Shown here: one piece after another, positions 1 to 64,000 of the stretch
How the letters are laid out: each line of letters opens with the position of its first letter
How positions within the stretch are numbered: position 1 is the stretch's first letter
NCBI RefSeq assembly: GCF_024347135.1
Contig: NZ_AP024907.1
Span: forward strand, 611,001-675,000
Direction of reading: 5' to 3'
Source: Vibrio spartinae
GTDB taxonomy: Bacteria > Pseudomonadota > Gammaproteobacteria > Enterobacterales > Vibrionaceae
Length of the DNA stretch: 64,000 bases
Position numbers and translations under genes: made by a program
Notes under the pieces: generated by a model
Told to the model about the DNA's origin: nothing
The model's input: only the letters and a program-made list of their open reading frames with translations
Databases searched by the model: none

Positions 1-381
1 GTAGACATCGTGAATGTGAAGTAACCAGTTATTAATGAGGCCGAGCTTCGGCGTATCGATTGCGGCATTTACGCCACCACAGTGATAGTGTCCACAAATG
101 ATAACATGTTTCACTTTAAGTACATCAACAGCGTACTGGACGACAGAAAGGCAATTCAGGTCGGTATGAATGACTAAATTGGCAACGTTGCGGTGAACAA
201 ATAATTCACCGGCATGAAGCCCGGTCAGACGTTCTGCCGGCACGCGGCTATCGGAACAGCCAATCCAGAGGAAATCTGGATTTTGACCTTCTGCCAGTTT
301 ACTGAAATATTCAGGATTCTCCGCTTTAATCGATTCGGTCCATTTCGCATTGTTTTCGAATAGTGTTTTAATCTGGGGCAT
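1..381 (-). CDS. can: Beta-class carbonic anhydrase Can (5' part, runs off the window)
   Basis: Reversible hydration of CO2 to bicarbonate in the cytoplasm, supplying bicarbonate for biosynthetic carboxylations. Reading the minus strand from the ATG at 379-381 gives 127 open codons to the window edge, beginning [10 protein letters not shown]. The zinc and catalytic residues of the family are in place: Cys42, Asp44, Arg46 (motif GCSDSRVP), His98 and Cys101 (GHYHCGG), at the same numbering as E. coli Can. The C-terminal part lies outside the window. It is divergent from the YadGH genes across a 420-bp gap. Family assignment is firm; only the length is unknown. Confidence 0.96.
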
Positions 382-718
382 CTTACTTTCCTTATCAGCA
401 ATGGGGTGTCTTTCCCACAGCCTAAAGATCATCAATCCGATTGTTCGGTAGGTTTAACTGAGAATTAATATACACAATATAGTGGCGAATATATTGCTTT
501 TTTCACTCATCTGATCAGATATGCTAAGAGTGGGAAAAATAGTGGTGATAAATTTACCGATTTTAAAAGGTTCAGACAGATAATGAGGCGGTGACGTTAA
601 ACTGTGCATTTTCACCGTAAATGTCCTCATTTAAATTCATTTTTTTGAGTTTTAGCGGCAAGTTTGCAATTTCATTTTTTTCTGATGTAAGGTTGAAACT
701 GACAGGTTGAACCTCCAT
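382..718. other. Intergenic region between can and yadG, no gene seen
   Basis: AT-rich spacer between divergent genes that must hold the promoters of can (minus) and yadGH (plus). I see a 10-bp palindrome TCTGATCAGA at 510-519 and no convincing -35/-10 pair. No ORF with a ribosome-binding site was found before the small ORF at 719. Confidence 0.5.
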
Positions 719-805
719 ATGAAAACTATTCGTCTACTTGCTTCTCTATCATCAGTTGCTGCTTCAGCAGACGATGCCAATGACACAGGATCTTATTCAA
801 TATGA
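719..805 (+). CDS. Candidate 28-codon leader or small secreted peptide
   Basis: A short ORF starting MKTIRLLASLSS and ending in TGA at 803-805. The stop overlaps the yadG ATG (802-804) as ATGA, the arrangement typical of translational coupling. The first 17 residues look like a short signal peptide: Lys and Arg near the N-terminus, a small hydrophobic stretch, then an AxA-type site (AASA) before an acidic tail DDANDTG. The upstream Shine-Dalgarno is weak (AGGTTG about 10 bases away). It may be a real small protein, a leader peptide, the remnant of a secreted protein gene, or chance. I do not recognise a family. Confidence 0.35.
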   Translation: MKTIRLLASLSSVAASADDANDTGSYSI

Positions 806-1779
806 ATGCATTAGAACTAACCGATTTGCGTAAAACGTATGCCGGTGGATTTGAAGCACTAAAAGGCCTCAATCTGACGGTGAGAAAAGGGGATTTTTAC
901 GCCTTACTTGGGCCGAATGGGGCCGGGAAGTCAACCACAATCGGTATTATTTCCTCACTCGTCAATAAAACCTCGGGAAAAGTATCCGTCTTTGGCCATG
1001 ATTTGGACAAAGAAATGGAGCGGGCTAAGCTTTCTTTGGGATTAGTGCCGCAGGAGTTTAACTTCAACCAGTTTGAAACGGTTGAGCAAATCGTGATCCA
1101 ACAAGCGGGATACTATGGTGTGCCTCGTGCCCAAGCCAAAGAACGGGCGAAGAAATACCTGACTCAGCTTGACTTATGGGAAAAGCGGAAAGAACGCTCC
1201 AGAAATCTCTCCGGCGGTATGAAGCGTCGTTTGATGATTGCCCGGGCTTTAATGCATGAGCCTCAGTTATTGATTCTCGATGAACCCACCGCCGGTGTTG
1301 ATATTGAATTGCGCCGTTCGATGTGGAATTTCCTTCAGCAGCTTAACCGGCAAGGTATTACGATTATTCTGACAACACATTATCTGGAAGAAGCCGAAAT
1401 GCTGTGCCGCAATATCGGGATTATTCACGGTGGGGAGTTGATTGAAAATACCTCGATGAAAGCGTTACTCGGCCAGCTTAAAGTGGAGACCTTCATTCTG
1501 GATATTGCACCAACAGTCACGGATATCCCTCAACTGACGGATGTACTCAGTCAGAAAAATGTGGACGGCTCTCTGGAGATTGAAATCGAAAAAACACAAG
1601 GGTTGAACCATGTTTTTCGTCAGTTAAGTGAGCATGGTATTCCGGTCCTGTCGATGCGCAATAAGGCCAACCGACTGGAAGAATTGTTTGTCCGTATTGT
1701 CAATGAATCAACGACGGGTGGGCACGCCACCGCAAGTCATGATGCGGATACTACCGATCATGAGACGTCAACGAACTAA
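802..1779 (+). CDS. yadG: ABC transporter ATP-binding protein YadG
   Basis: Cytoplasmic ATPase of an ABC-2 type transporter, pairing with YadH just downstream. The 325-residue protein has Walker A GPNGAGKS at residues 37-44, the signature LSGGM at 136-140, Walker B LLILDE at 156-161 and the switch His at 193 (TTHYLEEAE). The C-terminal extension after about residue 215 is usual for drug/polysaccharide-type ATPases. AGGA at 787-790 serves as the ribosome-binding site. The stop is 13 bases before the yadH start, so the two form an operon. The substrate of YadGH is not established; the genes are core in enterics and vibrios and probably unrelated to the catabolic island that follows. Confidence 0.93.
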   Translation: MNALELTDLRKTYAGGFEALKGLNLTVRKGDFYALLGPNGAGKSTTIGIISSLVNKTSGKVSVFGHDLDKEMERAKLSLGLVPQEFNFNQFETVEQIVIQQAGYYGVPRAQAKERAKKYLTQLDLWEKRKERSRNLSGGMKRRLMIARALMHEPQLLILDEPTAGVDIELRRSMWNFLQQLNRQGITIILTTHYLEEAEMLCRNIGIIHGGELIENTSMKALLGQLKVETFILDIAPTVTDIPQLTDVLSQKNVDGSLEIEIEKTQGLNHVFRQLSEHGIPVLSMRNKANRLEELFVRIVNESTTGGHATASHDADTTDHETSTN

Positions 1780-1792
1780 AATGAGAGGAAGC

Positions 1793-2563
1793 ATGTATAA
1801 GCTTTATTGGACCGCCTTTTGCAGTTTGCTGGGGAAAGAAGTGGTCCGTTTTTCCCGTATTTGGGTGCAAACCCTCGTACCACCAGCGATTACGATGACA
1901 CTCTATTTTATCATTTTCGGTAATTTGATTGGTTCTCGCATCGGGATGATGCATGGTGTCAGTTATATGGCCTACATCGTGCCCGGCCTGATTATGATGT
2001 CGGTAATTACCAACTCCTACTCCAATGTTGCCTCCTCATTTTTTAGTGCCAAAATGCATAAAAATATTGAGGAGCTGTTGGTTGCACCGGTACCGACTTA
2101 TATCATCATCGGTGGTTATGTGATGGGCGGGGTTACCCGAGGATTATGTGTCGGAGTCATGGTGACATTGGTGTCGCTGTTTTTTGTCGATCTTCAGGTT
2201 GAACACTGGGGCATTATTGTCATGACTGTTTTCCTGACATCTGTCGTGTTCTCTCTTGGTGGATTCATTAATGCCATCTATGCAAAAAGTTTTGATGACA
2301 TTTCGATCGTCCCGACATTCATTCTGACACCGCTGACTTATCTGGGTGGGGTTTTTTACTCATTATCGCTGTTGCCTGAATTTTGGCAGTATGTGTCCAA
2401 GGTCAATCCCATCGTGTATATGGTCAATGCATTCCGTTATGGATTTCTGGGGATTTCCGATGTGAGTATTCAGGCATCGTTTTCAGTGTTAGGGATCTTC
2501 ATTGTGTTGCTGTATTCACTGGCTTACATGCTGGTGAAAAAGGGCACGGGTCTGAGAACTTAA
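1793..2563 (+). CDS. yadH: ABC-2 type permease YadH
   Basis: Inner-membrane permease partner of YadG. The start at 1793 (MYKLYWTAF) gives 256 residues, the same length as E. coli YadH, and the N-terminal region (RIWVQTLVPP, then LIGSRIG) follows that protein closely. A purine-rich AGAGGAA lies immediately upstream, slightly close to the ATG; an in-frame ATG at 1781 is the alternative start and would add four residues. Six hydrophobic segments and the ABC-2 motif around NPIVYMVNAFRYG are visible. A strong terminator follows at 2633. Confidence 0.93.
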   Translation: MYKLYWTAFCSLLGKEVVRFSRIWVQTLVPPAITMTLYFIIFGNLIGSRIGMMHGVSYMAYIVPGLIMMSVITNSYSNVASSFFSAKMHKNIEELLVAPVPTYIIIGGYVMGGVTRGLCVGVMVTLVSLFFVDLQVEHWGIIVMTVFLTSVVFSLGGFINAIYAKSFDDISIVPTFILTPLTYLGGVFYSLSLLPEFWQYVSKVNPIVYMVNAFRYGFLGISDVSIQASFSVLGIFIVLLYSLAYMLVKKGTGLRT

Positions 2564-2632
2564 TTAAAGGCTCAATTGAGCCGTGATTCATTGACTCGCC
2601 TGACCGACAATTTAAGACGATTTGAGCAGCAG

Positions 2633-2659
2633 GGGGCACCGATAGCGGTGCCCCTTTTT
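2633..2659 (+). terminator. Rho-independent terminator after yadH
   Basis: Stem GGGGCACC (2633-2640) pairs with GGTGCCCC (2647-2654) around a 6-base loop and is followed by five T residues. It separates the yadGH unit from the catabolic island. Confidence 0.88.
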
Positions 2660-3119
2660 ATATGAGTGTTTTCATATGAATGTATTTTTATAAAAATGCG
2701 CTTTATAAAAAAGGCCATGACGTAAATAATACGCTCAGGGTAAGTAGCAAGCTCATTCTGATAAAGAACAGAACAGATTTTATATCACACATTTCATTTT
2801 TCCTCAGAACATCAATACCGTCATTGTATCTATCCTTCTATTTTATCTGATTTCTCCATATCTATTACTTTTTTGTTGTAATTTTCCTTCATTTTTTCTT
2901 ATTCATTCGGATTTAAAGCACATTACAAGTTTAATAAGCTGTTTTTTATATCAATTGTGTTTTTTTATTTCATTTTTATGCGTTTCGCATAGTGAAACAA
3001 AAACCGCCAATTGTTTTAAATTTAAATCATTGGCTCACAAAGTAAGCAATTTGAGATTTTAAAATTCGGAATAAAACGTAGCATCAATTACGTAATGTGA
3101 AATGAACTGGAGATAAGCA
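2660..3119 (+). promoter_or_regulatory. Promoter region of the diketogulonate operon with IclR-type operator candidate (2982-2998)
   Basis: A 460-bp, very AT-rich spacer without a supportable gene. It holds the 17-bp imperfect palindrome GTTTCGCATAGTGAAAC at 2982-2998, which differs mainly by transitions from the palindrome upstream of the second operon (11909-11925) and has the shape of known IclR-family sites. A second inverted repeat, GCCAAT (3006-3011) with ATTGGC (3029-3034), flanks a TTTAAATTTAAA core. The ribosome-binding site GGAG at 3109-3112 serves dlgD. Core promoter elements could not be fixed. Confidence 0.55.
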
Positions 3120-4121
3120 ATGCCTCTCGTATCCTTAAATGAACTGCAACATCAATTTGAAAGTGCCTTGCTCAAAAGGGGCATGCAAGCCGATTCTGCA
3201 ACCCAACTTGCCCAAGGGTTTGTTGAAATGGCGAATGAAGGAACCTACTCACACGGTATCAATCGGTTCCCAGTTTTTATTTCTCAGGTGGATCAAGGGC
3301 ACATCAAACTCAATGCCGAACCTGAGTGTGTCAATAGTCTTGGCGCATTGGAACAGTGGGATTGCCATTTTGGTCCCGGTGTTCTGAATGGGTTGATTTG
3401 TACTGACCGTGCTATTGAACTGGCGAAACAGTATGGGATCGGCATGGTCGCAATGCGCAATTCAAACCACTGGATGCGCGGTGGAACTTACGTTCTCAAA
3501 ATGGCTCGTGCCGGATTGGCTGGCATTGCGTCCACCAACTCTATCGCTGTGATGCCGGCTTGGGGAGGAAAAGATCATCGCGTTGGCAGTAATCCATTAA
3601 TTATGGCCGTAGCGGGAGATCCGCCGGTATTGGTGGATTGTTCAATGAGTCAGTATTCCTATGGTCAACTGCAAAACTATGTGCTGGCCGATAAAGAACT
3701 GCCTGTCGTGGGGGGCTTTGATGATGAAGGTCATCTCACCACTGATCCGCATGTGCTTTGGGAAAACAAACGACTACTCCCCATGGGATTCTGGAAAGGA
3801 TCGTCGATGGCCGTGGTGCTGGACATGCTCCTGACGGCTGTGAGCGGTGGCTATTCCGTCCCTGCGTTAACCGAAGATATGCAAGCTGAATTCGGGGTCT
3901 CGCAGTTTTTGATTGCAATTGATACCAGCAAAACGATGGACGGGGAACGTTTGATCGAAGAGATGAAACGGATCCGAGAATATGTACTCGACTCAGAACC
4001 CGCTGAAAGTGGCAAAGTCATGATTGCGGGATCTGAAATTCAGTCTTATATCGACAAGCATCGACAGCAAGGTGGTATCGAGATTCACGATGAGATTTGG
4101 CAACAGATTCTTGAACTCTAG
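3120..4121 (+). CDS. dlgD: 2,3-diketo-L-gulonate reductase DlgD (YiaK)
   Basis: NAD(P)H-dependent cytoplasmic reductase converting 2,3-diketo-L-gulonate to 3-keto-L-gulonate, the entry step of the E. coli yia-sgb pathway. It belongs to the malate/L-lactate/ureidoglycolate dehydrogenase (LDH2/MDH2) family. The 333-residue length matches E. coli YiaK (332). Motifs include YSHGINRFP with the catalytic His at residue 45, GIGMVAMRNSNHWMRGG, NSIAVMPAWGG and PMGFWKGSSMA. GGAG sits 7 bases before the ATG. It is the first gene of the island's first operon; a YiaL-family gene, second in the E. coli operon, is absent here and found at 16582 instead. It is the only oxidoreductase in the island. Confidence 0.93.
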   Translation: MPLVSLNELQHQFESALLKRGMQADSATQLAQGFVEMANEGTYSHGINRFPVFISQVDQGHIKLNAEPECVNSLGALEQWDCHFGPGVLNGLICTDRAIELAKQYGIGMVAMRNSNHWMRGGTYVLKMARAGLAGIASTNSIAVMPAWGGKDHRVGSNPLIMAVAGDPPVLVDCSMSQYSYGQLQNYVLADKELPVVGGFDDEGHLTTDPHVLWENKRLLPMGFWKGSSMAVVLDMLLTAVSGGYSVPALTEDMQAEFGVSQFLIAIDTSKTMDGERLIEEMKRIREYVLDSEPAESGKVMIAGSEIQSYIDKHRQQGGIEIHDEIWQQILEL

Positions 4122-4134
4122 ATTGACCGTATCA

Positions 4135-4188
4135 GTCGATCTGACAACAAGAGTCGCTCTGACAACAAGAGTCGATCCGATAACAAGC
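4135..4188 (+). repeat. 18-bp tandem repeat, three copies, between dlgD and yiaM
   Basis: Three consecutive 18-bp units beginning GTCG (4135-4152, 4153-4170, 4171-4188), core CTGACAACAAGA. The first two differ at one position and the third is more diverged. The array starts 13 bases after the dlgD stop. Its role is unknown; it belongs to a set of similar gene-border duplications in this window. Confidence 0.85.
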
Positions 4189-4225
4189 ATGATTCAGATA
4201 AGTGAGCATCGCCGGAGAGTTGTAT

Positions 4226-4744
4226 ATGCGTACGGTATTGAAATGGGTTTTGGACAGTATTGACATCATCATGGCAGCGATATTGGTCGCAATGTTGGTG
4301 CTGGTATTTACCAATGTAGTCCTCAGGTATGGATTTTCTTCAGGGCTTAGGGCATCGGTTGAATTGTCTCGTCTGGGGTTAGTCTGGGTTGTCATGCTGG
4401 GGGCGGTGATCGTCCTCAAACGTGATGAGCATCTGGCGGTTAAAGAATTTACCGAGAAACTCATGCCGTGCTGGGTCCCATTCCTCAGACGGTTATGTTG
4501 GTTGATCATTTTGATCTCGGTCGGGATGCTGTTTTATGGCGCATTTGGTCAGATGATGGCGAACTGGCGCGATATCTCGCCTTTGACCGGTCTGCCGTCG
4601 GCGCTGTTTTATCTTGCCGGTGCGATTTCCGGCGGGTTGATGGCTATTCTAGCGGCAGGACGGATCTTTTTCCCACAGTGGTTGATTGACCATTCTGCGC
4701 ATGACGCAACTGCGGCAACACAGACGCAGGAGGATAAAGCATGA
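4226..4744 (+). CDS. yiaM: TRAP transporter small membrane subunit YiaM
   Basis: DctQ-type small integral membrane subunit of the TRAP transporter that imports 2,3-diketo-L-gulonate, working with YiaN and YiaO. I chose the ATG at 4226 because GGAGAG at 4214-4219 lies 6 bases upstream; a GTG at 4202 is in frame but lacks a site. The product is 172 residues with four hydrophobic segments; E. coli YiaM has 157. Family-like stretches include NVVLRYGFSS near residue 30 and LTGLPSALFYLAG. The stop overlaps yiaN by ATGA, implying coupled translation of the two membrane subunits. Confidence 0.88.
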   Translation: MRTVLKWVLDSIDIIMAAILVAMLVLVFTNVVLRYGFSSGLRASVELSRLGLVWVVMLGAVIVLKRDEHLAVKEFTEKLMPCWVPFLRRLCWLIILISVGMLFYGAFGQMMANWRDISPLTGLPSALFYLAGAISGGLMAILAAGRIFFPQWLIDHSAHDATAATQTQEDKA

Positions 4745-6021
4745 CGCTATTTATCTTCTTAACGGTCTTGATTGTTTCGATCCTTTTGGGATTACCCGTA
4801 GCCTTTGCATTACTCCTATCGTCAATCGCACTGATGGTGCACATGGATCTGTTCAGCTCTGACATTCTGGCTCAGTCGCTGATCAATGGTGTTGATAGCT
4901 TTACGCTGCTGGCTATTCCATTCTTCCTGGTTGCCGGTGAGGTGATGTCGGCTGGTGGGTTATCGACGCGAATTGTCCGGTTGGCGAGCTGCTATGTCGG
5001 TCACCGTAAAGGTGGGTTGGGGTATGTCGCCATTATGACATCGGTTCTGCTTGCCGGGCTTTCCGGCTCTGCGGTTGCTGATGCTGCGGCACTGGTCAGT
5101 ATTCTTTATCCGATGATGAAAGCCGCCAAATACCCGCAGAGCTCATCGATGGGTCTGTTGGCTGCGGGCGGCATCATCGCCCCGGTCATTCCCCCGTCTC
5201 TGCCGTTAATCTTGGTTGGGGTTGCCGGTAGTATTTCGATTAAGAATCTATTTCTCGGTGGGATTGTGCCCGGTATTTTAATGGGATTAACACTGATGTT
5301 TGTCTGGGCGTTCACCGTCAGAAGCGAAGATCTGGATGTGCAGCCCAAAGCCTCAAGCGCGGAGAAACGAGCAGCGCTAAAAGATGGGATTTGGGCGCTA
5401 TTGTTACCCGTTATCATTATTGGTGGGATCCGCTTTGGTATCTTTACCCCGACAGAAGCTGCGGTTGTGGCGGCAGTATATGCCATCTTTGTGGCTTCGG
5501 TGATATACCGGGAAATCAATCTACGCAGCTTTTATCACATCCTACTTAATGCCGGACGTTCGACCGCGATGGTGATGTTCTTGGTCGGATGTGCGATGGT
5601 CGCCGCCTGGCTGATTACGGTCGCTCAGCTACCGCAACAACTGGCGCAGATGCTGGCACCGTTGATTGACAGTCCGCGTCTGCTGATGGCAGTCATTATG
5701 CTGCTGGTTTTGTGTGTCGGTATGGTGATGGATCTGAGCCCGACCATTCTGATTCTTGTGCCGCTCCTGATGCCTGTTGTCAAACTGGCAGGGATCGACC
5801 CTACCTATTTTGGACTGATGTTCGTGATCAACTGTTCGATCGGTTTGATTACGCCACCGGTTGGCACCGTGCTCAATGTCGTGTGTGGCGTGGCAAAAGT
5901 GCCAATGTCGGCGGCGGTCAAAGGCATCTTTCCATTTATTCTGGCGTACTCCGTGTTACTCACGCTGTTCGTCATCTTCCCGAGCATTATAACAATACCA
6001 ATGAAACTTATTATCGGATAA
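4741..6021 (+). CDS. yiaN: TRAP transporter large membrane subunit YiaN
   Basis: DctM-type large permease subunit of the 2,3-diketo-L-gulonate TRAP transporter, inner membrane, driving substrate uptake with a sodium or proton gradient as is general for the family. The 426 residues match E. coli YiaN (425). About twelve hydrophobic segments are seen, with the DctM hallmarks GLSGSAVADAAAL near residue 110, GGIIAPVIPPSLP near 145, and MDLSPTILILVPLLMP near 330. Start and yiaM stop overlap as ATGA. Confidence 0.93.
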   Translation: MTLFIFLTVLIVSILLGLPVAFALLLSSIALMVHMDLFSSDILAQSLINGVDSFTLLAIPFFLVAGEVMSAGGLSTRIVRLASCYVGHRKGGLGYVAIMTSVLLAGLSGSAVADAAALVSILYPMMKAAKYPQSSSMGLLAAGGIIAPVIPPSLPLILVGVAGSISIKNLFLGGIVPGILMGLTLMFVWAFTVRSEDLDVQPKASSAEKRAALKDGIWALLLPVIIIGGIRFGIFTPTEAAVVAAVYAIFVASVIYREINLRSFYHILLNAGRSTAMVMFLVGCAMVAAWLITVAQLPQQLAQMLAPLIDSPRLLMAVIMLLVLCVGMVMDLSPTILILVPLLMPVVKLAGIDPTYFGLMFVINCSIGLITPPVGTVLNVVCGVAKVPMSAAVKGIFPFILAYSVLLTLFVIFPSIITIPMKLIIG

Positions 6022-6033
6022 CGGAGAAACAAC

Positions 6034-7008
6034 ATGAAATCAATTCTGAAAGTCGCAGGCTTGGTGACAGCACTGGCAGTGTTCACAACCCAGTCTTATG
6101 CCACCACGTTGAAGCTTGCCCATGCTGCACCTGAATCGGATCTGCAACAGGACATGTCACTTTTCTTTAAAAAAGAAGTCGAAGCGCGTTCTCACGGGGA
6201 TATCAAAGTGAATATCTTCCCTCAAGGACAATTGGGAAATGATAAGCAGATGATTGATGGTACCCGGGCGGGGATCATTGATATCTCGATGGTTGGACTG
6301 AATAACTGGTCTGGCTTAATCCCTGAGTCGGCTGCTTTCACTTTGCCATTCATTTTTCCGAATCGGGAAGCCGCTTATAAGGCATTGGACGGTGATGTCG
6401 GCCAGGATGTGCTTAAGTCGATGGAAAAATATGGCATTAAAGGGTTGGGATATCCGGAAAACGGTTTTCGTAATATGACCAATAATCGTGGACCAATCCG
6501 TAAACCGGCAGATGTCGCCGGGTTGAGAATGCGAGTGAATAATTCCAAAGCACTCAATGATATGTTCAATGCATTAGATGCGAATCCCCAACAGATCCCT
6601 GTCTCTGAACTTTATACCGCCTTAGAAACCGGCGTGGTCGATGCGCAGGATCATCCCATTGGTGTCACCCTGTCTTTCAAGTTCTATGAAGTACAGAAAT
6701 ATTTGAGTATGACGCAACACGCATATTCACCGCTGGTCTTAACCATGAACTTAAAGAGCTTCAAAAAACTCAGCGCTGCTGAACAGAAAATTATCACAGA
6801 TGCTGCAACTGAAGCCGTCAATATGCAGCGCCAAATGAGTATTAAGCGAGAAGATCAGATGATCGCTGAATTGGAATCTCATGGGATGAAAGTCAACCGC
6901 GATGTCGATGGCGCAGCATTTCAGGCTGTGGTGAAACCGGTTTGGAATGAATTTATCAAAGAAAACGGTGACGACATGATCAATCGTATTTTGGCGACTC
7001 AAAAATAA
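6034..7008 (+). CDS. yiaO: TRAP transporter periplasmic binding protein YiaO
   Basis: Periplasmic DctP-family solute receptor delivering 2,3-diketo-L-gulonate to YiaMN. The first 23 residues form a signal peptide ending SYA before TTLKLAH. The family's substrate-clamping Arg region is LRMRVNNS at residues 164-171, and a DPxQIPxSELYTAL-type stretch follows near 185. Length 324 compares with 328 for E. coli YiaO. It starts 12 bases after yiaN with CGGAG upstream. Two hairpins follow its stop, suggesting differential stability of this abundant-product message. Confidence 0.92.
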   Translation: MKSILKVAGLVTALAVFTTQSYATTLKLAHAAPESDLQQDMSLFFKKEVEARSHGDIKVNIFPQGQLGNDKQMIDGTRAGIIDISMVGLNNWSGLIPESAAFTLPFIFPNREAAYKALDGDVGQDVLKSMEKYGIKGLGYPENGFRNMTNNRGPIRKPADVAGLRMRVNNSKALNDMFNALDANPQQIPVSELYTALETGVVDAQDHPIGVTLSFKFYEVQKYLSMTQHAYSPLVLTMNLKSFKKLSAAEQKIITDAATEAVNMQRQMSIKREDQMIAELESHGMKVNRDVDGAAFQAVVKPVWNEFIKENGDDMINRILATQK

Positions 7009-7027
7009 AGTCAGCGATGAATGAGGC

Positions 7028-7091
7028 TTTCGGTGTGCGGTGCTGCTGTACACCGAAATTCAGAGGAGAAATATCGACAAGGCTTGTCGAT
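7028..7091 (+). promoter_or_regulatory. Two intercistronic hairpins between yiaO and sgbE
   Basis: First hairpin: TTTCGGTGT (7028-7036) with ACACCGAAA (7050-7058), 13-base loop, no T-run. Second: ATCGACAA (7073-7080) with TTGTCGAT (7084-7091), 3-base loop, ending directly against the sgbE ribosome-binding site AGGAG (7092-7096). The first probably protects the 3' end of the yiaO segment; the second could tune sgbE translation. Pairing is seen; function is inferred. Confidence 0.55.
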
Positions 7092-7101
7092 AGGAGCATG
7101 T

Positions 7102-7800
7102 ATGTATTCTGAAATCAAACAACGCGTATTCGATGCGAATCTGAGTCTGCCGAAGTATGGTCTGGTGACATTCACATGGGGCAATGTCTCTGAGATTGAT
7201 CGGGCGAGTCATATTATCGCGATCAAGCCATCGGGTGTGGCATACGATGACATGACGGTCGACGACATCGTCGTCGTCGATCTGGATGGCAATATTGTCG
7301 AAGGGACGTTGAATCCTTCAAGCGATACCAAAACCCACCTGGAACTTTATCAAGCATTTCCAGCGATCGGGGGCATTGTGCATACCCATTCACGTCATGC
7401 CACGATCTGGGCTCAGGCCGGATTGGATATACCTGCGCTCGGAACCACGCATGCCGATTATTTTTACGGCAACATTCCCTGCACTCGTCCGCTGACACCA
7501 GCAGAGATTCAGGGCGACTATGAGCAAAATACCGGCTTGGTGATTATTGAAGCGTTACAGCAGCGACAGATTGATCCGGTTGCTGTACCCAGTGCGATCA
7601 TTGCCGGTCATGCCCCGTTTAGTTGGGGGAAAAATGCCAATGAAGCGGTTCACAATGCCGTGGTTTTGGAAGAAGTCGCAGCAATGGCTCTCGGCACCCG
7701 TTCCCTGAATGCCGACATTATGTTGCAGCAAGAACTTTCGGATAAACATTACTTCCGCAAGCACGGCAAAGATGCCTATTACGGACAAAAGAGTAAATAA
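7102..7800 (+). CDS. sgbE: L-ribulose-5-phosphate 4-epimerase (SgbE/UlaF/AraD family)
   Basis: Zinc-dependent class II aldolase-fold enzyme that converts L-ribulose 5-phosphate to D-xylulose 5-phosphate, the last step of the pathway, which enters the pentose phosphate pathway. With the ATG at 7102 (AGGAG 5 bases upstream) it is 232 residues, matching SgbE/UlaF (231). Likely metal ligands: Asp75 in PSSDT, His94 and His96 in VHTHSRH, His170 in AGHAPFSWG. The substrate-binding [10 protein letters not shown] and C-terminal [14 protein letters not shown] are conserved. Unlike in E. coli, it precedes lyxK rather than ending the operon. Confidence 0.93.
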
Positions 7801-7831
7801 ATCAGTCGGTTTACTGATGGCGGAGCAGAAT

Positions 7832-9334
7832 ATGGGTCAAAGCACAATGCGTTATTTTCTTGGGATTGATTCCGGTGGCACGGTTCTGAAAGCGGGTCTG
7901 TTTGATTGTCACGGACGTCAAATTGCGTTGTATCGTGAAAATACCCAAGTGATTCGTGAACAACAGGGCTGGATCGAACGGGATTTAACGCTGTATTGGC
8001 AAGAAGCCTGTCGCGCGATTCAAGGGGTGATCAAGCAGAGTGGCATCCGTCCGGCGCAGATTTGCGGTCTGAGTATTTCGGCACAGGGCAAAGGGCTCTA
8101 TTTGCTGGATAAACACGGACAAGCGTTGCGTCATGGCATTCTGTCGTCTGATTCCCGTTCTATCGAAATTGTCAGACAGTGGCAACAAGACGGCATTCCT
8201 CAGACGATTTACCCTCTGACCCGTCAGACTTTATGGACGGGGCATCCCGTGTCGATCCTGCGCTGGGTGAAAGAATATGAACCTGATATTTATGCGCAGA
8301 TCGGTGCGGTCTTGATGTCACACGACTATTTACGTTACCGCCTGACCGGCGAGATCCGGGCAGAGGTGACCAATATGTCGGAAAGTAATCTCTATCATGC
8401 TGACAAGCAACAGTACGATCCGGCACTCCTGTCGATATTTGGTATTGAAGAAGTTTGGCCGGCACTGCCTGAGTTGATTTATCCTGCAGAATGTTCCGGT
8501 ACGATCAACGAAGACGCTGCCCAAGCCACCGGATTAATGGTTGGCACACCGGTTTATGGTGGGTTATTCGATGTGGTTTCGACCGCGATCTGTTCCGGAA
8601 TTGATGCCGGGCAACCGATGCTGAATGCGGTGATGGGGACTTGGTCGGTGACTTCCGGGATCACGACCGATCTTGAAGATCACCCTGATGAGCAGTTTGT
8701 TTACGGACATTATGCGATGCCCGGTGCTTATATTGTCCATGAAGCCAGCCCGACATCAGCGAGCAACTATGAATGGTTCGCCCCTTATCTGGGGGGTGAA
8801 AAGATCGATCATCAGGAGAATGAGCGTCTAGTCAGCGCACTGGCGCCATTAGCCAGTGACGTGCTCTTTGTGCCTTTTCTGTATGGCTCTAACGCGGGGC
8901 TGGGGTTGAAAGGATCGTTATATGGATTGCAGGCTTATCACAGCAAAGCCCATCTCATTCAGGCGATCTGGTTGGGCATCTTGTTTTGTCATCATGTCCA
9001 TCTGCAAAAAATGTTACATCGTTTCCCTGAAACCCGTGTGTTACGGGTGACCGGCGGTACCACACAGTCACCGACCTGGATGCAGATGCTGGCCGATTTA
9101 ACCGGACTGATACTCGAAATTCCCGCAGTCGAGGAAACCGGCGCATTAGGGGCCGCTCTCGTCTCAATGGTTGGCAGTGGTACTTATCCCGATCTCGCCA
9201 CTGCATTGGCTGCCTCAGATATCCCGATAGAAACGGTTCATCCCAATCCTGATTTATATGACAGTTATCAAAGTCAGTATAAACGCTATCTACGCTATGT
9301 CGAAACGCTGAAAAATTTTGAGGAAATTGTATGA
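7832..9334 (+). CDS. lyxK: L-xylulose/3-keto-L-gulonate kinase LyxK
   Basis: FGGY-family carbohydrate kinase. In this pathway it is expected to phosphorylate 3-keto-L-gulonate to its 6-phosphate; the E. coli enzyme also acts on L-xylulose. Start chosen at 7832 (MGQSTMRYFLG) because GGAG lies at 7822-7825; product 500 residues against 498 in E. coli. The N-terminal phosphate loop is GIDSGGTVLKAGLFD (residues 11-25), SISAQGKGLYLLD follows, the probable catalytic base is Asp247 in GGLFDVVST, and ATP-side motifs include MGTWSVTSG and RVTGGTTQSPTW. The stop overlaps sgbH by ATGA. Confidence 0.93.
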   Translation: MGQSTMRYFLGIDSGGTVLKAGLFDCHGRQIALYRENTQVIREQQGWIERDLTLYWQEACRAIQGVIKQSGIRPAQICGLSISAQGKGLYLLDKHGQALRHGILSSDSRSIEIVRQWQQDGIPQTIYPLTRQTLWTGHPVSILRWVKEYEPDIYAQIGAVLMSHDYLRYRLTGEIRAEVTNMSESNLYHADKQQYDPALLSIFGIEEVWPALPELIYPAECSGTINEDAAQATGLMVGTPVYGGLFDVVSTAICSGIDAGQPMLNAVMGTWSVTSGITTDLEDHPDEQFVYGHYAMPGAYIVHEASPTSASNYEWFAPYLGGEKIDHQENERLVSALAPLASDVLFVPFLYGSNAGLGLKGSLYGLQAYHSKAHLIQAIWLGILFCHHVHLQKMLHRFPETRVLRVTGGTTQSPTWMQMLADLTGLILEIPAVEETGALGAALVSMVGSGTYPDLATALAASDIPIETVHPNPDLYDSYQSQYKRYLRYVETLKNFEEIV

Positions 9335-9981
9335 ACCCGACACAACCTTATTTGCAAATCGCACTGGATTCGACGGATCTGAGTACCGCCTTAAATGATG
9401 TTGATCATGTCGCGGATGTCGTCGATGTGATTGAAGTCGGTACGGTACTGGCTTTCTCAGAAGGTATGAGTGCGGTTAAGACGCTTCGGCAACACTATCC
9501 CCGACATATATTGGTGTGTGATATGAAGTTGCTTGATGCCGGAGAAACATTAGCGGAGATGGCATTTGCCAGCGGCGCGAACTGGATTACTGTCGGTGCG
9601 GCCGCACATATTGAAACCGTCCGCTCAGCTCAGCGGGTTGCGCAGCAATTTGACGGTGAAATTCAGATTGAACTGTTCGGACACTGGACAATTGAGGACG
9701 CGAAACTCTGGGTAGAAAGTGGTGTGACACAGGCGATTTATCACCGCTCCCGGGATGCACAGGCTGCCGGTGTGGGGTGGGGGGAGCATGATTTGATGCA
9801 AATGGAACAATTATCTGAGGTCGGGCTTGAACTCTCGATTACGGGTGGTATTGTTCCGGAAGATATTCATTTGTTTAAGAATATCCGTGCAAAATCGTTC
9901 ATCGCTGGACGCGCACTGTCAAACCAAGAGGGCAAAACCATTGCCCGTGAATTTCGCAAACAGATCAACCACTACTGGTAA
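9331..9981 (+). CDS. sgbH: 3-keto-L-gulonate-6-phosphate decarboxylase SgbH
   Basis: Magnesium-dependent decarboxylase of the orotidine-5'-phosphate decarboxylase suprafamily producing L-xylulose 5-phosphate and CO2. 216 residues (E. coli SgbH 220). The beta-barrel motifs are readable: ALD at 11-13, Glu35 in VIEVGT, the DxKxxD signature as Asp64-Lys66-Asp69, IELFGHW, and the phosphate-binding end LSITGGI and FIAGRAL. Translationally coupled to lyxK by an ATGA overlap. KGPDC and hexulose-phosphate synthase are close relatives; the neighbours decide for the former. Confidence 0.93.
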   Translation: MNPTQPYLQIALDSTDLSTALNDVDHVADVVDVIEVGTVLAFSEGMSAVKTLRQHYPRHILVCDMKLLDAGETLAEMAFASGANWITVGAAAHIETVRSAQRVAQQFDGEIQIELFGHWTIEDAKLWVESGVTQAIYHRSRDAQAAGVGWGEHDLMQMEQLSEVGLELSITGGIVPEDIHLFKNIRAKSFIAGRALSNQEGKTIAREFRKQINHYW

Positions 9982-9990
9982 GGTTTCTTT

Positions 9991-10030
9991 ATGAATGAGC
10001 AGGTAAAATCATGAGTGAGCAGGTAAAATC
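9991..10030 (+). repeat. 20-bp tandem duplication at the start of the iclR-type gene
   Basis: Two adjacent 20-bp units, 9991-10010 and 10011-10030, identical except for one base (ATGAATGAGC/ATGAGTGAGC, then AGGTAAAATC). Each contains an ATG. Because 20 is not a multiple of three, the first copy encodes only MNEQVKS and a stop, whose TGA overlaps the second ATG as ATGA. The second copy opens the regulator gene. Confidence 0.9.
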
Positions 10031-10775
10031 ATTGGTGAAGTCTATGGCTGTGCTGGAGTTTCTTAGCCACCACCCCGATGGGGTCGCGTTGCATGAAATT
10101 GCGCAGCAGACTGGCATCAACAAAACCTCGGCTTATCGTATGCTCAGTACTTTTGAGGCGTTGGGGTATGTCGCCCAACATTCAGCGTCGAAGAACTATC
10201 GGTTAACCTTAAAACTACTGCATATCGGTCATTCGGCTTTGAGTTCTGATGTGTTGTCTACGACTCGGCCGAAGCTGAATGAGCTGGTGAAAGACCTGAA
10301 TGAAACGATCAACTTTATTTCCCGTGAGGGGGATAAAATTGTGTTTCGGGATAAGCTGGAACCTCAGCATTCGCCTTTCAGAACCCGTACATTTGTCGGT
10401 ATGTATTCCGAAATGTATTGCACCGCTGCGGGAAAAGTCTTTCTGGCATTTTCAACGCAGGAAGACCAAGAGAATTACTGGCAGCGCAATGTCGGACTGA
10501 TTCAGAAGTTAACCGAAAATACCATTATCAACAAACCCCATTTTCTCGATGAGCTGAACAAGATCAGAGAACAGGGGTATGCGATTGACAATGAAGAAAA
10601 TGAAGCCGGGATTTCTTGTACTGCCGTGCCGATTTTTGACCGTTCAGGCTCACCGGCCTATGCCGTCAGCCTCTCAACACTCACACCCCGGTTAAGAAAT
10701 ATCGGACCGGATAACCTCGCGAAGAAGATCAAACAAACGACAGAAAAGATAGAACAAGAACTGTTTAAGCAGTGA
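10011..10775 (+). CDS. IclR-family transcriptional regulator (YiaJ-like, inside the operon)
   Basis: 254-residue DNA-binding regulator. The N-terminal winged helix-turn-helix is clear (AVLEFLSHHPDGVALHEIA, then GINKTSAYRML, residues about 10-50), followed by the IclR effector domain with MYCTAAGKVFLAF, the EQGYAIDNEENEAGI motif and ISCTAVPIFD. It lies between sgbH and sgbU, so it is probably part of the operon it controls, and it corresponds functionally to E. coli YiaJ, which sits divergently upstream. Its likely target is the palindrome at 2982-2998. The start at 10011 lies in a 20-bp duplication and could be coupled to a 7-codon upstream ORF. Confidence 0.88.
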   Translation: MSEQVKSLVKSMAVLEFLSHHPDGVALHEIAQQTGINKTSAYRMLSTFEALGYVAQHSASKNYRLTLKLLHIGHSALSSDVLSTTRPKLNELVKDLNETINFISREGDKIVFRDKLEPQHSPFRTRTFVGMYSEMYCTAAGKVFLAFSTQEDQENYWQRNVGLIQKLTENTIINKPHFLDELNKIREQGYAIDNEENEAGISCTAVPIFDRSGSPAYAVSLSTLTPRLRNIGPDNLAKKIKQTTEKIEQELFKQ

Positions 10776-10793
10776 TTGAAAAGGATACCAGCG

Positions 10794-11663
10794 ATGAACA
10801 ACCATACCCTCAAATCTCGCATCGGCTTATATGAAAAGGCGATGCCGGCAACGCTATCGTGGGAAGATCGTCTCAGAGAAGCGAAATCACTTGGCTTCGA
10901 TTTTGTCGAAATTTCTGTCGATGAAACCGACGCTCGGCAACAACGGCTGGACTGGGGAGATGATGAGATTGATCAGCTTCGTCAGCTCTGTTTTCAGTAC
11001 GACATACCATTACAAAGCATGTGTTTGAGTGCGCACCGTAAGTACCCATTTGGCTCTGAACATCCACAGGTTCGAGAAAAAGCCCGTGAGATTATGGAAA
11101 AAGCCATCAAACTAGCCTACCGACTGGGGATCCGGACCATTCAATTGGCTGGATACGATGTCTATTATGAGTCTCAATCAGTGCAGACCCACCAGCGTTT
11201 TATTGAAGGAATGCGTTGGGCCGCGAAGCTGGCAGAGCGGGCTGGCGTGATGTTGGCGGTTGAAATCATGGATACGCCCTATCTGAATTCGTTATCCAAA
11301 TTTGAAGTCTTAAAACGGGAAGTCCCGTCCCCTTATTTTATGGCTTATCCCGATGTCGGTAATATCACGGGCTGGAATCACGATGTTTGTACCGAGCTGA
11401 AACTGGCCCGGGATCATCTGGTGCAGATTCATCTCAAAGATACGCTGAAAGTGAAACACGGTTTTTCCGGGAAGTTTCGGGATTTGGTGATCGGTGAAGG
11501 CGAAGTTGATTTTCCGGCTATTTTTACGGCACTCAAAGAGATTCACTACGGTGCCCCGTTTGTGATCGAAATGTGGGCTCACGATGAGCACTGGCGAGAC
11601 AATATCATCACCGCCAAACAGCGTTTAACCGAGATGGCGCACAGCGTCGGGTTTGAGCTATAA
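10794..11663 (+). CDS. sgbU: L-xylulose-5-phosphate 3-epimerase SgbU (UlaE family)
   Basis: Converts L-xylulose 5-phosphate to L-ribulose 5-phosphate between SgbH and SgbE. AP-endonuclease-2-type TIM barrel. I take the ATG at 10794 since AAGGA is at 10781-10785; 289 residues (E. coli SgbU 286). Conserved stretches are GLYEKAMP, FDFVEISVDETD, SMCLSAHRKYPFGS, TIQLAGYDVYYE, and the metal-site motifs AVEIMDT, YPDVGN, HLKDT and FVIEMW. Last gene of the first operon, followed by a terminator at 11704. Confidence 0.93.
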   Translation: MNNHTLKSRIGLYEKAMPATLSWEDRLREAKSLGFDFVEISVDETDARQQRLDWGDDEIDQLRQLCFQYDIPLQSMCLSAHRKYPFGSEHPQVREKAREIMEKAIKLAYRLGIRTIQLAGYDVYYESQSVQTHQRFIEGMRWAAKLAERAGVMLAVEIMDTPYLNSLSKFEVLKREVPSPYFMAYPDVGNITGWNHDVCTELKLARDHLVQIHLKDTLKVKHGFSGKFRDLVIGEGEVDFPAIFTALKEIHYGAPFVIEMWAHDEHWRDNIITAKQRLTEMAHSVGFEL

Positions 11664-11703
11664 GCTGTTTTCTACTCGTTAGTTTTCCAGATTCAATTGC
11701 TGA

Positions 11704-11733
11704 TAAGGCGCGTGTCAACGCGCCTTATTTTTC
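11704..11733 (+). terminator. Rho-independent terminator after sgbU
   Basis: TAAGGCGCG (11704-11712) pairs with CGCGCCTTA (11719-11727) around a 6-base loop, followed by a T-rich tract. It ends the nine-gene diketogulonate operon. Confidence 0.88.
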
Positions 11734-11998
11734 ATTTCGATCCATGATGACCGTTGAGGGGGATCCTAAGCCGAAACAGGATTCGCAGCAAATGTGATCC
11801 AATTCACTTAAAGATCAAAAACAAACGACATCTCTATCAAATACAGATCTTGCTCACTTTTTGAACACAAAAAACACTATAACTTAATTTGGAATTTAAA
11901 AGAATATTATTCCACATTATGGAATTTAAGCGTGATTGATTACGTGATTGGCTGTGCGCTGATATCCCGCAAAACAGTCATATCATCATGAGGTATCT
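11734..11998 (+). promoter_or_regulatory. Promoter region of the ABC/lactonase operon with IclR-type palindrome (11909-11925)
   Basis: Spacer upstream of the second operon. A possible -10 TATAAC lies at 11878-11883 with only a weak -35. The 17-bp sequence ATTCCACATTATGGAAT (11909-11925) has perfect 6-bp half-sites ATTCCA/TGGAAT; compared with the site at 2982-2998 the differences are transitions at every position but one. A further TGGAAT half-site lies at 11890-11895. Placement just downstream of the possible -10 would suit repression. GAGG at 11990-11993 is the ribosome-binding site of the next gene. Confidence 0.55.
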
Positions 11999-13537
11999 AT
12001 GGAAGTGCTCAACAATCCACAAGGAAGCCTGCTCTCGATTGATCGGTTAACCAAGCGATTCTTTAATTTTATTGCATTGGAGTCCGCTTCTTTCCATGTT
12101 CATCCGGGACGTTGTGTGGCGTTACTTGGAGAAAATGGTGCCGGAAAGTCTACCTTGATTAAAACGCTGGCCGGTATTCATAAAAAAACCGCTGGTGAGA
12201 TTCGCTTTAAAGGGGAATCGATTGAGGATGCCGCGCATTTAGCGTCAGCCAATCAAGTTCCCATTGCTTTTATTCATCAGGATCTTGGCTTGATCGAATG
12301 GATGACGGTTGCGGAGAACATCGGTTTAACACTCGGTTTTCCGAAACGCTGGGGGATGATCAACTGGAAAGCCGCAGCAGAAAAAGCCCAGCAAGTTCTG
12401 GATTTAGTCGGATTAGATGTGAAAGCGTCTGAGCGCATTTTTAACTTAAGTGCGGCAGAAAAATCCTTACTGGCCATTGCCCGTGCCTTGGTCGCTGATG
12501 CGGAGGTTTTGATCTTAGATGAGCCGACGGCTTCTCTTGTTGCCAGTGATGTCGGCCGGATGTTTGAGGTTTTGAAACGTCTGAAAGCACAAGGGGTGGG
12601 GATGATTTATGTCTCCCATCGACTGGATGAGATTCATGATATTTGCGATGACGTTGTGGTGTTACGCGATGGGCGTTTAGTGGGGTCAGGGTTGGTCAGT
12701 GACTACACCATTGATGAGCTGGTCACTTTGATCGTCGGTTCGCAAAAAGAGATGAATTATCGTACGCCCCTCCAGCCGGAGCAGGATGATATTTTGCAAG
12801 TGCGCAATCTACAACTCGGTGATTTAGAGCCGTTTAATATGAGGTTGCGTCATGGCGAGCTGGTTGCTTTGGTTGGTCTGCGCAATGCCGGACAAGAAGC
12901 GATTGGGCAGGCGTTATTTGGGTGTCTCAATCTCAAGTCCGGTGAGGTGTTCATTCGCGGAGAAAAGGCCGATATCAGTTCACCGGCGAAGAGTATTCGT
13001 AGTGGATTTGCCATGGTGGCGGCTGATCGGGTCAAAGAGAGTATTTGCGGCTCAATGAGCGCGATGGAAAACCTCAATTTAAATCCGACCATCAATGGTG
13101 GCGGTTATCTGACCTTCCTGTCAAAGCCTCAAGAATATCGTCAGACTCTCGAGGCGATGAAGCAATATGACGTTCGCCCGATGGATCCTGACATTGCGAT
13201 CAGTTCGATGAGCGGCGGTAATCAGCAAAAAGTGATTCTGGCTCGCTGGTTCAATCTGAATAAGCCCATTGTCATTTTGGATAATCCAACGGCGGGTGTT
13301 GATATCGGTGCTCGTTCTGAAATCTATCGGATCATGCGTGAGTCAATTCGGCAGGGATTGTCTGTGATTGTCATTTCCAGTGACTTTGAAGAGGTGGTGA
13401 ATATCTCGAATCGGGCATTGGTGTTTAACCGGGGAAAAGTGGTGAAAGAGCTGACCGAACAGCAAGTGACGGTGGCGAATTTATTGAAGTATGCATCAGG
13501 TTCAAAAGTAGGAGAGGGCGAATATGGCGACGTCTAA
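11999..13537 (+). CDS. Sugar ABC transporter ATPase with two nucleotide-binding domains (RbsA/XylG type)
   Basis: 512-residue cytoplasmic ATPase of a CUT2-class importer. The first domain has Walker A GENGAGKS (about residue 44), a non-canonical signature NLSAAEKS and Walker B LILDEPTAS. The second has the degenerate Walker A of the class (GLRNAGQEAIG), a canonical SMSGGNQQK, and a Walker B reading ILDNPTAGVD where Asn replaces the usual catalytic Glu. It opens the second operon of the island and overlaps the permease gene by 14 bases. Substrate is not determined by sequence; context suggests an ascorbate-related lactone. Confidence 0.87.
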   Translation: MEVLNNPQGSLLSIDRLTKRFFNFIALESASFHVHPGRCVALLGENGAGKSTLIKTLAGIHKKTAGEIRFKGESIEDAAHLASANQVPIAFIHQDLGLIEWMTVAENIGLTLGFPKRWGMINWKAAAEKAQQVLDLVGLDVKASERIFNLSAAEKSLLAIARALVADAEVLILDEPTASLVASDVGRMFEVLKRLKAQGVGMIYVSHRLDEIHDICDDVVVLRDGRLVGSGLVSDYTIDELVTLIVGSQKEMNYRTPLQPEQDDILQVRNLQLGDLEPFNMRLRHGELVALVGLRNAGQEAIGQALFGCLNLKSGEVFIRGEKADISSPAKSIRSGFAMVAADRVKESICGSMSAMENLNLNPTINGGGYLTFLSKPQEYRQTLEAMKQYDVRPMDPDIAISSMSGGNQQKVILARWFNLNKPIVILDNPTAGVDIGARSEIYRIMRESIRQGLSVIVISSDFEEVVNISNRALVFNRGKVVKELTEQQVTVANLLKYASGSKVGEGEYGDV

Positions 13538-14561
13538 TATTAAATCGACCGCATTAGAGACGGAGGTCACTCTCTCTTCGGGGATTGGGAATTTCATCAC
13601 TCAGATTGCAATGCGTTATGGCCTATTACTATTAACGATATTTTTAATCCTGTTGTTTAGTCTGACGACCAACACCTTTTTTTCAATGCTGACGCTACAG
13701 GCCATTTTGAGTGAAAAGAGCGTTGTTGCCATTCTTGCTTTAGCAGCGATGGTGACCATGATCACCGGCAAAATGAACCTCAATGTTGGGTTTGGTGTCA
13801 CGTTCTGGCATGTCTTTGCCATTACGCTACAGCAACGGTATGGGTTCTCCTGGGAAGCTGCGGCATTGATTGTTGTGCTGTGCGGGTGTTTGTATGGTGC
13901 ATTTAACGGCATGTTGGTGGCGTTGGCTGATATTGACTCTTTCGTGGCAACGTTAGGCACCGGGACTGTCATTTATGCCGTGTCACTATGGCACACCGGT
14001 GGCCGTCAGATCGTCGGTGTATTGCCGGAGAATTTTTATCTGTTCAGCAGCTATGAAATTGTCGGCATTCCGATCATCGTGTTCTACCTGCTCGCTATCA
14101 CGCTACTGCTCTGGCTGGTGACTGAATATACCGCTTTAGGGCGCAAACTCTATGCCGTCGGTGCGAATCCGAATACTGCATCCTTAAATGGCATCAACAC
14201 AACCTCTTGTTACATTGGCGCTTACGTGGTCTCGGATGGGTTGATCGCTTTTGCCAGTGTGTTATTGGCCTCTCATATCGGGATCGGTTCTTCTTCGGTT
14301 GGTCAGGACTACATGTTACCGGCTCTGGTCGGCGCATTCTTAGGCTCAACCACATTTCGGGCCGGGCGGGTTAACGTCTGGGGGACCTTGATCGGGGTTT
14401 CTCTGGTCAGTGTCGGGATTTCAGGTCTTCAACAGTGGGGCACTCCATTCTTTGTCGAGCCGTTATTCAATGGCGCGATTCTCTTAATTTCCATCACTTT
14501 GGCTGGCTTTAGCCAAAAACGTAAACAAACAGCAACCAAAAATAATGTGAAGGTGAAATAA
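13524..14561 (+). CDS. Sugar ABC transporter permease (RbsC type)
   Basis: 345-residue inner-membrane permease of the BPD_transp_2 family with eight to ten hydrophobic segments. Family features are the LTTNTFFSMLTLQAILSEKS region near residue 50, ITGKMNLNVG (a variant of the usual GGIDLSVG), LGTGTVIYA, and TALGRKLYAVGANPNTASLNGIN. GGAGAGG (13511-13517) lies 6 bases before the ATG inside the ATPase gene. One permease gene implies a homodimer. Confidence 0.88.
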   Translation: MATSNIKSTALETEVTLSSGIGNFITQIAMRYGLLLLTIFLILLFSLTTNTFFSMLTLQAILSEKSVVAILALAAMVTMITGKMNLNVGFGVTFWHVFAITLQQRYGFSWEAAALIVVLCGCLYGAFNGMLVALADIDSFVATLGTGTVIYAVSLWHTGGRQIVGVLPENFYLFSSYEIVGIPIIVFYLLAITLLLWLVTEYTALGRKLYAVGANPNTASLNGINTTSCYIGAYVVSDGLIAFASVLLASHIGIGSSSVGQDYMLPALVGAFLGSTTFRAGRVNVWGTLIGVSLVSVGISGLQQWGTPFFVEPLFNGAILLISITLAGFSQKRKQTATKNNVKVK

Positions 14562-15676
14562 TGAAAAGACGAGTCAAAATACTAGCCATGGTGATCGGTG
14601 CTGCATTCACAACCCTACCAGTGCTTGCTGATGAAGCATCAGATTATGTTGAGATGGCAAAGCAGGTTGTCAAACAGGCATCAACCGATAGTGCTGCTGC
14701 CTTTTCACTCCCCGAAGGACCCGTTGCAGCCAAGGATAAGACGATTATTTTTATTGCTTCTGATCTGAAAAATAGTGGTGTTTTAGGTGTGATGAAAGGC
14801 TATCAGGAAGCAGCGAAAGCCATTGGCTGGCATGTGCGAGTGCTTGACGGGGCTGGTAGTGTGCCATCACAGTCATCTGCTCTGAAGCAAGCCATCGCGT
14901 TGCAGCCGGATGGGATTATCGTTGGTGGATTCACCCCCAATACGATGATTCCAACGCTGCGTCAGGCGCACAAGCTAGGCATTCGGATTGTCAGTTGGCA
15001 CGCCACTCCCGAGCCCGGGCCGATTGAGAAACTCTATATTGAAGATAACATCACCAGTTCGGCTGATGATGTTGCCAAAGTCTCAGCGATGTATGCGATT
15101 GCTAAGTCCAATGGTCATGCGCATGTCGTAATTTTGACCGATGGTTTATACAGTATCGCGGTACGTAAAGCGGACGTGATGAAATCTTATATTGAAAAAT
15201 GTACCGGATGCTCTGTGCTGAGCTATGAAGATACGCCACTGGCCAATACATCAGCGCGGATTCCGCCTCTCACATTCTCGCTGGTTCAGAAGTATGGTGA
15301 TAAGTATAACTATACGCTGGCAATCAATGACCTCTATTTCGACTACATGGCTCCGGCGCTTCGTTCACTGTCCGGTAAGAAAAAAGGGGAAGGCCCTTAT
15401 AATATCTCTGCCGGAGATGGCAGTGAATCTGCATTTGAGCGCATTCGTAATGGTAGTTTTCAGGTCGCAACTGTCGCTGAACCGTTAAACCTGCATGGAT
15501 GGCAGTTAGTCGATGAACTCAATCGATTGTTCCATGATCAACCCACCAGCGGTTATGTCACGCCGGCACACTTAGTCACGGCAGAGAATATTCATCAGTC
15601 AGGTGGGGATCGCAATTTATACGATCCGGAGAATGGCTATCGCGATTATTACAAAGCGTCTTGGAAAGTGAACTGA
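14561..15676 (+). CDS. Sugar ABC transporter periplasmic binding protein
   Basis: 371-residue periplasmic receptor of the type I (Peripla_BP_4, ribose-binding-like) fold for the ABC importer. A signal peptide of about 23 residues ends PVLA before DEASDY. Fold landmarks include IIFIASDLKNSGVLGVMKGYQEAAKAIG (two pieces, residues about 63-91), QSSALKQAIALQPDGIIVGG, GIRIVSWHA, and a late domain-crossing segment. Two Cys in KCTGCSV are an unusual CxxC. Its start shares one base with the permease stop (TAATG). It is longer than typical ribose-type receptors and does not betray a particular ligand. Confidence 0.85.
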   Translation: MKRRVKILAMVIGAAFTTLPVLADEASDYVEMAKQVVKQASTDSAAAFSLPEGPVAAKDKTIIFIASDLKNSGVLGVMKGYQEAAKAIGWHVRVLDGAGSVPSQSSALKQAIALQPDGIIVGGFTPNTMIPTLRQAHKLGIRIVSWHATPEPGPIEKLYIEDNITSSADDVAKVSAMYAIAKSNGHAHVVILTDGLYSIAVRKADVMKSYIEKCTGCSVLSYEDTPLANTSARIPPLTFSLVQKYGDKYNYTLAINDLYFDYMAPALRSLSGKKKGEGPYNISAGDGSESAFERIRNGSFQVATVAEPLNLHGWQLVDELNRLFHDQPTSGYVTPAHLVTAENIHQSGGDRNLYDPENGYRDYYKASWKVN

Positions 15677-15687
15677 GCGAGGTGAAT

Positions 15688-16572
15688 ATGTCTTTTGAAG
15701 CGGCTCTGTTGTCGCCACTGCATCAGGTCAGTGGCGGTCATATCTGGTGCGAGGGGGCTGCATGGTTGCAGCACTCTGGTCAACTGCTGTTTTCGGATGT
15801 AAAGAAGAATGCACTCTATCTTTATCACCCCGATTCTCACGTAACAGAACTCGTCACGGATTACTCACATTTTGCGAATGGTAATTACTCACTGGCTAAT
15901 GGTGATGTGGTGACATGCGAACACGGGCGGCGCTGTCTTTCTATTCGGCACAAAAACAATCTGGCACTCGCCAAGGTTTTGGTTGATAAGTATGATGGTA
16001 AACGGCTCAACTCACCGAATGATGTTGTTGAGCGTCGCTCGGATGGGACGATTTGGTTTACGGATCCGCCATACGGGATTATCAGTGATGCGGAGGGGTA
16101 TAAATCGGAGAGTCAGATAGTCGGGTGTTATATCTACTGTTATGATCCGAAGGATGATTCATTGACGATTGCATCGACCGATATTCAGCGACCCAATGGT
16201 CTGGTTTTTTCTCCCGATGAAACAACCCTGTATGTGGCGGATATGTCGATTGTTGATTTTCCAACGCAGGGGTTAAAACACTTGAAAGCCTTTGATGTAC
16301 ATGGAAAAGTGCTATCTCAAGGGCGTTTGGTTTATCAAGTGGAACACGGTATCCCTGACGGGATGACCATGGACCGTTTCGGAACGCTCTATTGCAGTTC
16401 GTCTGAGGGGGTTTTAGTGCTCAATCGTGAGATGGCGCTGGTGGGATGTATTCCCGTGCCTGAGACGGTTTCTAACTGTACGCTGAATCACGATGAAAGT
16501 ACGCTATATATCACGGCATCGACTTCGGTTTATGCTATCGATCTCAACTGCCAGACATTGGCAGAATTATAA
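15688..16572 (+). CDS. SMP-30/gluconolactonase-family lactonase
   Basis: 294-residue six-bladed beta-propeller, divalent-metal-dependent lactone hydrolase; no signal peptide, so cytoplasmic. All four metal ligands of the family can be read: Glu22 (WCEGAAW), Asn111 (LNSPNDVV), Asn170 (QRPNGLVF) and Asp224 (GIPDGMT). ATG at 15688 chosen for GAGG at 15679-15682; a TTG further upstream would overlap the previous gene. Sitting behind the ABC importer, it likely opens the lactone ring of the imported sugar; delactonising dehydro-L-ascorbate would give 2,3-diketo-L-gulonate, the substrate of DlgD. Substrate is inference. Confidence 0.88.
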   Translation: MSFEAALLSPLHQVSGGHIWCEGAAWLQHSGQLLFSDVKKNALYLYHPDSHVTELVTDYSHFANGNYSLANGDVVTCEHGRRCLSIRHKNNLALAKVLVDKYDGKRLNSPNDVVERRSDGTIWFTDPPYGIISDAEGYKSESQIVGCYIYCYDPKDDSLTIASTDIQRPNGLVFSPDETTLYVADMSIVDFPTQGLKHLKAFDVHGKVLSQGRLVYQVEHGIPDGMTMDRFGTLYCSSSEGVLVLNREMALVGCIPVPETVSNCTLNHDESTLYITASTSVYAIDLNCQTLAEL

Positions 16573-16581
16573 GGAATTATT

Positions 16582-17070
16582 ATGTTCGCTTGCCATTTTC
16601 GTGCCTCTGATTATCGTGCTTTGTTACCCGAACTCTTTGTCCGTGCGATTGACTATGTGACGACCCAAGATTTGAATGCGCTTGACCCCGGACGTCATAC
16701 CATTCCCGGCATCGATCAGGATGATGCTTTTTTTATGATCCTCGATTATCAAACGGCGGCAGAAAGCTCGGTTGGTCCTGAATTTCATCACAAATATTGT
16801 GATGTTCAGTTTATTATTCAGGGAGAAGAACAGTTTGGCTGGACTGAATTGACCGATGAGCAACATCAGCAGCTATCGCATGACTATCATTATGACCCAC
16901 AAAAAGATATCTGTTTCTTTGATCAACAACTCATGACTCTCTCTTATGAGACCATGTCTCATGATCAATTCTATCTGTTTACACCGAGAACTGCCCATAT
17001 GCCGAATCTCTCGGTCACCACCACATCACAGGTTCGCAAAGTTGTGATTAAAATTAAATATCCGGCTTGA
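16582..17070 (+). CDS. YiaL/YhcH/YjgK-family protein (DUF386), probable sugar anomerase-like
   Basis: 162-residue cupin-like protein of the family that includes E. coli YiaL, YhcH (NanQ) and TabA. The metal-site region is recognisable: EFHHKYCDVQFIIQGEEQFGW (residues about 71-91, given in overlapping pieces EFHHKYCDVQ and FIIQGEEQFGW) and a late His in TPRTAHMPNL. YhcH is reported to open the cyclic form of sialic acid; by analogy this protein might open a hemiketal of diketogulonate or dehydroascorbate. E. coli has yiaL right after yiaK; here it ends the ABC/lactonase operon instead. Function is inferred. Confidence 0.8.
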   Translation: MFACHFRASDYRALLPELFVRAIDYVTTQDLNALDPGRHTIPGIDQDDAFFMILDYQTAAESSVGPEFHHKYCDVQFIIQGEEQFGWTELTDEQHQQLSHDYHYDPQKDICFFDQQLMTLSYETMSHDQFYLFTPRTAHMPNLSVTTTSQVRKVVIKIKYPA

Positions 17071-17100
17071 TTGAGTCTGTCCGTGTGACCATTGATATCG

Positions 17101-17172
17101 AGCGCATGGTTTATTCGAATACATGGTTTATATCAAATACATGTTTTATATCAAATACATGTTTTATATCAA
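17101..17172 (+). repeat. 18-bp tandem repeat, four copies, after the YiaL-family gene
   Basis: Units at 17101-17118 (diverged), 17119-17136, 17137-17154 and 17155-17172, consensus ATACATGTTTTATATCAA; the last two are identical. A second, separate direct repeat GTTTTGTGAAAAATGGTT follows at 17180-17197 and 17209-17226. Both lie in the 251-bp space before the second IclR-type gene, which otherwise holds nothing recognisable. Confidence 0.85.
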
Positions 17173-17321
17173 ATATATAGTTTTGTGAAAAATGGTTGGT
17201 GACAAATTGTTTTGTGAAAAATGGTTTTGTGGAAATACGCTATCGATTGATACGCAAGACTGTATTTCATTGTCATTGGAAATTGAAGTGTGGTGGAAGC
17301 CGCAAGCACTATTGAGTCACT

Positions 17322-18074
17322 ATGCAATCCGTACATAAAACCTTTGAAGTCCTGGAGACTGTTGCTGTCGCTTCGGATGGGATGAGCCTTGATGCTTTGT
17401 GCAAGGTGATACCATATCCGAAAACGACGGTACACAGAATCTGTAAATGCCTGTGTCAGTGTGGTTATCTCCGTCAGGCAGAGAATGGAAAATACTATCT
17501 GACGACGAAGATGATCACCTTAGGTTATTCGGTGATCCATCATGATGCGTTTGTCACGGAAGCCGCCCCCTATATGGCAGCACTTGCTGAGCGAACTGGA
17601 TTTACGGTCAATTTACAACGGCGTGATTTTGATAAAGTGATTCTGTTGAAAAAAGAAGAACCTAAGAATTCGGTCTTTCATACCAATGCTCATGCCGGAT
17701 TGGCTTCATCGCTGTTGCATTCCGCTTGCGGTAAAGTGGTTTTATCCTATTTCTCCCCGGATGAACAACAGAAGTGCTGGGAGAGTCATCAGCATGATTT
17801 GGCGAGTTTTCGCCATTTCGGTCAGGCAGAAATCCATACAGATCATGATTTTTACCGAGAGCTGGCACTCATCAGACAACAAGGATTTGCGGTTGACGGG
17901 GAAGGCAATGAATCCGGGATTACTTGTATTGCTGTACCACTGGAAACCGATCAGCTTGTCAACTATGCCATCAGTGTCTCGGGGCTGACACCGGAAATTC
18001 ATCGGTTTGGGCAGACGCAATTAGTTGAGCGACTCCGAGACGTGGTTGGCACGCTGGGAGGCAAAATACGTTAG
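17322..18074 (+). CDS. IclR-family transcriptional regulator (second of the island)
   Basis: 250-residue regulator with an N-terminal winged helix-turn-helix (TFEVLETVAVASDGMSLD, YPKTTVHRICKCL, residues about 6-45) and the IclR effector domain (HSACGKVVLSYFS, QQGFAVDGEGNESGITCIAVPLE). It is only distantly similar to the regulator at 10011. It is separated from the ABC/lactonase operon by repeats and probably has its own promoter. It is the natural candidate for the palindrome at 11909-11925. The N-terminal helix is Cys-rich (KCLCQCGY), which is unusual and might allow redox sensing, though that is speculation. It converges on panC. Confidence 0.87.
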   Translation: MQSVHKTFEVLETVAVASDGMSLDALCKVIPYPKTTVHRICKCLCQCGYLRQAENGKYYLTTKMITLGYSVIHHDAFVTEAAPYMAALAERTGFTVNLQRRDFDKVILLKKEEPKNSVFHTNAHAGLASSLLHSACGKVVLSYFSPDEQQKCWESHQHDLASFRHFGQAEIHTDHDFYRELALIRQQGFAVDGEGNESGITCIAVPLETDQLVNYAISVSGLTPEIHRFGQTQLVERLRDVVGTLGGKIR

Positions 18075-18102
18075 TCAGCCGGGTATCAAGTCAGGGGGAG
18101 AT

Positions 18103-18139
18103 ACCGAAGACAGCAAGCGCAACGCGGGCTATCTTCGGT
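18103..18139. terminator. Hairpin between convergent iclR and panC
   Basis: ACCGAAGA (18103-18110) pairs with TCTTCGGT (18132-18139), 21-base loop, just downstream of the panC stop on the minus strand and 28 bases past the regulator stop. There is no T-run on either side, so intrinsic termination is uncertain. Confidence 0.4.
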
Positions 18140-18144
18140 CGGAA

Positions 18145-19056
18145 TTAGCTATCGCTCTCTTTGTTCTCTGCTTCGCTGGTATTCTTATTCGCCTCTTTGC
18201 CTTCCCGGGCGAGCTCGACAACCTGATTATCAATCAGGCGGACTTTGCCCATAAAGGCTGACGTGAGAATCACGGCCTGTTTGCTGGTCTCTGTTATTGG
18301 CAGGAGCGTACGGGCATCGCGAATAAAGATTTCATCCGGTTCCAAGTCAGCGGCTCTGAGTTGATCAATCGCATCTTCGATTATGGTGTCGAAATCCGTC
18401 CGCCCGCCTCGAATCGCACTACTAATCCAGCGCATGGTTCTGGCTAAAACCGGTGCGCGCTGACGTTCATCCAGCGTCAGCAGATTATTGCGTGAACTCA
18501 TCGCCAAACCGTCTGCTTCCCGAATGGTCGGAACACCGACGACCTCAATATCAAAACAGAGATCAATTACCATCTGACGGATGAGTGCGAGTTGTTGGTA
18601 ATCTTTTTCACCAAAACAGGCTATATCCGGTTGGACGATATGAAATAGTTTCGTCACAATGGTGGAGACACCACGAAAATGACCGGGGCGTGAATCCCCT
18701 TCCAATATACGAGAGAGTCCGGGGACTTCGACAAATGTTTGGTTATCCAATCCTTCCGGATACATGCTGTTGGCCGAAGGCGTGAAAACCAGTTCGACCC
18801 CTTCTTGAGTCAACTTGGCCAGATCTTCATCCAACGTTCGTGGGTAGTTGGTCAGATCTTCTGCTTTATCAAATTGCATCGGATTGACGAAAACACTAAC
18901 AATGACAATGTCGGCCATTGCTTTGGCTTTACGCACCAGCGTTAAATGACCGTCATGCAGATTCCCCATGGTCGGGACAAACCCAATGGTATGGCCATCA
19001 CGCTTGTACTGTTTAATCTGCGCTTTGAGCGCTGAGATATCAGTGTAAGTCTGCAT
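18145..19056 (-). CDS. panC: Pantothenate synthetase PanC
   Basis: ATP-dependent condensation of pantoate with beta-alanine to pantothenate, cytoplasm. 303 residues; E. coli PanC has 283, the excess being a charged C-terminal tail ([17 protein letters not shown]). ATP-site motifs of the nucleotidyltransferase fold are [14 protein letters not shown] near residue 25, [15 protein letters not shown] near 150 and AMSSRNNLL near 183. Downstream of panB on the minus strand, in the conserved panB-panC order, but the two are separated by 116 bases containing 15-bp tandem repeats. Confidence 0.95.
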
Positions 19057-19108
19057 GATTTGCTCCTTGCGACAATGAGGCTTTAGGCAATCTCTGGCCT
19101 GATAACTT

Positions 19109-19183
19109 TGTATTAGTCAATGCTGCATTCGTTAATATTGCATTCGGTAATACTGCATTAGGCAATACTGCATTAGGCAATGG
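19109..19183 (-). repeat. 15-bp tandem repeat, five copies, spanning the panB stop codon
   Basis: Plus-strand units at 19109, 19124, 19139, 19154 and 19169, consensus TGCATTAGGCAATAC. The last two are nearly identical and the first is most diverged. The unit at 19169-19183 contains the panB stop codon (19173-19175) and last codons, so each repeat looks like a copy of the panB end moved into the panB-panC spacer. Confidence 0.85.
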
Positions 19184-19967
19184 TGTGTTCTTCATCAGGA
19201 AAAATACCATGTTCCACATCTTCCATGTATTTGGCGACGGCTTGAAGGATATCGCCAGTTTCCGCTAAAAAGTTTTTTGAGAACTTAGGCATGTAGTTGG
19301 CCGAAATTCCAAGCATATCGTGCATGACCAGTACCTGACCATCGGTATCAGCACCGGCACCGATCCCGATGACCGGAATCTCAAGCGCTTGGGTAATCTG
19401 AGCGGCTAACTTGCTAGGGACACACTCTAGCAACACGATTTGTGCACCGGCCTCTTGCAATGCCAATGCATCATGTAACATCTGTTCGGCTTGCTGTTCT
19501 TCTCGTCCTTGTATTTTATAACCGCCGAAGATATTCACCGACTGTGGCGTCAGACCTAAATGTGCACACACAGGAACCGCCCGTTCAGTCAGCATTTTGA
19601 CGGTGTCTACCAGCCAATGACCACCTTCAATTTTGACCATGTTTGCACCAGCCTGCATAAGTTTAGCAGCATTTTCACACGCTTGGACTGGCGTCGCGTA
19701 ACTCATAAATGGCATATCAGCCATCAAGAGTGAATTGGGGCTACCTGCTTTGACACATCGTGTATGGTAGGTCATGTCTTCAATCGTCACGGGCAGCGTA
19801 TCTGTCCGGCCTTGCAGAACCATTCCCAGAGAATCACCGACCAGTAATACGGGCATATTCTGGCTTTCAAAAAGTTGCGCGAAACTGGCATCGTAAGCGG
19901 TTACGGACGCAAATTTACGGCCTTCTTGTTTCCAGCGCATCAAATGATTGATCGTAATTTTTTTCAT
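19173..19967 (-). CDS. panB: 3-methyl-2-oxobutanoate hydroxymethyltransferase PanB
   Basis: First committed step of pantothenate synthesis: transfers a hydroxymethyl group from methylenetetrahydrofolate to ketoisovalerate, giving ketopantoate. 264 residues, identical in length to E. coli PanB. Metal and catalytic motifs: [14 protein letters not shown] near residue 45, [11 protein letters not shown] near 82, MVKIEGGHW near 113, and the Glu motif LLECVPS near 180. It is 12 bases downstream of folK on the minus strand. The C-terminal end is embedded in tandem repeats. Confidence 0.96.
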
Positions 19968-19979
19968 TATTCATCATCC

Positions 19980-20480
19980 TTACGAGACATCGGCAGGTGA
20001 GTGCCAAATCGTGAGTCCATTTTGATCAACTTGTTGGAGGAGTTGATTCAGCTCAGTCCCATCTGGGAGAATTAAGTGAGGTGCGATCTCAGCAAGCGGG
20101 TATAACACGAATTCTCGTTCTTTCATGCCATAGTGGGGAACCACCAGTCGTTCAGAATTGATGACGGTATGACCATATAAAAGAATATCAAGATCTAAGG
20201 TTCTCGGCCCCCAACGTTGCTCTTTTCGCACCCGTCCCTGATCCTGTTCAATGGCTTGTGTATGATCTAATAAATCAAGTGGTTTTAAATGCGTTTTGAT
20301 CTCAACGACAGCATTGATATAGTCCGGTTGATCCGTTGGCCCCATGGGCGTACTGCTATATAGCTGAGATGCTTGAATAAATTCCGATTCAGGCAGATGC
20401 TGTAAGGCCTGAATCGCTTGCAGGGCTTGTTGGTCCGGTTGTGCCATATTACTTCCGATCGCAATATAAACTGTGATCAT
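19980..20480 (-). CDS. folK: 6-hydroxymethyl-dihydropterin pyrophosphokinase FolK
   Basis: Transfers pyrophosphate from ATP to hydroxymethyldihydropterin in folate synthesis; partner step FolP is at 49147. 166 residues (E. coli 159). Family signatures: VYIAIGSNM at the N-terminus, STPMGPTDQPDYINAV near 43, and RWGPRTLDLDILLYG near 89 with the metal-binding DLD. The start overlaps the pcnB stop by ATGA, so translation is coupled. Confidence 0.95.
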   Translation of the reverse strand: MITVYIAIGSNMAQPDQQALQAIQALQHLPESEFIQASQLYSSTPMGPTDQPDYINAVVEIKTHLKPLDLLDHTQAIEQDQGRVRKEQRWGPRTLDLDILLYGHTVINSERLVVPHYGMKEREFVLYPLAEIAPHLILPDGTELNQLLQQVDQNGLTIWHSPADVS

Positions 20481-21844
20481 GGCACATCCTGGCTATTTTT
20501 TTGCTGTCCCGTTTGGCGTTGGCGTGCCTTCGCCTTTTTGGAATTGATTCGGCCGATGTCATTCACCATCGCCTGACGCATATTTTTCCCGGCATTTTGG
20601 AAGGTTTCCCACCACTGGGCGAGTTCTTGCGTTTCCCCCCCTTCGACGATACCTCTCATGGTTAAGAAGTCGAAACCGGCACGGAATTTATTGATATCCA
20701 GTAAACGGAAAGCCCGTTTACCATGGCGGCGCGGGAAACGCAGTTGTAGTTGCCAGATATCACGAATGGTTGCGGTATGACGTCTTGGGATCGCGATCGT
20801 TTTGACCAACTGATCCAATATTTTGTTACCCGCTTCCATCACGGCATCGTAGTAACAGAGGTTTTTGGATTCCATAAATGTTTCGGCCAAATGAATCATC
20901 GGATACCAGAGAATCGCCGCAAACATAAATGCCGGATTGATTCGTTTCCCTTCCTCGATTCTTTGGTCGGTCGAATCGAGTGACAGATCGAGCATCTTTT
21001 CCGTCGGTGAACTGTGATCCTCGGTAAAGTAGGCGGAGATCATCGGGAACAGTTGCTGGAACAAGTTGTAATGCCGCATTTGATGGTATGTTTCCAGACC
21101 ATATCCAGTTTGCAGCATTTTCAGCGACTCTTCATAGAGTCGTGCCGAAGGAATGTCTTGTAATAAGGGTGACAGTGCTTCGATGGGGGCGGCTGTTTCT
21201 TCTTCGATATCGAAATCAAGTTTGACCGCAAAGCGGATCGCTCTCAACATTCGTACCGGATCTTCGCGGTAACGGGTTTGCGGATCGCCAATCAAACGGA
21301 TCAGTCGGTCTTCGATATCTTCAATGCCACCGGCGTAATCATGAATCGTATAATCAGCAATGTTGTAATACATGGCATTGATGGTGAAATCACGCCGTTC
21401 AGCATCTTCGTCGATTGTGCCGTAAACGTTGTCTCGGAGCAGCATTCCGGCTTCCGACTGACTCGATTTCTGACGGTCGTTTTCCTGATGATGACCACGG
21501 AATGTGGCGACCTCGACAATTTCACGCCCGAACATCACATGGGCAAGGCGAAAACGTCGGCCAATCAAACGGCAGTTGCGAAACAGCTTACGAACCTGTT
21601 CAGGTGTCGCATTGGTTGTAATGTCGAAATCTTTCGGGGATTCCCCCAGTAAAAGATCACGGACGCCGCCACCGACAAGATAGGCGTGATAGCCTGAACT
21701 TTGCAGTCGGTAAAGCACTTTGAGTGCGCTCTCGCTGATTTGTTTGCGAGAGATTTTATGCTCTTGTCGCGTGAGGATATTTAGCGTCAAATCCGGATAA
21801 ACGCGATGAGCTTGTTCTGTAATATCGTTTTTATTCATGAGCAT
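20477..21844 (-). CDS. pcnB: Poly(A) polymerase I PcnB
   Basis: Adds poly(A) tails to RNA 3' ends, promoting decay. 455 residues. The class II nucleotidyltransferase motif is LVGGGVRDLLLGESPKDFDI near residue 55-75 with the catalytic DFD, followed by RRFRLAHVMFG and RRDFTINAMYY; a basic C-terminal tail (KKAKARQRQTGQQK) is typical. Two in-frame ATGs (21844 and 21838) are possible, neither with a good ribosome-binding site; E. coli pcnB is also poorly initiated. First gene of pcnB-folK-panB-panC. Confidence 0.94.
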   Translation of the reverse strand: MLMNKNDITEQAHRVYPDLTLNILTRQEHKISRKQISESALKVLYRLQSSGYHAYLVGGGVRDLLLGESPKDFDITTNATPEQVRKLFRNCRLIGRRFRLAHVMFGREIVEVATFRGHHQENDRQKSSQSEAGMLLRDNVYGTIDEDAERRDFTINAMYYNIADYTIHDYAGGIEDIEDRLIRLIGDPQTRYREDPVRMLRAIRFAVKLDFDIEEETAAPIEALSPLLQDIPSARLYEESLKMLQTGYGLETYHQMRHYNLFQQLFPMISAYFTEDHSSPTEKMLDLSLDSTDQRIEEGKRINPAFMFAAILWYPMIHLAETFMESKNLCYYDAVMEAGNKILDQLVKTIAIPRRHTATIRDIWQLQLRFPRRHGKRAFRLLDINKFRAGFDFLTMRGIVEGGETQELAQWWETFQNAGKNMRQAMVNDIGRINSKKAKARQRQTGQQKNSQDVP

Positions 21845-21945
21845 CAGACAAGGATAAGAATCTCTACCTTGTTGTCTTTTGTTGACAGAATGTCTTTGTG
21901 GGTCAATTAGCGGCTAATCATAGCCTATTGGACGCAATTTGAGAA

Positions 21946-22818
21946 TCATCGTGTGATTTCAAGCGTCTCTGGGAGTTGATGAATATGCCAGTTTTGGCAG
22001 CCCCAAGCAACAATTTCCGACAGTTCTGCTGCCTCAATATCGACGGGGAGCTGAAAGCCGAGAAATTTCATGGCTTGAATCAGGGTTGGCCGTGGGTTTT
22101 GCCGATCAATCGCTGGGGCATGATTTTGCTTCGAGAGTTTATGGCCGCTGCGATCAACGGCGAGTGGTAAATGAAGGTAACTGACCGGAGGATGGCCCAA
22201 TTGTTGATAAAGGCTGATCTGGCGTCCGGTCGGCTCAATCAAATCTGCACCGCGAACAACTTGTGTAATGCCTTGGTCAATATCATCGAGTACCACTGCC
22301 AGATTGTACGCAAACAGACCATCCCGGCGTTTAATCGTAAAATCTTCTTGCGCTAATGCTAGCGGGATCTCAATTTTGCCATGTTTTTCATCGTCAAACT
22401 GAGTTATTGGCGTCTCCACCCATAAGCGGACGGCATATCCGGGCTGTGGGAGCAGGTGGCGATGACGGCAGGCGCCGTTGTAATAGCCCCCGTAAGCTTT
22501 TATTTGTTTACGGGTACAACGACAATAGTATGCCTGACCTTGAGCAAGCCACTCATCAATCTGCGCCTGATAAGCTCGATGACGACGACTTTGATACCAG
22601 ACCGTTCGGTCCCAGTGAAGCCCATAGGCTTCGAGGGTTTTCAGGATGAGATCCGCAGCACCGGGCATTTCCCGTGGTGGGTCGAGGTCTTCAATCCTGA
22701 CCAACCATTCTCCGTGCATGGCGCGAGCCTGAAAATAGCTGCCTAATGCAGCGACAAGGGAGCCAAAATGCAATGGTCCGGAAGGCGAAGGGGCAAAGCG
22801 CCCGATATAATTACTCAT
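21946..22818 (-). CDS. gluQ: Glutamyl-Q tRNA(Asp) synthetase GluQ
   Basis: Truncated paralogue of glutamyl-tRNA synthetase that attaches glutamate to queuosine in tRNA-Asp; it lacks the anticodon-binding domain. Start taken at ATG 22818 (MSNYIGRFAPSP), 290 residues; ATG 22824 is equally possible, and no clear Shine-Dalgarno decides. The class I motif is APSPSGPLHFGS (HFGS for HIGH) and the second motif is HKLSKQ. Zinc ligands CRC and the YYNGAC segment are present. It lies downstream of dksA as in enterics, but after a strong dksA terminator. Confidence 0.93.
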   Translation of the reverse strand: MSNYIGRFAPSPSGPLHFGSLVAALGSYFQARAMHGEWLVRIEDLDPPREMPGAADLILKTLEAYGLHWDRTVWYQSRRHRAYQAQIDEWLAQGQAYYCRCTRKQIKAYGGYYNGACRHRHLLPQPGYAVRLWVETPITQFDDEKHGKIEIPLALAQEDFTIKRRDGLFAYNLAVVLDDIDQGITQVVRGADLIEPTGRQISLYQQLGHPPVSYLHLPLAVDRSGHKLSKQNHAPAIDRQNPRPTLIQAMKFLGFQLPVDIEAAELSEIVAWGCQNWHIHQLPETLEITR

Positions 22819-22904
22819 GTTCATCGATTGTATGGAAATGATACTGTGATTGATGTTCTCATCAAGTGTTGATATGGCCGTATTTTGGACCGGATGACAA
22901 TAAC

Positions 22905-22932
22905 AAACAAGGGAGCAATTGCTCCCTTGTTT
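22905..22932 (-). terminator. Terminator after dksA
   Basis: A perfect 28-bp palindrome with half AAACAAGGGAGCAA, 26 bases past the dksA stop on the minus strand; the minus-strand 3' side is TTGTTTGTTATT. It should reduce read-through from dksA into gluQ. Confidence 0.8.
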
Positions 22933-22958
22933 GTATTGCATGAGGTAATCGAACTGAC

Positions 22959-23405
22959 TTAACCTTGCATTTGTCTTTCTTTCATTTCTGCAAGCGTTTT
23001 ACAGTCAATACACAAGTCAGCGGTTGGACGTGCTTCAAGACGACGAACACCAATCTCAACACCACAAGATTCACAGAATCCGAAGTCTTCTTCTTCAATC
23101 TTATTCAGCGTTTTTTCGATTTTCTTGATTAAACGACGTTCTCTATCCCTATTACGAAGCTCCAGGCTGAACTCTTCTTCCTGAGATGCACGATCGACAG
23201 GATCTGGGAAGTTCGCCGCTTCGTCCTGCATATGGTGGACAGTCCGTTCAACTTCTTCTCTAAGTTGGTTACGCCAAGCTTGTAAAATTTTTGTAAAATG
23301 AGCGATCTGGCCCGGTGACATATATTCTTCACCCGGTTGTTCCTGATATGGCTCAACACCTGCGATGGCTAGGATGCCTAGCGATTTTTTTTTGGATTCT
23401 GTCAT
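22959..23405 (-). CDS. dksA: RNA polymerase-binding transcription factor DksA
   Basis: Binds the RNA polymerase secondary channel and potentiates ppGpp control of rRNA and amino-acid promoters. 148 residues (E. coli 151). Coiled coil from about 30 to 110 with the tip acidic residues in [15 protein letters not shown], then the four-Cys zinc finger CESCG...CIDCK near 114-138. A clear AGGAG-type site (minus strand, AGGAGATAC) precedes the ATG at 23405. Confidence 0.97.
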
Positions 23406-23529
23406 ACAGTATCTCCTACTAACACCTAGTCAACTGCGAGAGCAGTCTACTTAAGGCGGGTATCTATACCAGAAAGAAAAGGGGGTGGCAAACACTCGTT
23501 GTAAACTTGTTACCAATGTGCAGACAATA

Positions 23530-24273
23530 TCAATATTTTATTGATTCGCTGAGCCATTCTATCTTTGATACAAGTTTCATTTCATATTTGGATAGTTCTG
23601 CTTTGTAGCACAGGACTTCCACGCCTTCCTTTTGTGCTTCTTCCAACAAACGTGAATATGTCGCGTCTATATGGAGGGCGGCCGATACTTTTTCAATCCC
23701 TGAGTGTAATACGGTAAATAAAAGTATGGCCCGTTTTCCATTTCGAGCAACCTCAATAAGTTCTCGGAGGTGTTTTTGTCCTCGAGTCGTGACCGCATCC
23801 GGGAAGTATCCCTGACCGGATGGCTTGGCATCTAGGGGAGAATACTCAAGTAACGTGACACTTTTTACTTCAATGTAGCAGTCCGGCCGGGAGGTAGCAC
23901 TGAGGAGAATATCGATCCGGCTGTTCTCCTGACCGTATTTCACTTCGGTACGTAAGGTGTCATACCCCTGAAGTTCTTCGATGACACCCGCTTGGATTGC
24001 TTCACAGGCCAGCGTATTAGCTCGAATTGTATTGACACAAATCCGATGTCCGTGTGTGGTTTCCGTCAGCTCCCAACTGAAAGGGTATTTGCGTTTGGGG
24101 TTATCCGAGTGCGAAAACCATACCGTGTCACCGGGCGTCGCACAGCCTGTCATCGCGCCTGTATTGGCGCAGTGGATGGTGGTCGTGGTGCCATCGGGCA
24201 ATTGAATATCAGCCAGAAAACGTTTGTAACGTTTCAACAGGACAGCGGGACTTAACGGGGGAGCAAACTGCAT
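23530..24273 (-). CDS. sfsA: SfsA, sugar fermentation stimulation protein family
   Basis: 247 residues, family SfsA (E. coli 234). Believed to be a DNA-binding/nuclease-fold protein; in E. coli overproduction affected maltose fermentation, and its true role is unsettled. Conserved blocks: [12 protein letters not shown] near residue 12, [19 protein letters not shown] near 34, EVKSVTLLE near 137 and [17 protein letters not shown] near 157. Divergent from hrpB with a 55-bp shared promoter region; dksA lies 124 bases downstream. Confidence 0.93.
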
Positions 24274-24328
24274 TTATTCACGTTTTTTCGGTACAATCAT
24301 TTTCTCATTTAATCACAAGGGTGATGTT

Positions 24329-26812
24329 TTGTCACAGTCGTCAGCGTTATCTCAGTTACCCATAGCAGCCGTCATGGCTGAATTACTGGCAGCGATTGCC
24401 GATTGTCCTCAGGTGATCTTGAAAGCCCCGCCCGGTGCCGGGAAATCCACCGGTTTGCCGCTTGCTTTACTTCAGCAAAACATCATTGCCGGCAAAATGA
24501 TTATGTTGGAACCACGTCGACTTGCAGCGCGGAATATTGCCAATTATCTGGCTTCACAACTGGGAGAATCGGTTGGCGAAACCATTGGGCTTCGGGTTCG
24601 GGGCTCGACTCAAGTGAGTTCTCATACTCGACTTGAGATTGTGACCGAAGGCGTGATGACCCGGATGCTACAACAAGATCCGGAACTACAAGGGATTGAT
24701 TTACTGATATTTGATGAGTTTCATGAGCGAAATTTAAATGCGGACATCTCACTGGCACTGGCATTAGAAGTCCAAGAAGCATTACGAGACGATCTTAAAT
24801 TATTGATTATGTCGGCCACGCTCGATGGGGCGGCTTTACAGAGCATATTGCCAGCGGCGGGTTATATTGAATCGACAGGGCGCAGTTATCCGGTCGAATT
24901 GTATTATAAGACGCCGGCGGCGGGAGGACGGTTGATTGAAACCGCTGCGAAAGAAATCTCGTCTTTGTTCTCACGTGAAACCGGCTCCATGCTGGTCTTT
25001 TTGCCCGGGGCTGGCGAGATTCAACGTCTCGCCCAGCAGCTTGACGGTCAATTGGCGGCGGATGTGTTGGTTTGTCCGCTGTATGGTCAACTTTCCGTTT
25101 CCCAGCAACAGCAGGCGATTGCGCCGGCCCCGACTGGCAAACGTAAAGTTGTGCTGGCAACCAATATTGCAGAAACCAGTTTGACCATCGAAGGGATTCG
25201 CATGGTGGTCGATTGCGGGCTTGAACGACTTGCCCAATGGGACCCGAAAACGGGGATTAGCCGACTTGAGTCTGTCCGTATCTCACGTGCATCCGCTGAA
25301 CAGCGAGCCGGGCGAGCCGGGCGGTTAGCGCCCGGTATTTGTCTGCGTCTTTACAGTGAGGAAATGTTAGCCCGACAACCCGTCGCACAACAGCCGGAGA
25401 TCTTACGGGCTGACCTCACTTCACTGGCGATGGAGCTGGCACAATGGGGATGCAGTTCACCTTTGGATTTACAGTGGTTAGATTGCCCGCCAGAACCGGC
25501 ACTCAAACAAGCTGAGTCGCTATTAGCTTGGCTGGTGGTGACCGATGATGATGGACGACTGACGGCGACAGGCCGTGCGATTTCACAGCTTGGGGTTGAG
25601 CCGCGGCACGGGGCAATGTTATGGCGTGCCAAACAGCATGGTGTGTCAGTGGCAGCAACGGCAGCGATGTTAGTGGCGTTACTCGAAGAACCGCCAAGAG
25701 GAAATGCAAATCCTGATTTGCACTTCCAACTGAACCTCATTGAAAGTGGTGCCTTGCCACGCAGTCAGTTTTACTTAAAGCGCGCGAGGCAGTTATTCAC
25801 GAAACTCAGCTATTCAGCACAACCGCTCAAGGTCTCTCACCAATGGATCGCACCTTTGCTGGCAGCCGGTTTTCCTGACCGCATTGCATTATCGCGTGGT
25901 CAGGGCAGTCGTTATCGGTTAGCCAATGGTCAGGGGGCGATGATGATGCCAGATGAACCTCTGGCTGATGAAGCATTATTAGTCGTGGCCGACATTGTCA
26001 AAACGCAGCAGGGCGATAGTCGGATTTTTTCTGCGGTTCGTGCCGATCAAGCGATGTTGCAACAGGTACTGCCGCATTTGTTTACGTGGCGGGAATGGTT
26101 CGATTGGGATGATAACAAAGGACGATTGACCGCAGAAAAGCATCTGTGTTGTGGAAAGTTAGTGCTGGAACGTCAGTCTTTAGGCGAACCTGATGCCGAT
26201 AAGGCTGCTGAAGCTTTGCTGAATGCGGTGATACGAAAAGGCTTATCGACTTTACCGTGGAATCAAGCCGCGCAGAACTTACTTGAGCGGGCGCGATGTG
26301 CACGAGACTGGTTACCCGACTTAGGTATTCCGGCAATGGATGATGAAACACTGCTTGCTGAAGCGGCACTATGGTTACTGCCTTATATGACAGGGATGAA
26401 AACATTGAAGGCGTTAGCGCAGCTTGATCTCGTCGCAGCGCTTGAGGCGCGCCTCGGGTGGGATGTGAAGCAACGACTCGATCATGCGTTACCCACGCAC
26501 TATGTGGTGCCGACAGGCTCGCGCTATCCCATCCGTTATCAACAAGGACAAGCACCGGTTCTGGCGGTGAAATTACAGGAGATGTTCGGAGAACAGGCTT
26601 CTCCTCGGATTGCTCAGGGGCAAATTGCTTTGGTGCTTGAATTGCTTTCACCGGCACAAAGGCCGCTGCAAATTACCCGGGATTTGGCTGCTTTCTGGCA
26701 AGGCGCCTACCGTGAAGTGCAGAAAGAGATGAAAGGGCGGTATCCGAAGCATCCTTGGCCGGATGACCCTGCCAGCCATCAACCCACCAAAAAGATCAAA
26801 AAACAGCTATAG
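24329..26812 (+). CDS. hrpB: ATP-dependent RNA helicase HrpB
   Basis: DExH-box helicase, 827 residues, with helicase core, HA2/OB region and the HrpB-specific C-terminal domain (LELLSPAQRPLQITRD and KEMKGRYPKHPWPDDPA). Motifs: I APPGAGKST near residue 35, II DEFH near 130, III SAT, VI QRAGRAGR near 329. The cellular role of bacterial HrpB is not settled. The start is TTG (24329) with AAGG 8 bases upstream; this gives the LPIAAVMAELL N-terminus that matches E. coli, whereas the next ATG would cut into it. Confidence 0.94.
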   Translation: MSQSSALSQLPIAAVMAELLAAIADCPQVILKAPPGAGKSTGLPLALLQQNIIAGKMIMLEPRRLAARNIANYLASQLGESVGETIGLRVRGSTQVSSHTRLEIVTEGVMTRMLQQDPELQGIDLLIFDEFHERNLNADISLALALEVQEALRDDLKLLIMSATLDGAALQSILPAAGYIESTGRSYPVELYYKTPAAGGRLIETAAKEISSLFSRETGSMLVFLPGAGEIQRLAQQLDGQLAADVLVCPLYGQLSVSQQQQAIAPAPTGKRKVVLATNIAETSLTIEGIRMVVDCGLERLAQWDPKTGISRLESVRISRASAEQRAGRAGRLAPGICLRLYSEEMLARQPVAQQPEILRADLTSLAMELAQWGCSSPLDLQWLDCPPEPALKQAESLLAWLVVTDDDGRLTATGRAISQLGVEPRHGAMLWRAKQHGVSVAATAAMLVALLEEPPRGNANPDLHFQLNLIESGALPRSQFYLKRARQLFTKLSYSAQPLKVSHQWIAPLLAAGFPDRIALSRGQGSRYRLANGQGAMMMPDEPLADEALLVVADIVKTQQGDSRIFSAVRADQAMLQQVLPHLFTWREWFDWDDNKGRLTAEKHLCCGKLVLERQSLGEPDADKAAEALLNAVIRKGLSTLPWNQAAQNLLERARCARDWLPDLGIPAMDDETLLAEAALWLLPYMTGMKTLKALAQLDLVAALEARLGWDVKQRLDHALPTHYVVPTGSRYPIRYQQGQAPVLAVKLQEMFGEQASPRIAQGQIALVLELLSPAQRPLQITRDLAAFWQGAYREVQKEMKGRYPKHPWPDDPASHQPTKKIKKQL

Positions 26813-27135
26813 CTATCGCTGTGTGGCGATTTGCTGCATTGGCTGATCGATCTCAAGATTTATCACTGGATGTCCAGCGGTGTGTGCTGTGTCTCATTGC
26901 TTAAAATGAGTGGTGAGTGTCAATGATGTCAATAAACGTGTCGTGGCTGTTAATATTGTGTCAAACCAAGCGGTTCAAATTGACATTAAACCAGCGACTT
27001 AGTACACCAGATGAACAACCTCCAACCATGTTCATGCACCAATACATCAGGTAACATAACTGCGAACCGATGACATCGCAGCGAAAGTTGCGAATCATCC
27101 AGAGCAGAGATAGAAACGAAGCGATAATTAATTCA

Positions 27136-29490
27136 ATGAGTAGTCAAAAAAATCAGCAGAAGAGACGACGTTCTGATCGTCGCGCATCCGATACCAAAAA
27201 AGCACAGGGTTCGAGCCACAAAACGGCCGCTAAACGCACTGGATGGTTTAATAAACTGTGGCGTATCGGATGGAAAGTCGGATTAACGCTTGCCATTGTG
27301 ATTGCGTTCTATGGGGTGTATCTGAATAGCCTCGTCAGTCAGAAATTTGAGGGCCAACTTTTTGATCTTCCGACCGTTGTCTATGCCCGAATTTTATCGA
27401 TGTCTCCCGGTGATGATATCAGTTTGGATGCGTTGCGGCATGAGTTGGATATTTTAAATTATCGCAAAGTTGCCCGGCCGCGTTATGCCGGAGAGTATTC
27501 GGCATCTTCAACCAAGATTGAATTGATTCGCCGTCCCTTTGAGTTTGCCGACGGGCCTGAACCGGATCGACATGTCATGCTTTATTTTGACGATAATGGT
27601 TTAACCCGGATTCAGTCGTTGGACAAACATCAGGATATCGGTTTTTTACGTCTGGAACCGAAGATGCTGGGGATGCTGGAAAAAAACATTACCGAACAGC
27701 GTTTATTTCTGCGTCGGGAGCAATTTCCGGAAGTGATGATTGATGCATTACTGGCGACGGAAGACCGGCATTTTTATCAGCATGAAGGGGTTTCACCTTT
27801 TGCCATCCTCAGGGCCTTGGTTGCAAACGTGCGCGCAGGACGGACGGTTCAGGGCGGCAGTACGCTGACCCAACAATTGGCGAAGAATATTTTTCTCTCT
27901 AGCCAAAGAACCTTGGTGAGAAAGCTGCAAGAAGCTTATATGGCACTTATCATTGATTACCGTTTCAGTAAAGATCGCATTCTTGAAGCTTATCTGAATG
28001 AGGTTTATCTGGGACAGAATGGTGCTGAAGAAGTGCACGGTTTTGGACTTGCATCCCGTTTATATTTCGGGCAGCCATTGCAAGAACTGAGAATTGATCA
28101 ATTGGCCTTACTGGTTGGTATGGTCAAAGGACCATCTTATTACAATCCGGTTCGTTATCCTGAGCGTGCCACAGAACGGCGCGATCTTGTGCTGAAACTG
28201 ATGCTGCAACAAGATATTTTGACCGCAAGGCAGTATGCTCAGGCCGTTGAACGCCCGTTAGATATTCAGAAACATCCCCATATTGCCAGACGTCAGCCCG
28301 CTTATTTTCAGCAACTGGCGATTGAATTGAAAGATAAAGTCGGTGACCGGTTTAAATCCGACAAAGGGTTGAGAGTCTTTACAACCTTGGATCCGGTTTC
28401 TCAGTCTGAGCTTGAAGAGGCAGTACAAAAGAAAGTGCCGCAGTTAGGTAAAGGTTTAGAGGCTGCTGCGATTGCGGTGGATCGTCAGAGTGGCGAAATC
28501 CGGGCAATGGTCGGTGGGGTCCGGATCGGGTTCGATGGCTTCAATCGTGTGTTGAATGGCCGACGGCAAATCGGGTCGCTGGTGAAACCGGCCATTTATC
28601 TGACCGCATTGAACGATCCGGACAAATATAATCTGGCGACGACACTGGATGATCAGCCGATTCGTTTGAAATCCGATCGGGGAGATATCTGGACACCAAA
28701 GAATTTTGATCATCAGTTCCGTGGTGAAGTCCCGCTGTATCTGGCGTTGGCAAAATCCATCAACATTCCAACGATTAAGTTGGGGATGTCTCTGGGGATT
28801 CCGCAGGTGAGTGATACGCTGGTGGCTCTCGGGGTTGACGGACAAGAAATTCGTCCGGTGCCTTCGATGTTTTTAGGCTCGTTTTCACTCACCCCGATTG
28901 AAGTGGCACAAATGTATCAGACCCTCACTAATTCCGGCAGACGCGCCAAGCTATCTGCATTACGTTCGGTGATCGATCTGGACGGCAATGTGTTGTATCA
29001 GTCAATTCCTAAAAGTACGCAGGCGGTTTCGCAGCAAGCTGCTTGGTTAACAACCTACGCGATGAAACGGGGCGTGATTGAAGGCACTGGCCGGTATCTG
29101 CACAATCGTTTTTCCTGGGCAATGCTCGCTGGTAAAACCGGAACCAGTAATGACTATCGGGATAGCTGGTTTGTTGGTGTCGATGGCCGTGAAGTGACCA
29201 CCATTTGGGTTGGTCTGGATGACAATAAATCCACCGGATTAACGGGGGCGAGCGGGGCCTTACGTGTGTATGCCAATTATCTGCAAAAACGCGTGCCGAA
29301 GGTGTTGCATTTGCCATGGCCGCAGGGCATCACCATGATTGGGTTTGATAAAGACCGTCGTGGTGTGCTCAGCCTTGACTGTGATAATAAATTCAAACTC
29401 CCGGTATGGGATGCCGACCATACATGGAAACAGCGGTGTGAAGAGAATGACAAGCCGTTACGTTGGCTGAGAAAGATTTTCGAATGGTAG
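27136..29490 (+). CDS. mrcB: Bifunctional penicillin-binding protein 1b MrcB
   Basis: Class A PBP making and cross-linking peptidoglycan in the periplasm. With ATG 27136 (MSSQKNQQKRRRSD) 784 residues; an in-frame ATG at 27070 would add 22 residues and neither has a strong ribosome-binding site. A basic cytoplasmic tail is followed by one membrane segment (about 50-70), the UB2H domain, glycosyltransferase motif TEDRHFYQHEG with its catalytic Glu, GGSTLTQQLAKN, then transpeptidase SxxK (GSLVKP), SxN (KSIN) and KTGT. It lacks the long Gln-rich tail of E. coli PBP1b. A LpoB-type activator would be expected elsewhere. Confidence 0.95.
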   Translation: MSSQKNQQKRRRSDRRASDTKKAQGSSHKTAAKRTGWFNKLWRIGWKVGLTLAIVIAFYGVYLNSLVSQKFEGQLFDLPTVVYARILSMSPGDDISLDALRHELDILNYRKVARPRYAGEYSASSTKIELIRRPFEFADGPEPDRHVMLYFDDNGLTRIQSLDKHQDIGFLRLEPKMLGMLEKNITEQRLFLRREQFPEVMIDALLATEDRHFYQHEGVSPFAILRALVANVRAGRTVQGGSTLTQQLAKNIFLSSQRTLVRKLQEAYMALIIDYRFSKDRILEAYLNEVYLGQNGAEEVHGFGLASRLYFGQPLQELRIDQLALLVGMVKGPSYYNPVRYPERATERRDLVLKLMLQQDILTARQYAQAVERPLDIQKHPHIARRQPAYFQQLAIELKDKVGDRFKSDKGLRVFTTLDPVSQSELEEAVQKKVPQLGKGLEAAAIAVDRQSGEIRAMVGGVRIGFDGFNRVLNGRRQIGSLVKPAIYLTALNDPDKYNLATTLDDQPIRLKSDRGDIWTPKNFDHQFRGEVPLYLALAKSINIPTIKLGMSLGIPQVSDTLVALGVDGQEIRPVPSMFLGSFSLTPIEVAQMYQTLTNSGRRAKLSALRSVIDLDGNVLYQSIPKSTQAVSQQAAWLTTYAMKRGVIEGTGRYLHNRFSWAMLAGKTGTSNDYRDSWFVGVDGREVTTIWVGLDDNKSTGLTGASGALRVYANYLQKRVPKVLHLPWPQGITMIGFDKDRRGVLSLDCDNKFKLPVWDADHTWKQRCEENDKPLRWLRKIFEW

Positions 29491-29844
29491 CGTTTTCATG
29501 AACGGCAATTTGCAGTGAGGCTATCAAGTACAGCGGCTTCATTGAATACTTGATACACGGCTGAAAAGACCATTCATCATCGTTTTTTCAGCCGTAGTTT
29601 TTTGAGTGGCGAGATGTTTTTGAGTCAGGCTTGAAACTACCGTGAAAAGTTTCGTCGGAAGTTGCTGTGTGGGTCAAATAGTATGCATTTCCATTTATGG
29701 GTAAGTTTGCTATTCTGCATCAAATGTTTGGCCTCCTCGGCTAAGATAATCTGAGTTTGTCTCTGCATGGAGTGCCAAGTTTCCAAGGACGTTCGTTCCT
29801 ATAGATATAATAAAGTGAATGAACCGCAATGAGAGGAAAAAGTC
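29491..29844 (+). promoter_or_regulatory. mrcB-acnB spacer: terminator (29557-29603) and acnB promoter region
   Basis: The mrcB terminator is an 11-bp stem, ACGGCTGAAAA (29557-29567) with TTTTCAGCCGT (29585-29595), then AGTTTTTT. The remaining 240 bp must contain the acnB promoter; I cannot assign its elements. GAGAGGAAA at 29831-29839 is the ribosome-binding site for the GTG start of acnB. Confidence 0.7.
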
Positions 29845-32445
29845 GTGCTTGAAGCCTATCGTAAACACGTCGAAGAGCGTGCCGCAGAAGGAGTTGTTCC
29901 TAAACCTCTGGATGCTGAACAAGTTTCTGGTCTGGTTGAGTTATTAAAGTCGCCTCCGAAAGGAGAAGAAGCATTCATTCTCGATCTGCTTGAAAACCGT
30001 ATTCCCCCCGGTGTTGATGAAGCCGCCTATGTCAAAGCTGGTTTTCTTGCTGCTGTTGCCAAAGGAGAAGTGACCTCTCCGTTGATTGATCGCGTCAAAG
30101 CGGCTGAGCTGCTGGGAACGATGCAAGGTGGATACAACATCGAACCTCTGGTTTCTTTTCTTGATGATGAAAAGCTGGCCTCTACCGCTGCGAAGGTTTT
30201 ATCTCATACGCTGTTGATGTTCGATGCTTTCTATGATGTTGAAGAAAAAGCCAAAGCTGGCAATACCCATGCTCAACAGGTACTTCAATCTTGGGCTGAT
30301 GCTGAATGGTTCTTGTCTAAACCAAGTATGCCTGAAAAGGTAACACTGACTGTATTTAAAGTGACCGGAGAGACCAATACCGATGATTTGTCTCCGGCAC
30401 AAGATGCATGGTCTCGTCCTGATATTCCTGTTCATGCTTTAGCCATGCTCAAAAATGAGCGTGAAGGGATTGAACCTGATGAGGTTGGAAAAGTCGGCCC
30501 TGTCAAACAGATGGATGCTTTGTTGGAAGACAAAGGGCATCCACTGGTTTATGTCGGTGATGTCGTCGGGACCGGGTCCTCACGGAAATCGGCAACAAAC
30601 TCAGTGCTATGGTTTATGGGCGAAGATATTCCTTATGTCCCGAACAAACGTGCGGGTGGTTATGTCCTCGGTGGTAAAATTGCACCGATTTTCTTTAACA
30701 CGATGGAAGATGCGGGCGCATTACCAATCGAAGTGGATGTCTCCAAGCTCAATATGGGCGATGTAATCGATGTTTACCCCTATGAAGGCAAAGTTTGTGA
30801 ACACGGTACCGATAAGGTGTTGGCTGAGTTCAAACTGAAAACGAATGTCCTGATTGATGAAGTGCGTGCCGGTGGCCGGATTCCACTCATTATCGGCCGT
30901 GGTTTAACCGATAAAGCACGTGAATCCCTTGGCCTTGAAGCGTCAGATGTTTTCCGTCGCCCGTCACCGGTGAAAGACAGTGACAAAGGTTTTACTCTGG
31001 CACAGAAAATGGTTGGTAAAGCCTGCGGTATTGAAGGCGTCCGTCCCGGTACTTACTGTGAGCCGAAAATGACAACTGTGGGATCGCAAGATACCACCGG
31101 CCCAATGACGCGCGATGAACTTAAAGATTTGGCGTGTCTCGGTTTCTCGGCTGACTTGGTGATGCAGTCATTCTGTCATACTTCGGCTTATCCGAAGCCT
31201 GTCGATGTGAATACACACCACACGTTACCTGATTTTATTATGAATCGCGGCGGGGTTTCTCTTCGTCCGGGCGATGGTATTATCCACTCATGGCTCAACC
31301 GGATGTTGCTGCCGGATACAGTCGGAACCGGCGGTGATTCACATACCCGTTTCCCTCTGGGGATCTCTTTCCCGGCAGGATCTGGCTTGGTGGCATTTGC
31401 GGCTGCAACGGGTGTGATGCCGTTGGATATGCCTGAATCGGTCTTGGTGCGTTTTAAAGGCAAAATGAAGCCGGGAATTACGCTGCGTGATTTGGTTCAT
31501 GCGATTCCTTATTTTGCGATTCAAGATGGTCTGCTCACGGTTGCGAAATCAGGCAAGATCAATGAATTCTCAGGTCGAATCCTCGAAATTGAAGGGTTGG
31601 AGCATTTAACTGTTGAGCAAGCGTTTGAGTTATCCGATGCTTCGGCTGAACGGAGTGCTGCGGGTTGTACGGTCAAACTGTCTCAAGAGTCGATTGAAGA
31701 ATATCTGCAATCGAACATCGTGATGCTCAAATGGATGGCCTCTGAAGGTTATGGTGATGTGCGGACGATCGAGCGTCGCGTGAGTGCGATGCAAGAATGG
31801 CTGGATAATCCGGCGATGATGCATGCTGACGACAATGCCGATTATGCACATGTGCTGGAAATCGATTTAGATGATATCAGTGAGCCGATTTTGTGTGCGC
31901 CAAACGATCCGGATGATGCCCGTTTACTGTCAGAAGTACAAGGCACACCGATTGATGAAGTCTTTATCGGTTCTTGTATGACGAACATTGGCCATTTCCG
32001 TGCTGCGGGTAAACTGTTGGATAATCATGTCGGCCAGTTAGAAACTCGTTTATGGGTGGCCCCACCAACCAAAATGGATAAAGATCAACTGGTTGAAGAA
32101 GGCTATTACGGTATCTTTGGCCGTGCCGGGGTTCGGATTGAAACACCTGGGTGTTCTCTGTGTATGGGGAACCAGGCCCGGGTCGCTGATAAGTCGACGG
32201 TGATGTCTACTTCAACCCGTAACTTCCCGAACCGCCTTGGTGCTGGTGCGAATGTTTTCCTTGCTTCTGCGGAGCTGTCAGCCGTTGGTGCAATATTGGG
32301 ACGCATTCCAACCACGCAAGAGTACCTTGAGTTCGCTGCGAAAATTGATGCGACTGCTGCGGATACATATCGTTATCTGAACTTCCATAAGATGGATCAG
32401 TATACCGAAAAAGCAGATACCGTGATTTTCCAAGAGCCTGCATAA
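29845..32445 (+). CDS. acnB: Aconitate hydratase B AcnB
   Basis: Main TCA-cycle aconitase interconverting citrate and isocitrate via a [4Fe-4S] cluster; the apo-form binds mRNA. 866 residues against 865 in E. coli, starting at GTG with a strong GAGAGGA. Domain order is HEAT-like domain 5 first (about 1-160), then the swivel domain ([16 protein letters not shown] near 240), then domains 1-3. Cluster Cys residues are in [10 protein letters not shown] near 710 and [11 protein letters not shown] near 770. A compact terminator follows. Confidence 0.97.
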
Positions 32446-32476
32446 GCACTCTGGTTGTTCTGTTGAATTGAAGTCA

Positions 32477-32502
32477 ATCCCTCCGTATGGAGGGATTTTT
32501 TT
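32477..32502 (+). terminator. Rho-independent terminator after acnB
   Basis: ATCCCTCC (32477-32484) pairs with GGAGGGAT (32489-32496), 4-base loop, followed by a run of seven T. Confidence 0.92.
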
Positions 32503-32659
32503 ATCAGAAATTTCTTCTTTTATATCCCATTCCAATGCTTGTTTGAGCGAATCATCTGTGAAAAATGATACGGATACAGGAGGACTGAGACCTGTATCTG
32601 ATGCGACTTCCGTATATACTAAGCGTCGGTTTGAATGTATCTCGATGAATCTCGGTATT

Positions 32660-33028
32660 ATGGAATTTGAATTTAGAAAAAACATGTTATTAGGTGAGTA
32701 TTACGCTGCATTTAATATGGAGCACGCCGTTATTTCCCGCTTTCTTGAAGATGAAACTGGCGCGGATCGCACAATAATTGATCAGGTTTTGCAATTACTG
32801 CAATCCGCATATCAAGATGATCTCACTGAGCAAGTTTGGTTTGGCAGAGAAATATCACTCAAGATTCTGGAAGGTGAAGTGACGATTTTTGAAAATATCC
32901 TGACACACACCAATCATCATGATTTTGAAGATGAATTTGAGTTATATGAGAGTGAAAGTATTGCGACTTGTGGTCTCGATGATTTCGAATCGATGCTTAT
33001 GCAGTGGCAACAATTTACGCTAAATTAA
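32660..33028 (+). CDS. yacL: YacL family protein (UPF0231)
   Basis: 122-residue acidic cytoplasmic protein matching the size of E. coli YacL (120) and holding the same place after acnB. Recognisable parts are MEFEFRKN at the start, GREISLKILEGEVTI in the middle and ATCGLDDFESML near the end. Function is not known. The ATG at 32660 is chosen by similarity; an in-frame ATG at 32645 is possible and no clear ribosome-binding site is visible. It is separated from acnB by a terminator, so it needs its own promoter. Confidence 0.82.
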   Translation: MEFEFRKNMLLGEYYAAFNMEHAVISRFLEDETGADRTIIDQVLQLLQSAYQDDLTEQVWFGREISLKILEGEVTIFENILTHTNHHDFEDEFELYESESIATCGLDDFESMLMQWQQFTLN

Positions 33029-33079
33029 TCGTCTTCAGCCCACCCCTATCGTTTTATCCCGAAACAAATCATTTCACCT

Positions 33080-33147
33080 TGCACAACCGTGGTGAGCTTT
33101 TCAAAACCCGCTTTATTTTTGTGAAATCGTTGCACCATAATAGTGCT
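33080..33147 (+). promoter_or_regulatory. Two NtrC-type binding sites upstream of glnK-amtB
   Basis: TGCACAACCGTGGTGAG (33080-33096) and TGCACCATAATAGTGCT (33131-33147) both fit the NtrC dyad pattern TGCAC-N5-GGTGCA with one or two departures. Their centres are 51 bp apart, close to five helical turns, and the nearer one is about 70 bp from the sigma-54 promoter, the usual enhancer geometry. Confidence 0.72.
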
Positions 33148-33209
33148 CTTGTGGTGGACTTTTACTTCTGTTGTTAATTTTATCGATAATAATCAATTAG
33201 TTAAAAAGT

Positions 33210-33225
33210 TGGCACGTACCTTGGA
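33210..33225 (+). promoter_or_regulatory. Sigma-54 promoter of glnK-amtB
   Basis: TGGCACGTACCTTGGA fits the -24/-12 consensus TGGCAC-N5-TTGC, with a perfect -24 box and GG in place of GC in the -12 box. It lies 43 bases before the glnK start. With the two NtrC-type sites this predicts induction by nitrogen limitation. Confidence 0.75.
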
Positions 33226-33240
33226 TTGAAGATGAGGTAA

Positions 33241-33606
<366 letters not shown>

Positions 33607-33633
33607 AAGATTCTAAGGATTGGAGAGACTATT

Positions 33634-34863
33634 ATGGATTTATCAGTAACTGTAACGGAGTTACGTTACGCGCTTGATACCTTTTACTTCCTCATTTCAG
33701 GCGCACTGGTCATGTGGATGGCTGCTGGATTTGCAATGCTGGAATCAGGTTTGGTTCGTTCAAAGAATACGACTGAGATTCTGACGAAAAACTTTGTATT
33801 GTATGCGATTGCTTCTACGTTATATCTCATCGTCGGTTATCACATCATGTATGTTGATAATGCTGATGGGGGTTGGTTGCCTTCATTTGGTGGATTAATC
33901 GGCTCTCAAGCTGCAGATGCAGACCACTCTTTAGAATCAGACTTCTTCTTCCAGGTTGTCTTTGTTGCAACAGCGATGTCAGTTGTTTCTGGCGCGGTGG
34001 CTGAGCGAATGAAACTGTGGGCATTCTTGATTTTCTCTGTGGTACTGACTGGCTTTATCTATCCTGTTGAAGGTTATTGGACATGGGGTGGTGGTTTCCT
34101 TTCTGCTGCTGGATTCAGTGACTTTGCTGGCTCAGGAATTGTTCATATGGCTGGTGCAGCGGCTGCTTTAGCGGGTGTTCTGCTACTGGGTGCCCGCAAA
34201 GGCAAATATGGGAAAAATGGTGAAGTTCATCCGATTCCGGGTTCAAACATGCCGTTGGCAACACTGGGAACCTTCATTTTATGGTTCGGCTGGTTTGGTT
34301 TCAACGGGGGGTCACAGTTGATGATTTCCGATGCTGCCAATGCGTCAGCGGTCGGTCAGATTTTCTTGAACACCAATGCTGCTGCATCAGCAGGTGCATT
34401 AGCAGCGTTATTAGTCTGTAAAACCACTTGGGGTAAAGCGGATTTAACCATGGTACTGAACGGTGCGCTGGCTGGTTTAGTTGCAATTACAGCAGATCCA
34501 CTGTCTCCGTCACCTATGTACTCGGTTGCCATTGGCGCTGTTGCCGGTGTGATTGTTGTCTTCGCGATTGTCGCGTTGGATAAATTAAAAATCGATGATC
34601 CAGTGGGTGCGATCTCTGTGCACGGTGTTTGCGGTCTGTTTGGCTTGATGGTTGTGCCAGTCAGCAATGCGGATGCATCCTTTGGCTCTCAATTACTGGG
34701 TGCGGTTGTTATCTTTGCTTGGGTATTTGGTGCTAGCCTAGTTGTTTGGGGTATCCTCAAAGCAACAATGGGAATTCGTGTCACAGAAGAAGAAGAGATG
34801 GAAGGAATGGACATGCACGATTGTGGTGTCGGTGCTTATCCTGAATTCGTGACTTCGAAATAA
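33634..34863 (+). CDS. amtB: Ammonium transporter AmtB
   Basis: 409-residue trimeric inner-membrane ammonium channel with eleven membrane segments. Typical stretches are MWMAAGFAMLESGLVRSKN (near 29-47), the pore-lining GSGIVHMAGAAAAL with one of the twin His (near 168), FNGGSQL, and SVHGVCGLFG with the other (near 330). Its cytoplasmic tail (about 380-409) is the GlnK-docking site. In operon with glnK; terminated at 34885. Confidence 0.96.
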   Translation: MDLSVTVTELRYALDTFYFLISGALVMWMAAGFAMLESGLVRSKNTTEILTKNFVLYAIASTLYLIVGYHIMYVDNADGGWLPSFGGLIGSQAADADHSLESDFFFQVVFVATAMSVVSGAVAERMKLWAFLIFSVVLTGFIYPVEGYWTWGGGFLSAAGFSDFAGSGIVHMAGAAAALAGVLLLGARKGKYGKNGEVHPIPGSNMPLATLGTFILWFGWFGFNGGSQLMISDAANASAVGQIFLNTNAAASAGALAALLVCKTTWGKADLTMVLNGALAGLVAITADPLSPSPMYSVAIGAVAGVIVVFAIVALDKLKIDDPVGAISVHGVCGLFGLMVVPVSNADASFGSQLLGAVVIFAWVFGASLVVWGILKATMGIRVTEEEEMEGMDMHDCGVGAYPEFVTSK

Positions 34864-34884
34864 GTTAGTTCTCGCTATGATCAA

Positions 34885-34910
34885 AACCTGCCCTTTGGGC
34901 AGGTTTTTTT
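34885..34910 (+). terminator. Terminator after amtB
   Basis: AACCTGCCC (34885-34893) pairs with GGGCAGGTT (34897-34905), 3-base loop, followed by a T-run to 34910. Confidence 0.93.
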
Positions 34911-34988
34911 ATGTCGGTGAGAGGGAGGATAGAGCTGAATGTGGAAGCGTTGAGCGAAGCATAAATTAGATTTAAATTATTTTTAAAA

Positions 34989-36029
34989 TCAATGTTTTGC
35001 TTGATAAATGGCGAACTTATTGGTTTTGGCTAGCGTGTTACAGTTCCCCAGTGCTTGTTCAATCAGCGGGGGATATTTGAGGAAACTGTTGGCAACAATT
35101 GATAGTTTGCCACGTGGTTTTAAATAATGAGGAGACTGAGTCAGAAATGTCTCACTGGCATGATAACTTGTCCCCAGTCCGGAATGAAACGGTGGGTTGC
35201 TGATGAGATGATCGTAACGATCGGTCACATCTGAATAGATATCTGATGGGAAAACATGACCACTCAGTCCGTTTGCAGCCAGAGTCGCTTTACTGGATTC
35301 AATGGCTAATGCACTGACATCACACATCGATAGACTGACTGACGGATATTGTGCGGCAATGACAGTTCCAATGACACCGGCACCACATCCGAAATCTAAG
35401 ACGTCTCCGTGCATATCGGACAGGTTATCTAACAATAACTGACTGCCGATATCTAACTTCCCATGGCTGAATACTCCGGGCAGGCTTTTTACGATGAGTT
35501 CTTTGTGCTGATAATTGACGGTATAAGTTTTAAACCAGTCCTGCATATTGAACTGCTCTGGCGTCTGGCTACATTCACCCCAGTAGAAAGAGCAACGGCG
35601 TGCGGCATCATACTTACGAATGATGCCGTAGGATTCGAATAATGTCTCAATGCTTTTTATGCCGGAGCGGTTTTCGCCGACTACAATTATTTCTGTTCCC
35701 GGGCCGAGTTTGGTCATGAGCATGGCAAGCAGGTATTCTGCTTCCTGTTTCGCTTTTGGCCAGTAGAGCAATACCATATCGGCATGGCAGTCATCGCTTA
35801 ATGTTGCGCCAAAGTAGGCTGTAACGTTTGAATCGTCCGCGATCTGCCGATAGTAGCCATAGTGTGTGGTAAAGATGGCGACAGACTGACAGGTCTGTCG
35901 CAGTCGCAGGGGAAACTGGTCTTCGATCTCACCGGCAACCAGGAGATGTTTTCCCTGAAAATAGGAGAGTTGGCGTTCAGCAATTTGGCTTGGTGCTGAA
36001 TTCTGGGCTGAGAAATATTTGCTCGACAT
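34989..36029 (-). CDS. rsmC: 16S rRNA (guanine-N2)-methyltransferase RsmC
   Basis: Methylates G1207 of 16S rRNA in the 30S subunit using S-adenosylmethionine. 346 residues (E. coli 343) made of two tandem methyltransferase-like domains; the C-terminal one is catalytic, with [11 protein letters not shown] near 218 and the N2-guanine motif SNPPFHSG near 282. The N-terminal domain lacks these motifs, as in the family. Monocistronic on the minus strand. Confidence 0.94.
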
Positions 36030-36101
36030 AATTGTGCTCTACATTCGGTATCACAAAAAGAGGCGCGATTTTCTCACAATCTGTGGATAGCTTGAAGTCA
36101 T

Positions 36102-37175
36102 TTAACTTTTATCCTGTCGGTTCAGAAATGACTGGAACTCTTCTTCATAGATATTGAACAGCACAATGGTGATTGCAAAGATCAGAGGGCCGTAGATTAA
36201 TCCCATCAAACCGAACAGATGAATACCACCAAGTAATGAGAAAAAGATCATGAGGGTATTCATTCCCGAGCTTCCTTGCATCAGCAAGGGGCGTAGTAAG
36301 TTATCAATTGAGCCGACAACCACGATACTCCAGACTGCGAGGAAAATCCCCCAGGAAACATCGTTGGTCAGAAACAGATAAGCACTGGCTGGTATCCATA
36401 TCAATGCCGTACCGACAATCGGAATAAAGGAAGCAAAGCCGATCATCGTGCCCCAGAACAGACCGGGGAAACCCGCAAGCCACATCCCGAGACCGCCGGC
36501 TACGCCCTGCGCGAGCGCTGTCAGGAAGGAGCCCATCACCGCTGATTTAGATACTTTCTCTGTCTCTTCCAGCAACCGATCCTCTTGACTGCGAGACAGG
36601 GGCAGAACATGGCGCAATGTGGTGATGATTTTTTCATAATCGCGGAGCAGGAAAAACAGCACAAACAGCATCAGGAAAAAGTCCATGATGAATGCGGTGG
36701 CATCACCAACGAGTTTGGCGCTGAAACCGACAAGCTGTGTACCGGCCTGACTAGACATTTTGGCTACTCTTTCAGCAATCGCAGACGGGTCAATGGTATT
36801 AAATGGCAGGTAGGTGTTCGCAAAGTCCATCGCTTTGACAACCCAAGGATGGTTGAAGACTTCCTGAACACCTCCGTGAGTTACCCACTGATAAAGCGTC
36901 TGCGAGAAACGAGCACCTTGTTGAGCAATGGCACCAAACACCAATAGTAGTGGCAGTACAATAATAAAAGTCAGAATGACGCAGGATAAAAATGAAGCAA
37001 AATTTCGATAAGGATTCAGCTTCCGTTCCAGATATTGATGGAGCGGATAAATCAGTAAGGAAATAATAAAAGCCAGCATAATCGAATTGATATAGGGCTC
37101 AATGAGCAGATAACATGCGATGGCTGCAACAAGCAATGCCGCGACAATCACTCGATGACTGGAGATGGTATTCAC
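36102..37175 (-). CDS. AI-2E/PerM-family membrane protein (YdiK-like)
   Basis: 357-residue inner-membrane protein of the AI-2E transporter superfamily (PF01594), with about eight hydrophobic segments: two to three at the N-terminus, a soluble middle part (about 75-150) and the C-terminal bundle with GTMIGFASFIPIVGTALIWIPA and MFGLMGLIYGPL-like LFGLMGLIYGPL. The name does not prove autoinducer-2 export; members include ion and metabolite exporters. The start is GTG at 37175 with AAGGTAG upstream. Substrate unknown. Confidence 0.82.
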   Translation of the reverse strand: MNTISSHRVIVAALLVAAIACYLLIEPYINSIMLAFIISLLIYPLHQYLERKLNPYRNFASFLSCVILTFIIVLPLLLVFGAIAQQGARFSQTLYQWVTHGGVQEVFNHPWVVKAMDFANTYLPFNTIDPSAIAERVAKMSSQAGTQLVGFSAKLVGDATAFIMDFFLMLFVLFFLLRDYEKIITTLRHVLPLSRSQEDRLLEETEKVSKSAVMGSFLTALAQGVAGGLGMWLAGFPGLFWGTMIGFASFIPIVGTALIWIPASAYLFLTNDVSWGIFLAVWSIVVVGSIDNLLRPLLMQGSSGMNTLMIFFSLLGGIHLFGLMGLIYGPLIFAITIVLFNIYEEEFQSFLNRQDKS

Positions 37176-37323
37176 GTTATTTCTACCTTCGGTGACTTAT
37201 ATTTAAGATATAGGCCTGTATCATGACGACAATTCAGGTTGTTATCAATCATCGTCATGTTAGAAATGATAAGCATCTGCCATAAATTGCCTCTATCCGA
37301 GAGGGCTTTTACGAGGAATCTGG

Positions 37324-37353
37324 TAAAGAAAAGGCGCTCTGGTGGGAGCGCCT
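37324..37353 (-). terminator. Terminator after hemL
   Basis: On the minus strand AGGCGCT pairs with AGCGCCT (plus positions 37347-37353 and 37332-37338), followed by TTTTCTTT. It lies 25 bases past the hemL stop. Confidence 0.82.
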
Positions 37354-37377
37354 GAAATCTAGTTATCATGAAGTTAC

Positions 37378-38667
37378 TTAGTCGTTTGCCATCATAGTGA
37401 AACAACGATCTACGGCTTCTAATGTCGCTTCTATTTCCTGAGAGGAGTGTGCCAGCGAAGTAAACCCAGCTTCAAAAGCTGATGGGGCCATATAGACACC
37501 ATGGTCAAGCATCAGATGGAAGAAACGTTTAAATTTCTCAACATCACAACGGGCGACATCTTCATAGCAGGTGACTTGTTGTTGATCGGTAAAGAAAAAG
37601 CCGAACATTCCACCGACCTGATGTACCAGCAGTGGAATACCATGTTTGTCAGCGAAAAACTTAAAGCCATCCGCAAGCTGTTTGGTTTTCGATGTCAGGC
37701 GCTTCTCGTTGCCTTCTTCTTTTAACAGGCAAAGACATGCATAACCGGCAGCCATCGCGACTGGATTTCCAGAGAGTGTTCCTGCCTGATAAACGGGGCC
37801 GGTTGGGGCGATATATTGCATGATATCTTTCCGGCCACCAAAAGCGCCGACTGGCATCCCGCCCCCAATAACCTTACCTAATGTTGTTAAGTCTGGCTTG
37901 ATATTATAGTGTGCCTGAGCGCCGCCGAGGGCGACCCGGAACCCTGTCATGACTTCATCAAAAATCAACAAGGCTCCTGCGTCATCACAGATGGTTCTGA
38001 GCCCTTCCAAGAAGCCTTCAACCGGTGGAATACAGTTCATGTTACCGGCAACCGGTTCGACAATAATACAGGCAATTTCGTCTTTATTGGCATCGAACAA
38101 GGCTTTGACTGAATCGAGATCATTAAAACGAGCCGTTAATGTGTATTTGGCAAAGTCAGCCGGAACTCCTGGAGAGCTGGGCTGACCCAGCGTAAGCGCA
38201 CCAGACCCGGCTTTGACCAGAAGGCTATCTGCATGACCGTGGTAACAACCTTCGAATTTGATAATTTTATCACGGCCGGTATATCCGCGTGCCAGACGGA
38301 TGGCACTCATGGTCGCTTCTGTTCCTGAGTTGACCATACGTAACTGTTCCATCGATGGCACGAGTTGTGAAACCAGTTCAGCGATGGCTATTTCTTGTTC
38401 TGTCGGAGCACCAAAACTCAACCCTTTTTGGACCGCGCCAATAACCGACTCTCGAATAACGCCATGATTATGGCCGAGAATCATTGGACCCCATGAACCG
38501 ACGTAGTCGATATAAGCTCTACCATCAACGTCGAAAACGAATGGACCGTCAGCTCTGTCGATAAAAATCGGCGTGCCACCGACACCATTAAAGGCGCGAA
38601 CTGGCGAATTAACACCACCGGGGATGGTGATTTGTGCCTGTTGATATAGATCAGATGATTTGGTCAT
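37378..38667 (-). CDS. hemL: Glutamate-1-semialdehyde 2,1-aminomutase HemL
   Basis: PLP enzyme making 5-aminolevulinate from glutamate-1-semialdehyde in C5-pathway haem synthesis. 429 residues (E. coli 426). Motifs: [10 protein letters not shown] at the N-terminus, [16 protein letters not shown] near 120, the PLP-aspartate DEVMTGFRV near 245, and the PLP-lysine in [14 protein letters not shown] near 267. Divergent from erpA. Confidence 0.96.
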
Positions 38668-39056
38668 GGGAGTTATCCTCTTTTGAGTGGTTGGACCAAC
38701 TTGGCAAGCATTGTACTATTCATCGTTCGAAGAGGAATATTTTTTTCGATTTTTTCCTGAAATGCCAATAGATGAACACTCTTTGTTACTGAATTTGTGT
38801 CTGTTCAGTGGATTGTACTGAATGATTTCAAGGTTTTGCATGGTTTAGACTACCAAGTTGCGGGCGCGGTTGGAGGGCTCATTGCCATCTGAGAAAGAAA
38901 GTTCGTTTGATGTATGCGGTGAATACTTGAACGACTCAGTCAGGTATTAGATAATCAAGGCAGATAATAAAGTATATCTGGTGCAACAATGTTGACTGCG
39001 GTTCCGTTGACTGAAACTATGTTAGCAAGAGATATCGAAGCATGAGAGAGGTCGTT
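38668..39056. other. hemL-erpA divergent promoter region, no gene seen
   Basis: About 390 bp between divergent genes. It must contain both promoters, but I could not assign -35/-10 boxes or an IscR site with confidence. The erpA ribosome-binding site GAGAGG is at 39045-39050. No tandem repeat or small ORF with a good start was found. Confidence 0.5.
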
Positions 39057-39398
39057 GTGAGTGATTTAAATATACCGCTGACATTTTCTGAGGCGGCAGC
39101 AAAGCGCGTTAAAGCGTTAATTGCCGAAGAAGAAAATCAGGCGCTCAAACTACGGGTTTATATTACCGGTGGTGGCTGTAGCGGTTTTCAGTATGGATTT
39201 ACGTTTGATGAAAATGTAAATGATGGGGATATGACTATCGAAAATTGTGGCGTCACATTGGTGGTTGATCCAATGAGTCTGCAATATCTGATCGGTGGCG
39301 AGGTCGATTATACCGAAGGACTTGAAGGATCTCGCTTTTTCGTTAATAACCCCAATGCGACAACCACTTGTGGTTGTGGTGCCTCATTTAGTGTCTGA
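39057..39398 (+). CDS. erpA: Iron-sulfur cluster insertion protein ErpA
   Basis: A-type carrier delivering [Fe-S] clusters to apo-proteins such as IspG. The three cluster Cys are Cys41 (GGGCSGFQ), Cys105 and Cys107 (TTCGCGASF). The GTG at 39057 with GAGAGG 6 bases upstream gives 113 residues beginning [10 protein letters not shown], like E. coli ErpA (114); an in-frame ATG at 39042 would add five residues but lacks a site. The core [19 protein letters not shown] is almost invariant. Confidence 0.94.
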
Positions 39399-39490
39399 CG
39401 CTGTCTCATCCTGATGAACCATGTCGGATCGTTGTATTCGAGCCGACATGGCTGTTCTGTGTTCAAATGCTGATGAATCAGTTCACTGCT

Positions 39491-39547
39491 CATTGATGTT
39501 GCTTAATAACATTGATGTTGTTTAATTGCATTCATGTCGAGCGATAA
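39491..39547 (+). repeat. 19-bp tandem repeat, three copies, between erpA and the M23 peptidase gene
   Basis: Units at 39491-39509, 39510-39528 and 39529-39547, consensus CATTGATGTTGYTTAATAA; the third is diverged and a fourth, fainter copy may follow to 39566. The erpA end also has an inverted repeat CCATGTCGG/CCGACATGG (39419-39453) lacking a T-run. Confidence 0.75.
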
Positions 39548-39632
39548 AACTCATATTGAGCAATCAAGTTTATATTGTTCCACGCCTGAATATCACACAG
39601 ACTCAACCATCGTTGTCCAACGCCTCGCGGCC

Positions 39633-40925
39633 TTAACGTTTGGCGTACATCAGATGACTAAAGCGTTCTAGCTGTTGCAGTCTGATTTTGGCATTGGCGA
39701 TAAATGTCTGTTTTGATTGTCCCAAGAGTGATGCGGATTGAGGGAGCGACACCGTTCTTGGGTTTTTGTGTACACCGTGAACGAGAAACTCATAGTGCAG
39801 GTGTGGCCCGGTGACCCGTCCCGTCCCCCCCAGTGCGCCGATTTTTTGCCCTTGTTTCACCCGTTGCCCAGTTTTTACATATCGGCGTTTCAGGTGAAGA
39901 TACTTGGTCATATAGGTCGTACTGTGTTTGATAAAGACATAATTGCCATTGAAGCGGTTATAACTCGATTTCACGACGATACCATCACCGGCCGCCCAAA
40001 TCGGTGTTCCGACCGGAGCCACGTAATCTGTGCCGCGATGAGGTCTGACTCTGCCGGTAACCGGATGCAGCCTGCGTGGGTTGAAGTTAGATGAGACACG
40101 CCGAAAATCGACTGGGGAGCGCAAGAATGCTTTTTTCATGGCTCGTCCATTTTCATCATAATAATCACCATTGTCATCGTTGATAATGGCTTTAAATGTC
40201 GTGCCCTGATTGGTAAACGTTGCAGCAATGATATTGCCTTTACCGACAATTTCACCTTCGACGACTTCTTCCAGATAGAGCAGGCTGAATGTATCGCCTT
40301 TGCGAATATCTAAAGCAAAGTCGATGTCCCAACCAAAAATACCAGCCAGTGCCATAATCTGATTCGGGGTTAAACCGGCATTGATTGCTGCATTCCAGAA
40401 GTTAGATGTAATTTGGGCTTCCGCATAGTTATATTGATAGTGCACTTCCTTTTTATCTAATTTCGCGGTAAAGCCATGTTCTGATTTGGTAATCATAAAC
40501 GCTTCGTAAGTCGAAAGACTTCGTCGCAATTGCACCAGTTGATCATTTTCGTCAAAGCCGAAACTGAGCTCGTCTCCGGGGCGGAGTCGGGTGAGTTGTT
40601 GTTTGATCTCTGGATCACTGGCGGTTAATTCATATAAGAGACGTGATGATAGCCCGATACGCTGAAATAAAATGGCGGCACTTTCTCCGGACTTTACCTG
40701 ATACTGTTCCCACCTGAGTGTCGCTGTCGGTGCAATTGCTACTCCGGGAGAAAGCGCCTCTGCATTGATCGAGAGTGGATAATGACGACCAATTTCAAGA
40801 TGTTTTTCTTTTCCTTGAAGCTCTTGAGGATTGGGCAGAAAAAAAATAGCAATCACGATCAAAGCAGAGAAACACCCAATCAGTGTTTGATGTAATCGTG
40901 GCAGACGAGCAAAAATAGACAACAT
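39633..40925 (-). CDS. M23 murein DD-endopeptidase (MepM/ShyC-like)
   Basis: Periplasmic or membrane-anchored endopeptidase that cuts peptide cross-links to allow cell-wall growth. 430 residues; one N-terminal membrane segment (about 15-32), an OapA/LysM-like region (residues 65-115, including KSGESAAILFQRIGLS), the middle domain typical of MepM, and a C-terminal LytM domain with zinc motifs HRGTDYVAP near 300 and HLHYEF near 382. Order upstream of tyrS matches V. cholerae, where the equivalent is, to my recollection, ShyC. Activity is predicted from intact zinc residues. Confidence 0.88.
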   Translation of the reverse strand: MLSIFARLPRLHQTLIGCFSALIVIAIFFLPNPQELQGKEKHLEIGRHYPLSINAEALSPGVAIAPTATLRWEQYQVKSGESAAILFQRIGLSSRLLYELTASDPEIKQQLTRLRPGDELSFGFDENDQLVQLRRSLSTYEAFMITKSEHGFTAKLDKKEVHYQYNYAEAQITSNFWNAAINAGLTPNQIMALAGIFGWDIDFALDIRKGDTFSLLYLEEVVEGEIVGKGNIIAATFTNQGTTFKAIINDDNGDYYDENGRAMKKAFLRSPVDFRRVSSNFNPRRLHPVTGRVRPHRGTDYVAPVGTPIWAAGDGIVVKSSYNRFNGNYVFIKHSTTYMTKYLHLKRRYVKTGQRVKQGQKIGALGGTGRVTGPHLHYEFLVHGVHKNPRTVSLPQSASLLGQSKQTFIANAKIRLQQLERFSHLMYAKR

Positions 40926-41053
40926 ATAGGCAGCGTTTTACCGATGGTTCATAAAATCCTTAGAACAATAGTTTAACTGGTTTCAAAATGCATCGCTATT
41001 CAAGTAATATATCTAACTAATAAATTTCTGCCAAATTTGTGGAGTGAACGAGA

Positions 41054-42241
41054 ATGGCAACAATTGAAAGCGCATTAGCTGAAATCAAGCGCGGTGTTGA
41101 AGAGTTGATTCCTGAAGAGGAATTGATCGCAAAACTGAAAGAAGGCCGTCCGTTAAAAATTAAGTTGGGTGCCGATCCAACCGCACCGGATATTCATTTG
41201 GGCCATACTGTCATTCTGAATAAGTTGCGTGCTTTTCAGGAGTTGGGACATGAGGTGACTTTCCTTATCGGTGATTTTACCGGTATGGTCGGTGACCCGA
41301 CCGGAAAAAATACCACGCGCCCGCCACTGACCCGCGAAGATGTGATTCGTAATGCTGAAACATATAAAGAGCAGGTTTTTAAAATTCTCGATCCTGAAAA
41401 AACAAAAATTCAGTTTAATTCCGAGTGGCTTTCTGAATTAGGTGCCGAGGGAATGCTTCGCCTGGCAGCCAATCAGACGGTTGCCCGTATGTTAGAACGG
41501 GATGATTTTAAAAAGCGTTACCATAGTGGTCAGCCGATTGCGATTCATGAATTTATGTATCCGCTACTGCAAGGCTATGATTCCGTAGCAATGGAAACAG
41601 ACGTTGAGCTTGGTGGAACAGACCAAAAGTTTAATCTGCTGATGGGGCGTGAATTGCAAAAAGCACACGGTCAAAAACAGCAGGTGGTATTGATGATGCC
41701 CTTACTCGTTGGTTTGGACGGCGAGAAGAAAATGTCGAAGTCGGCTCACAACTATATCGGAATTAATGAAGCGCCCGAAGAAATGTTTGGCAAAATTATG
41801 TCGATTTCAGATGAATTGATGTGGAGTTATTATGACTTGTTGTCGTTCCGGCCACTGACTGAAATACAGCAGTTTAAGGACGAGGTTGCTGCCGGTAAGA
41901 ATCCGCGGGATATTAAAATACTACTGGCGAAAGAAATCATTGCACGTTTCCACGATGAAGCCGCGGCGGAAGCTGCCGAGCAAGAGTTTATTGCACGATT
42001 CCAGAAAGGTGCTATTCCCGACGAAATGCCTGAATTCACATTTATATCAGGTATTGCCATCGGTAATATCTTGAAGGATGCAGGTCTGGTGGGTTCAACA
42101 TCGGACGCCATGCGGATGATTCGTCAAGGCGCTGCCAAGGCGGCTGGTGAAAAAATCCAAGATACCAAATGGATCCCTGATAATGGCACCTATGTGCTTC
42201 AGGTGGGGAAACGGAAATTTGCCCGCGTGACGATTCAGTAA
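41054..42241 (+). CDS. tyrS: Tyrosyl-tRNA synthetase (TyrZ-like short type)
   Basis: Class I synthetase charging tRNA-Tyr. 395 residues, shorter than E. coli TyrS (424) and of the TyrZ-like branch common in vibrios. HIGH-type motif HLGH at residues 48-51, KMSKS intact ([11 protein letters not shown]) near 230, and a C-terminal S4 RNA-binding domain (about 335-395). Vibrios often carry another tyrS elsewhere. The last two codons and stop lie in a 20-bp tandem duplication. Confidence 0.94.
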
Positions 42242-42272
42242 CATACCAATACATTCAGTAACATGCCAATAC
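42233..42272 (+). repeat. 20-bp tandem duplication across the tyrS stop codon
   Basis: Units 42233-42252 and 42253-42272 (ATTCAGTAACATACCAATAC and a copy with one change). The first holds the tyrS stop TAA (42239-42241); the second repeats the CAG-TAA end downstream. Confidence 0.88.
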
Positions 42273-42274
42273 AT

Positions 42275-42301
42275 AAAGCCTGATGTGATGATTCAGGCTT
42301 T
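42275..42301. terminator. Bidirectional terminator between convergent tyrS and dacB
   Basis: AAAGCCTGA (42275-42283) pairs with TCAGGCTTT (42293-42301), 9-base loop. It overlaps the dacB stop codon on the minus strand. Short T-rich tails on both sides. Confidence 0.65.
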
Positions 42302-43742
42302 ATTTGATACTGGACAGGTAAGATTGTTTTTGCTGACTCATCTGAATGATATCCCGATACAGTTGTTCTTCAAACTGCTCTAGTTGTGACCGAGCCTGAA
42401 CGGTTTCTTCCTTATCATCGGGGAAGTAGTCCGTAACAAACTGAACGAACAGTACCTGAGGCCGACCTTTTTTATCCAGTCCATATCCCGCCATATTATA
42501 ACTCCCATATAGAGAGCCGCTTTTGGCACTCAAATGGCCTCTGACAACTGAAGAACGCATACTTTTCCGGTATTTCAGCGTGCCGCTTTGTCCTGCAACC
42601 GGTAACAACTCGATCAAATGAAGAGATGCATCATGCTGCCAGATATAACGTAAAACATCAGCCATTTGATTGGCCGTCATCCGGTTATTGCGTGACAACC
42701 CGGAACCATCAACCAGTTGTGCACTTTTGATATCAATACCAGCTTTGGCATATAAAATCTGTTTTATTGCTGCTGTGCCGTTGGCAAAACTGCCCGCCTG
42801 AACAAAAAATTGATGACCCAGTGTTTTGGTCACATTATTGGCAATCAGGTTATCAGACTCTTTCAGCATGGTATCAAGTAACGCAACGAGTGGTTTCGAT
42901 GTATGATGAGCCAAAACTTGTTGCAATGGTTTGGGGGGGCGTCCGACAATCACCTCTCCTGTGAGTGTGATCCCCAGTTGATTGAGAATTCTGTAAACAA
43001 TACGTGTTGCATAAAGACTAGGGTTTTGGATCGCAAATTTTAAAGGGAGCGGTGAACTTCGCTGGACCAGACACCCTGACAGACGATAGTTATTTTCGGC
43101 ATTACTATGTAGTTCAAGATCGCACAGCTGTTGTTTTTGCTCTTGTGATGAAATGGTTTTCACCTGAGTCGTTACATAAATGGGATATTGTTCAGGAATA
43201 TAAACCCGAGTATTGCCATTCTTTTGTGTGTAAATTGAGCCGGGCACACAGTTTTCGTCTAACACGATGACACTTGACGGGGCGCTATAACACACTCCCA
43301 GAATATCCCACGGCCAGCCGACAGCTTTTTCATAGCCGCTAAATAACGAATTATCGAGCCACAAGTTGCCTTCAATTTTTTTTATACCTTGCTGTTTCAG
43401 CGTCACAAACATGTGTTTCAAATCATGGGTTGTGAGCTGAGGATCCCCACTAAAGTGAAGAACTAAATCATTATCTGCTCTGCCTAATAAGGTTTTGAAA
43501 CGAAATTGATCGCCCAGTTCTAATTTAGCCGCCAGCGCAGTCATCAGTTTCATGGTGCTCGCGGGGGGATAGAATGACTGACTGCCGGTATCGACTTCTC
43601 GTAGGGACGTGTCCAGTTGTTCAACGATCAGCGCTGTTCTGCTGGTCGGTGGTAGCAGACGGGTATAAGGCGTCGCCTGAGCAGCGCACAATTCAGCGCT
43701 CAGAACAACACAGGTAATAATCAACAGCAGCGTCCGCAGCAC
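42300..43742 (-). CDS. dacB: D-alanyl-D-alanine carboxypeptidase/endopeptidase DacB (PBP4)
   Basis: Low-molecular-weight class C PBP acting on periplasmic peptidoglycan. 480 residues (E. coli PBP4 477). Signal peptide of about 20-23 residues ending CAAQA; SxxK as Ser62-Thr-Met-Lys65 (PASTMKL), SxN in GSGLSRNNR near 345, and KSG in place of the usual KTG (SAKSGSLYG), a substitution tolerated in this family. The start is GTG at 43742. Confidence 0.94.
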   Translation of the reverse strand: MLRTLLLIITCVVLSAELCAAQATPYTRLLPPTSRTALIVEQLDTSLREVDTGSQSFYPPASTMKLMTALAAKLELGDQFRFKTLLGRADNDLVLHFSGDPQLTTHDLKHMFVTLKQQGIKKIEGNLWLDNSLFSGYEKAVGWPWDILGVCYSAPSSVIVLDENCVPGSIYTQKNGNTRVYIPEQYPIYVTTQVKTISSQEQKQQLCDLELHSNAENNYRLSGCLVQRSSPLPLKFAIQNPSLYATRIVYRILNQLGITLTGEVIVGRPPKPLQQVLAHHTSKPLVALLDTMLKESDNLIANNVTKTLGHQFFVQAGSFANGTAAIKQILYAKAGIDIKSAQLVDGSGLSRNNRMTANQMADVLRYIWQHDASLHLIELLPVAGQSGTLKYRKSMRSSVVRGHLSAKSGSLYGSYNMAGYGLDKKGRPQVLFVQFVTDYFPDDKEETVQARSQLEQFEEQLYRDIIQMSQQKQSYLSSIK

Positions 43743-43789
43743 AAAGTAATCCCATCTATAATTATGTCATATGACCAGTATAACCAGAT

Positions 43790-43815
43790 AAAAAAACGCC
43801 CGCTAGCGCGGGCGT
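43790..43815 (-). terminator. Terminator after ompU
   Basis: GC-rich stem ACGCCCGC (43796-43803) with GCGGGCGT (43808-43815), 4-base loop; on the minus strand it ends in a run of T. It starts 27 bases past the porin stop. Confidence 0.93.
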
Positions 43816-43841
43816 TTCAAGAATCTTGAATCTGGTTCAGA

Positions 43842-44858
43842 TTAGAAGTCGTAGCGTAGACCTACAACCATATCATCTTCAGTACCATTATCACCAATTG
43901 CGCTACCGGCAAGGTTAACATCATCTTTATCAAGCATATTGATGTTGTAAGACACATAGCTGCGGAAGTTTGGCTGGAAGTAATAAGCAACTTCTAGAGC
44001 AAGATAATTAGCTACATCTTTATCTGTTTCACCATAGTTATATGTCGCAATCAGTTTAGTTTTATCGATGGTATAAGAAGCTGCAAGTTCATAACCGTCG
44101 TAGTTATCAGCACCGGCTGCATCGAAGTCGATGTGGCTGTACAATGCTGACAGGTACAGGTCATTCAGGGTATAAGCAACTGTGGCAACGATTTGATTGT
44201 CGTCGTTTTGTGCACCGTAACCTAAACCTAGATCAACACCGATATCTGCCAGTGCATAAGTTGCGGACAGGCCATAACCATCTTGATCATTATTATCAAT
44301 AGTGTTAGTTGTGTCGTTCTCAACACGGTCAGCGAAACGATATTCAGCAAACACATTCAGATTATCAAATGAACCAGCATATTTTAATTGGTTATCGACA
44401 CGATCAAGCACAGTCAGTTTTTTAACTGCGTTGTCACCGTGGTATGACATGATATCCGTAAAATCAGACAGCGGAGTCAGAACACCGTCTTGCTTACCAT
44501 AAGTCACTAAACCGTATGTACCGCCCAGACCGGCATAGGTATAACGATCTTTAAAATCACCATTGCCATTGTCTACGGTATTCGTTGTGCCATCGGTTTT
44601 CGTTGTGCCATCTTCAGATGTAAACTGACCTTCGAAATAGCCTAATCCATACAGGTTATCATTGATTTCTTGTTTACCTAAGAAACCCAAACGAGCACGA
44701 GATTCGTCTGCTGCATCACCGTCTTTCAGAGAAAGAATGGCTTCGACACGTCCTTGCATCGTTAGGGATGTGCCGTCTTGGTTGTATAGTTCACCAGCGT
44801 TCACGCCAGTTGCCACTGCAGCACCTGCCACTGCAAGAGCGATCAGAGTTTTTTTCAT
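43842..44858 (-). CDS. ompU: OmpU-type outer-membrane porin
   Basis: 338-residue trimeric general porin. Signal peptide of 21 residues (MKKTLIALAVAGAAVATG, then VNA), mature protein of 16 amphipathic strands ending in the typical aromatic GLRYDF. Vibrio OmpU stretches include RVEAILSLKDGDAADESR, FLGKQEINDNLYG and DFTDIMSYHGD in the constriction loop. In V. cholerae ompU also lies beside greA and is activated by ToxR; regulation here is not shown. Loop sequences contain two similar Thr/Asn-rich inserts (TTNTVDN, TTNTIDN). Confidence 0.92.
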   Translation of the reverse strand: MKKTLIALAVAGAAVATGVNAGELYNQDGTSLTMQGRVEAILSLKDGDAADESRARLGFLGKQEINDNLYGLGYFEGQFTSEDGTTKTDGTTNTVDNGNGDFKDRYTYAGLGGTYGLVTYGKQDGVLTPLSDFTDIMSYHGDNAVKKLTVLDRVDNQLKYAGSFDNLNVFAEYRFADRVENDTTNTIDNNDQDGYGLSATYALADIGVDLGLGYGAQNDDNQIVATVAYTLNDLYLSALYSHIDFDAAGADNYDGYELAASYTIDKTKLIATYNYGETDKDVANYLALEVAYYFQPNFRSYVSYNINMLDKDDVNLAGSAIGDNGTEDDMVVGLRYDF

Positions 44859-45370
44859 CTTGTTAATCCTAAAATTTACTGTCCATAAACGTTGAAGAAC
44901 ATAATCGGTCTGACCTGTTAAGCGAGGTATCGGAGCGACTATCGTCCATCATCTGTAATGCGAATGCGCGCAACGCAACATAAATATAAAATTACGAAAC
45001 ATTGAACTTTTCGCCTTTTTCGTAGCCTAGTTGTACATGCAAAGATGGGGACGAAGTTAGTAAAATGATATAAATCGACATGGTGAACGATGTTTTATTG
45101 GATATAAATAAATGTCAAATTCATGTTTTAAAAGTATTTTGTTGTTATTTTTTAAAGTTCCGTGACTTGAGAAATTTAATCTATATTTACTTTTTTTTAC
45201 GACTTTTGCTTCATATTTAGAATAATGTTTTGTGGCATGGATCAATTTTACACATGCGTAAGTCAGTGTTCAGGTTTGGCGGTGTCAAAGATTTCTAAAT
45301 TGGGGTCTTGAATTTAGATGATTTCGCGACCAACTTTGTTTACACTGAGACAATCAATTTGAATGAAAAG
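44859..45370. promoter_or_regulatory. ompU-greA divergent regulatory region, no gene seen
   Basis: Over 500 bp of very AT-rich DNA between the divergent porin and greA, as expected for a strongly regulated porin promoter. No clear ToxR-type direct repeats could be fixed by eye and no ORF with a good ribosome-binding site is present. The greA promoter probably lies near 45300-45360. Confidence 0.5.
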
Positions 45371-45404
45371 CTACCTAATCCTTGGGATTGGGTAGTTTTG
45401 TTTT
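45371..45404 (+). terminator. Terminator-like attenuator in the greA leader (GraL-like arrangement)
   Basis: An 11-bp stem, CTACCTAATCC (45371-45381) with GGATTGGGTAG (45385-45395, one G-T pair), triloop TTG, followed by TTTTGTTTT. It ends 33 bases before the greA ATG, so it lies in the greA leader. E. coli greA has a similar leader terminator that yields the GraL small RNAs. The structure is seen; attenuation and an sRNA are inferred. Confidence 0.72.
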
Positions 45405-45436
45405 GTCCAAAGATAACTTTGGTTTCGAGGTATAAA

Positions 45437-45910
45437 ATGGAAAAAGTTCCAATGACGGCTCGTGGCGAGCAACTCCTGCGTGAAGAGCTTGACCGACTCC
45501 TGAAATTAAGACCAAAGATTTCACAGGCGATTGCTGAAGCTCGTGAACTCGGAGATCTGAAGGAAAATGCAGAATATCATGCTGCCCGGGAAGAACAGGG
45601 AATCTGTGAAGCCCAAATTCGTGACATCGAGTATAAACTCTCCGTTGCTCAAGTGATTGATGTCACTAAGCTTGATAATTCCGGCAAAATTATTTTTGGT
45701 TCGACGGTGACTTTGGTCGATGTGGAAACCGATGAAGAAAAAAGCTACCAGATTGTCGGTGATGATGAAGCTGATATTAAAGCGGGACGTATTTCAGTGA
45801 GTTCTCCGATTGCCCGGGGACTGATTGGCAAAGTCGAAGGGGATGAAGTTACCATCGTCACTCCGGGTGGTGAAAAAACGTTCGATATCGATAAGGTTGA
45901 GTATAAATAA
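45437..45910 (+). CDS. greA: Transcription elongation factor GreA
   Basis: Rescues backtracked RNA polymerase by stimulating transcript cleavage through the secondary channel. 157 residues, start ATG 45437 ([10 protein letters not shown]) with GAGG 6 bases upstream; an upstream in-frame extension to 45308 crosses the leader terminator and is not a real N-terminus. The coiled coil (about 8-75) carries the acidic tip in [16 protein letters not shown] with Asp and Glu near residues 41-44; the C-terminal FKBP-like domain ends [13 protein letters not shown]. Confidence 0.97.
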
Positions 45911-45953
45911 AAACGGTCATGATGATTGTTCGATACTTTGCTGATAGTAATAA

Positions 45954-45975
45954 AAAAGCCGCTTCAGCGGCTTTT
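45954..45975. terminator. Bidirectional terminator between greA and yhbY
   Basis: AAAAGCCGCT (45954-45963) pairs with AGCGGCTTTT (45966-45975), flanked by A and T runs, between convergent genes; the yhbY stop is one base away. Confidence 0.88.
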
Positions 45976-45976
45976 C

Positions 45977-46273
45977 TTATTTTCTGGGAATTTCAATTCT
46001 TCGTTGTTCTGAAGGACGATATAACACCAGCACTTTGCCGATAGTTTGAATTTTTTCAGCACCGGTTTCTCGAATAATTGCATCAATAATCAGCTGCTTG
46101 GTTTCCCGATCTTCTGAGACAACTTTGACTTTGATTAACTCGTGATGACCAAGTGCAATTTCGATCTCTGCAAGCACGGCTTCTGTCAGGCCATTTGCGC
46201 CCATGAGAACGACGGGTTTCAAATGGTGGGCTAAGCCCTTTAAATGCTGTTTTTGTTTTGTGCTTAGGTTCAT
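45977..46273 (-). CDS. yhbY: Ribosome-associated RNA-binding protein YhbY
   Basis: 98-residue CRM-domain (CRS1/YhbY) protein that associates with pre-50S particles. The motif LKPVVLMGANGLTEAVLAEIE with the GxxG loop and the ETGAEKIQTIGKVLVLYR end are diagnostic. Divergent from rlmE across about 120 bp, as in enterics. Confidence 0.93.
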   Translation of the reverse strand: MNLSTKQKQHLKGLAHHLKPVVLMGANGLTEAVLAEIEIALGHHELIKVKVVSEDRETKQLIIDAIIRETGAEKIQTIGKVLVLYRPSEQRRIEIPRK

Positions 46274-46395
46274 GATGCAGCCAATTTAATTTACTATATT
46301 AGGGTTGAAAACAACTATTTTAGCGCCATCTATGGAAGATGACCACATCTTCCGTCCTTTGTTTGTCTGGTGAAGTGATTTGTATTGGAACAGAA

Positions 46396-47025
46396 ATGAG
46401 TAAAAATAAGCATTCTGCGAGCTCAGGCCGATGGCTGAAAGAGCATTTTGATGATAAATATGTAAATGATGCGAAGAAGAAAGGTTATCGTTCTCGTGCT
46501 ATCTTCAAACTAGAAGAGATCCAAGGGAAAGATAAACTGCTCAAACTTGGCATGACAGTGGTTGATTTGGGTGCAGCTCCCGGTGGGTGGTCTCAATATG
46601 CCGCGAATATTGTCGGTGATTCGGGGCAGGTTATCGCGTGTGATATTTTGCCGATGGATTCGATTGCCGGGGTTGCCTTTCTTCAAGGTGACTTTCGGGA
46701 AGAAGCAATTTTAAATGCCTTACTCGATAGAATTTCTCCGAACCTTGTCGATATTGTGATGTCTGATATGGCGCCTAACATGGCTGGGAATTTATCCGTT
46801 GATCAGCCCAGGGCAATGTATTTGGTAGAATTGGCACTCGACATGTGTCGACAAGTGCTCGCTGGGAATGGTAGCTTTATTGTCAAAGTGTTTCAGGGAG
46901 AAGGCTTTGACCAATACGTGAAAGATGTCCGGTCACTGTTTAAAGTGGTGAAAATAAGAAAACCAGACTCATCGAGAGCACGCTCTCGGGAAGTCTATAT
47001 TGTAGCAACTGGTTACAAAGGGTAA
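46396..47025 (+). CDS. rlmE: 23S rRNA (uridine-2'-O)-methyltransferase RlmE (FtsJ)
   Basis: Methylates U2552 in the A-loop of 23S rRNA. ATG 46396 with GGAA upstream gives 209 residues, exactly the E. coli length; the upstream in-frame ATG at 46339 is not supported. Catalytic tetrad candidates: Lys in AIFKLEEI near 38, Asp in [11 protein letters not shown] near 60-83, Asp in SDMAPNMAG near 124 and Lys in [10 protein letters not shown] near 164. Upstream neighbour of ftsH as in E. coli. Confidence 0.96.
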
Positions 47026-47123
47026 CCATTTACGGGGCTCGGGCGCTGCCTATTCGGTAGCGACATACTATAATCTGTAGTACCCTACCTTTAATTACAA
47101 CTAGTTATCGCGAGGCTTACACC

Positions 47124-49085
47124 TTGAGTGACATGGCAAAAAATTTAATATTATGGCTGGTTATCGCCGTTGTCTTAATGTCCGTATTTCAGAGCTTTGG
47201 CCCTGGAGATAATAGTGGCAGGGCGGTTGACTATACCACTTTCGTGAAAGAAGTCGGACAGGGTCAAATTCAGGAAGCTCAATTCAAAGATAGTGAGATT
47301 ACGTTTACCCGCCGAGGCAGTAGTACTCATTATGTTACGTACATGCCTGTGTACGATCAGAAACTACTTGATGATCTGATTAATCAGAATGTAAAAGTTC
47401 AAGGGACGCCTCCTGAAGAACAAAGCTTACTGGGGACGATTTTCATCTCTTGGTTCCCGATGATTCTCTTGATCGGTGTCTGGATCTTCTTTATGCGACA
47501 GATGCAGGGCGGTGGTGGTAAAGGTGCCATGTCGTTCGGCAAGAGCAAAGCCCGCATGATGACTGAAGAGCAGATTAAAACAACATTCGGTGATGTTGCT
47601 GGTTGTGATGAAGCCAAAGAAGATGTGAAAGAGCTTGTCGACTATCTGCGTGATCCGAGCCGTTTCCAAAAACTGGGCGGAAAAATTCCAACCGGTGTTT
47701 TAATGGTTGGTCCTCCGGGTACCGGGAAAACGTTGTTAGCGAAGGCTATTGCCGGCGAAGCGAAAGTCCCGTTTTTTACCATTTCAGGTTCTGATTTTGT
47801 TGAAATGTTCGTCGGGGTTGGTGCTTCTCGGGTCAGAGACATGTTTGAGCAGGCTAAAAAGGCTTCTCCTTGTATCATATTCATCGATGAAATTGATGCT
47901 GTCGGGCGTCAGCGTGGTGCTGGTGTCGGTGGTGGACACGATGAACGCGAACAGACATTGAACCAAATGCTGGTTGAAATGGACGGTTTTGAAGGGCATG
48001 AAGGCATCATTGTTATTGCTGCAACCAACCGTCCGGATGTATTAGACCCTGCGTTATTACGTCCAGGTCGTTTTGACCGTCAGGTTGTGGTTGGATTGCC
48101 GGATATCCGTGGGCGTGAACAAATTCTGAAAGTTCACATGCGTAAAGTGCCGATTTCTAATGATGTCAATGCCTCACTGATTGCTCGCGGTACGCCTGGA
48201 TTCTCAGGTGCAGACTTGGCCAACTTGGTCAATGAAGCCGCACTGTTTGCGGCTCGTGGGAATAAACGCAATGTCTCGATGGTTGAGTTTGAACTGGCGA
48301 AAGACAAAATTATGATGGGTGCTGAGCGACGTTCCATGGTGATGTCAGAAGAAATCAAAGCATCAACTGCGTATCATGAAGCAGGACACGCGATTGTCGG
48401 ACGTTTGGTCCCAGAGCATGACCCTGTGTATAAAGTATCGATTATTCCGCGTGGTCGTGCTTTAGGTGTCACCATGTACTTACCGGAGCAAGATCGCATC
48501 AGTATGTCTCGGCAACACCTGGAATCAATGATTTCCAGCCTTTATGGTGGACGTCTGGCTGAAGAACTGATCTATGGGGTCGATAAAGTCTCAACCGGGG
48601 CGTCAAACGATATTGAGCGTGCGACAGATATTGCACGTAAAATGGTGACCCAGTGGGGGTTCTCAGAAAAATTAGGTCCGTTGTTATATACCGAAGATGA
48701 GGGAGAAGTCTTTCTCGGTCGGAGTATGACAAAAACGAAGCATATGTCTGATGATACGGCAAAACTGATCGATGATGAGATTCGGAAGATTATTGATCGA
48801 AACTATGAGAGAGCGAGAAAGATCCTGTTGGATAATATGGATATCATGCATTCGATGAAAGATGCTCTGATGAAGTATGAAACCATCGATGCTGGTCAGA
48901 TTGATGATTTGTTGGAGCGAAAATCTGAAATCAGGGAGCCAGCCGGATGGAGTGATCGGGACTCAGGCGCTCAGGAAAAAGTGAAGTCTACTGAATCAGA
49001 AAATGATGCGAAGCCTGATGAAACTCAACATGAGGAACAACAGGACAAATCAGATAATGATGATCAAAGTGGACGAACTGAGTAA
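47124..49085 (+). CDS. ftsH: ATP-dependent zinc metalloprotease FtsH
   Basis: Hexameric inner-membrane AAA+ protease degrading regulators such as LpxC and damaged membrane proteins. 653 residues from TTG 47124 (MSDMAKN) with GAGG 9 bases upstream; the ATG at 47133 is the alternative. Membrane segments at about 8-25 and 104-123, Walker A GPPGTGKT at 196-203, Walker [10 protein letters not shown], second region of homology [20 protein letters not shown] (two pieces, ATNRPDVLD and [10 protein letters not shown]), and the zinc motif HEAGH near 420. Low-complexity acidic C-terminus. A TATAAT at 47069-47074 could be a local -10. Confidence 0.97.
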
Positions 49086-49102
49086 ATCGTTTTGCCTCTG
49101 AA

Positions 49103-49129
49103 AAAAGCCCCGGTATTGTCGGGGCTTTT
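49103..49129 (+). terminator. Terminator between ftsH and folP
   Basis: AAAAGCCCCG (49103-49112) pairs with CGGGGCTTTT (49120-49129) around GTATTGT. The T tract is short and folP begins 17 bases later, so partial read-through into folP-glmM is likely. Confidence 0.78.
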
Positions 49130-49146
49130 GCTATTATGGGAGTATT

Positions 49147-49983
49147 ATGGATATTCGGACGTCCTATAAAACCTTAAGTTTAAGTTCTCCTCAGGTGATG
49201 GGGATTTTGAATACGACGCCTGATTCTTTTTCTGATGGCGGGCAGTTTGTTTCTCCGAAGAAAGCATTAGCGCATGCAGATACGATGATTCGGGCTGGTG
49301 CGACGATTATTGATGTCGGGGGGGAGTCAACTCGTCCCGGTGCTGCTGAAGTGACCGTTGAAGAAGAATTAAACCGGGTGATTCCTGTTGTCTGTGCTAT
49401 TCGACAAAAGTACCCGGACATCTGGATTTCTGTTGATACAAGCAAAGCAGAAGTCATGCAACAGAGCATTGATGCGGGCGCGGATCTGATTAATGATATT
49501 CGTTCACTTCAGGAGCCGGGAGCATTAGCCGTTGTTGCAAAAGCGGATATTCCTGTTTGTTTAATGCATATGCAAGGACAACCAGGAACGATGCAGAAGC
49601 GTCCTGAATATCGTGATGTTATTCAGGAAGTCTACACGTTTTTAAAGGACAGAATTGCCGTATGCGAGAAGGCAGGCATACGACGAGAAAATATTATTCT
49701 TGATCCTGGTTTTGGGTTTGGTAAAACCCTTGAGCATAATTATCATTTATTAGCCAATCTAAACACCTTTCATCAGTTTGGCCTGCCCCTGTTGATTGGT
49801 CTATCCAGAAAATCAATGTTGCATAAGTTTCTGGACAAACGACCTGCGGACTGCATGGTCGCAAGTATTGTTTGTGCCGCGGTTGCTGCAATGCAAGGTG
49901 CACAGATCTTCCGGGTTCATGATGTTGATGAAACCGTTGAAGCGATGAAAATAATCAGTATGATTCAAGCAAATCAATCATAA
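49147..49983 (+). CDS. folP: Dihydropteroate synthase FolP
   Basis: Condenses 4-aminobenzoate with dihydropterin pyrophosphate; target of sulfonamides. 278 residues (E. coli 282). Loop 1 MGILNTTPDSFSDGG near 18-32, loop 2 VGGESTRPGA near 57, DTSKAEV near 97, NDIRS near 116, and the C-terminal RVHDVDE. GGGAG lies upstream of the ATG. Folate partner FolK is at 19980. Confidence 0.96.
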   Translation: MDIRTSYKTLSLSSPQVMGILNTTPDSFSDGGQFVSPKKALAHADTMIRAGATIIDVGGESTRPGAAEVTVEEELNRVIPVVCAIRQKYPDIWISVDTSKAEVMQQSIDAGADLINDIRSLQEPGALAVVAKADIPVCLMHMQGQPGTMQKRPEYRDVIQEVYTFLKDRIAVCEKAGIRRENIILDPGFGFGKTLEHNYHLLANLNTFHQFGLPLLIGLSRKSMLHKFLDKRPADCMVASIVCAAVAAMQGAQIFRVHDVDETVEAMKIISMIQANQS

Positions 49984-49998
49984 AAAATAGGAGTATCG

Positions 49999-51339
49999 AT
50001 GTCGAATCACAGGCGTTATTTTGGTACCGACGGGGTCAGGGGAAAGGTTGGTCAATTTCCTATTACCCCAGATTTTGTGATGAAGCTTGGATGGGCTGCC
50101 GGTCGGGTTTTATCGAAACAAGGAACCCGTAAAGTGATTATCGGTAAGGATACTCGCATCTCCGGCTATATGTTGGAATCAGCTCTGGAAGCTGGTTTGG
50201 CCGCGGCCGGGCTCGAAGCGACGTTAACGGGACCGATGCCCACACCCGCAGTTGCTTATCTGACACAAACCTTTCGTGCTGAAGCCGGAATCGTGATTTC
50301 TGCATCTCATAATCCATATGATGATAACGGGATCAAGTTTTTTTCCTCTGAGGGAACAAAGCTACCTGATGAGGTGGAGTTCGAGATTGAACAAGAGCTG
50401 GATAAGGTGATTGAGTGTGTTCCCTCTGCTGAGTTAGGAAAGGCTTCTCGTTTAACTGATGCAGCCGGACGTTATATTGAGTTTTGCAAAAGTACTTTTC
50501 CATCCAGATTAAGCTTGGCTGGGTTAAAAATTGTTGTCGATTGTGCTCATGGCGCAACTTATCATATTGCTCCGAGTGTTTTCAGAGAGTTAGGGGCTGA
50601 TGTGGTTGCTATTGGCGTAAATCCAAATGGTTTAAACATCAATGAACAGGTCGGTGCGACCGATATTCGCGCGCTTCAGCATAAAGTACTGGAAGAAAAA
50701 GCAGATATTGGATTGGCCTTTGATGGCGACGGTGATCGCATCATTATGGTTGACGCATTGGGGCGTAAAGTCGATGGCGATCAAATTGCCTATATCATTG
50801 CTCGCTACCTGCTGCGCAAGGGAGAGCTGAAAGGTGGTGTAGTCGGGACGTTGATGACGAACCTCGGTATGGAGGTTGCGTTGAAACAACTGGGGATCCC
50901 CTTTGCCCGGGCTGCTGTTGGAGACCGGTATGTCATGGAAAAGCTGTTGGAAAAAAACTGGAAAATCGGTGCGGAGAATTCAGGGCATGTGATCTTACTG
51001 GATAAGATGACAACCGGAGATGCGATTGTGGCTGCGCTACAGGTTTTGACCGCGGTTGTGGATAGTGAGATGTCACTGGGTGAATTATCCAACGGCATGA
51101 AACTTTTCCCACAGATACTGGAAAATGTTCGCTTCAGTGGCGATTCTAATCCACTCGATGCTGAAGCTGTGAAACAGTGTGTTGAGGCCGTTGAAGGTGA
51201 ATTAGGCGATAAAGGACGAGTGCTGTTAAGAAAATCAGGCACTGAACCGTTACTCCGCGTGATGGTTGAGGGTGAAGATGAAACACTCGTTCGGGAATCT
51301 GCATTAAAGATTGCTGACGTCGTGAAGTCAAACTGTTGA
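49999..51339 (+). CDS. glmM: Phosphoglucosamine mutase GlmM
   Basis: Interconverts glucosamine 6- and 1-phosphate for UDP-GlcNAc, feeding peptidoglycan and LPS. 446 residues (E. coli 445). Phosphoserine loop [13 protein letters not shown] with Ser103, metal loop DGDGDR near 242-247, sugar loop GAENSGHV near 325 and phosphate loop [11 protein letters not shown] near 413. GGAG 6 bases upstream. In operon with folP (15-base gap). Confidence 0.97.
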
Positions 51340-51593
51340 ATGATCGCAAGGAACTGTTAAATGACGGTTCCTGTCATCTGAATTTATTCTCTCTGAATGA
51401 TGAAAATACTGCAGTTGTCCCTTTTTTAACCGCTTAACCATGAATTTGAAAAAAAAGTAATTTATCCTCTTGCCAGTTTTCAATCCTTTCGTTAGTATTG
51501 CCCCCACTTCCGATACGGAGGTCGCTAGCCTAGTTCAAGTCGATAGATAAGAACGGCGCTGGCTCAACAATTTGGAACATAGGTGGATATGTT

Positions 51594-51935
51594 ATGTTTA
51601 CAGTCCTACTTGTGATTTACCTGTTGGCAGCGGTTGCTATCATCGGATTGGTGTTGATTCAACAAGGTAAAGGCGCAGATATGGGAGCCTCATTTGGGGC
51701 AGGTGCTTCAAATACAGTATTTGGTGCCGGTGGCTCTGGAAATTTCTTAACCCGAATGACTGCAATTTTTGCAATTGTATTCCTAATCGTTAGTCTGTTT
51801 TTAGGGAATTTATCAACACATAAAGCGAAATCGCAATGGGTTGATCCTGCTCAGGACAAAGCAGTCCAAGAGCAAACGAAGACTGATGATGGTGTTCCTG
51901 CTGACGACTCAAACGGCAGTGAAATACCACAGTAA
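51594..51935 (+). CDS. secG: Protein-export membrane protein SecG
   Basis: 113-residue auxiliary subunit of the SecYEG translocon, two membrane segments (about 2-22 and 55-74) joined by the Gly-rich loop LIQQGKGADMGASFGAGAS. Length agrees with E. coli SecG (110). The Ser/Asp-rich tail is species-variable. It is followed 10 bases later by a tRNA-Leu gene, the same order as in E. coli secG-leuU. Confidence 0.95.
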   Translation: MFTVLLVIYLLAAVAIIGLVLIQQGKGADMGASFGAGASNTVFGAGGSGNFLTRMTAIFAIVFLIVSLFLGNLSTHKAKSQWVDPAQDKAVQEQTKTDDGVPADDSNGSEIPQ

Positions 51936-51945
51936 AGAGAATTTG

Positions 51946-52029
51946 GCCGAGATGGTGAAATTGGTAGACACGCTAGCATGAGGTGCTAGTGCCTATGGTG
52001 TGAGGGTTCGAGTCCCTCTCTCGGCACCA
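51946..52029 (+). tRNA. tRNA-Leu (anticodon GAG)
   Basis: 84 nt including an encoded CCA. Acceptor GCCGAGA pairs with TCTCGGC; anticodon stem CTAGC/GCTAG with loop ATGAGGT, anticodon GAG; a long variable arm typical of class II tRNA-Leu; T-arm GAGGGTTCGAGTCCCTC. Sits right after secG. Confidence 0.96.
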
Positions 52030-52087
52030 TTATTCTTTACAAACTTGTAAATGAAGATTGAGAGCGTATAATGCTCAGCAAGTCGGA

Positions 52088-52164
<77 letters not shown>

Positions 52165-52216
52165 ATTATTGAATTGGTTGTTGCAGGTTTGATAGTGAGT
52201 GTTTATCTCACTATAT

Positions 52217-52281
52217 GTTAAGACAAGGTCTTAACATTCAGGGTCCAGCATAGATAAAAACCCCGGCTATCGGGGTTTTTT
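52217..52281 (+). terminator. Hairpin and rho-independent terminator between tRNA-fMet and rimP
   Basis: A perfect stem GTTAAGAC (52217-52224) with GTCTTAAC (52228-52235), loop AAG, is followed by a terminator AAAACCCCG (52257-52265) with CGGGGTTTT (52271-52279) and further T. The terminator lies 117 bases before rimP and may attenuate the nusA-infB operon. Confidence 0.82.
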
Positions 52282-52397
52282 GTTATCTGATTCTCGTGTA
52301 TGAGCAGTAATCACTGTTAATACATCGAAGATTTGGTCTGTTTGCTTGGAATTGAAATTGGGCTCATAGCCCTTTTTTTGTTTCTGGAGTCGTTTAA

Positions 52398-52853
52398 ATG
52401 ACAGGGTTAGAAAAACAACTTTCTGAATTACTTGAAGCACCTGTTGTTGCTGCAGGTTATGAATTAGTCGGATTAGAATTTGTTCGTGCTGGAGCGCATT
52501 CAACGCTACGAATTTATATTGATCACGACAATGGTATTACTGTGGATGACTGTGCTGAGGTTAGTCGTCAGGTCAGTGCTGTGCTTGATGTAGAAGATCC
52601 TATTTCTGTGGCCTATAACCTTGAAGTTTCTTCACCTGGCGTAGACAGACCTTTATTTAAATCTGAACACTATGAGCAATTTATTGGTCACGAGGTCAAT
52701 ATTGTTTTGAAAATGGCTGTTGGAAACCGCCGCAAATGGAAAGGTATCATCCAATCGGTTGATGGTGAAACCATTGTGGTTACTGTTGATGAGCAAGAAG
52801 AACCATTCGCGCTCAGCAATATTTCAAAAGCTAATCTGATCCCTAAATTTTAA
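52398..52853 (+). CDS. rimP: Ribosome maturation factor RimP
   Basis: 151-residue 30S assembly factor (E. coli 150) needed for early S19/S12-related steps. Conserved [24 protein letters not shown] (read as [14 protein letters not shown] and GITVDDC) near 30-52 and [14 protein letters not shown] near 74. First gene of the rimP-nusA-infB operon; 21 bases before nusA. Confidence 0.96.
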
Positions 52854-52874
52854 GTCTTAAAGAGGCTGGAAATA

Positions 52875-54362
52875 ATGAGTAAAGAAATTTTAGCGGTAGT
52901 TGAGGCGGTTTCAAACGAGAAGGCTGTTCCTCGTGAACGTATTTTTGAAGCGCTTGAAACTGCTTTAGCAACCTCGACTAAGAAAAAATACGATATTGAT
53001 ATTGATGTTCGCGTTGAGATTGATAGAAAGACTGGAGAGTTTGAAACATTCCGTCGCTGGTTGGTTGTAGCAGAAGTTCTGAATCCAACCAAAGAGATTT
53101 CAATCGAAGCGGCTCAATTTGATGATGATTCAATCGAGTTGGATGATTTTATTGAAGATCAAATTGAATCGGTTAAGTTTGACCGGATCACCACTCAGAC
53201 GGCAAAACAGGTTATTGTCCAGAAAGTTCGTGAAGCTGAACGGGCACAAATCGTTGAGCAGTTTATTGATAATGAAGGTGAACTTGTCACCGGTGCAGTA
53301 AAGAAAGTTACCCGAGATAGTATTATCCTTGATCTCGGTAATAACGCAGAAGCTGTAATTTTGCGTGAAGATCAACTTCCCCGAGAAAACTTCCGTCCTG
53401 GTGACCGCGTTCGTGGCTTACTTTATGCGGTTAGACCTGAAGCGCGTGGTTTCCAGCTCTTCATCACTCGTTCTAAGCCTGAAATGCTGGCTGAATTATT
53501 CCGTGTTGAAGTCCCTGAAATTGGTGAAGAACTAATTGAGCTGAAATGTGCATCTCGCGATCCGGGATCAAGAGCTAAAATCGCGGTGAAAACCAACGAT
53601 AAACGCATTGACCCAGTCGGTGCATGTGTTGGGATGCGTGGTGCCCGAGTTCAGGCGGTTTCCGGTGAATTAGGTGGCGAGCGTATTGATATTGTGCTGT
53701 GGGACGATAACCCAGCTCAATTTGTAATTAATGCAATGGCACCAGCTGATGTTGCTTCTATCATCGTTGATGAGGATGCTCATTCGATGGACATTGCTGT
53801 TGAAGCCGACAATCTAGCTCAAGCGATTGGCCGTAGTGGGCAGAATGTTCGTTTGGCCTCTCAGTTGACTGGCTGGGAACTCAATGTGATGACAGTAGAA
53901 GATCTTCAGAAGAAGCATCAGGAAGAATCAACTGAGTCCATTGAGTTGTTCATGAAGCATCTGGCTATTGAGCAGGACTTTGCCGAATTGTTGGTTGAAG
54001 AAGGCTTCTCTACATTAGAAGAAGTTGCCTATGTGCCGGTGAATGAGTTGCTTGAGGTTGACGGGTTGGATGAAGACCTTGTTGAAGAATTGCGTACTCG
54101 TGCAAAAGATGCACTGACAACTCTTGCTTTGGCCAGAGAAGAGTCACTGGATGGAGGTGAGCCAGCTGAGGACCTGTTAAATCTATCTGGTCTTGAGCGT
54201 GAAATGGCTTACAAACTGGCAGCTAAAGGAGTGATAACTCTTGAAGATTTGGCTGATCAGGGAATTGATGATCTTGAAGGTATAGAAGAACTGACAGAAG
54301 AACGCGCTGGAGAATTAATTATGGCTGCGCGTAATATTTGTTGGTTTGGCGAAGACGCGTAA
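52875..54362 (+). CDS. nusA: Transcription termination/antitermination factor NusA
   Basis: RNA polymerase pausing, termination and antitermination factor. 495 residues, same as E. coli. N-terminal RNAP-binding domain (1-125), S1 domain (about 135-200), two KH domains (200-345, with [17 protein letters not shown] and [13 protein letters not shown]), and two acidic repeat domains (about 365-420 and 440-495) as in gammaproteobacteria. Confidence 0.97.
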
Positions 54363-54386
54363 TTTTCAGCAAGGGGAGAAAGCGGC

Positions 54387-57095
54387 ATGACAGAACTTAC
54401 AGTTAAAGCACTGAGTGAAGAGATTGGTACACCAGTTGACCGCTTATTAGAGCAACTTGCTGACGCAGGAATGACAAAAACGAGATCGGATAGTGTTTCT
54501 GAAGATGAAAAACAGAAACTGTTAACTTTCCTTCGTCAAGAGCACGGTGGCAGCTCTTCAAAGGACGAACCGACTCGTTTAACATTACAGCGAAAAACCC
54601 GCAGCACACTCAGTGTGAATGCGGGAGGCGGTAAAAGTAAGAATGTTCAGGTTGAAGTGCGCAAAAAACGAACGTATGTTAAGCGTAGTACAGTCGAAGA
54701 TGAAGCGAAACGTGAGGCAGAAGAAGCAGCCCAGCGTGAAGCTGAAGAGAAAGCTAAGTTAGAAGTAGAAGCTGAAAAAGCAAAATTAGAAGCTCAAGCG
54801 AAGCGTGAAGCTGAAGAAAAAGCGAAACGGGAAGCTGAAGAGCAGATGAAGCGTGAAGCCGAAGAAAAAGCGAAGCGTGAAGAGAAAAACAGTCAGAAAG
54901 TTGAACTTTCTGATGAAGAAAAATCCAAGCAAGAGGCAGCGCGTCAAGAAGCCGAAGCACTGAAGCGTCGTCAGGAAGAAGAATTGAGACGTAAAGCTGA
55001 AGAGGAAAGTCAGCGTCAGCTCGAAAAAGCGCGTGAATTGGCTGAAAAGAATCAAGAGCGTTGGTCTGCTGCAGAAGAGAAGAAAGGTGCTATGGAAGAC
55101 GAAAATACTGATTACCATCTAACTACTTCCCGTTATGCCCAAGAGGCAGAAGACGAAGCAGACCGTCGAGATGAAGGTAGTCGTCGTGCAAAAGCGAAGA
55201 AAAAAGCTTCTGCTCGCGATGAACAACGCCAAGAACGCGACATGCGTCCTCGCGGTGGAAAAGGTGGACGTAACTCGAGTCGAGGTCGGGGAAAACCGTC
55301 TTCAATGCGGCAAGGTTTTGATAAGAATGCAACTGTTGCAAAATCTGATGTTGTCATCGGTGAAACAATCATTGTTTCCGAGCTGGCTCAGAAAATGTCA
55401 GTAAAAGGCACCGAAATCATCAAAGTTATGATGAAAATGGGTGCTATGGCAACGATTAACCAAGTGATTGATCAGGAAACTGCACAGCTTGTTGCCGAAG
55501 AAATGGGTCACAAAGTGATTCTCCGTAAAGAAAATGAACTGGAAGAAGCGGTTCTTTCTGATCGTGATAGTACTTCTGAAGCCGTTCCTCGTGCACCAGT
55601 GGTTACCATCATGGGACACGTTGACCACGGCAAAACTTCAACACTGGATTATATTCGTCGTACACACGTTGCATCTGGTGAAGCCGGTGGTATTACCCAG
55701 CATATCGGTGCTTATCATGTTGAAACTGACAATGGCATGATCACTTTCCTTGATACCCCGGGACACGCGGCATTTACGGCAATGCGTGCTCGTGGTGCTC
55801 AAGCAACGGATATCGTGGTGTTGGTTGTTGCGGCTGATGATGGTGTTATGCCTCAAACAATAGAAGCAATTCAGCACTCAAAAGCAGCGAAAGTTCCGTT
55901 AATTGTTGCAGTGAACAAGATTGATAAAGAAGGTGCCAATCCGGACAATGTGAAAAATGAACTGGCACAATATGACATCATTCCTGAAGAATGGGGTGGT
56001 GAGAATATTTTCGTTCATATTTCTGCCAAGCAGGGAACGAACGTAGAGTCTTTGTTAGAAGCGATTCTTCTTCAAGCCGAGGTTCTGGAACTGACTGCTG
56101 TTGCTGACGGCATGGGAACTGGTGTTGTTGTCGAGTCTCGACTGGATAAAGGCCGTGGCCCTGTCGCAACGATTTTGGTTCAGTCAGGTACAGTGCGTAA
56201 AGGCGATATTCTGCTTTGTGGTCAGGAGTATGGCCGAGTCAGAGCAATGCGCAACGAAGTCGGTGATGAAGTGCTGGAAGCTGGCCCATCAATTCCGGTC
56301 GAAGTTCTCGGTCTTTCTGGTGTGCCTGCTGCGGGTGATGAAGCGACTGTTGTGCGTGATGAACGTAAAGCGCGTGAAGTTGCGAACTACCGTCAGGGTA
56401 AATTCCGTGAAGTTAAACTGGCTCGTCAGCAGAAAGCTAAACTAGAGAATATGTTCTCTAATATGACCGCTGGTGAAGTTGCTGAATTGAATATCGTGCT
56501 GAAAGCTGATGTTCAAGGATCGGTTGAAGCGATTACAGATGCACTGATTAAACTTTCAACGGATGAAGTGAAAGTCAACATTGTTGGCTCCGGTGTGGGT
56601 GGTATTACAGAAACTGACGCAACATTGGCTGCGGCATCGAATGCTATTGTACTGGGCTTTAACGTCCGTGCAGATGGTTCCGCCCGTCGAACCATCGAAA
56701 CAGAGAACCTTGATCTGCGCTATTACTCCATCATTTATCAATTGATTGATGAAGTGAAACAGGCGATGAGCGGTATGTTGGCTCCTGAATTTAAACAGGA
56801 GATTATCGGTCTGGCAGAAGTCCGTGATGTATTCCGTTCTCCGAAACTGGGTGCTATCGCTGGCTGTATGGTTACTGAAGGACTGATCAAACGGAATAAT
56901 CCTATTCGCGTGCTGCGTGATAACGTGGTCATTTATGAAGGTGAACTGGAATCACTCCGTCGCTTTAAAGATGATGTTGCAGAAGTGAAAAATGGTTATG
57001 AATGTGGTATTGGTGTGAAAAACTACAACGATGTCCGTGTTGGTGACCAGATCGAAGTTTTTGAAATAATTGAAATTAAACGTTCAATCGATTAA
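54387..57095 (+). CDS. infB: Translation initiation factor IF-2
   Basis: GTPase that places initiator tRNA on the 30S subunit and promotes subunit joining. 902 residues (E. coli 890). A small N-terminal IF2-N fold, then a highly charged Lys/Glu/Arg helix (about 100-290, repeats of EAEEKAKRE), a second IF2-N, and the G domain: G1 GHVDHGKT, G3 DTPGHAAF, G4 NKID, followed by domains II-IV. Internal initiation giving shorter forms, known in E. coli, is possible but not shown. Confidence 0.97.
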
Positions 57096-57130
57096 TCGAC
57101 ATTGATGGTTAAGTGATATACCACACAATC

Positions 57131-57194
57131 GGTTGTTGAATGTATCGTTGGTTGTTGAATACACCATGGGGGGTTGGCTAGACCATCCCCCCAT
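57131..57194 (+). repeat. 19-bp tandem repeat and GC hairpin between infB and rbfA
   Basis: Direct repeats 57131-57149 and 57150-57168 (GGTTGTTGAAT, then a variable end) are followed by a strong hairpin ATGGGGGG (57166-57173) with CCCCCCAT (57187-57194), 13-base loop. The tail ATTCTTTCT is weakly T-rich, so this is more likely a processing or stability element than a full terminator inside an essential operon. Confidence 0.7.
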
Positions 57195-57217
57195 TCTTTC
57201 TATGAGAAAGTTAAAAT

Positions 57218-57610
57218 ATGGCAAATTTTAGTCGTACGCAGCGCGTTTCTCAGCAGCTGCAAAAAGAGCTGGCAATGATATTGCAGCGTGAAATCAGAGA
57301 TTCTCGCCTCGGTATGGTGACAATTTCTGAGGTGAAAGTTTCCCGGGACTTGGCTTATGCCAAAGTGTATGTTTCCTTCTTATGTGTTGGAGAACAGACA
57401 CCAGAGAGTTGCCTGAAAGCGTTGAAAGAGCATGAATCTCATATTCGTATGATGTTAGGTAAGCGGATTCGTCTGCGTCTGACACCTGAAGTCCGTTTTG
57501 TTTATGATGATACTTTGGTTGAGGGGAGACGGATGTCGAGTCTGGTTAACCAAGCTGTTGATGAAGACAAACGGAAGAGGGATGAATCAGGTTCGGATGA
57601 GGAGGCGTAA
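57218..57610 (+). CDS. rbfA: Ribosome-binding factor A RbfA
   Basis: 130-residue KH-like 30S maturation factor (E. coli 133), also involved in cold adaptation. Conserved [16 protein letters not shown] at the N-terminus, [18 protein letters not shown] near 29 and [14 protein letters not shown] near 88. The stop shares one base with truB (TAATG). Confidence 0.96.
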
Positions 57611-58548
57611 TGGCTCGTCGTCGGAAAGGTCGTCCGGTTGATGGCATCATTTTACTGGATAAACCTACGGGGATTTCATCCAATGATGCACTCCAGAAAG
57701 TGAAGCGTATTTTCTTTGCCGAGAAAGCCGGGCATACCGGTGCATTAGATCCTCTAGCGACGGGGATGCTACCGATTTGTCTGGGGGAAGCGACCAAGTT
57801 TTCCCAATTTCTCCTCGATTCAGACAAGAAGTATCGAGTGATTGCAAAACTGGGTGTGCGTACCAATACGTCGGATTCAGATGGCGAGATTGTTGAGACT
57901 CGGCCTGTTCAAGTTTCTGAATCGTTATTGGTGCAATCTATCGAGAAATTTAAAGGCGAAACCGCTCAGATTCCTTCGATGTTTTCAGCATTAAAGTATC
58001 AAGGTCGCCCTTTATATGAGTATGCTCGGGAAGGCATTGAAGTTCCCAGAGAGTCACGTCAGATCTCGGTCTATTCCATCGAACTGATCCGTCATGAAGC
58101 AGATGAAGTCGAGATGGAAATTCATTGTTCCAAAGGAACTTATATCCGTACTATCGTTGATGATCTTGGTGAAATGTTAGGCTGCGGTGCTCATGTGATA
58201 TATTTACGTCGTACGGCTGTTGCACAATATCCGGCTGAGCGAATGGTCACTATCGAGGCGCTTGAACATATCCTTGAAGCCGCGCGTGAACAAGATGTCG
58301 CCCCAAGAATTTTACTTGATCCGCTCCTGTTACCGATGGATTCAGCTGTTCAGTCATTACCTGAAGTGAATTTAATTCCTGATTTGGCAGAAATGGTCCA
58401 GAAAGGGCAGGCTGTGCAAGTTTTTGGTATACCAGCGAGTGGTACGGTGCGTATGACGGTTGGTGAAGAACAACACTTTATTGGTGTTGGTGAAATTGAT
58501 GATGACGGAAAAATAGCCCCGAAACGATTAGTCGTTTTTCGTGAATGA
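57610..58548 (+). CDS. truB: tRNA pseudouridine(55) synthase TruB
   Basis: Isomerises U55 in the T-loop of tRNAs. 312 residues (E. coli 314). Catalytic Asp47 in [26 protein letters not shown] at 15-28, RRTAVAQYP near 200, and a C-terminal PUA-like domain (about 250-312). AGGAGG directly upstream inside the rbfA end. Confidence 0.97.
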
Positions 58549-58580
58549 AAGATGGGTTATTTTCCCAATGATTCACTATT

Positions 58581-58673
58581 GCGGGGATAGGGAATATTCT
58601 CTATAATCCCCGCTCCTCGTGTCGGCTGAATCAGAGATTGGCTGACACAAACTAAAACTCTAACTCTTAGGAG
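58581..58673 (+). promoter_or_regulatory. rpsO leader: upstream hairpin and S15-type pseudoknot candidate
   Basis: Hairpin one pairs GCGGGGAT (58581-58588) with ATCCCCGC (58606-58613). Hairpin two pairs GTGTCGGC (58619-58626) with GCTGACAC (58641-58648); its loop contains AGAG (58633-58636) that could pair with CTCT at 58658-58661 or 58664-58667, next to the ribosome-binding site AGGAG (58669-58673). E. coli S15 represses its own mRNA through a leader pseudoknot. Pairings are seen; the pseudoknot and autoregulation are inferred. Confidence 0.55.
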
Positions 58674-58679
58674 AAAATT

Positions 58680-58949
58680 ATGTCTCTGAATGCAGAAACT
58701 AAAGCAGCAATCGTTGCTGATTACGCGCGTGGCGAAGGTGACACTGGTTCACCAGAAGTTCAAGTTGCTCTATTGACAGCTTCAATCAACCACCTTCAAG
58801 GTCACTTCAAAGAACACAAAGGCGATCACCATAGCCGTCGTGGTCTTTTACGCATGGTTTCTCGTCGTCGTAAGCTTTTGGACTACCTGAAAGGTAAAAG
58901 TCTGGATCGTTACCATGACCTTATCCAACGTCTTGGCTTACGTCGTTAA
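58680..58949 (+). CDS. rpsO: 30S ribosomal protein S15
   Basis: 89-residue primary 16S rRNA-binding protein. Conserved [20 protein letters not shown] (read near 21-40), [22 protein letters not shown] and [22 protein letters not shown]. Length identical to E. coli. Strong AGGAG ribosome-binding site and an upstream leader structure. Confidence 0.98.
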
Positions 58950-58963
58950 GATTGGATTTGTAC

Positions 58964-58989
58964 AAAAAAGGGGCGAAAGCCCCTTTTTT
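58964..58989 (+). terminator. Rho-independent terminator after rpsO
   Basis: AAAAAAGGGGC (58964-58974) pairs with GCCCCTTTTTT (58979-58989) around a GAAA tetraloop. It separates rpsO from pnp, which has its own promoter downstream. Confidence 0.95.
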
Positions 58990-58991
58990 AA

Positions 58992-59031
58992 TGGCTAAAT
59001 TTAGCCAAAGGACGCTTGAGTAGTTTATACT
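58992..59031 (+). promoter_or_regulatory. pnp promoter region with 16-bp palindrome
   Basis: TATACT at 59026-59031 is a good -10 candidate. A perfect palindrome TGGCTAAATTTAGCCA lies at 58992-59007, near the expected -35, directly after the rpsO terminator. The -35 itself is not clear. Confidence 0.5.
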
Positions 59032-59107
59032 AGCGACCGTTGAAGTCAGTCAATTGATTTCAATATACAGACTCAAAGCATGACAGTCACCGAAGTCGGC
59101 CAAAAGG

Positions 59108-59159
59108 TCGCGACTATTCAAAGGAGATTGGCATGTCAGTACCCTTTTACTAGTCGCGA
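59108..59159 (+). promoter_or_regulatory. pnp leader stem-loop enclosing a 6-codon ORF
   Basis: Left arm 59108-59124 (TCGCGACTATTCAAAGG) and right arm 59143-59159 pair over 15 of 17 positions, an RNase III-like substrate as in the E. coli pnp leader. The loop side carries AAGGAG (59121-59126) and, 6 bases on, ATG at 59133 followed by codons for MSVPFY and TAG (59151-59153). Ribosome loading on this mini-ORF would compete with the stem. Confidence 0.6.
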
Positions 59160-59219
59160 TTTGTGATGCCTTGAGTATTGATAACCCATTTCTAGGATAA
59201 CCTAGGCAAAGGAATAATA

Positions 59220-61355
59220 ATGTTTGAAAAACCAGTTGTGAAAACGTTTCAATACGGCAATCACACCGTCACGATTGAAACTGGCGTGATTGCACGTCAG
59301 GCAACATCAGCAGTTATGGTCACCATGGATGATACATCTGTATTCATTTCTGTGGTTGGAAAAAAAGAAGCGGTAGAAGGTCAAGACTTCTTCCCGCTTA
59401 CAGTTAACTATCAGGAACGGACTTATGCTGCCGGTAAGATTCCTGGCGGATTCTTTAAACGTGAAGGTCGTCCTTCTGAAGGTGAAACACTGACTGCTCG
59501 CCTGATCGACCGTCCGATCCGCCCTCTGTTCCCTGATGGTTTTACCAATGAAGTTCAGATTATTGCCACCGTTATGGCTGTAAACCCTGATGTTCAGCCT
59601 GATATCCCAAGCTTGATCGGTACTTCTGCCGCGTTGGCGATTTCTGGGATCCCATTTAATGGCCCGATTGGTGCGGCTCGTGTGGGTCACATTGATGGAC
59701 AGCTCGTTTTGAACCCAAGTGCGAAAGAGCTGGGTGAATCTCGTCTGGATCTCGTGGTTGCTGGGACAGAAAATGCTGTACTGATGGTTGAATCTGAAGC
59801 CGATATCCTTTCTGAAGAAGAGATGCTTTCAGCGGTCGTATTCGGTCATGAACAGCAACAGGCTGTGATTCAAGCCATCAATGAATTTGCTGCTGAAGTT
59901 GCGGCACCTGCATGGTCATGGAGCGCTCCTGAAGTTAATACCAGCCTGAAAGCATTAATTGCTGAACATGCGGAAGCCCGGTTTGCTGAAGCATATCAGA
60001 TCACTGAGAAAATGGCGCGTTACGAGCAAGTGAGTCAGATTAAATCTGATGTCATCGCAACCTTACTCGAGCAAGATGACGCTTTGGATGTAAATGAACT
60101 CCGTAACATGCTGAGTTCATTAGAAAAGAAAGTCGTGCGTAGTCGCATTCTGTCTGGTGCACCACGTATCGACGGTCGTGAAAAAGATATGGTTCGGGCA
60201 CTGGATGTTCGTACGGGTGTTCTGCCTCGCGTCCATGGCTCATCGTTATTTACCCGTGGTGAAACACAAGCTGTCGTGACTGCTACGCTGGGCACTCAGC
60301 GTGATGCGCAAATTATCGATGAACTAATCGGTGAGCGAAAAGAGCACTTCCTGTTCCACTATAACTTCCCTCCTTACTGTGTTGGTGAAACAGGTTTCGT
60401 CGGTTCACCGAAGCGTCGTGAAATTGGCCATGGTCGTTTGGCGAAGCGTGGTATTCAGGCGGTTATGCCATCGATTGATGAATTCCCTTATACCATCCGT
60501 GTCGTCTCTGAAATTACCGAATCAAACGGTTCTTCTTCAATGGCTTCCGTATGTGGTTCATCGCTGGCATTGATGGATGCTGGTGTACCAATTAAGGCCT
60601 CTGTCGCTGGGATTGCGATGGGACTCGTCAAAGAAGATGATGATTTTGTGGTTCTGTCTGACATCTTGGGTGATGAAGATCATCTTGGTGATATGGACTT
60701 TAAAGTTGCCGGTACATCCAATGGTGTGACTGCACTGCAAATGGATATCAAAATCGAAGGGATCACCAAAGAAATCATGCAGATCGCTTTGAATCAGGCA
60801 AAAGGTGCTCGTTTACATATTCTGTCTGTGATGGATAAAGCGATTCACAGTGCGCGTGATGACATTTCTCAGTTTGCGCCACGTATCCATACGATGAAAA
60901 TCAGTTCTGATAAGATCAAAGATGTTATCGGTAAAGGCGGCGCTGTCATTCGTGCATTGACAGAAGAAACCGGAACCACAATTGAAATCGAAGATGATGG
61001 CACGATCAAGATCGCTGCGACAGAAGGCGAAGCTGCTAAACATGCGATTCGTCGTATCGAAGAGTTGACGGCTGAAGTTGAAGTTGGTCGGATCTACACT
61101 GGTAAAGTCACTCGTATCGTTGACTTTGGTGCATTCGTTGCCGTCCTTGGTGCTAAAGAAGGTTTGGTTCATATCTCTCAAATCGCAGATCAGCGTGTCG
61201 AGAAAGTGACGGATTACCTGAAAGAAGGTCAAGAAGTTCAGGTGAAAGTGCTGGAAATTGATCGCCAGAACCGTATCCGTTTGAGTATGAAAGAAGCAGC
61301 TGCAAAACCAGCGGCTGAAGACGCACCACAACAAGATCAATCTGACGCAGAATAG
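59220..61355 (+). CDS. pnp: Polyribonucleotide nucleotidyltransferase (PNPase)
   Basis: 3'-5' phosphorolytic exoribonuclease, trimer, part of the RNA degradosome. 711 residues (E. coli 711). Two RNase PH domains (about 1-220 and 310-545, the second with [15 protein letters not shown] and [19 protein letters not shown] [19 protein letters not shown], read in pieces), a helical linker, KH ([15 protein letters not shown] near 560) and S1 ([13 protein letters not shown] near 625). AAAGGA precedes the ATG by a few bases. Expected to be autoregulated through its leader. Confidence 0.97.
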
Positions 61356-61420
61356 AAACGCACCTCTGGATTCGATATATCCATTGGGTTGCTTTTTTAT
61401 TGCTAAGCATGATGTTATAA

Positions 61421-61446
61421 AGGGAGCTGTTTTGCTCCCTTTTTTT
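61421..61446 (+). terminator. Terminator between pnp and nlpI
   Basis: AGGGAGC (61421-61427) pairs with GCTCCCT (61434-61440), 6-base loop, followed by T6. The nlpI ribosome-binding site is 13 bases further on. Confidence 0.9.
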
Positions 61447-61470
61447 ATGCCCGCGTTGAGGAGAATAATT

Positions 61471-62373
61471 TTGGCGAAGTGGTTTCTTACGATATTGACA
61501 GGACTCGGCTTACTTTTGAGTGCTGGGTGCTCATCGTTTGTGCATCAGCAAGAGTCAGAGTGGCTTTATGCCCCGATGGCCCGGCCATTACAACCGACGA
61601 TTCAACAAGAAGTAAAAATCTTGCGTTTGAGCCAACTGCTACAGCAAAAAGAACTCACCGATGAAATTCGGGCCAAAGTTTTTTATGAACGTGGTAATAG
61701 CTACGATATGCTGGGTTTAAAAAATCTGGCGCGTTTGGACTTCGAACAATCTTTGCGCTTTTATCCATCTCAGCCAGAAGTGTTTAACATGCTTGGCGTT
61801 TATTACACAGAAATCAACGATTTCGATTCAGCTTATGAGTCATTTGATTCTGCATTAGAGCTGGCACCGAAGAGTGTGTATGCAGGCAGAAATCTTGCGA
61901 TTGCGTTGTATTACGGTGGCCGCTCCCGTTTGGCCCGAGATGAAATCGAACAGGTGATACAGCAAAATTCAGCGGATCCTTTTAGTGCCTTATGGCGATA
62001 TATGATCGTGAGTGAGATGGATGCTGAAACGGCTCGGAAAGAATTGATGCAAAGTTATCACTCCCGCCAGTCTGAGCAAAATAACGCTTGGGGATGGTCT
62101 TTGGTTGCCATGATGTTAGGGGAAGCCGATGATTCGGTGGTTTTCAAACAGCTCTTGCAAGAGACCAGTGATAATACGGTGCTCGCTCGTCGCTTAACGG
62201 AAGCTTATTTTTATCTCGGAAAGCGTTATGAGATGCAAGCACATTATGCTGAGGCCATCGCCTTATACAAACTCGCAATCTCAATGAATGTTTACGAATA
62301 TATTGAACATCGCTATGCTTTTTTAGAACTGGAACGGATATACCATACGATTAAGGACGATCATTCATCGTAA
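61471..62373 (+). CDS. nlpI: Lipoprotein NlpI
   Basis: Outer-membrane-anchored TPR lipoprotein that in E. coli recruits Prc to degrade the endopeptidase MepS and scaffolds cell-wall hydrolases. Start TTG 61471 (MAKWFLTIL) because GAGGAG lies at 61459-61464; an ATG at 61447 sits on the terminator T-run. Signal peptide with lipobox LSAGC, acylated Cys near residue 20. Five or so TPR helices follow, including YERGNSYDMLGLKNLARLDF and FNMLGVYYTEINDFDSAYESF. 300 residues (E. coli 294). Confidence 0.94.
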   Translation: MAKWFLTILTGLGLLLSAGCSSFVHQQESEWLYAPMARPLQPTIQQEVKILRLSQLLQQKELTDEIRAKVFYERGNSYDMLGLKNLARLDFEQSLRFYPSQPEVFNMLGVYYTEINDFDSAYESFDSALELAPKSVYAGRNLAIALYYGGRSRLARDEIEQVIQQNSADPFSALWRYMIVSEMDAETARKELMQSYHSRQSEQNNAWGWSLVAMMLGEADDSVVFKQLLQETSDNTVLARRLTEAYFYLGKRYEMQAHYAEAIALYKLAISMNVYEYIEHRYAFLELERIYHTIKDDHSS

Positions 62374-62445
62374 CATTGATATTTTCTTAATTGAAATCAT
62401 CACCTCAGGGGCTGAATTGATCGTCCCGAGGTTTGGTTTGTGGTG

Positions 62446-62478
62446 AACAGCCTGCATTGATTTTTGCAGGCTGTTTGT
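62446..62478 (+). terminator. Terminator after nlpI
   Basis: AACAGCCTGCA (62446-62456) pairs with TGCAGGCTGTT (62465-62475), followed by TGTATTT. The stem is long but the T tract imperfect. Confidence 0.78.
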
Positions 62479-62500
62479 ATTTCAGGTTTAGGTTGAATCT

Positions 62501-63826
62501 ATGCAGCAGTCTATTTATTCACAGTATTTTCGCTATACCGTTCCAACCGTTGCGGCAATGTTGGTCAATGGCTTATATCAGCTCATTGATGGTATTTTCA
62601 TTGGTCAGTATCTTGGTGTTGATGGATTAGCCGGCATTAATATCTCTTGGTCCATGATTGCTGTACTGGTTGGTATTGGTTTGATGGTGGGGGTCGGGAC
62701 TGGTGCGATTACCTCCATTTATAAAGGGCAGAAGAATTTATCCGCAGCCCGGCAGACGATCAGTACCGGGCTGATCTTGTTGATCTTGTTATCGCTATTG
62801 TTGTCTTTGGGACTGCGGTTCTTTATGGCGGATATTCTGGCTTGGCAAACACAAGATCCGAATGTCTTTCATCTAGCGATGCAGTATATGCAAGTGGTGG
62901 TGTTTACCTCTTGCTTTACCCTCTCTGCGACGGCATTACCATTTCTGATGAGAAACGATGACAGCCCGGCATTTGCGACGTATTTGATGATTATCGGTGG
63001 GGGGCTGAATATTGTTTTTGATTATCTGTTTATTGTGGTCTGGGATATGGCATTGCAGGGGGCAGCGATTGCGACCGCAATATCGCAGGCTGTGGTCACC
63101 ATTATCGGACTCAGTTACTTCTTTTCTCCTGCGGCATCTTTACGTTTAAGACGCGCTGATCTGCTGTTTTTCCGGTGGCAGGATATTCGTCAGGTTGTTT
63201 TGGTCGGCCTTTCAAGCTTTTTCATGTATTTCTATTGGAGCGTGATGGTTGCTTTGCATAACAGTCAGTTTGCAGTCTACGGTGGGACGACTGCTTTGGG
63301 GGCATACACCATTCTTGGCTATGTGGTGACGTTCTATTATTTGACGGTTGAAGGGTTTGCGAATGGGATGCAACCGTTAGTGAGTTTTAACTACGGCGCC
63401 AATCAGTTAGCGAATATCAAAAAACTGTTGTTGATGGCGATGGGTTTATCTGTGACGTTTGGGCTGATTGTTACTACGATTATGAATCTTTATCCGCATG
63501 AGATTATTGCTATTTTTAGTCGTAATCACTCGGAATTGAGCGATTTCGCCACCACAGGGATACATTTGCACTTGATTGCACTGTGTTTGGATGGCTTCAT
63601 TGTGGTTGCATCTTCATTTTATCAATCGATTCACCGGGGTAAAAAAGCGGTGAGTATTTCACTGGGTAACATTTTCATTCAGCCCCCATTTCTATTTTTG
63701 CTGCCGTTGGGATGGGGGCTGACCGGCGTATGGCTGGCATTTCCGATCTCGAATATTGTCTTGTCGTTAGTGGTTTCAGCGATCTTGTATAAAGATATCA
63801 GGCGGTTATTTCATTCAGCCGCCTGA
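62501..63826 (+). CDS. MATE-family multidrug efflux transporter
   Basis: 441-residue inner-membrane cation/drug antiporter with twelve hydrophobic segments arranged as two similar halves (about 1-215 and 225-441). N-terminal MLVNGLYQLIDGIFIGQYLGVDGLAGIN and the late FANGMQPLVSFNYGANQ are typical of the MATE fold. It resembles the DinF/VcmN-like members more than NorM, but the branch cannot be fixed by eye; drug specificity is unknown. A hairpin TCAGGCGG/CCGCCTGA (63798-63826) spans its stop codon. Confidence 0.88.
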   Translation: MQQSIYSQYFRYTVPTVAAMLVNGLYQLIDGIFIGQYLGVDGLAGINISWSMIAVLVGIGLMVGVGTGAITSIYKGQKNLSAARQTISTGLILLILLSLLLSLGLRFFMADILAWQTQDPNVFHLAMQYMQVVVFTSCFTLSATALPFLMRNDDSPAFATYLMIIGGGLNIVFDYLFIVVWDMALQGAAIATAISQAVVTIIGLSYFFSPAASLRLRRADLLFFRWQDIRQVVLVGLSSFFMYFYWSVMVALHNSQFAVYGGTTALGAYTILGYVVTFYYLTVEGFANGMQPLVSFNYGANQLANIKKLLLMAMGLSVTFGLIVTTIMNLYPHEIIAIFSRNHSELSDFATTGIHLHLIALCLDGFIVVASSFYQSIHRGKKAVSISLGNIFIQPPFLFLLPLGWGLTGVWLAFPISNIVLSLVVSAILYKDIRRLFHSAA

Positions 63827-63869
63827 TAGGGTTGGTTGTGGTTTTGTCATGGCTGTGCAGTGGCGCCAT

Positions 63870-64000
63870 TCACTGGGTATTTGAGGTCACGTTCTCTAGT
63901 CCCGCGACGCGGTGCCAGTAACCATTACATTGGTGGTTGTCTAACGGATAGGACTGCGCCGCAGTCTCATTACCGCGGAATGCTTGTATGGTTGTCAGGG
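63870..64000 (-). CDS. C-terminal end of an unidentified protein (partial)
   Basis: On the minus strand one frame stays open from the window edge to a TGA at 63870-63872, 42 full codons; the other two minus frames close within about ten codons of the edge. The readable end includes RGNETAAQSYPLD and CNGYWHRVAGLEN. I do not recognise the family. The Cys/Trp/His-containing end suggests a folded, perhaps secreted, domain. It converges on the MATE gene. Confidence 0.45.
   Translation of the reverse strand, partial: LTTIQAFRGNETAAQSYPLDNHQCNGYWHRVAGLENVTSNTQ

Follow-up and report, generated by a model that had tools for sequence, protein, structure and literature searches.

A co-oriented gene island of Vibrio spartinae joins a diketogulonate catabolic operon to a second importer, a lactonase and a second regulator, which raises the question of what the additional uptake unit brings into the cell and how it connects with the pathway beside it. 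The locus was analysed within a window of 64,000 nucleotides, the whole stretch of DNA under study. The reading we consider probable is that the island gives the oxidation products of vitamin C two routes of entry into one pathway, with the ABC transporter and the lactonase handling the closed ring.

Two operons between yadH and panC

All named genes at 3120-18074 are open, co-oriented reading frames in the ORF list, supported by Pfam/NCBIfam matches (Table 1). Operon one (3120-11663) carries 2,3-diketo-L-gulonate (DKG) genes with a TRAP importer, and operon two (11999-18074) an ABC importer, an SMP-30 lactonase, a YiaL-like protein and an IclR regulator. The island is flanked by yadG/yadH on one side and by panC (18145, minus strand) on the other. 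The initial annotation took it for an insertion at this junction, and the yadH-panC interval across Vibrio bears this out: among 126 genomes common to the best 150 of 224 panC and the best 150 of 223 yadH genomes, a table that leaves out genomes with weaker matches and includes four pairs on different contigs, the gap is shorter than 500 bp in 103 and spans 15.4-17.1 kb in seven, all seven carrying the island, which excludes the same genes occupying the interval in all vibrios. Two other long gaps, in G182 (22 kb) and G062 (54 kb, first 15 kb), were considered as signs of an integration hotspot; they gave housekeeping and signalling genes, with no integrase and no island among the 10 ORFs scanned, and PADLOC found no match in five ORFs of the G182 interval. 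A foreign composition was likewise rejected, the G+C content of 0.479 in the island against 0.462 in the window giving no compositional sign of recent arrival. In comparisons with three close relatives, the ratio of nonsynonymous to synonymous substitution is 0.02-0.15 for all 15 island genes, which indicates that the genes are maintained; the comparison with a further, more distant relative was mostly saturated.

Table 1. Genes and candidate regulatory sites of the island, with positions in the window
Feature	Position	Strand	Remarks
Intrinsic terminator-like hairpin after yadH	2631..2656	+	consensus scan only
Candidate IclR1 operator TTTCG-N5-TGAAA upstream of dlgD	2983..2997		one mismatch
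dlgD/yiaK, 2,3-diketo-L-gulonate reductase	3120..4121	+	46% to E. coli YiaK
yiaM-like TRAP small permease	4202..4744	+	below equivalog cut-off; 35% to E. coli YiaM
yiaN-like TRAP large permease	4741..6021	+	below equivalog cut-off; 57% to E. coli YiaN
yiaO-like TRAP solute-binding protein	6034..7008	+	39% to E. coli YiaO
sgbE/araD-type L-ribulose-5-phosphate 4-epimerase	7021..7800	+	60% to SgbE; true start probably near 7102
lyxK-like FGGY kinase	7832..9334	+	51% to LyxK; FGGY domains; ORF open from 7709, start predicted from GGAG-ATG
sgbH, 3-keto-L-gulonate-6-phosphate decarboxylase	9331..9981	+	54% to SgbH
iclR1, PlaR/YiaJ-like regulator inside operon	10011..10775	+	41% to PlaR
sgbU, L-xylulose-5-phosphate 3-epimerase	10776..11663	+	54% to SgbU
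Intrinsic terminator-like hairpin separating the operons	11702..11729	+	consensus scan only
CRP-like site TGTGATCCAATTCACT	11793..11808	+	kept in 8/14 distinct genomes
Candidate IclR2 operator ATTCCA-N5-TGGAAT	11909..11925		3 places in the 5.19 Mb genome
abcA, two-domain sugar-type ABC ATPase	11999..13537	+	Pfam/NCBIfam
abcP, BPD_transp_2 permease	13524..14561	+	Pfam/NCBIfam
abcS, exported sugar-type binding protein (Peripla_BP_4)	14561..15676	+	N-terminal signal-like sequence; sugar-binding-protein fold
sgl, SMP-30/gluconolactonase-family lactonase	15688..16572	+	PF08450; no signal-like N-terminus; ORF open from 15661, start predicted
yiaL-like DUF386 protein of the ABC unit	16582..17070	+	Pfam/NCBIfam
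iclR2, regulator of the ABC unit	17322..18074	+	34% to PlaR

The diketogulonate pathway

By family membership, operon one is the known yia-sgb pathway, as had been proposed. DlgD (NF009750, 472.9 against 316 bits), SgbE (NF006047, 384 against 257), SgbH (NF009832, 310 against 250) and SgbU (TIGR00542, 338.6 against 272) all score above their equivalog or subfamily cut-offs, and YiaN, YiaO and the pathway enzymes share 39-60% identity with their E. coli counterparts; the enzyme identities are those we take from these families and from the E. coli pathway. The best matches of YiaM and YiaN are the 2,3-DKG TRAP models, at scores below the cut-offs (76.7 against 260 and 544 against 800), and YiaO matched general DctP models only. 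The kinase reaches the cut-off of no NCBIfam kinase model and is tentatively assigned by its FGGY domains and its identity to LyxK.

The TRAP transporter would import open-chain 2,3-diketo-L-gulonate, already opened outside the cell, which DlgD would convert to 3-keto-L-gulonate and the LyxK-like kinase to the 6-phosphate; SgbH would then yield L-xylulose 5-phosphate, SgbU L-ribulose 5-phosphate and SgbE D-xylulose 5-phosphate.

The order of these genes is less peculiar than first supposed. The regulator does lie inside the operon, between sgbH and sgbU, but an internal iclR and an early sgbE also occur in fetched TRAP clusters outside the close clade of the window, so that a reshuffling special to this island is not upheld. 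Nor does yiaL appear to have moved: a yiaL stands between sgbE and lyxK in seven of the 11 TRAP clusters fetched from outside that clade, and G188 has such a copy together with a different yiaL, which belongs to an ABC unit on a separate contig. The window therefore most likely lost one yiaL and kept that of the ABC unit.

The ABC importer and the lactonase

The two-domain ATPase, BPD_transp_2 permease and Peripla_BP_4 binding protein of operon two make up a sugar-type (RbsA-like) ABC importer. The fold of AbcS did not yield its substrate, the matches being generic sugar-binding proteins at 14-21% identity. The lactonase matches PF08450 at 108 bits against a threshold of 26.3, and its EG, SPND, PNGL and PDG motifs, which we take to hold the residues of the metal site, align with 3dr2 with the Glu, Asn, Asn and Asp positions conserved. 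It is 39-42% identical to PdxA-linked lactonases against 40-43% to rhizobial SMP-30 proteins, of which the single context viewed belongs to neither the DKG nor the PdxA pathway. A tree was rejected as a guide to the substrate, since it leaves the joining of the groups unsettled; with the lactonase no closer to the PdxA-linked group, its substrate is not readable from sequence.

The transporter would import a closed lactone, most likely dehydro-L-ascorbate and less likely ascorbate, which the cytoplasmic lactonase would open to 2,3-diketo-L-gulonate for the DlgD route, while the YiaL-like protein may act on cyclic forms, converting one into another. Dehydroascorbate also opens spontaneously; the lactonase is therefore not strictly needed, which counts against this reading.

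Distribution and gene neighbourhoods

Loci were collected by homology to AbcS, and all counts refer to the fetched flanks of the best 80 of 99. An ORF overlap filter dropped the high-GC loci L064 and L073 from a first count; the recount restores both and is used throughout, except for dlgD without yiaN, taken from the first count. A complete abcA-abcP-abcS set is present in 34 of these 80 loci, and 32 of the 34 include the lactonase (missing from two); in none of the remaining 46 did a lactonase or dlgD match pass its threshold. Of the 32 ABC-lactonase loci, again among the best 80 of 99, 18 carry dlgD, 22 carry dlgD or lyxK/sgbH, and four (three in the first count) have PdxA or propeller genes reminiscent of another ascorbate pathway, although the propeller Pfam matches are weak or below cut-off (L038 being one of the four). 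Six (L009, which ends at a contig end, L025, L028, L030, L064 and L073) have neither pathway in the flank. Three dlgD loci (L029, L031 and L034) combine ABC and lactonase with no TRAP in the flank; uptake there may depend on the ABC unit alone.

Vibrio, Psychromonas, Pasteurellaceae and Pantoea all have examples of the cassette. A close abcS (at least 75%) occurs in 11 of 227 Vibrio genomes, all 11 with a close dlgD (at least 74%), which is present in 36 genomes overall; 14 of 15 fetched Pasteurellaceae loci with ABC and lactonase also have dlgD. A Pantoea plasmid holds abcAPS-lactonase-yiaK-yiaL-MFS-kinase-ulaD-3-epimerase-araD in one run, and on a Salmonella plasmid an MFS-lactonase pair adjoins iclR and the same enzymes. 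In Caballeronia/Trinickia, relatives of the ABC transporter and the lactonase adjoin PdxA and a YncE-like propeller, and in Sphingomonas lactonase, propeller, PdxA, rhamnonate dehydratase and AraD1 stand together with cytochrome b561, clusters that presumably correspond to the benzilic-acid ascorbate pathway.

These neighbourhoods bear on the possibility that the ABC-lactonase unit handles another lactone or sugar acid, such as L-gulono-1,4-lactone or another aldonolactone, and adjoins the DKG operon because sugar acids pass through both and DlgD interconverts a shared intermediate. Aldonolactones are common substrates of SMP-30 proteins, idonate/gluconate-type genes lie beside a relative of the ABC transporter in Rhizobium, and L029, L031 and L034 have an extra gene after the lactonase, which in the single case scanned encodes an SDR dehydrogenase. 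We nevertheless consider this unlikely: the island ORFs of the window include no dehydrogenase besides DlgD that would bring L-gulonate into the route, the known DlgD path starts at 2,3-DKG and accompanies the unit in the 18 dlgD loci, and the other partner pathway, with PdxA and propeller, also passes through 2,3-DKG.

Alternatively, the ABC transporter might bring in open-chain 2,3-DKG as an additional importer of high affinity, with the lactonase acting after entry on residual dehydroascorbate or on delta-lactones of DKG. DKG is the meeting point of the two units, and the three dlgD loci without TRAP in the flank fit this view. The retention of both importers in 16 of the 32 loci (best 80 of 99) argues against simple redundancy, however, and the pairing of lactonase with a sugar-type importer in 32 of 34, together with the second regulator and different operator of the vibrios with iclR2, suits a ring-form substrate better, which makes this explanation very unlikely.

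Regulatory sites

Two different palindromes precede the two operons, which fits two IclR regulators. IclR1 would act at TTYCG-N5-CGRAA sites before dlgD, where five close relatives have a perfect TTTCG-N5-CGAAA palindrome, and IclR2 at TTCCA-N5-TGGAA sites before abcA, the second promoter being also under predicted CRP control. Class G operators were found in 17 of 19 regions upstream of dlgD (0.51 expected) and class A operators in 12 of 14 before abcA (0.24 expected), counts in which six of the 14 abcA regions come from near-identical clade members, the shuffles keep single-base content only and the genome-duplicating rows L009, L010, L011 and L143 are dropped. The classes overlap: class A scores also occur in six of 19 dlgD regions (five through hybrid sites), and class G scores in two of 14 abcA regions. 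The abcA regions lacking class A are those of L013, whose ORF start is probably too far upstream (site at +19), and of G200, which is without iclR2 in the fetched region and has class G before abcA. The PlaR box of E. coli, given as ATnTGAAACnnnGTTCAnTT (PMC6958661), is unlike both palindromes.

The CRP-like site is the only TGTGA-N6-TCACT match in the window (0.11 expected), and CRP sites show no clear enrichment before dlgD (seven of 21 regions, 4.63 expected). Autoregulation of iclR2 was rejected, no class A site preceding it in 14 rows (one 33 bases long, one a duplicate of the window). Promoter-like sites at 2500-18300 were not in excess over shuffles (19 found, 24.5 expected).

Relation to known systems

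The chemistry of the island is mostly known, and its new part is the uptake step of ABC transporter and lactonase. In Haemophilus influenzae, HI1024-HI1031 has ulaDEF, Lyx and 2,3-DKG reductase in common with the island, whereas the excerpted description mentions no ABC-lactonase (PMC3928620). The E. coli yiaK-sgbE genes (yiaKLMNOPQRS) have in common with it the reductase, decarboxylase, epimerases and IclR regulator, and probably the TRAP transporter and kinase; the K-12 yia-sgb region differs in gene order, has one yiaL and one divergent regulator (PlaR/YiaJ), and contains neither ABC unit nor lactonase, in agreement with the earlier claim that these are additions. In the benzilic-acid-rearrangement ascorbate pathway of Ralstonia/Cupriavidus, said to have appeared in JACS in 2020, a gluconolactonase-family enzyme reportedly yields 2,3-DKG, and a propeller enzyme, PdxA and the degradation of lyxonate take the place of the DlgD/Sgb enzymes. 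The lactonase family is the point of likeness, and some loci resembling that pathway have a related ABC transporter, but PdxA and the propeller enzyme have no counterpart among the island ORFs in the Pfam/NCBIfam scan.

In oxygenated water ascorbate turns into dehydroascorbate, for which we know of no assigned bacterial transporter; searches of open-licence literature, judged by titles and the starts of abstracts, listed neither bacterial dehydroascorbate uptake nor a DKG-linked ABC-lactonase. We give an even chance to the broader proposal that the ABC transporter and cytoplasmic lactonase form a portable cassette for taking up and opening dehydroascorbate, attached to two unrelated pathways of 2,3-DKG and placed here beside a TRAP transporter for DKG and a PTS for ascorbate. 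If so, one bacterium would have three doors for three states of vitamin C, each separately regulated. Since the cassette recurs across genera, a substrate established in a single binding assay could be extended to a whole transporter family and to a lactonase, and gel shifts could add two IclR operators.

In the Ula pathway, ascorbate is phosphorylated on entry and UlaG is the lactonase. Its last three enzyme types are common to the island, whereas the PTS and UlaG are absent among the island ORFs scanned with Pfam/NCBIfam; a matching, separate ascorbate-type PTS operon (Ula-like) lies elsewhere in the same genome, at about 889-897 kb of G000:C1.

Island and its diketogulonate operon

The window (G000:C1:611001-675000, contig C1 of the host genome G000) belongs to a genome of 5.19 Mb in two contigs. 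The initial annotation had described a diketogulonate island, and this observation was right: 15 ORFs in one orientation run from dlgD through iclR2, flanked by yadG-yadH on one side and panC-panB on the other. Each of the 15 genes shows purifying selection when compared with three close relatives. Because terminator-like hairpins follow yadH and sgbU (consensus scan only), we read the island as two operons. Most of it is ordinary, its pathway being already known: operon one, dlgD to sgbU, is the 2,3-diketo-L-gulonate (2,3-DKG) pathway. In a profile search, DlgD, SgbH, SgbU and SgbE score above curated cut-offs, and the kinase and TRAP subunits fall into the expected families with scores below equivalog cut-offs. 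Identities to the K-12 proteins are 46% for YiaK, 35% for YiaM, 57% for YiaN, 39% for YiaO, 51% for LyxK, 54% for SgbH, 54% for SgbU and 60% for SgbE; the internal regulator IclR1 has 41% identity to PlaR.

We fetched 11 TRAP clusters beyond the close clade of the window (L099, L100, L102, L103, L104, L106, L108, L114-L117). In seven (L102, L106, L108, L114-L117) yiaL lies between sgbE and lyxK, in six of them accompanied by a HAD gene. L104 has the HAD gene alone at this place, without yiaL, and L099 and L100 have neither; in L103, from G200, yiaL follows yiaO, and sgbE, lyxK, sgbH and sgbU are absent within the stretch. Where the genes are present, sgbE precedes lyxK and iclR lies downstream of sgbH, so an early sgbE and an internal regulator are usual in these vibrios.

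Coordinates of features in the window, in the host genome (G000) and in fetched loci (L numbers)
Feature	Sequence	Position	Remark
Island, dlgD to iclR2	window	3120-18074	
CRP-like site (putative)	window	11793-11808	conserved in 8 of 14 distinct genomes
S15 leader RNA	window	58618-58736	ordinary
rimP leader RNA	window	52222-52379	ordinary
Ascorbate-type PTS operon	G000:C1	~889-897 kb	
PTS permease, ascorbate-type EIIC family (L125)	G000:C1	1653788-1654975	605 bits, cut-off 380
PTS permease, ascorbate-type EIIC family (L126)	G000:C1	961840-963024	741.6 bits, cut-off 657
Amidohydrolase and GGDEF protein with VUPS (vitamin uptake-like sensor) domain	L101	4599-7377	beside stand-alone ABC unit of G188
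Second AbcS of G194 (62%)	L105	9285	no recognised ABC genes near; SbmA/BacA-like and RimK-like genes close
Tandem dlgD copies	L099	1770 and 3147	
Tandem dlgD copies	L100	1665 and 3263	

The ABC-lactonase cassette and its partners

Operon two encodes an ABC importer and an SMP-30 lactonase, followed by a YiaL-like protein and another IclR regulator. Its noteworthy part is the ABC-lactonase cassette, a recurrent putative uptake step for an oxidation product of vitamin C; no paper listed in our searches of an open-licence library makes this assignment. Among named records, Vibrio ruber and Vibrio sp. MEBiC08052 are close relatives, with 94% and 93% identity in the binding protein AbcS. Among public loci retrieved through AbcS (best 80 of 99 relatives), 34 carry all three ABC genes, and 32 of these 34 also carry the lactonase; neither the lactonase nor dlgD exceeded thresholds in any of the 46 loci of this set lacking the full ABC importer. 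The 32 ABC-lactonase loci include dlgD in 18, dlgD or lyxK/sgbH in 22, and YiaN as well in 16. PdxA or the propeller protein occurs in four (L035-L038; Pfam scan of L035 genes only), and the remaining six have neither pathway in the fetched flank. The dlgD- or sgb-bearing loci come from Vibrio, Psychromonas, Pasteurellaceae and three proteobacterial bins; in three dlgD loci the ABC importer is present and the TRAP transporter absent from the flank. The AbcS tree (98 rows) places the window inside a 36-row clade (support 100/99) comprising all 26 dlgD-linked rows, three sgb-linked rows, six others and the window.

The lactonase also lies inside full DlgD pathways on annotated plasmids of Pantoea and Salmonella. 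On the Salmonella plasmid NZ_CP030220.1 (L123, typed conjugative), two IclR genes and the complete DlgD pathway accompany an MFS-lactonase pair, the MFS protein being a different importer coupled to the same lactonase family. At three loci the gene after the AbcS relative encodes a signalling-type protein in place of an ABC transporter: in L040 a hybrid histidine kinase, in L053 a HAMP-HATPase protein and in L078 a HAMP-PAS protein.

Proposed substrate of the cassette

The feature common to both partner pathways is 2,3-DKG. The Sphingomonas locus groups lactonase, propeller, PdxA, rhamnonate dehydratase and AraD1 genes, with cytochrome b561 close by; Variovorax has part of this set, PdxA being missing from the stretch, and Caballeronia has PdxA with an enolase-superfamily and a DHDPS-family gene. 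We take these sets to match the benzilic-acid ascorbate pathway; there, ascorbate reportedly undergoes oxidation and then ring opening to 2,3-DKG by a gluconolactonase-family enzyme. Lactone hydrolysis is probably cytoplasmic, since the N-terminus of AbcS is signal-like and that of the lactonase is not. The simplest division of labour would pair a ring substrate, most likely dehydroascorbate and less likely ascorbate, and a cytoplasmic lactonase with a neighbouring importer for the open acid. Against the dehydroascorbate reading, the lactonase is no closer to its PdxA-linked relatives than to rhizobial ones, and its tree lacks resolution where these two groups join. Alignment to 3dr2, an exported gluconolactonase, shows that the lactonase, whose sole match in the genome is itself, retains the motifs of its family. 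AbcS as modelled by AlphaFold (mean pLDDT 84.9, 18-sequence alignment) resembles ribose-, galactofuranose- and other sugar-binding proteins, a predicted fold match that does not fix the ligand.

The same genome contains an ascorbate-type PTS operon with a fused IIBC (NF007094, 737 against 687 bits), EIIA, SgbE-, HAD-, SgbH- and SgbU-like proteins and a DeoR regulator; it also encodes a protein of metallo-beta-lactamase fold, as would be expected of UlaG. Alongside the ABC and TRAP importers, this gene content makes it likely that one cell admits ascorbate, the oxidised lactone and DKG by different routes.

The yadH-panC junction

Our genus-wide set comprised 227 genomes, of which 126 had both yadH and panC among the matches listed. 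The gap is below 500 bp in 103 of these, 500-2500 bp in nine, 2.5-30 kb in nine and above 30 kb in one; in four the genes lie on separate contigs. All seven genomes with a gap of 15.4-17.1 kb (G000, G060, G061, G131, G154, G001, G128) carry the island. G134 has yadH and operon one on one contig, the ABC unit and panC on another; G194 keeps the island gene order with an extra HAD gene and different flanking genes; and G188 has the TRAP cluster and ABC unit on separate contigs. In G200, dlgD-TRAP-yiaL-iclR is convergent with the ABC unit elsewhere, its own yadH-panC junction being closed. AbcS at 75% or above occurs in 11 of the 227 genomes and DlgD at 74% or above in all 11 of these and 36 overall (hypergeometric 4e-10, relatedness ignored). 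The base composition of the island bears no mark of recent arrival.

Second-tier AbcS relatives (41-46% to AbcS; one, in G179, a 56% fragment) were seen in 38 of the 227 genomes. At all seven loci inspected (L107, L109-L113, L118) an ORF of ~830 aa adjoins and no recognised ABC genes are near. The one such ORF scanned encodes HAMP-GGDEF-EAL, with a divergent Peripla_BP_4 gene beside it, which we take to be an NspS-MbaA-like c-di-GMP sensor layout.

Operators and regulators

Two palindromes precede the operons. Of 19 regions upstream of dlgD, 17 contain TTYCG-N5-CGRAA (class G, at most one mismatch), where shuffles give 0.51; of 14 upstream of abcA, 12 contain TTCCA-N5-TGGAA, where shuffles give 0.24, the shuffles being single-base and the scored rows related to one another. 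The two classes are not cleanly separate, because the second type also stands before dlgD in 6 of 19 regions (0.28 expected; five via hybrid sites) and the first before abcA in 2 of 14 (0.53 expected). It would fit that IclR1 reads the first type and IclR2, the regulator ending operon two, the second, since in one genome, G200, the fetched region is without iclR2 and has the first type before abcA. The extended form ATTCCA-N5-TGGAAT is found at three places genome-wide. The two dlgD regions without class G belong to G001 and G128, where dlgD is in tandem and the first copy is the one concerned. In the tandem loci L099 and L100, the upstream dlgD is without the class G palindrome; one copy matches the window DlgD at 85% and the other at 74-75%.
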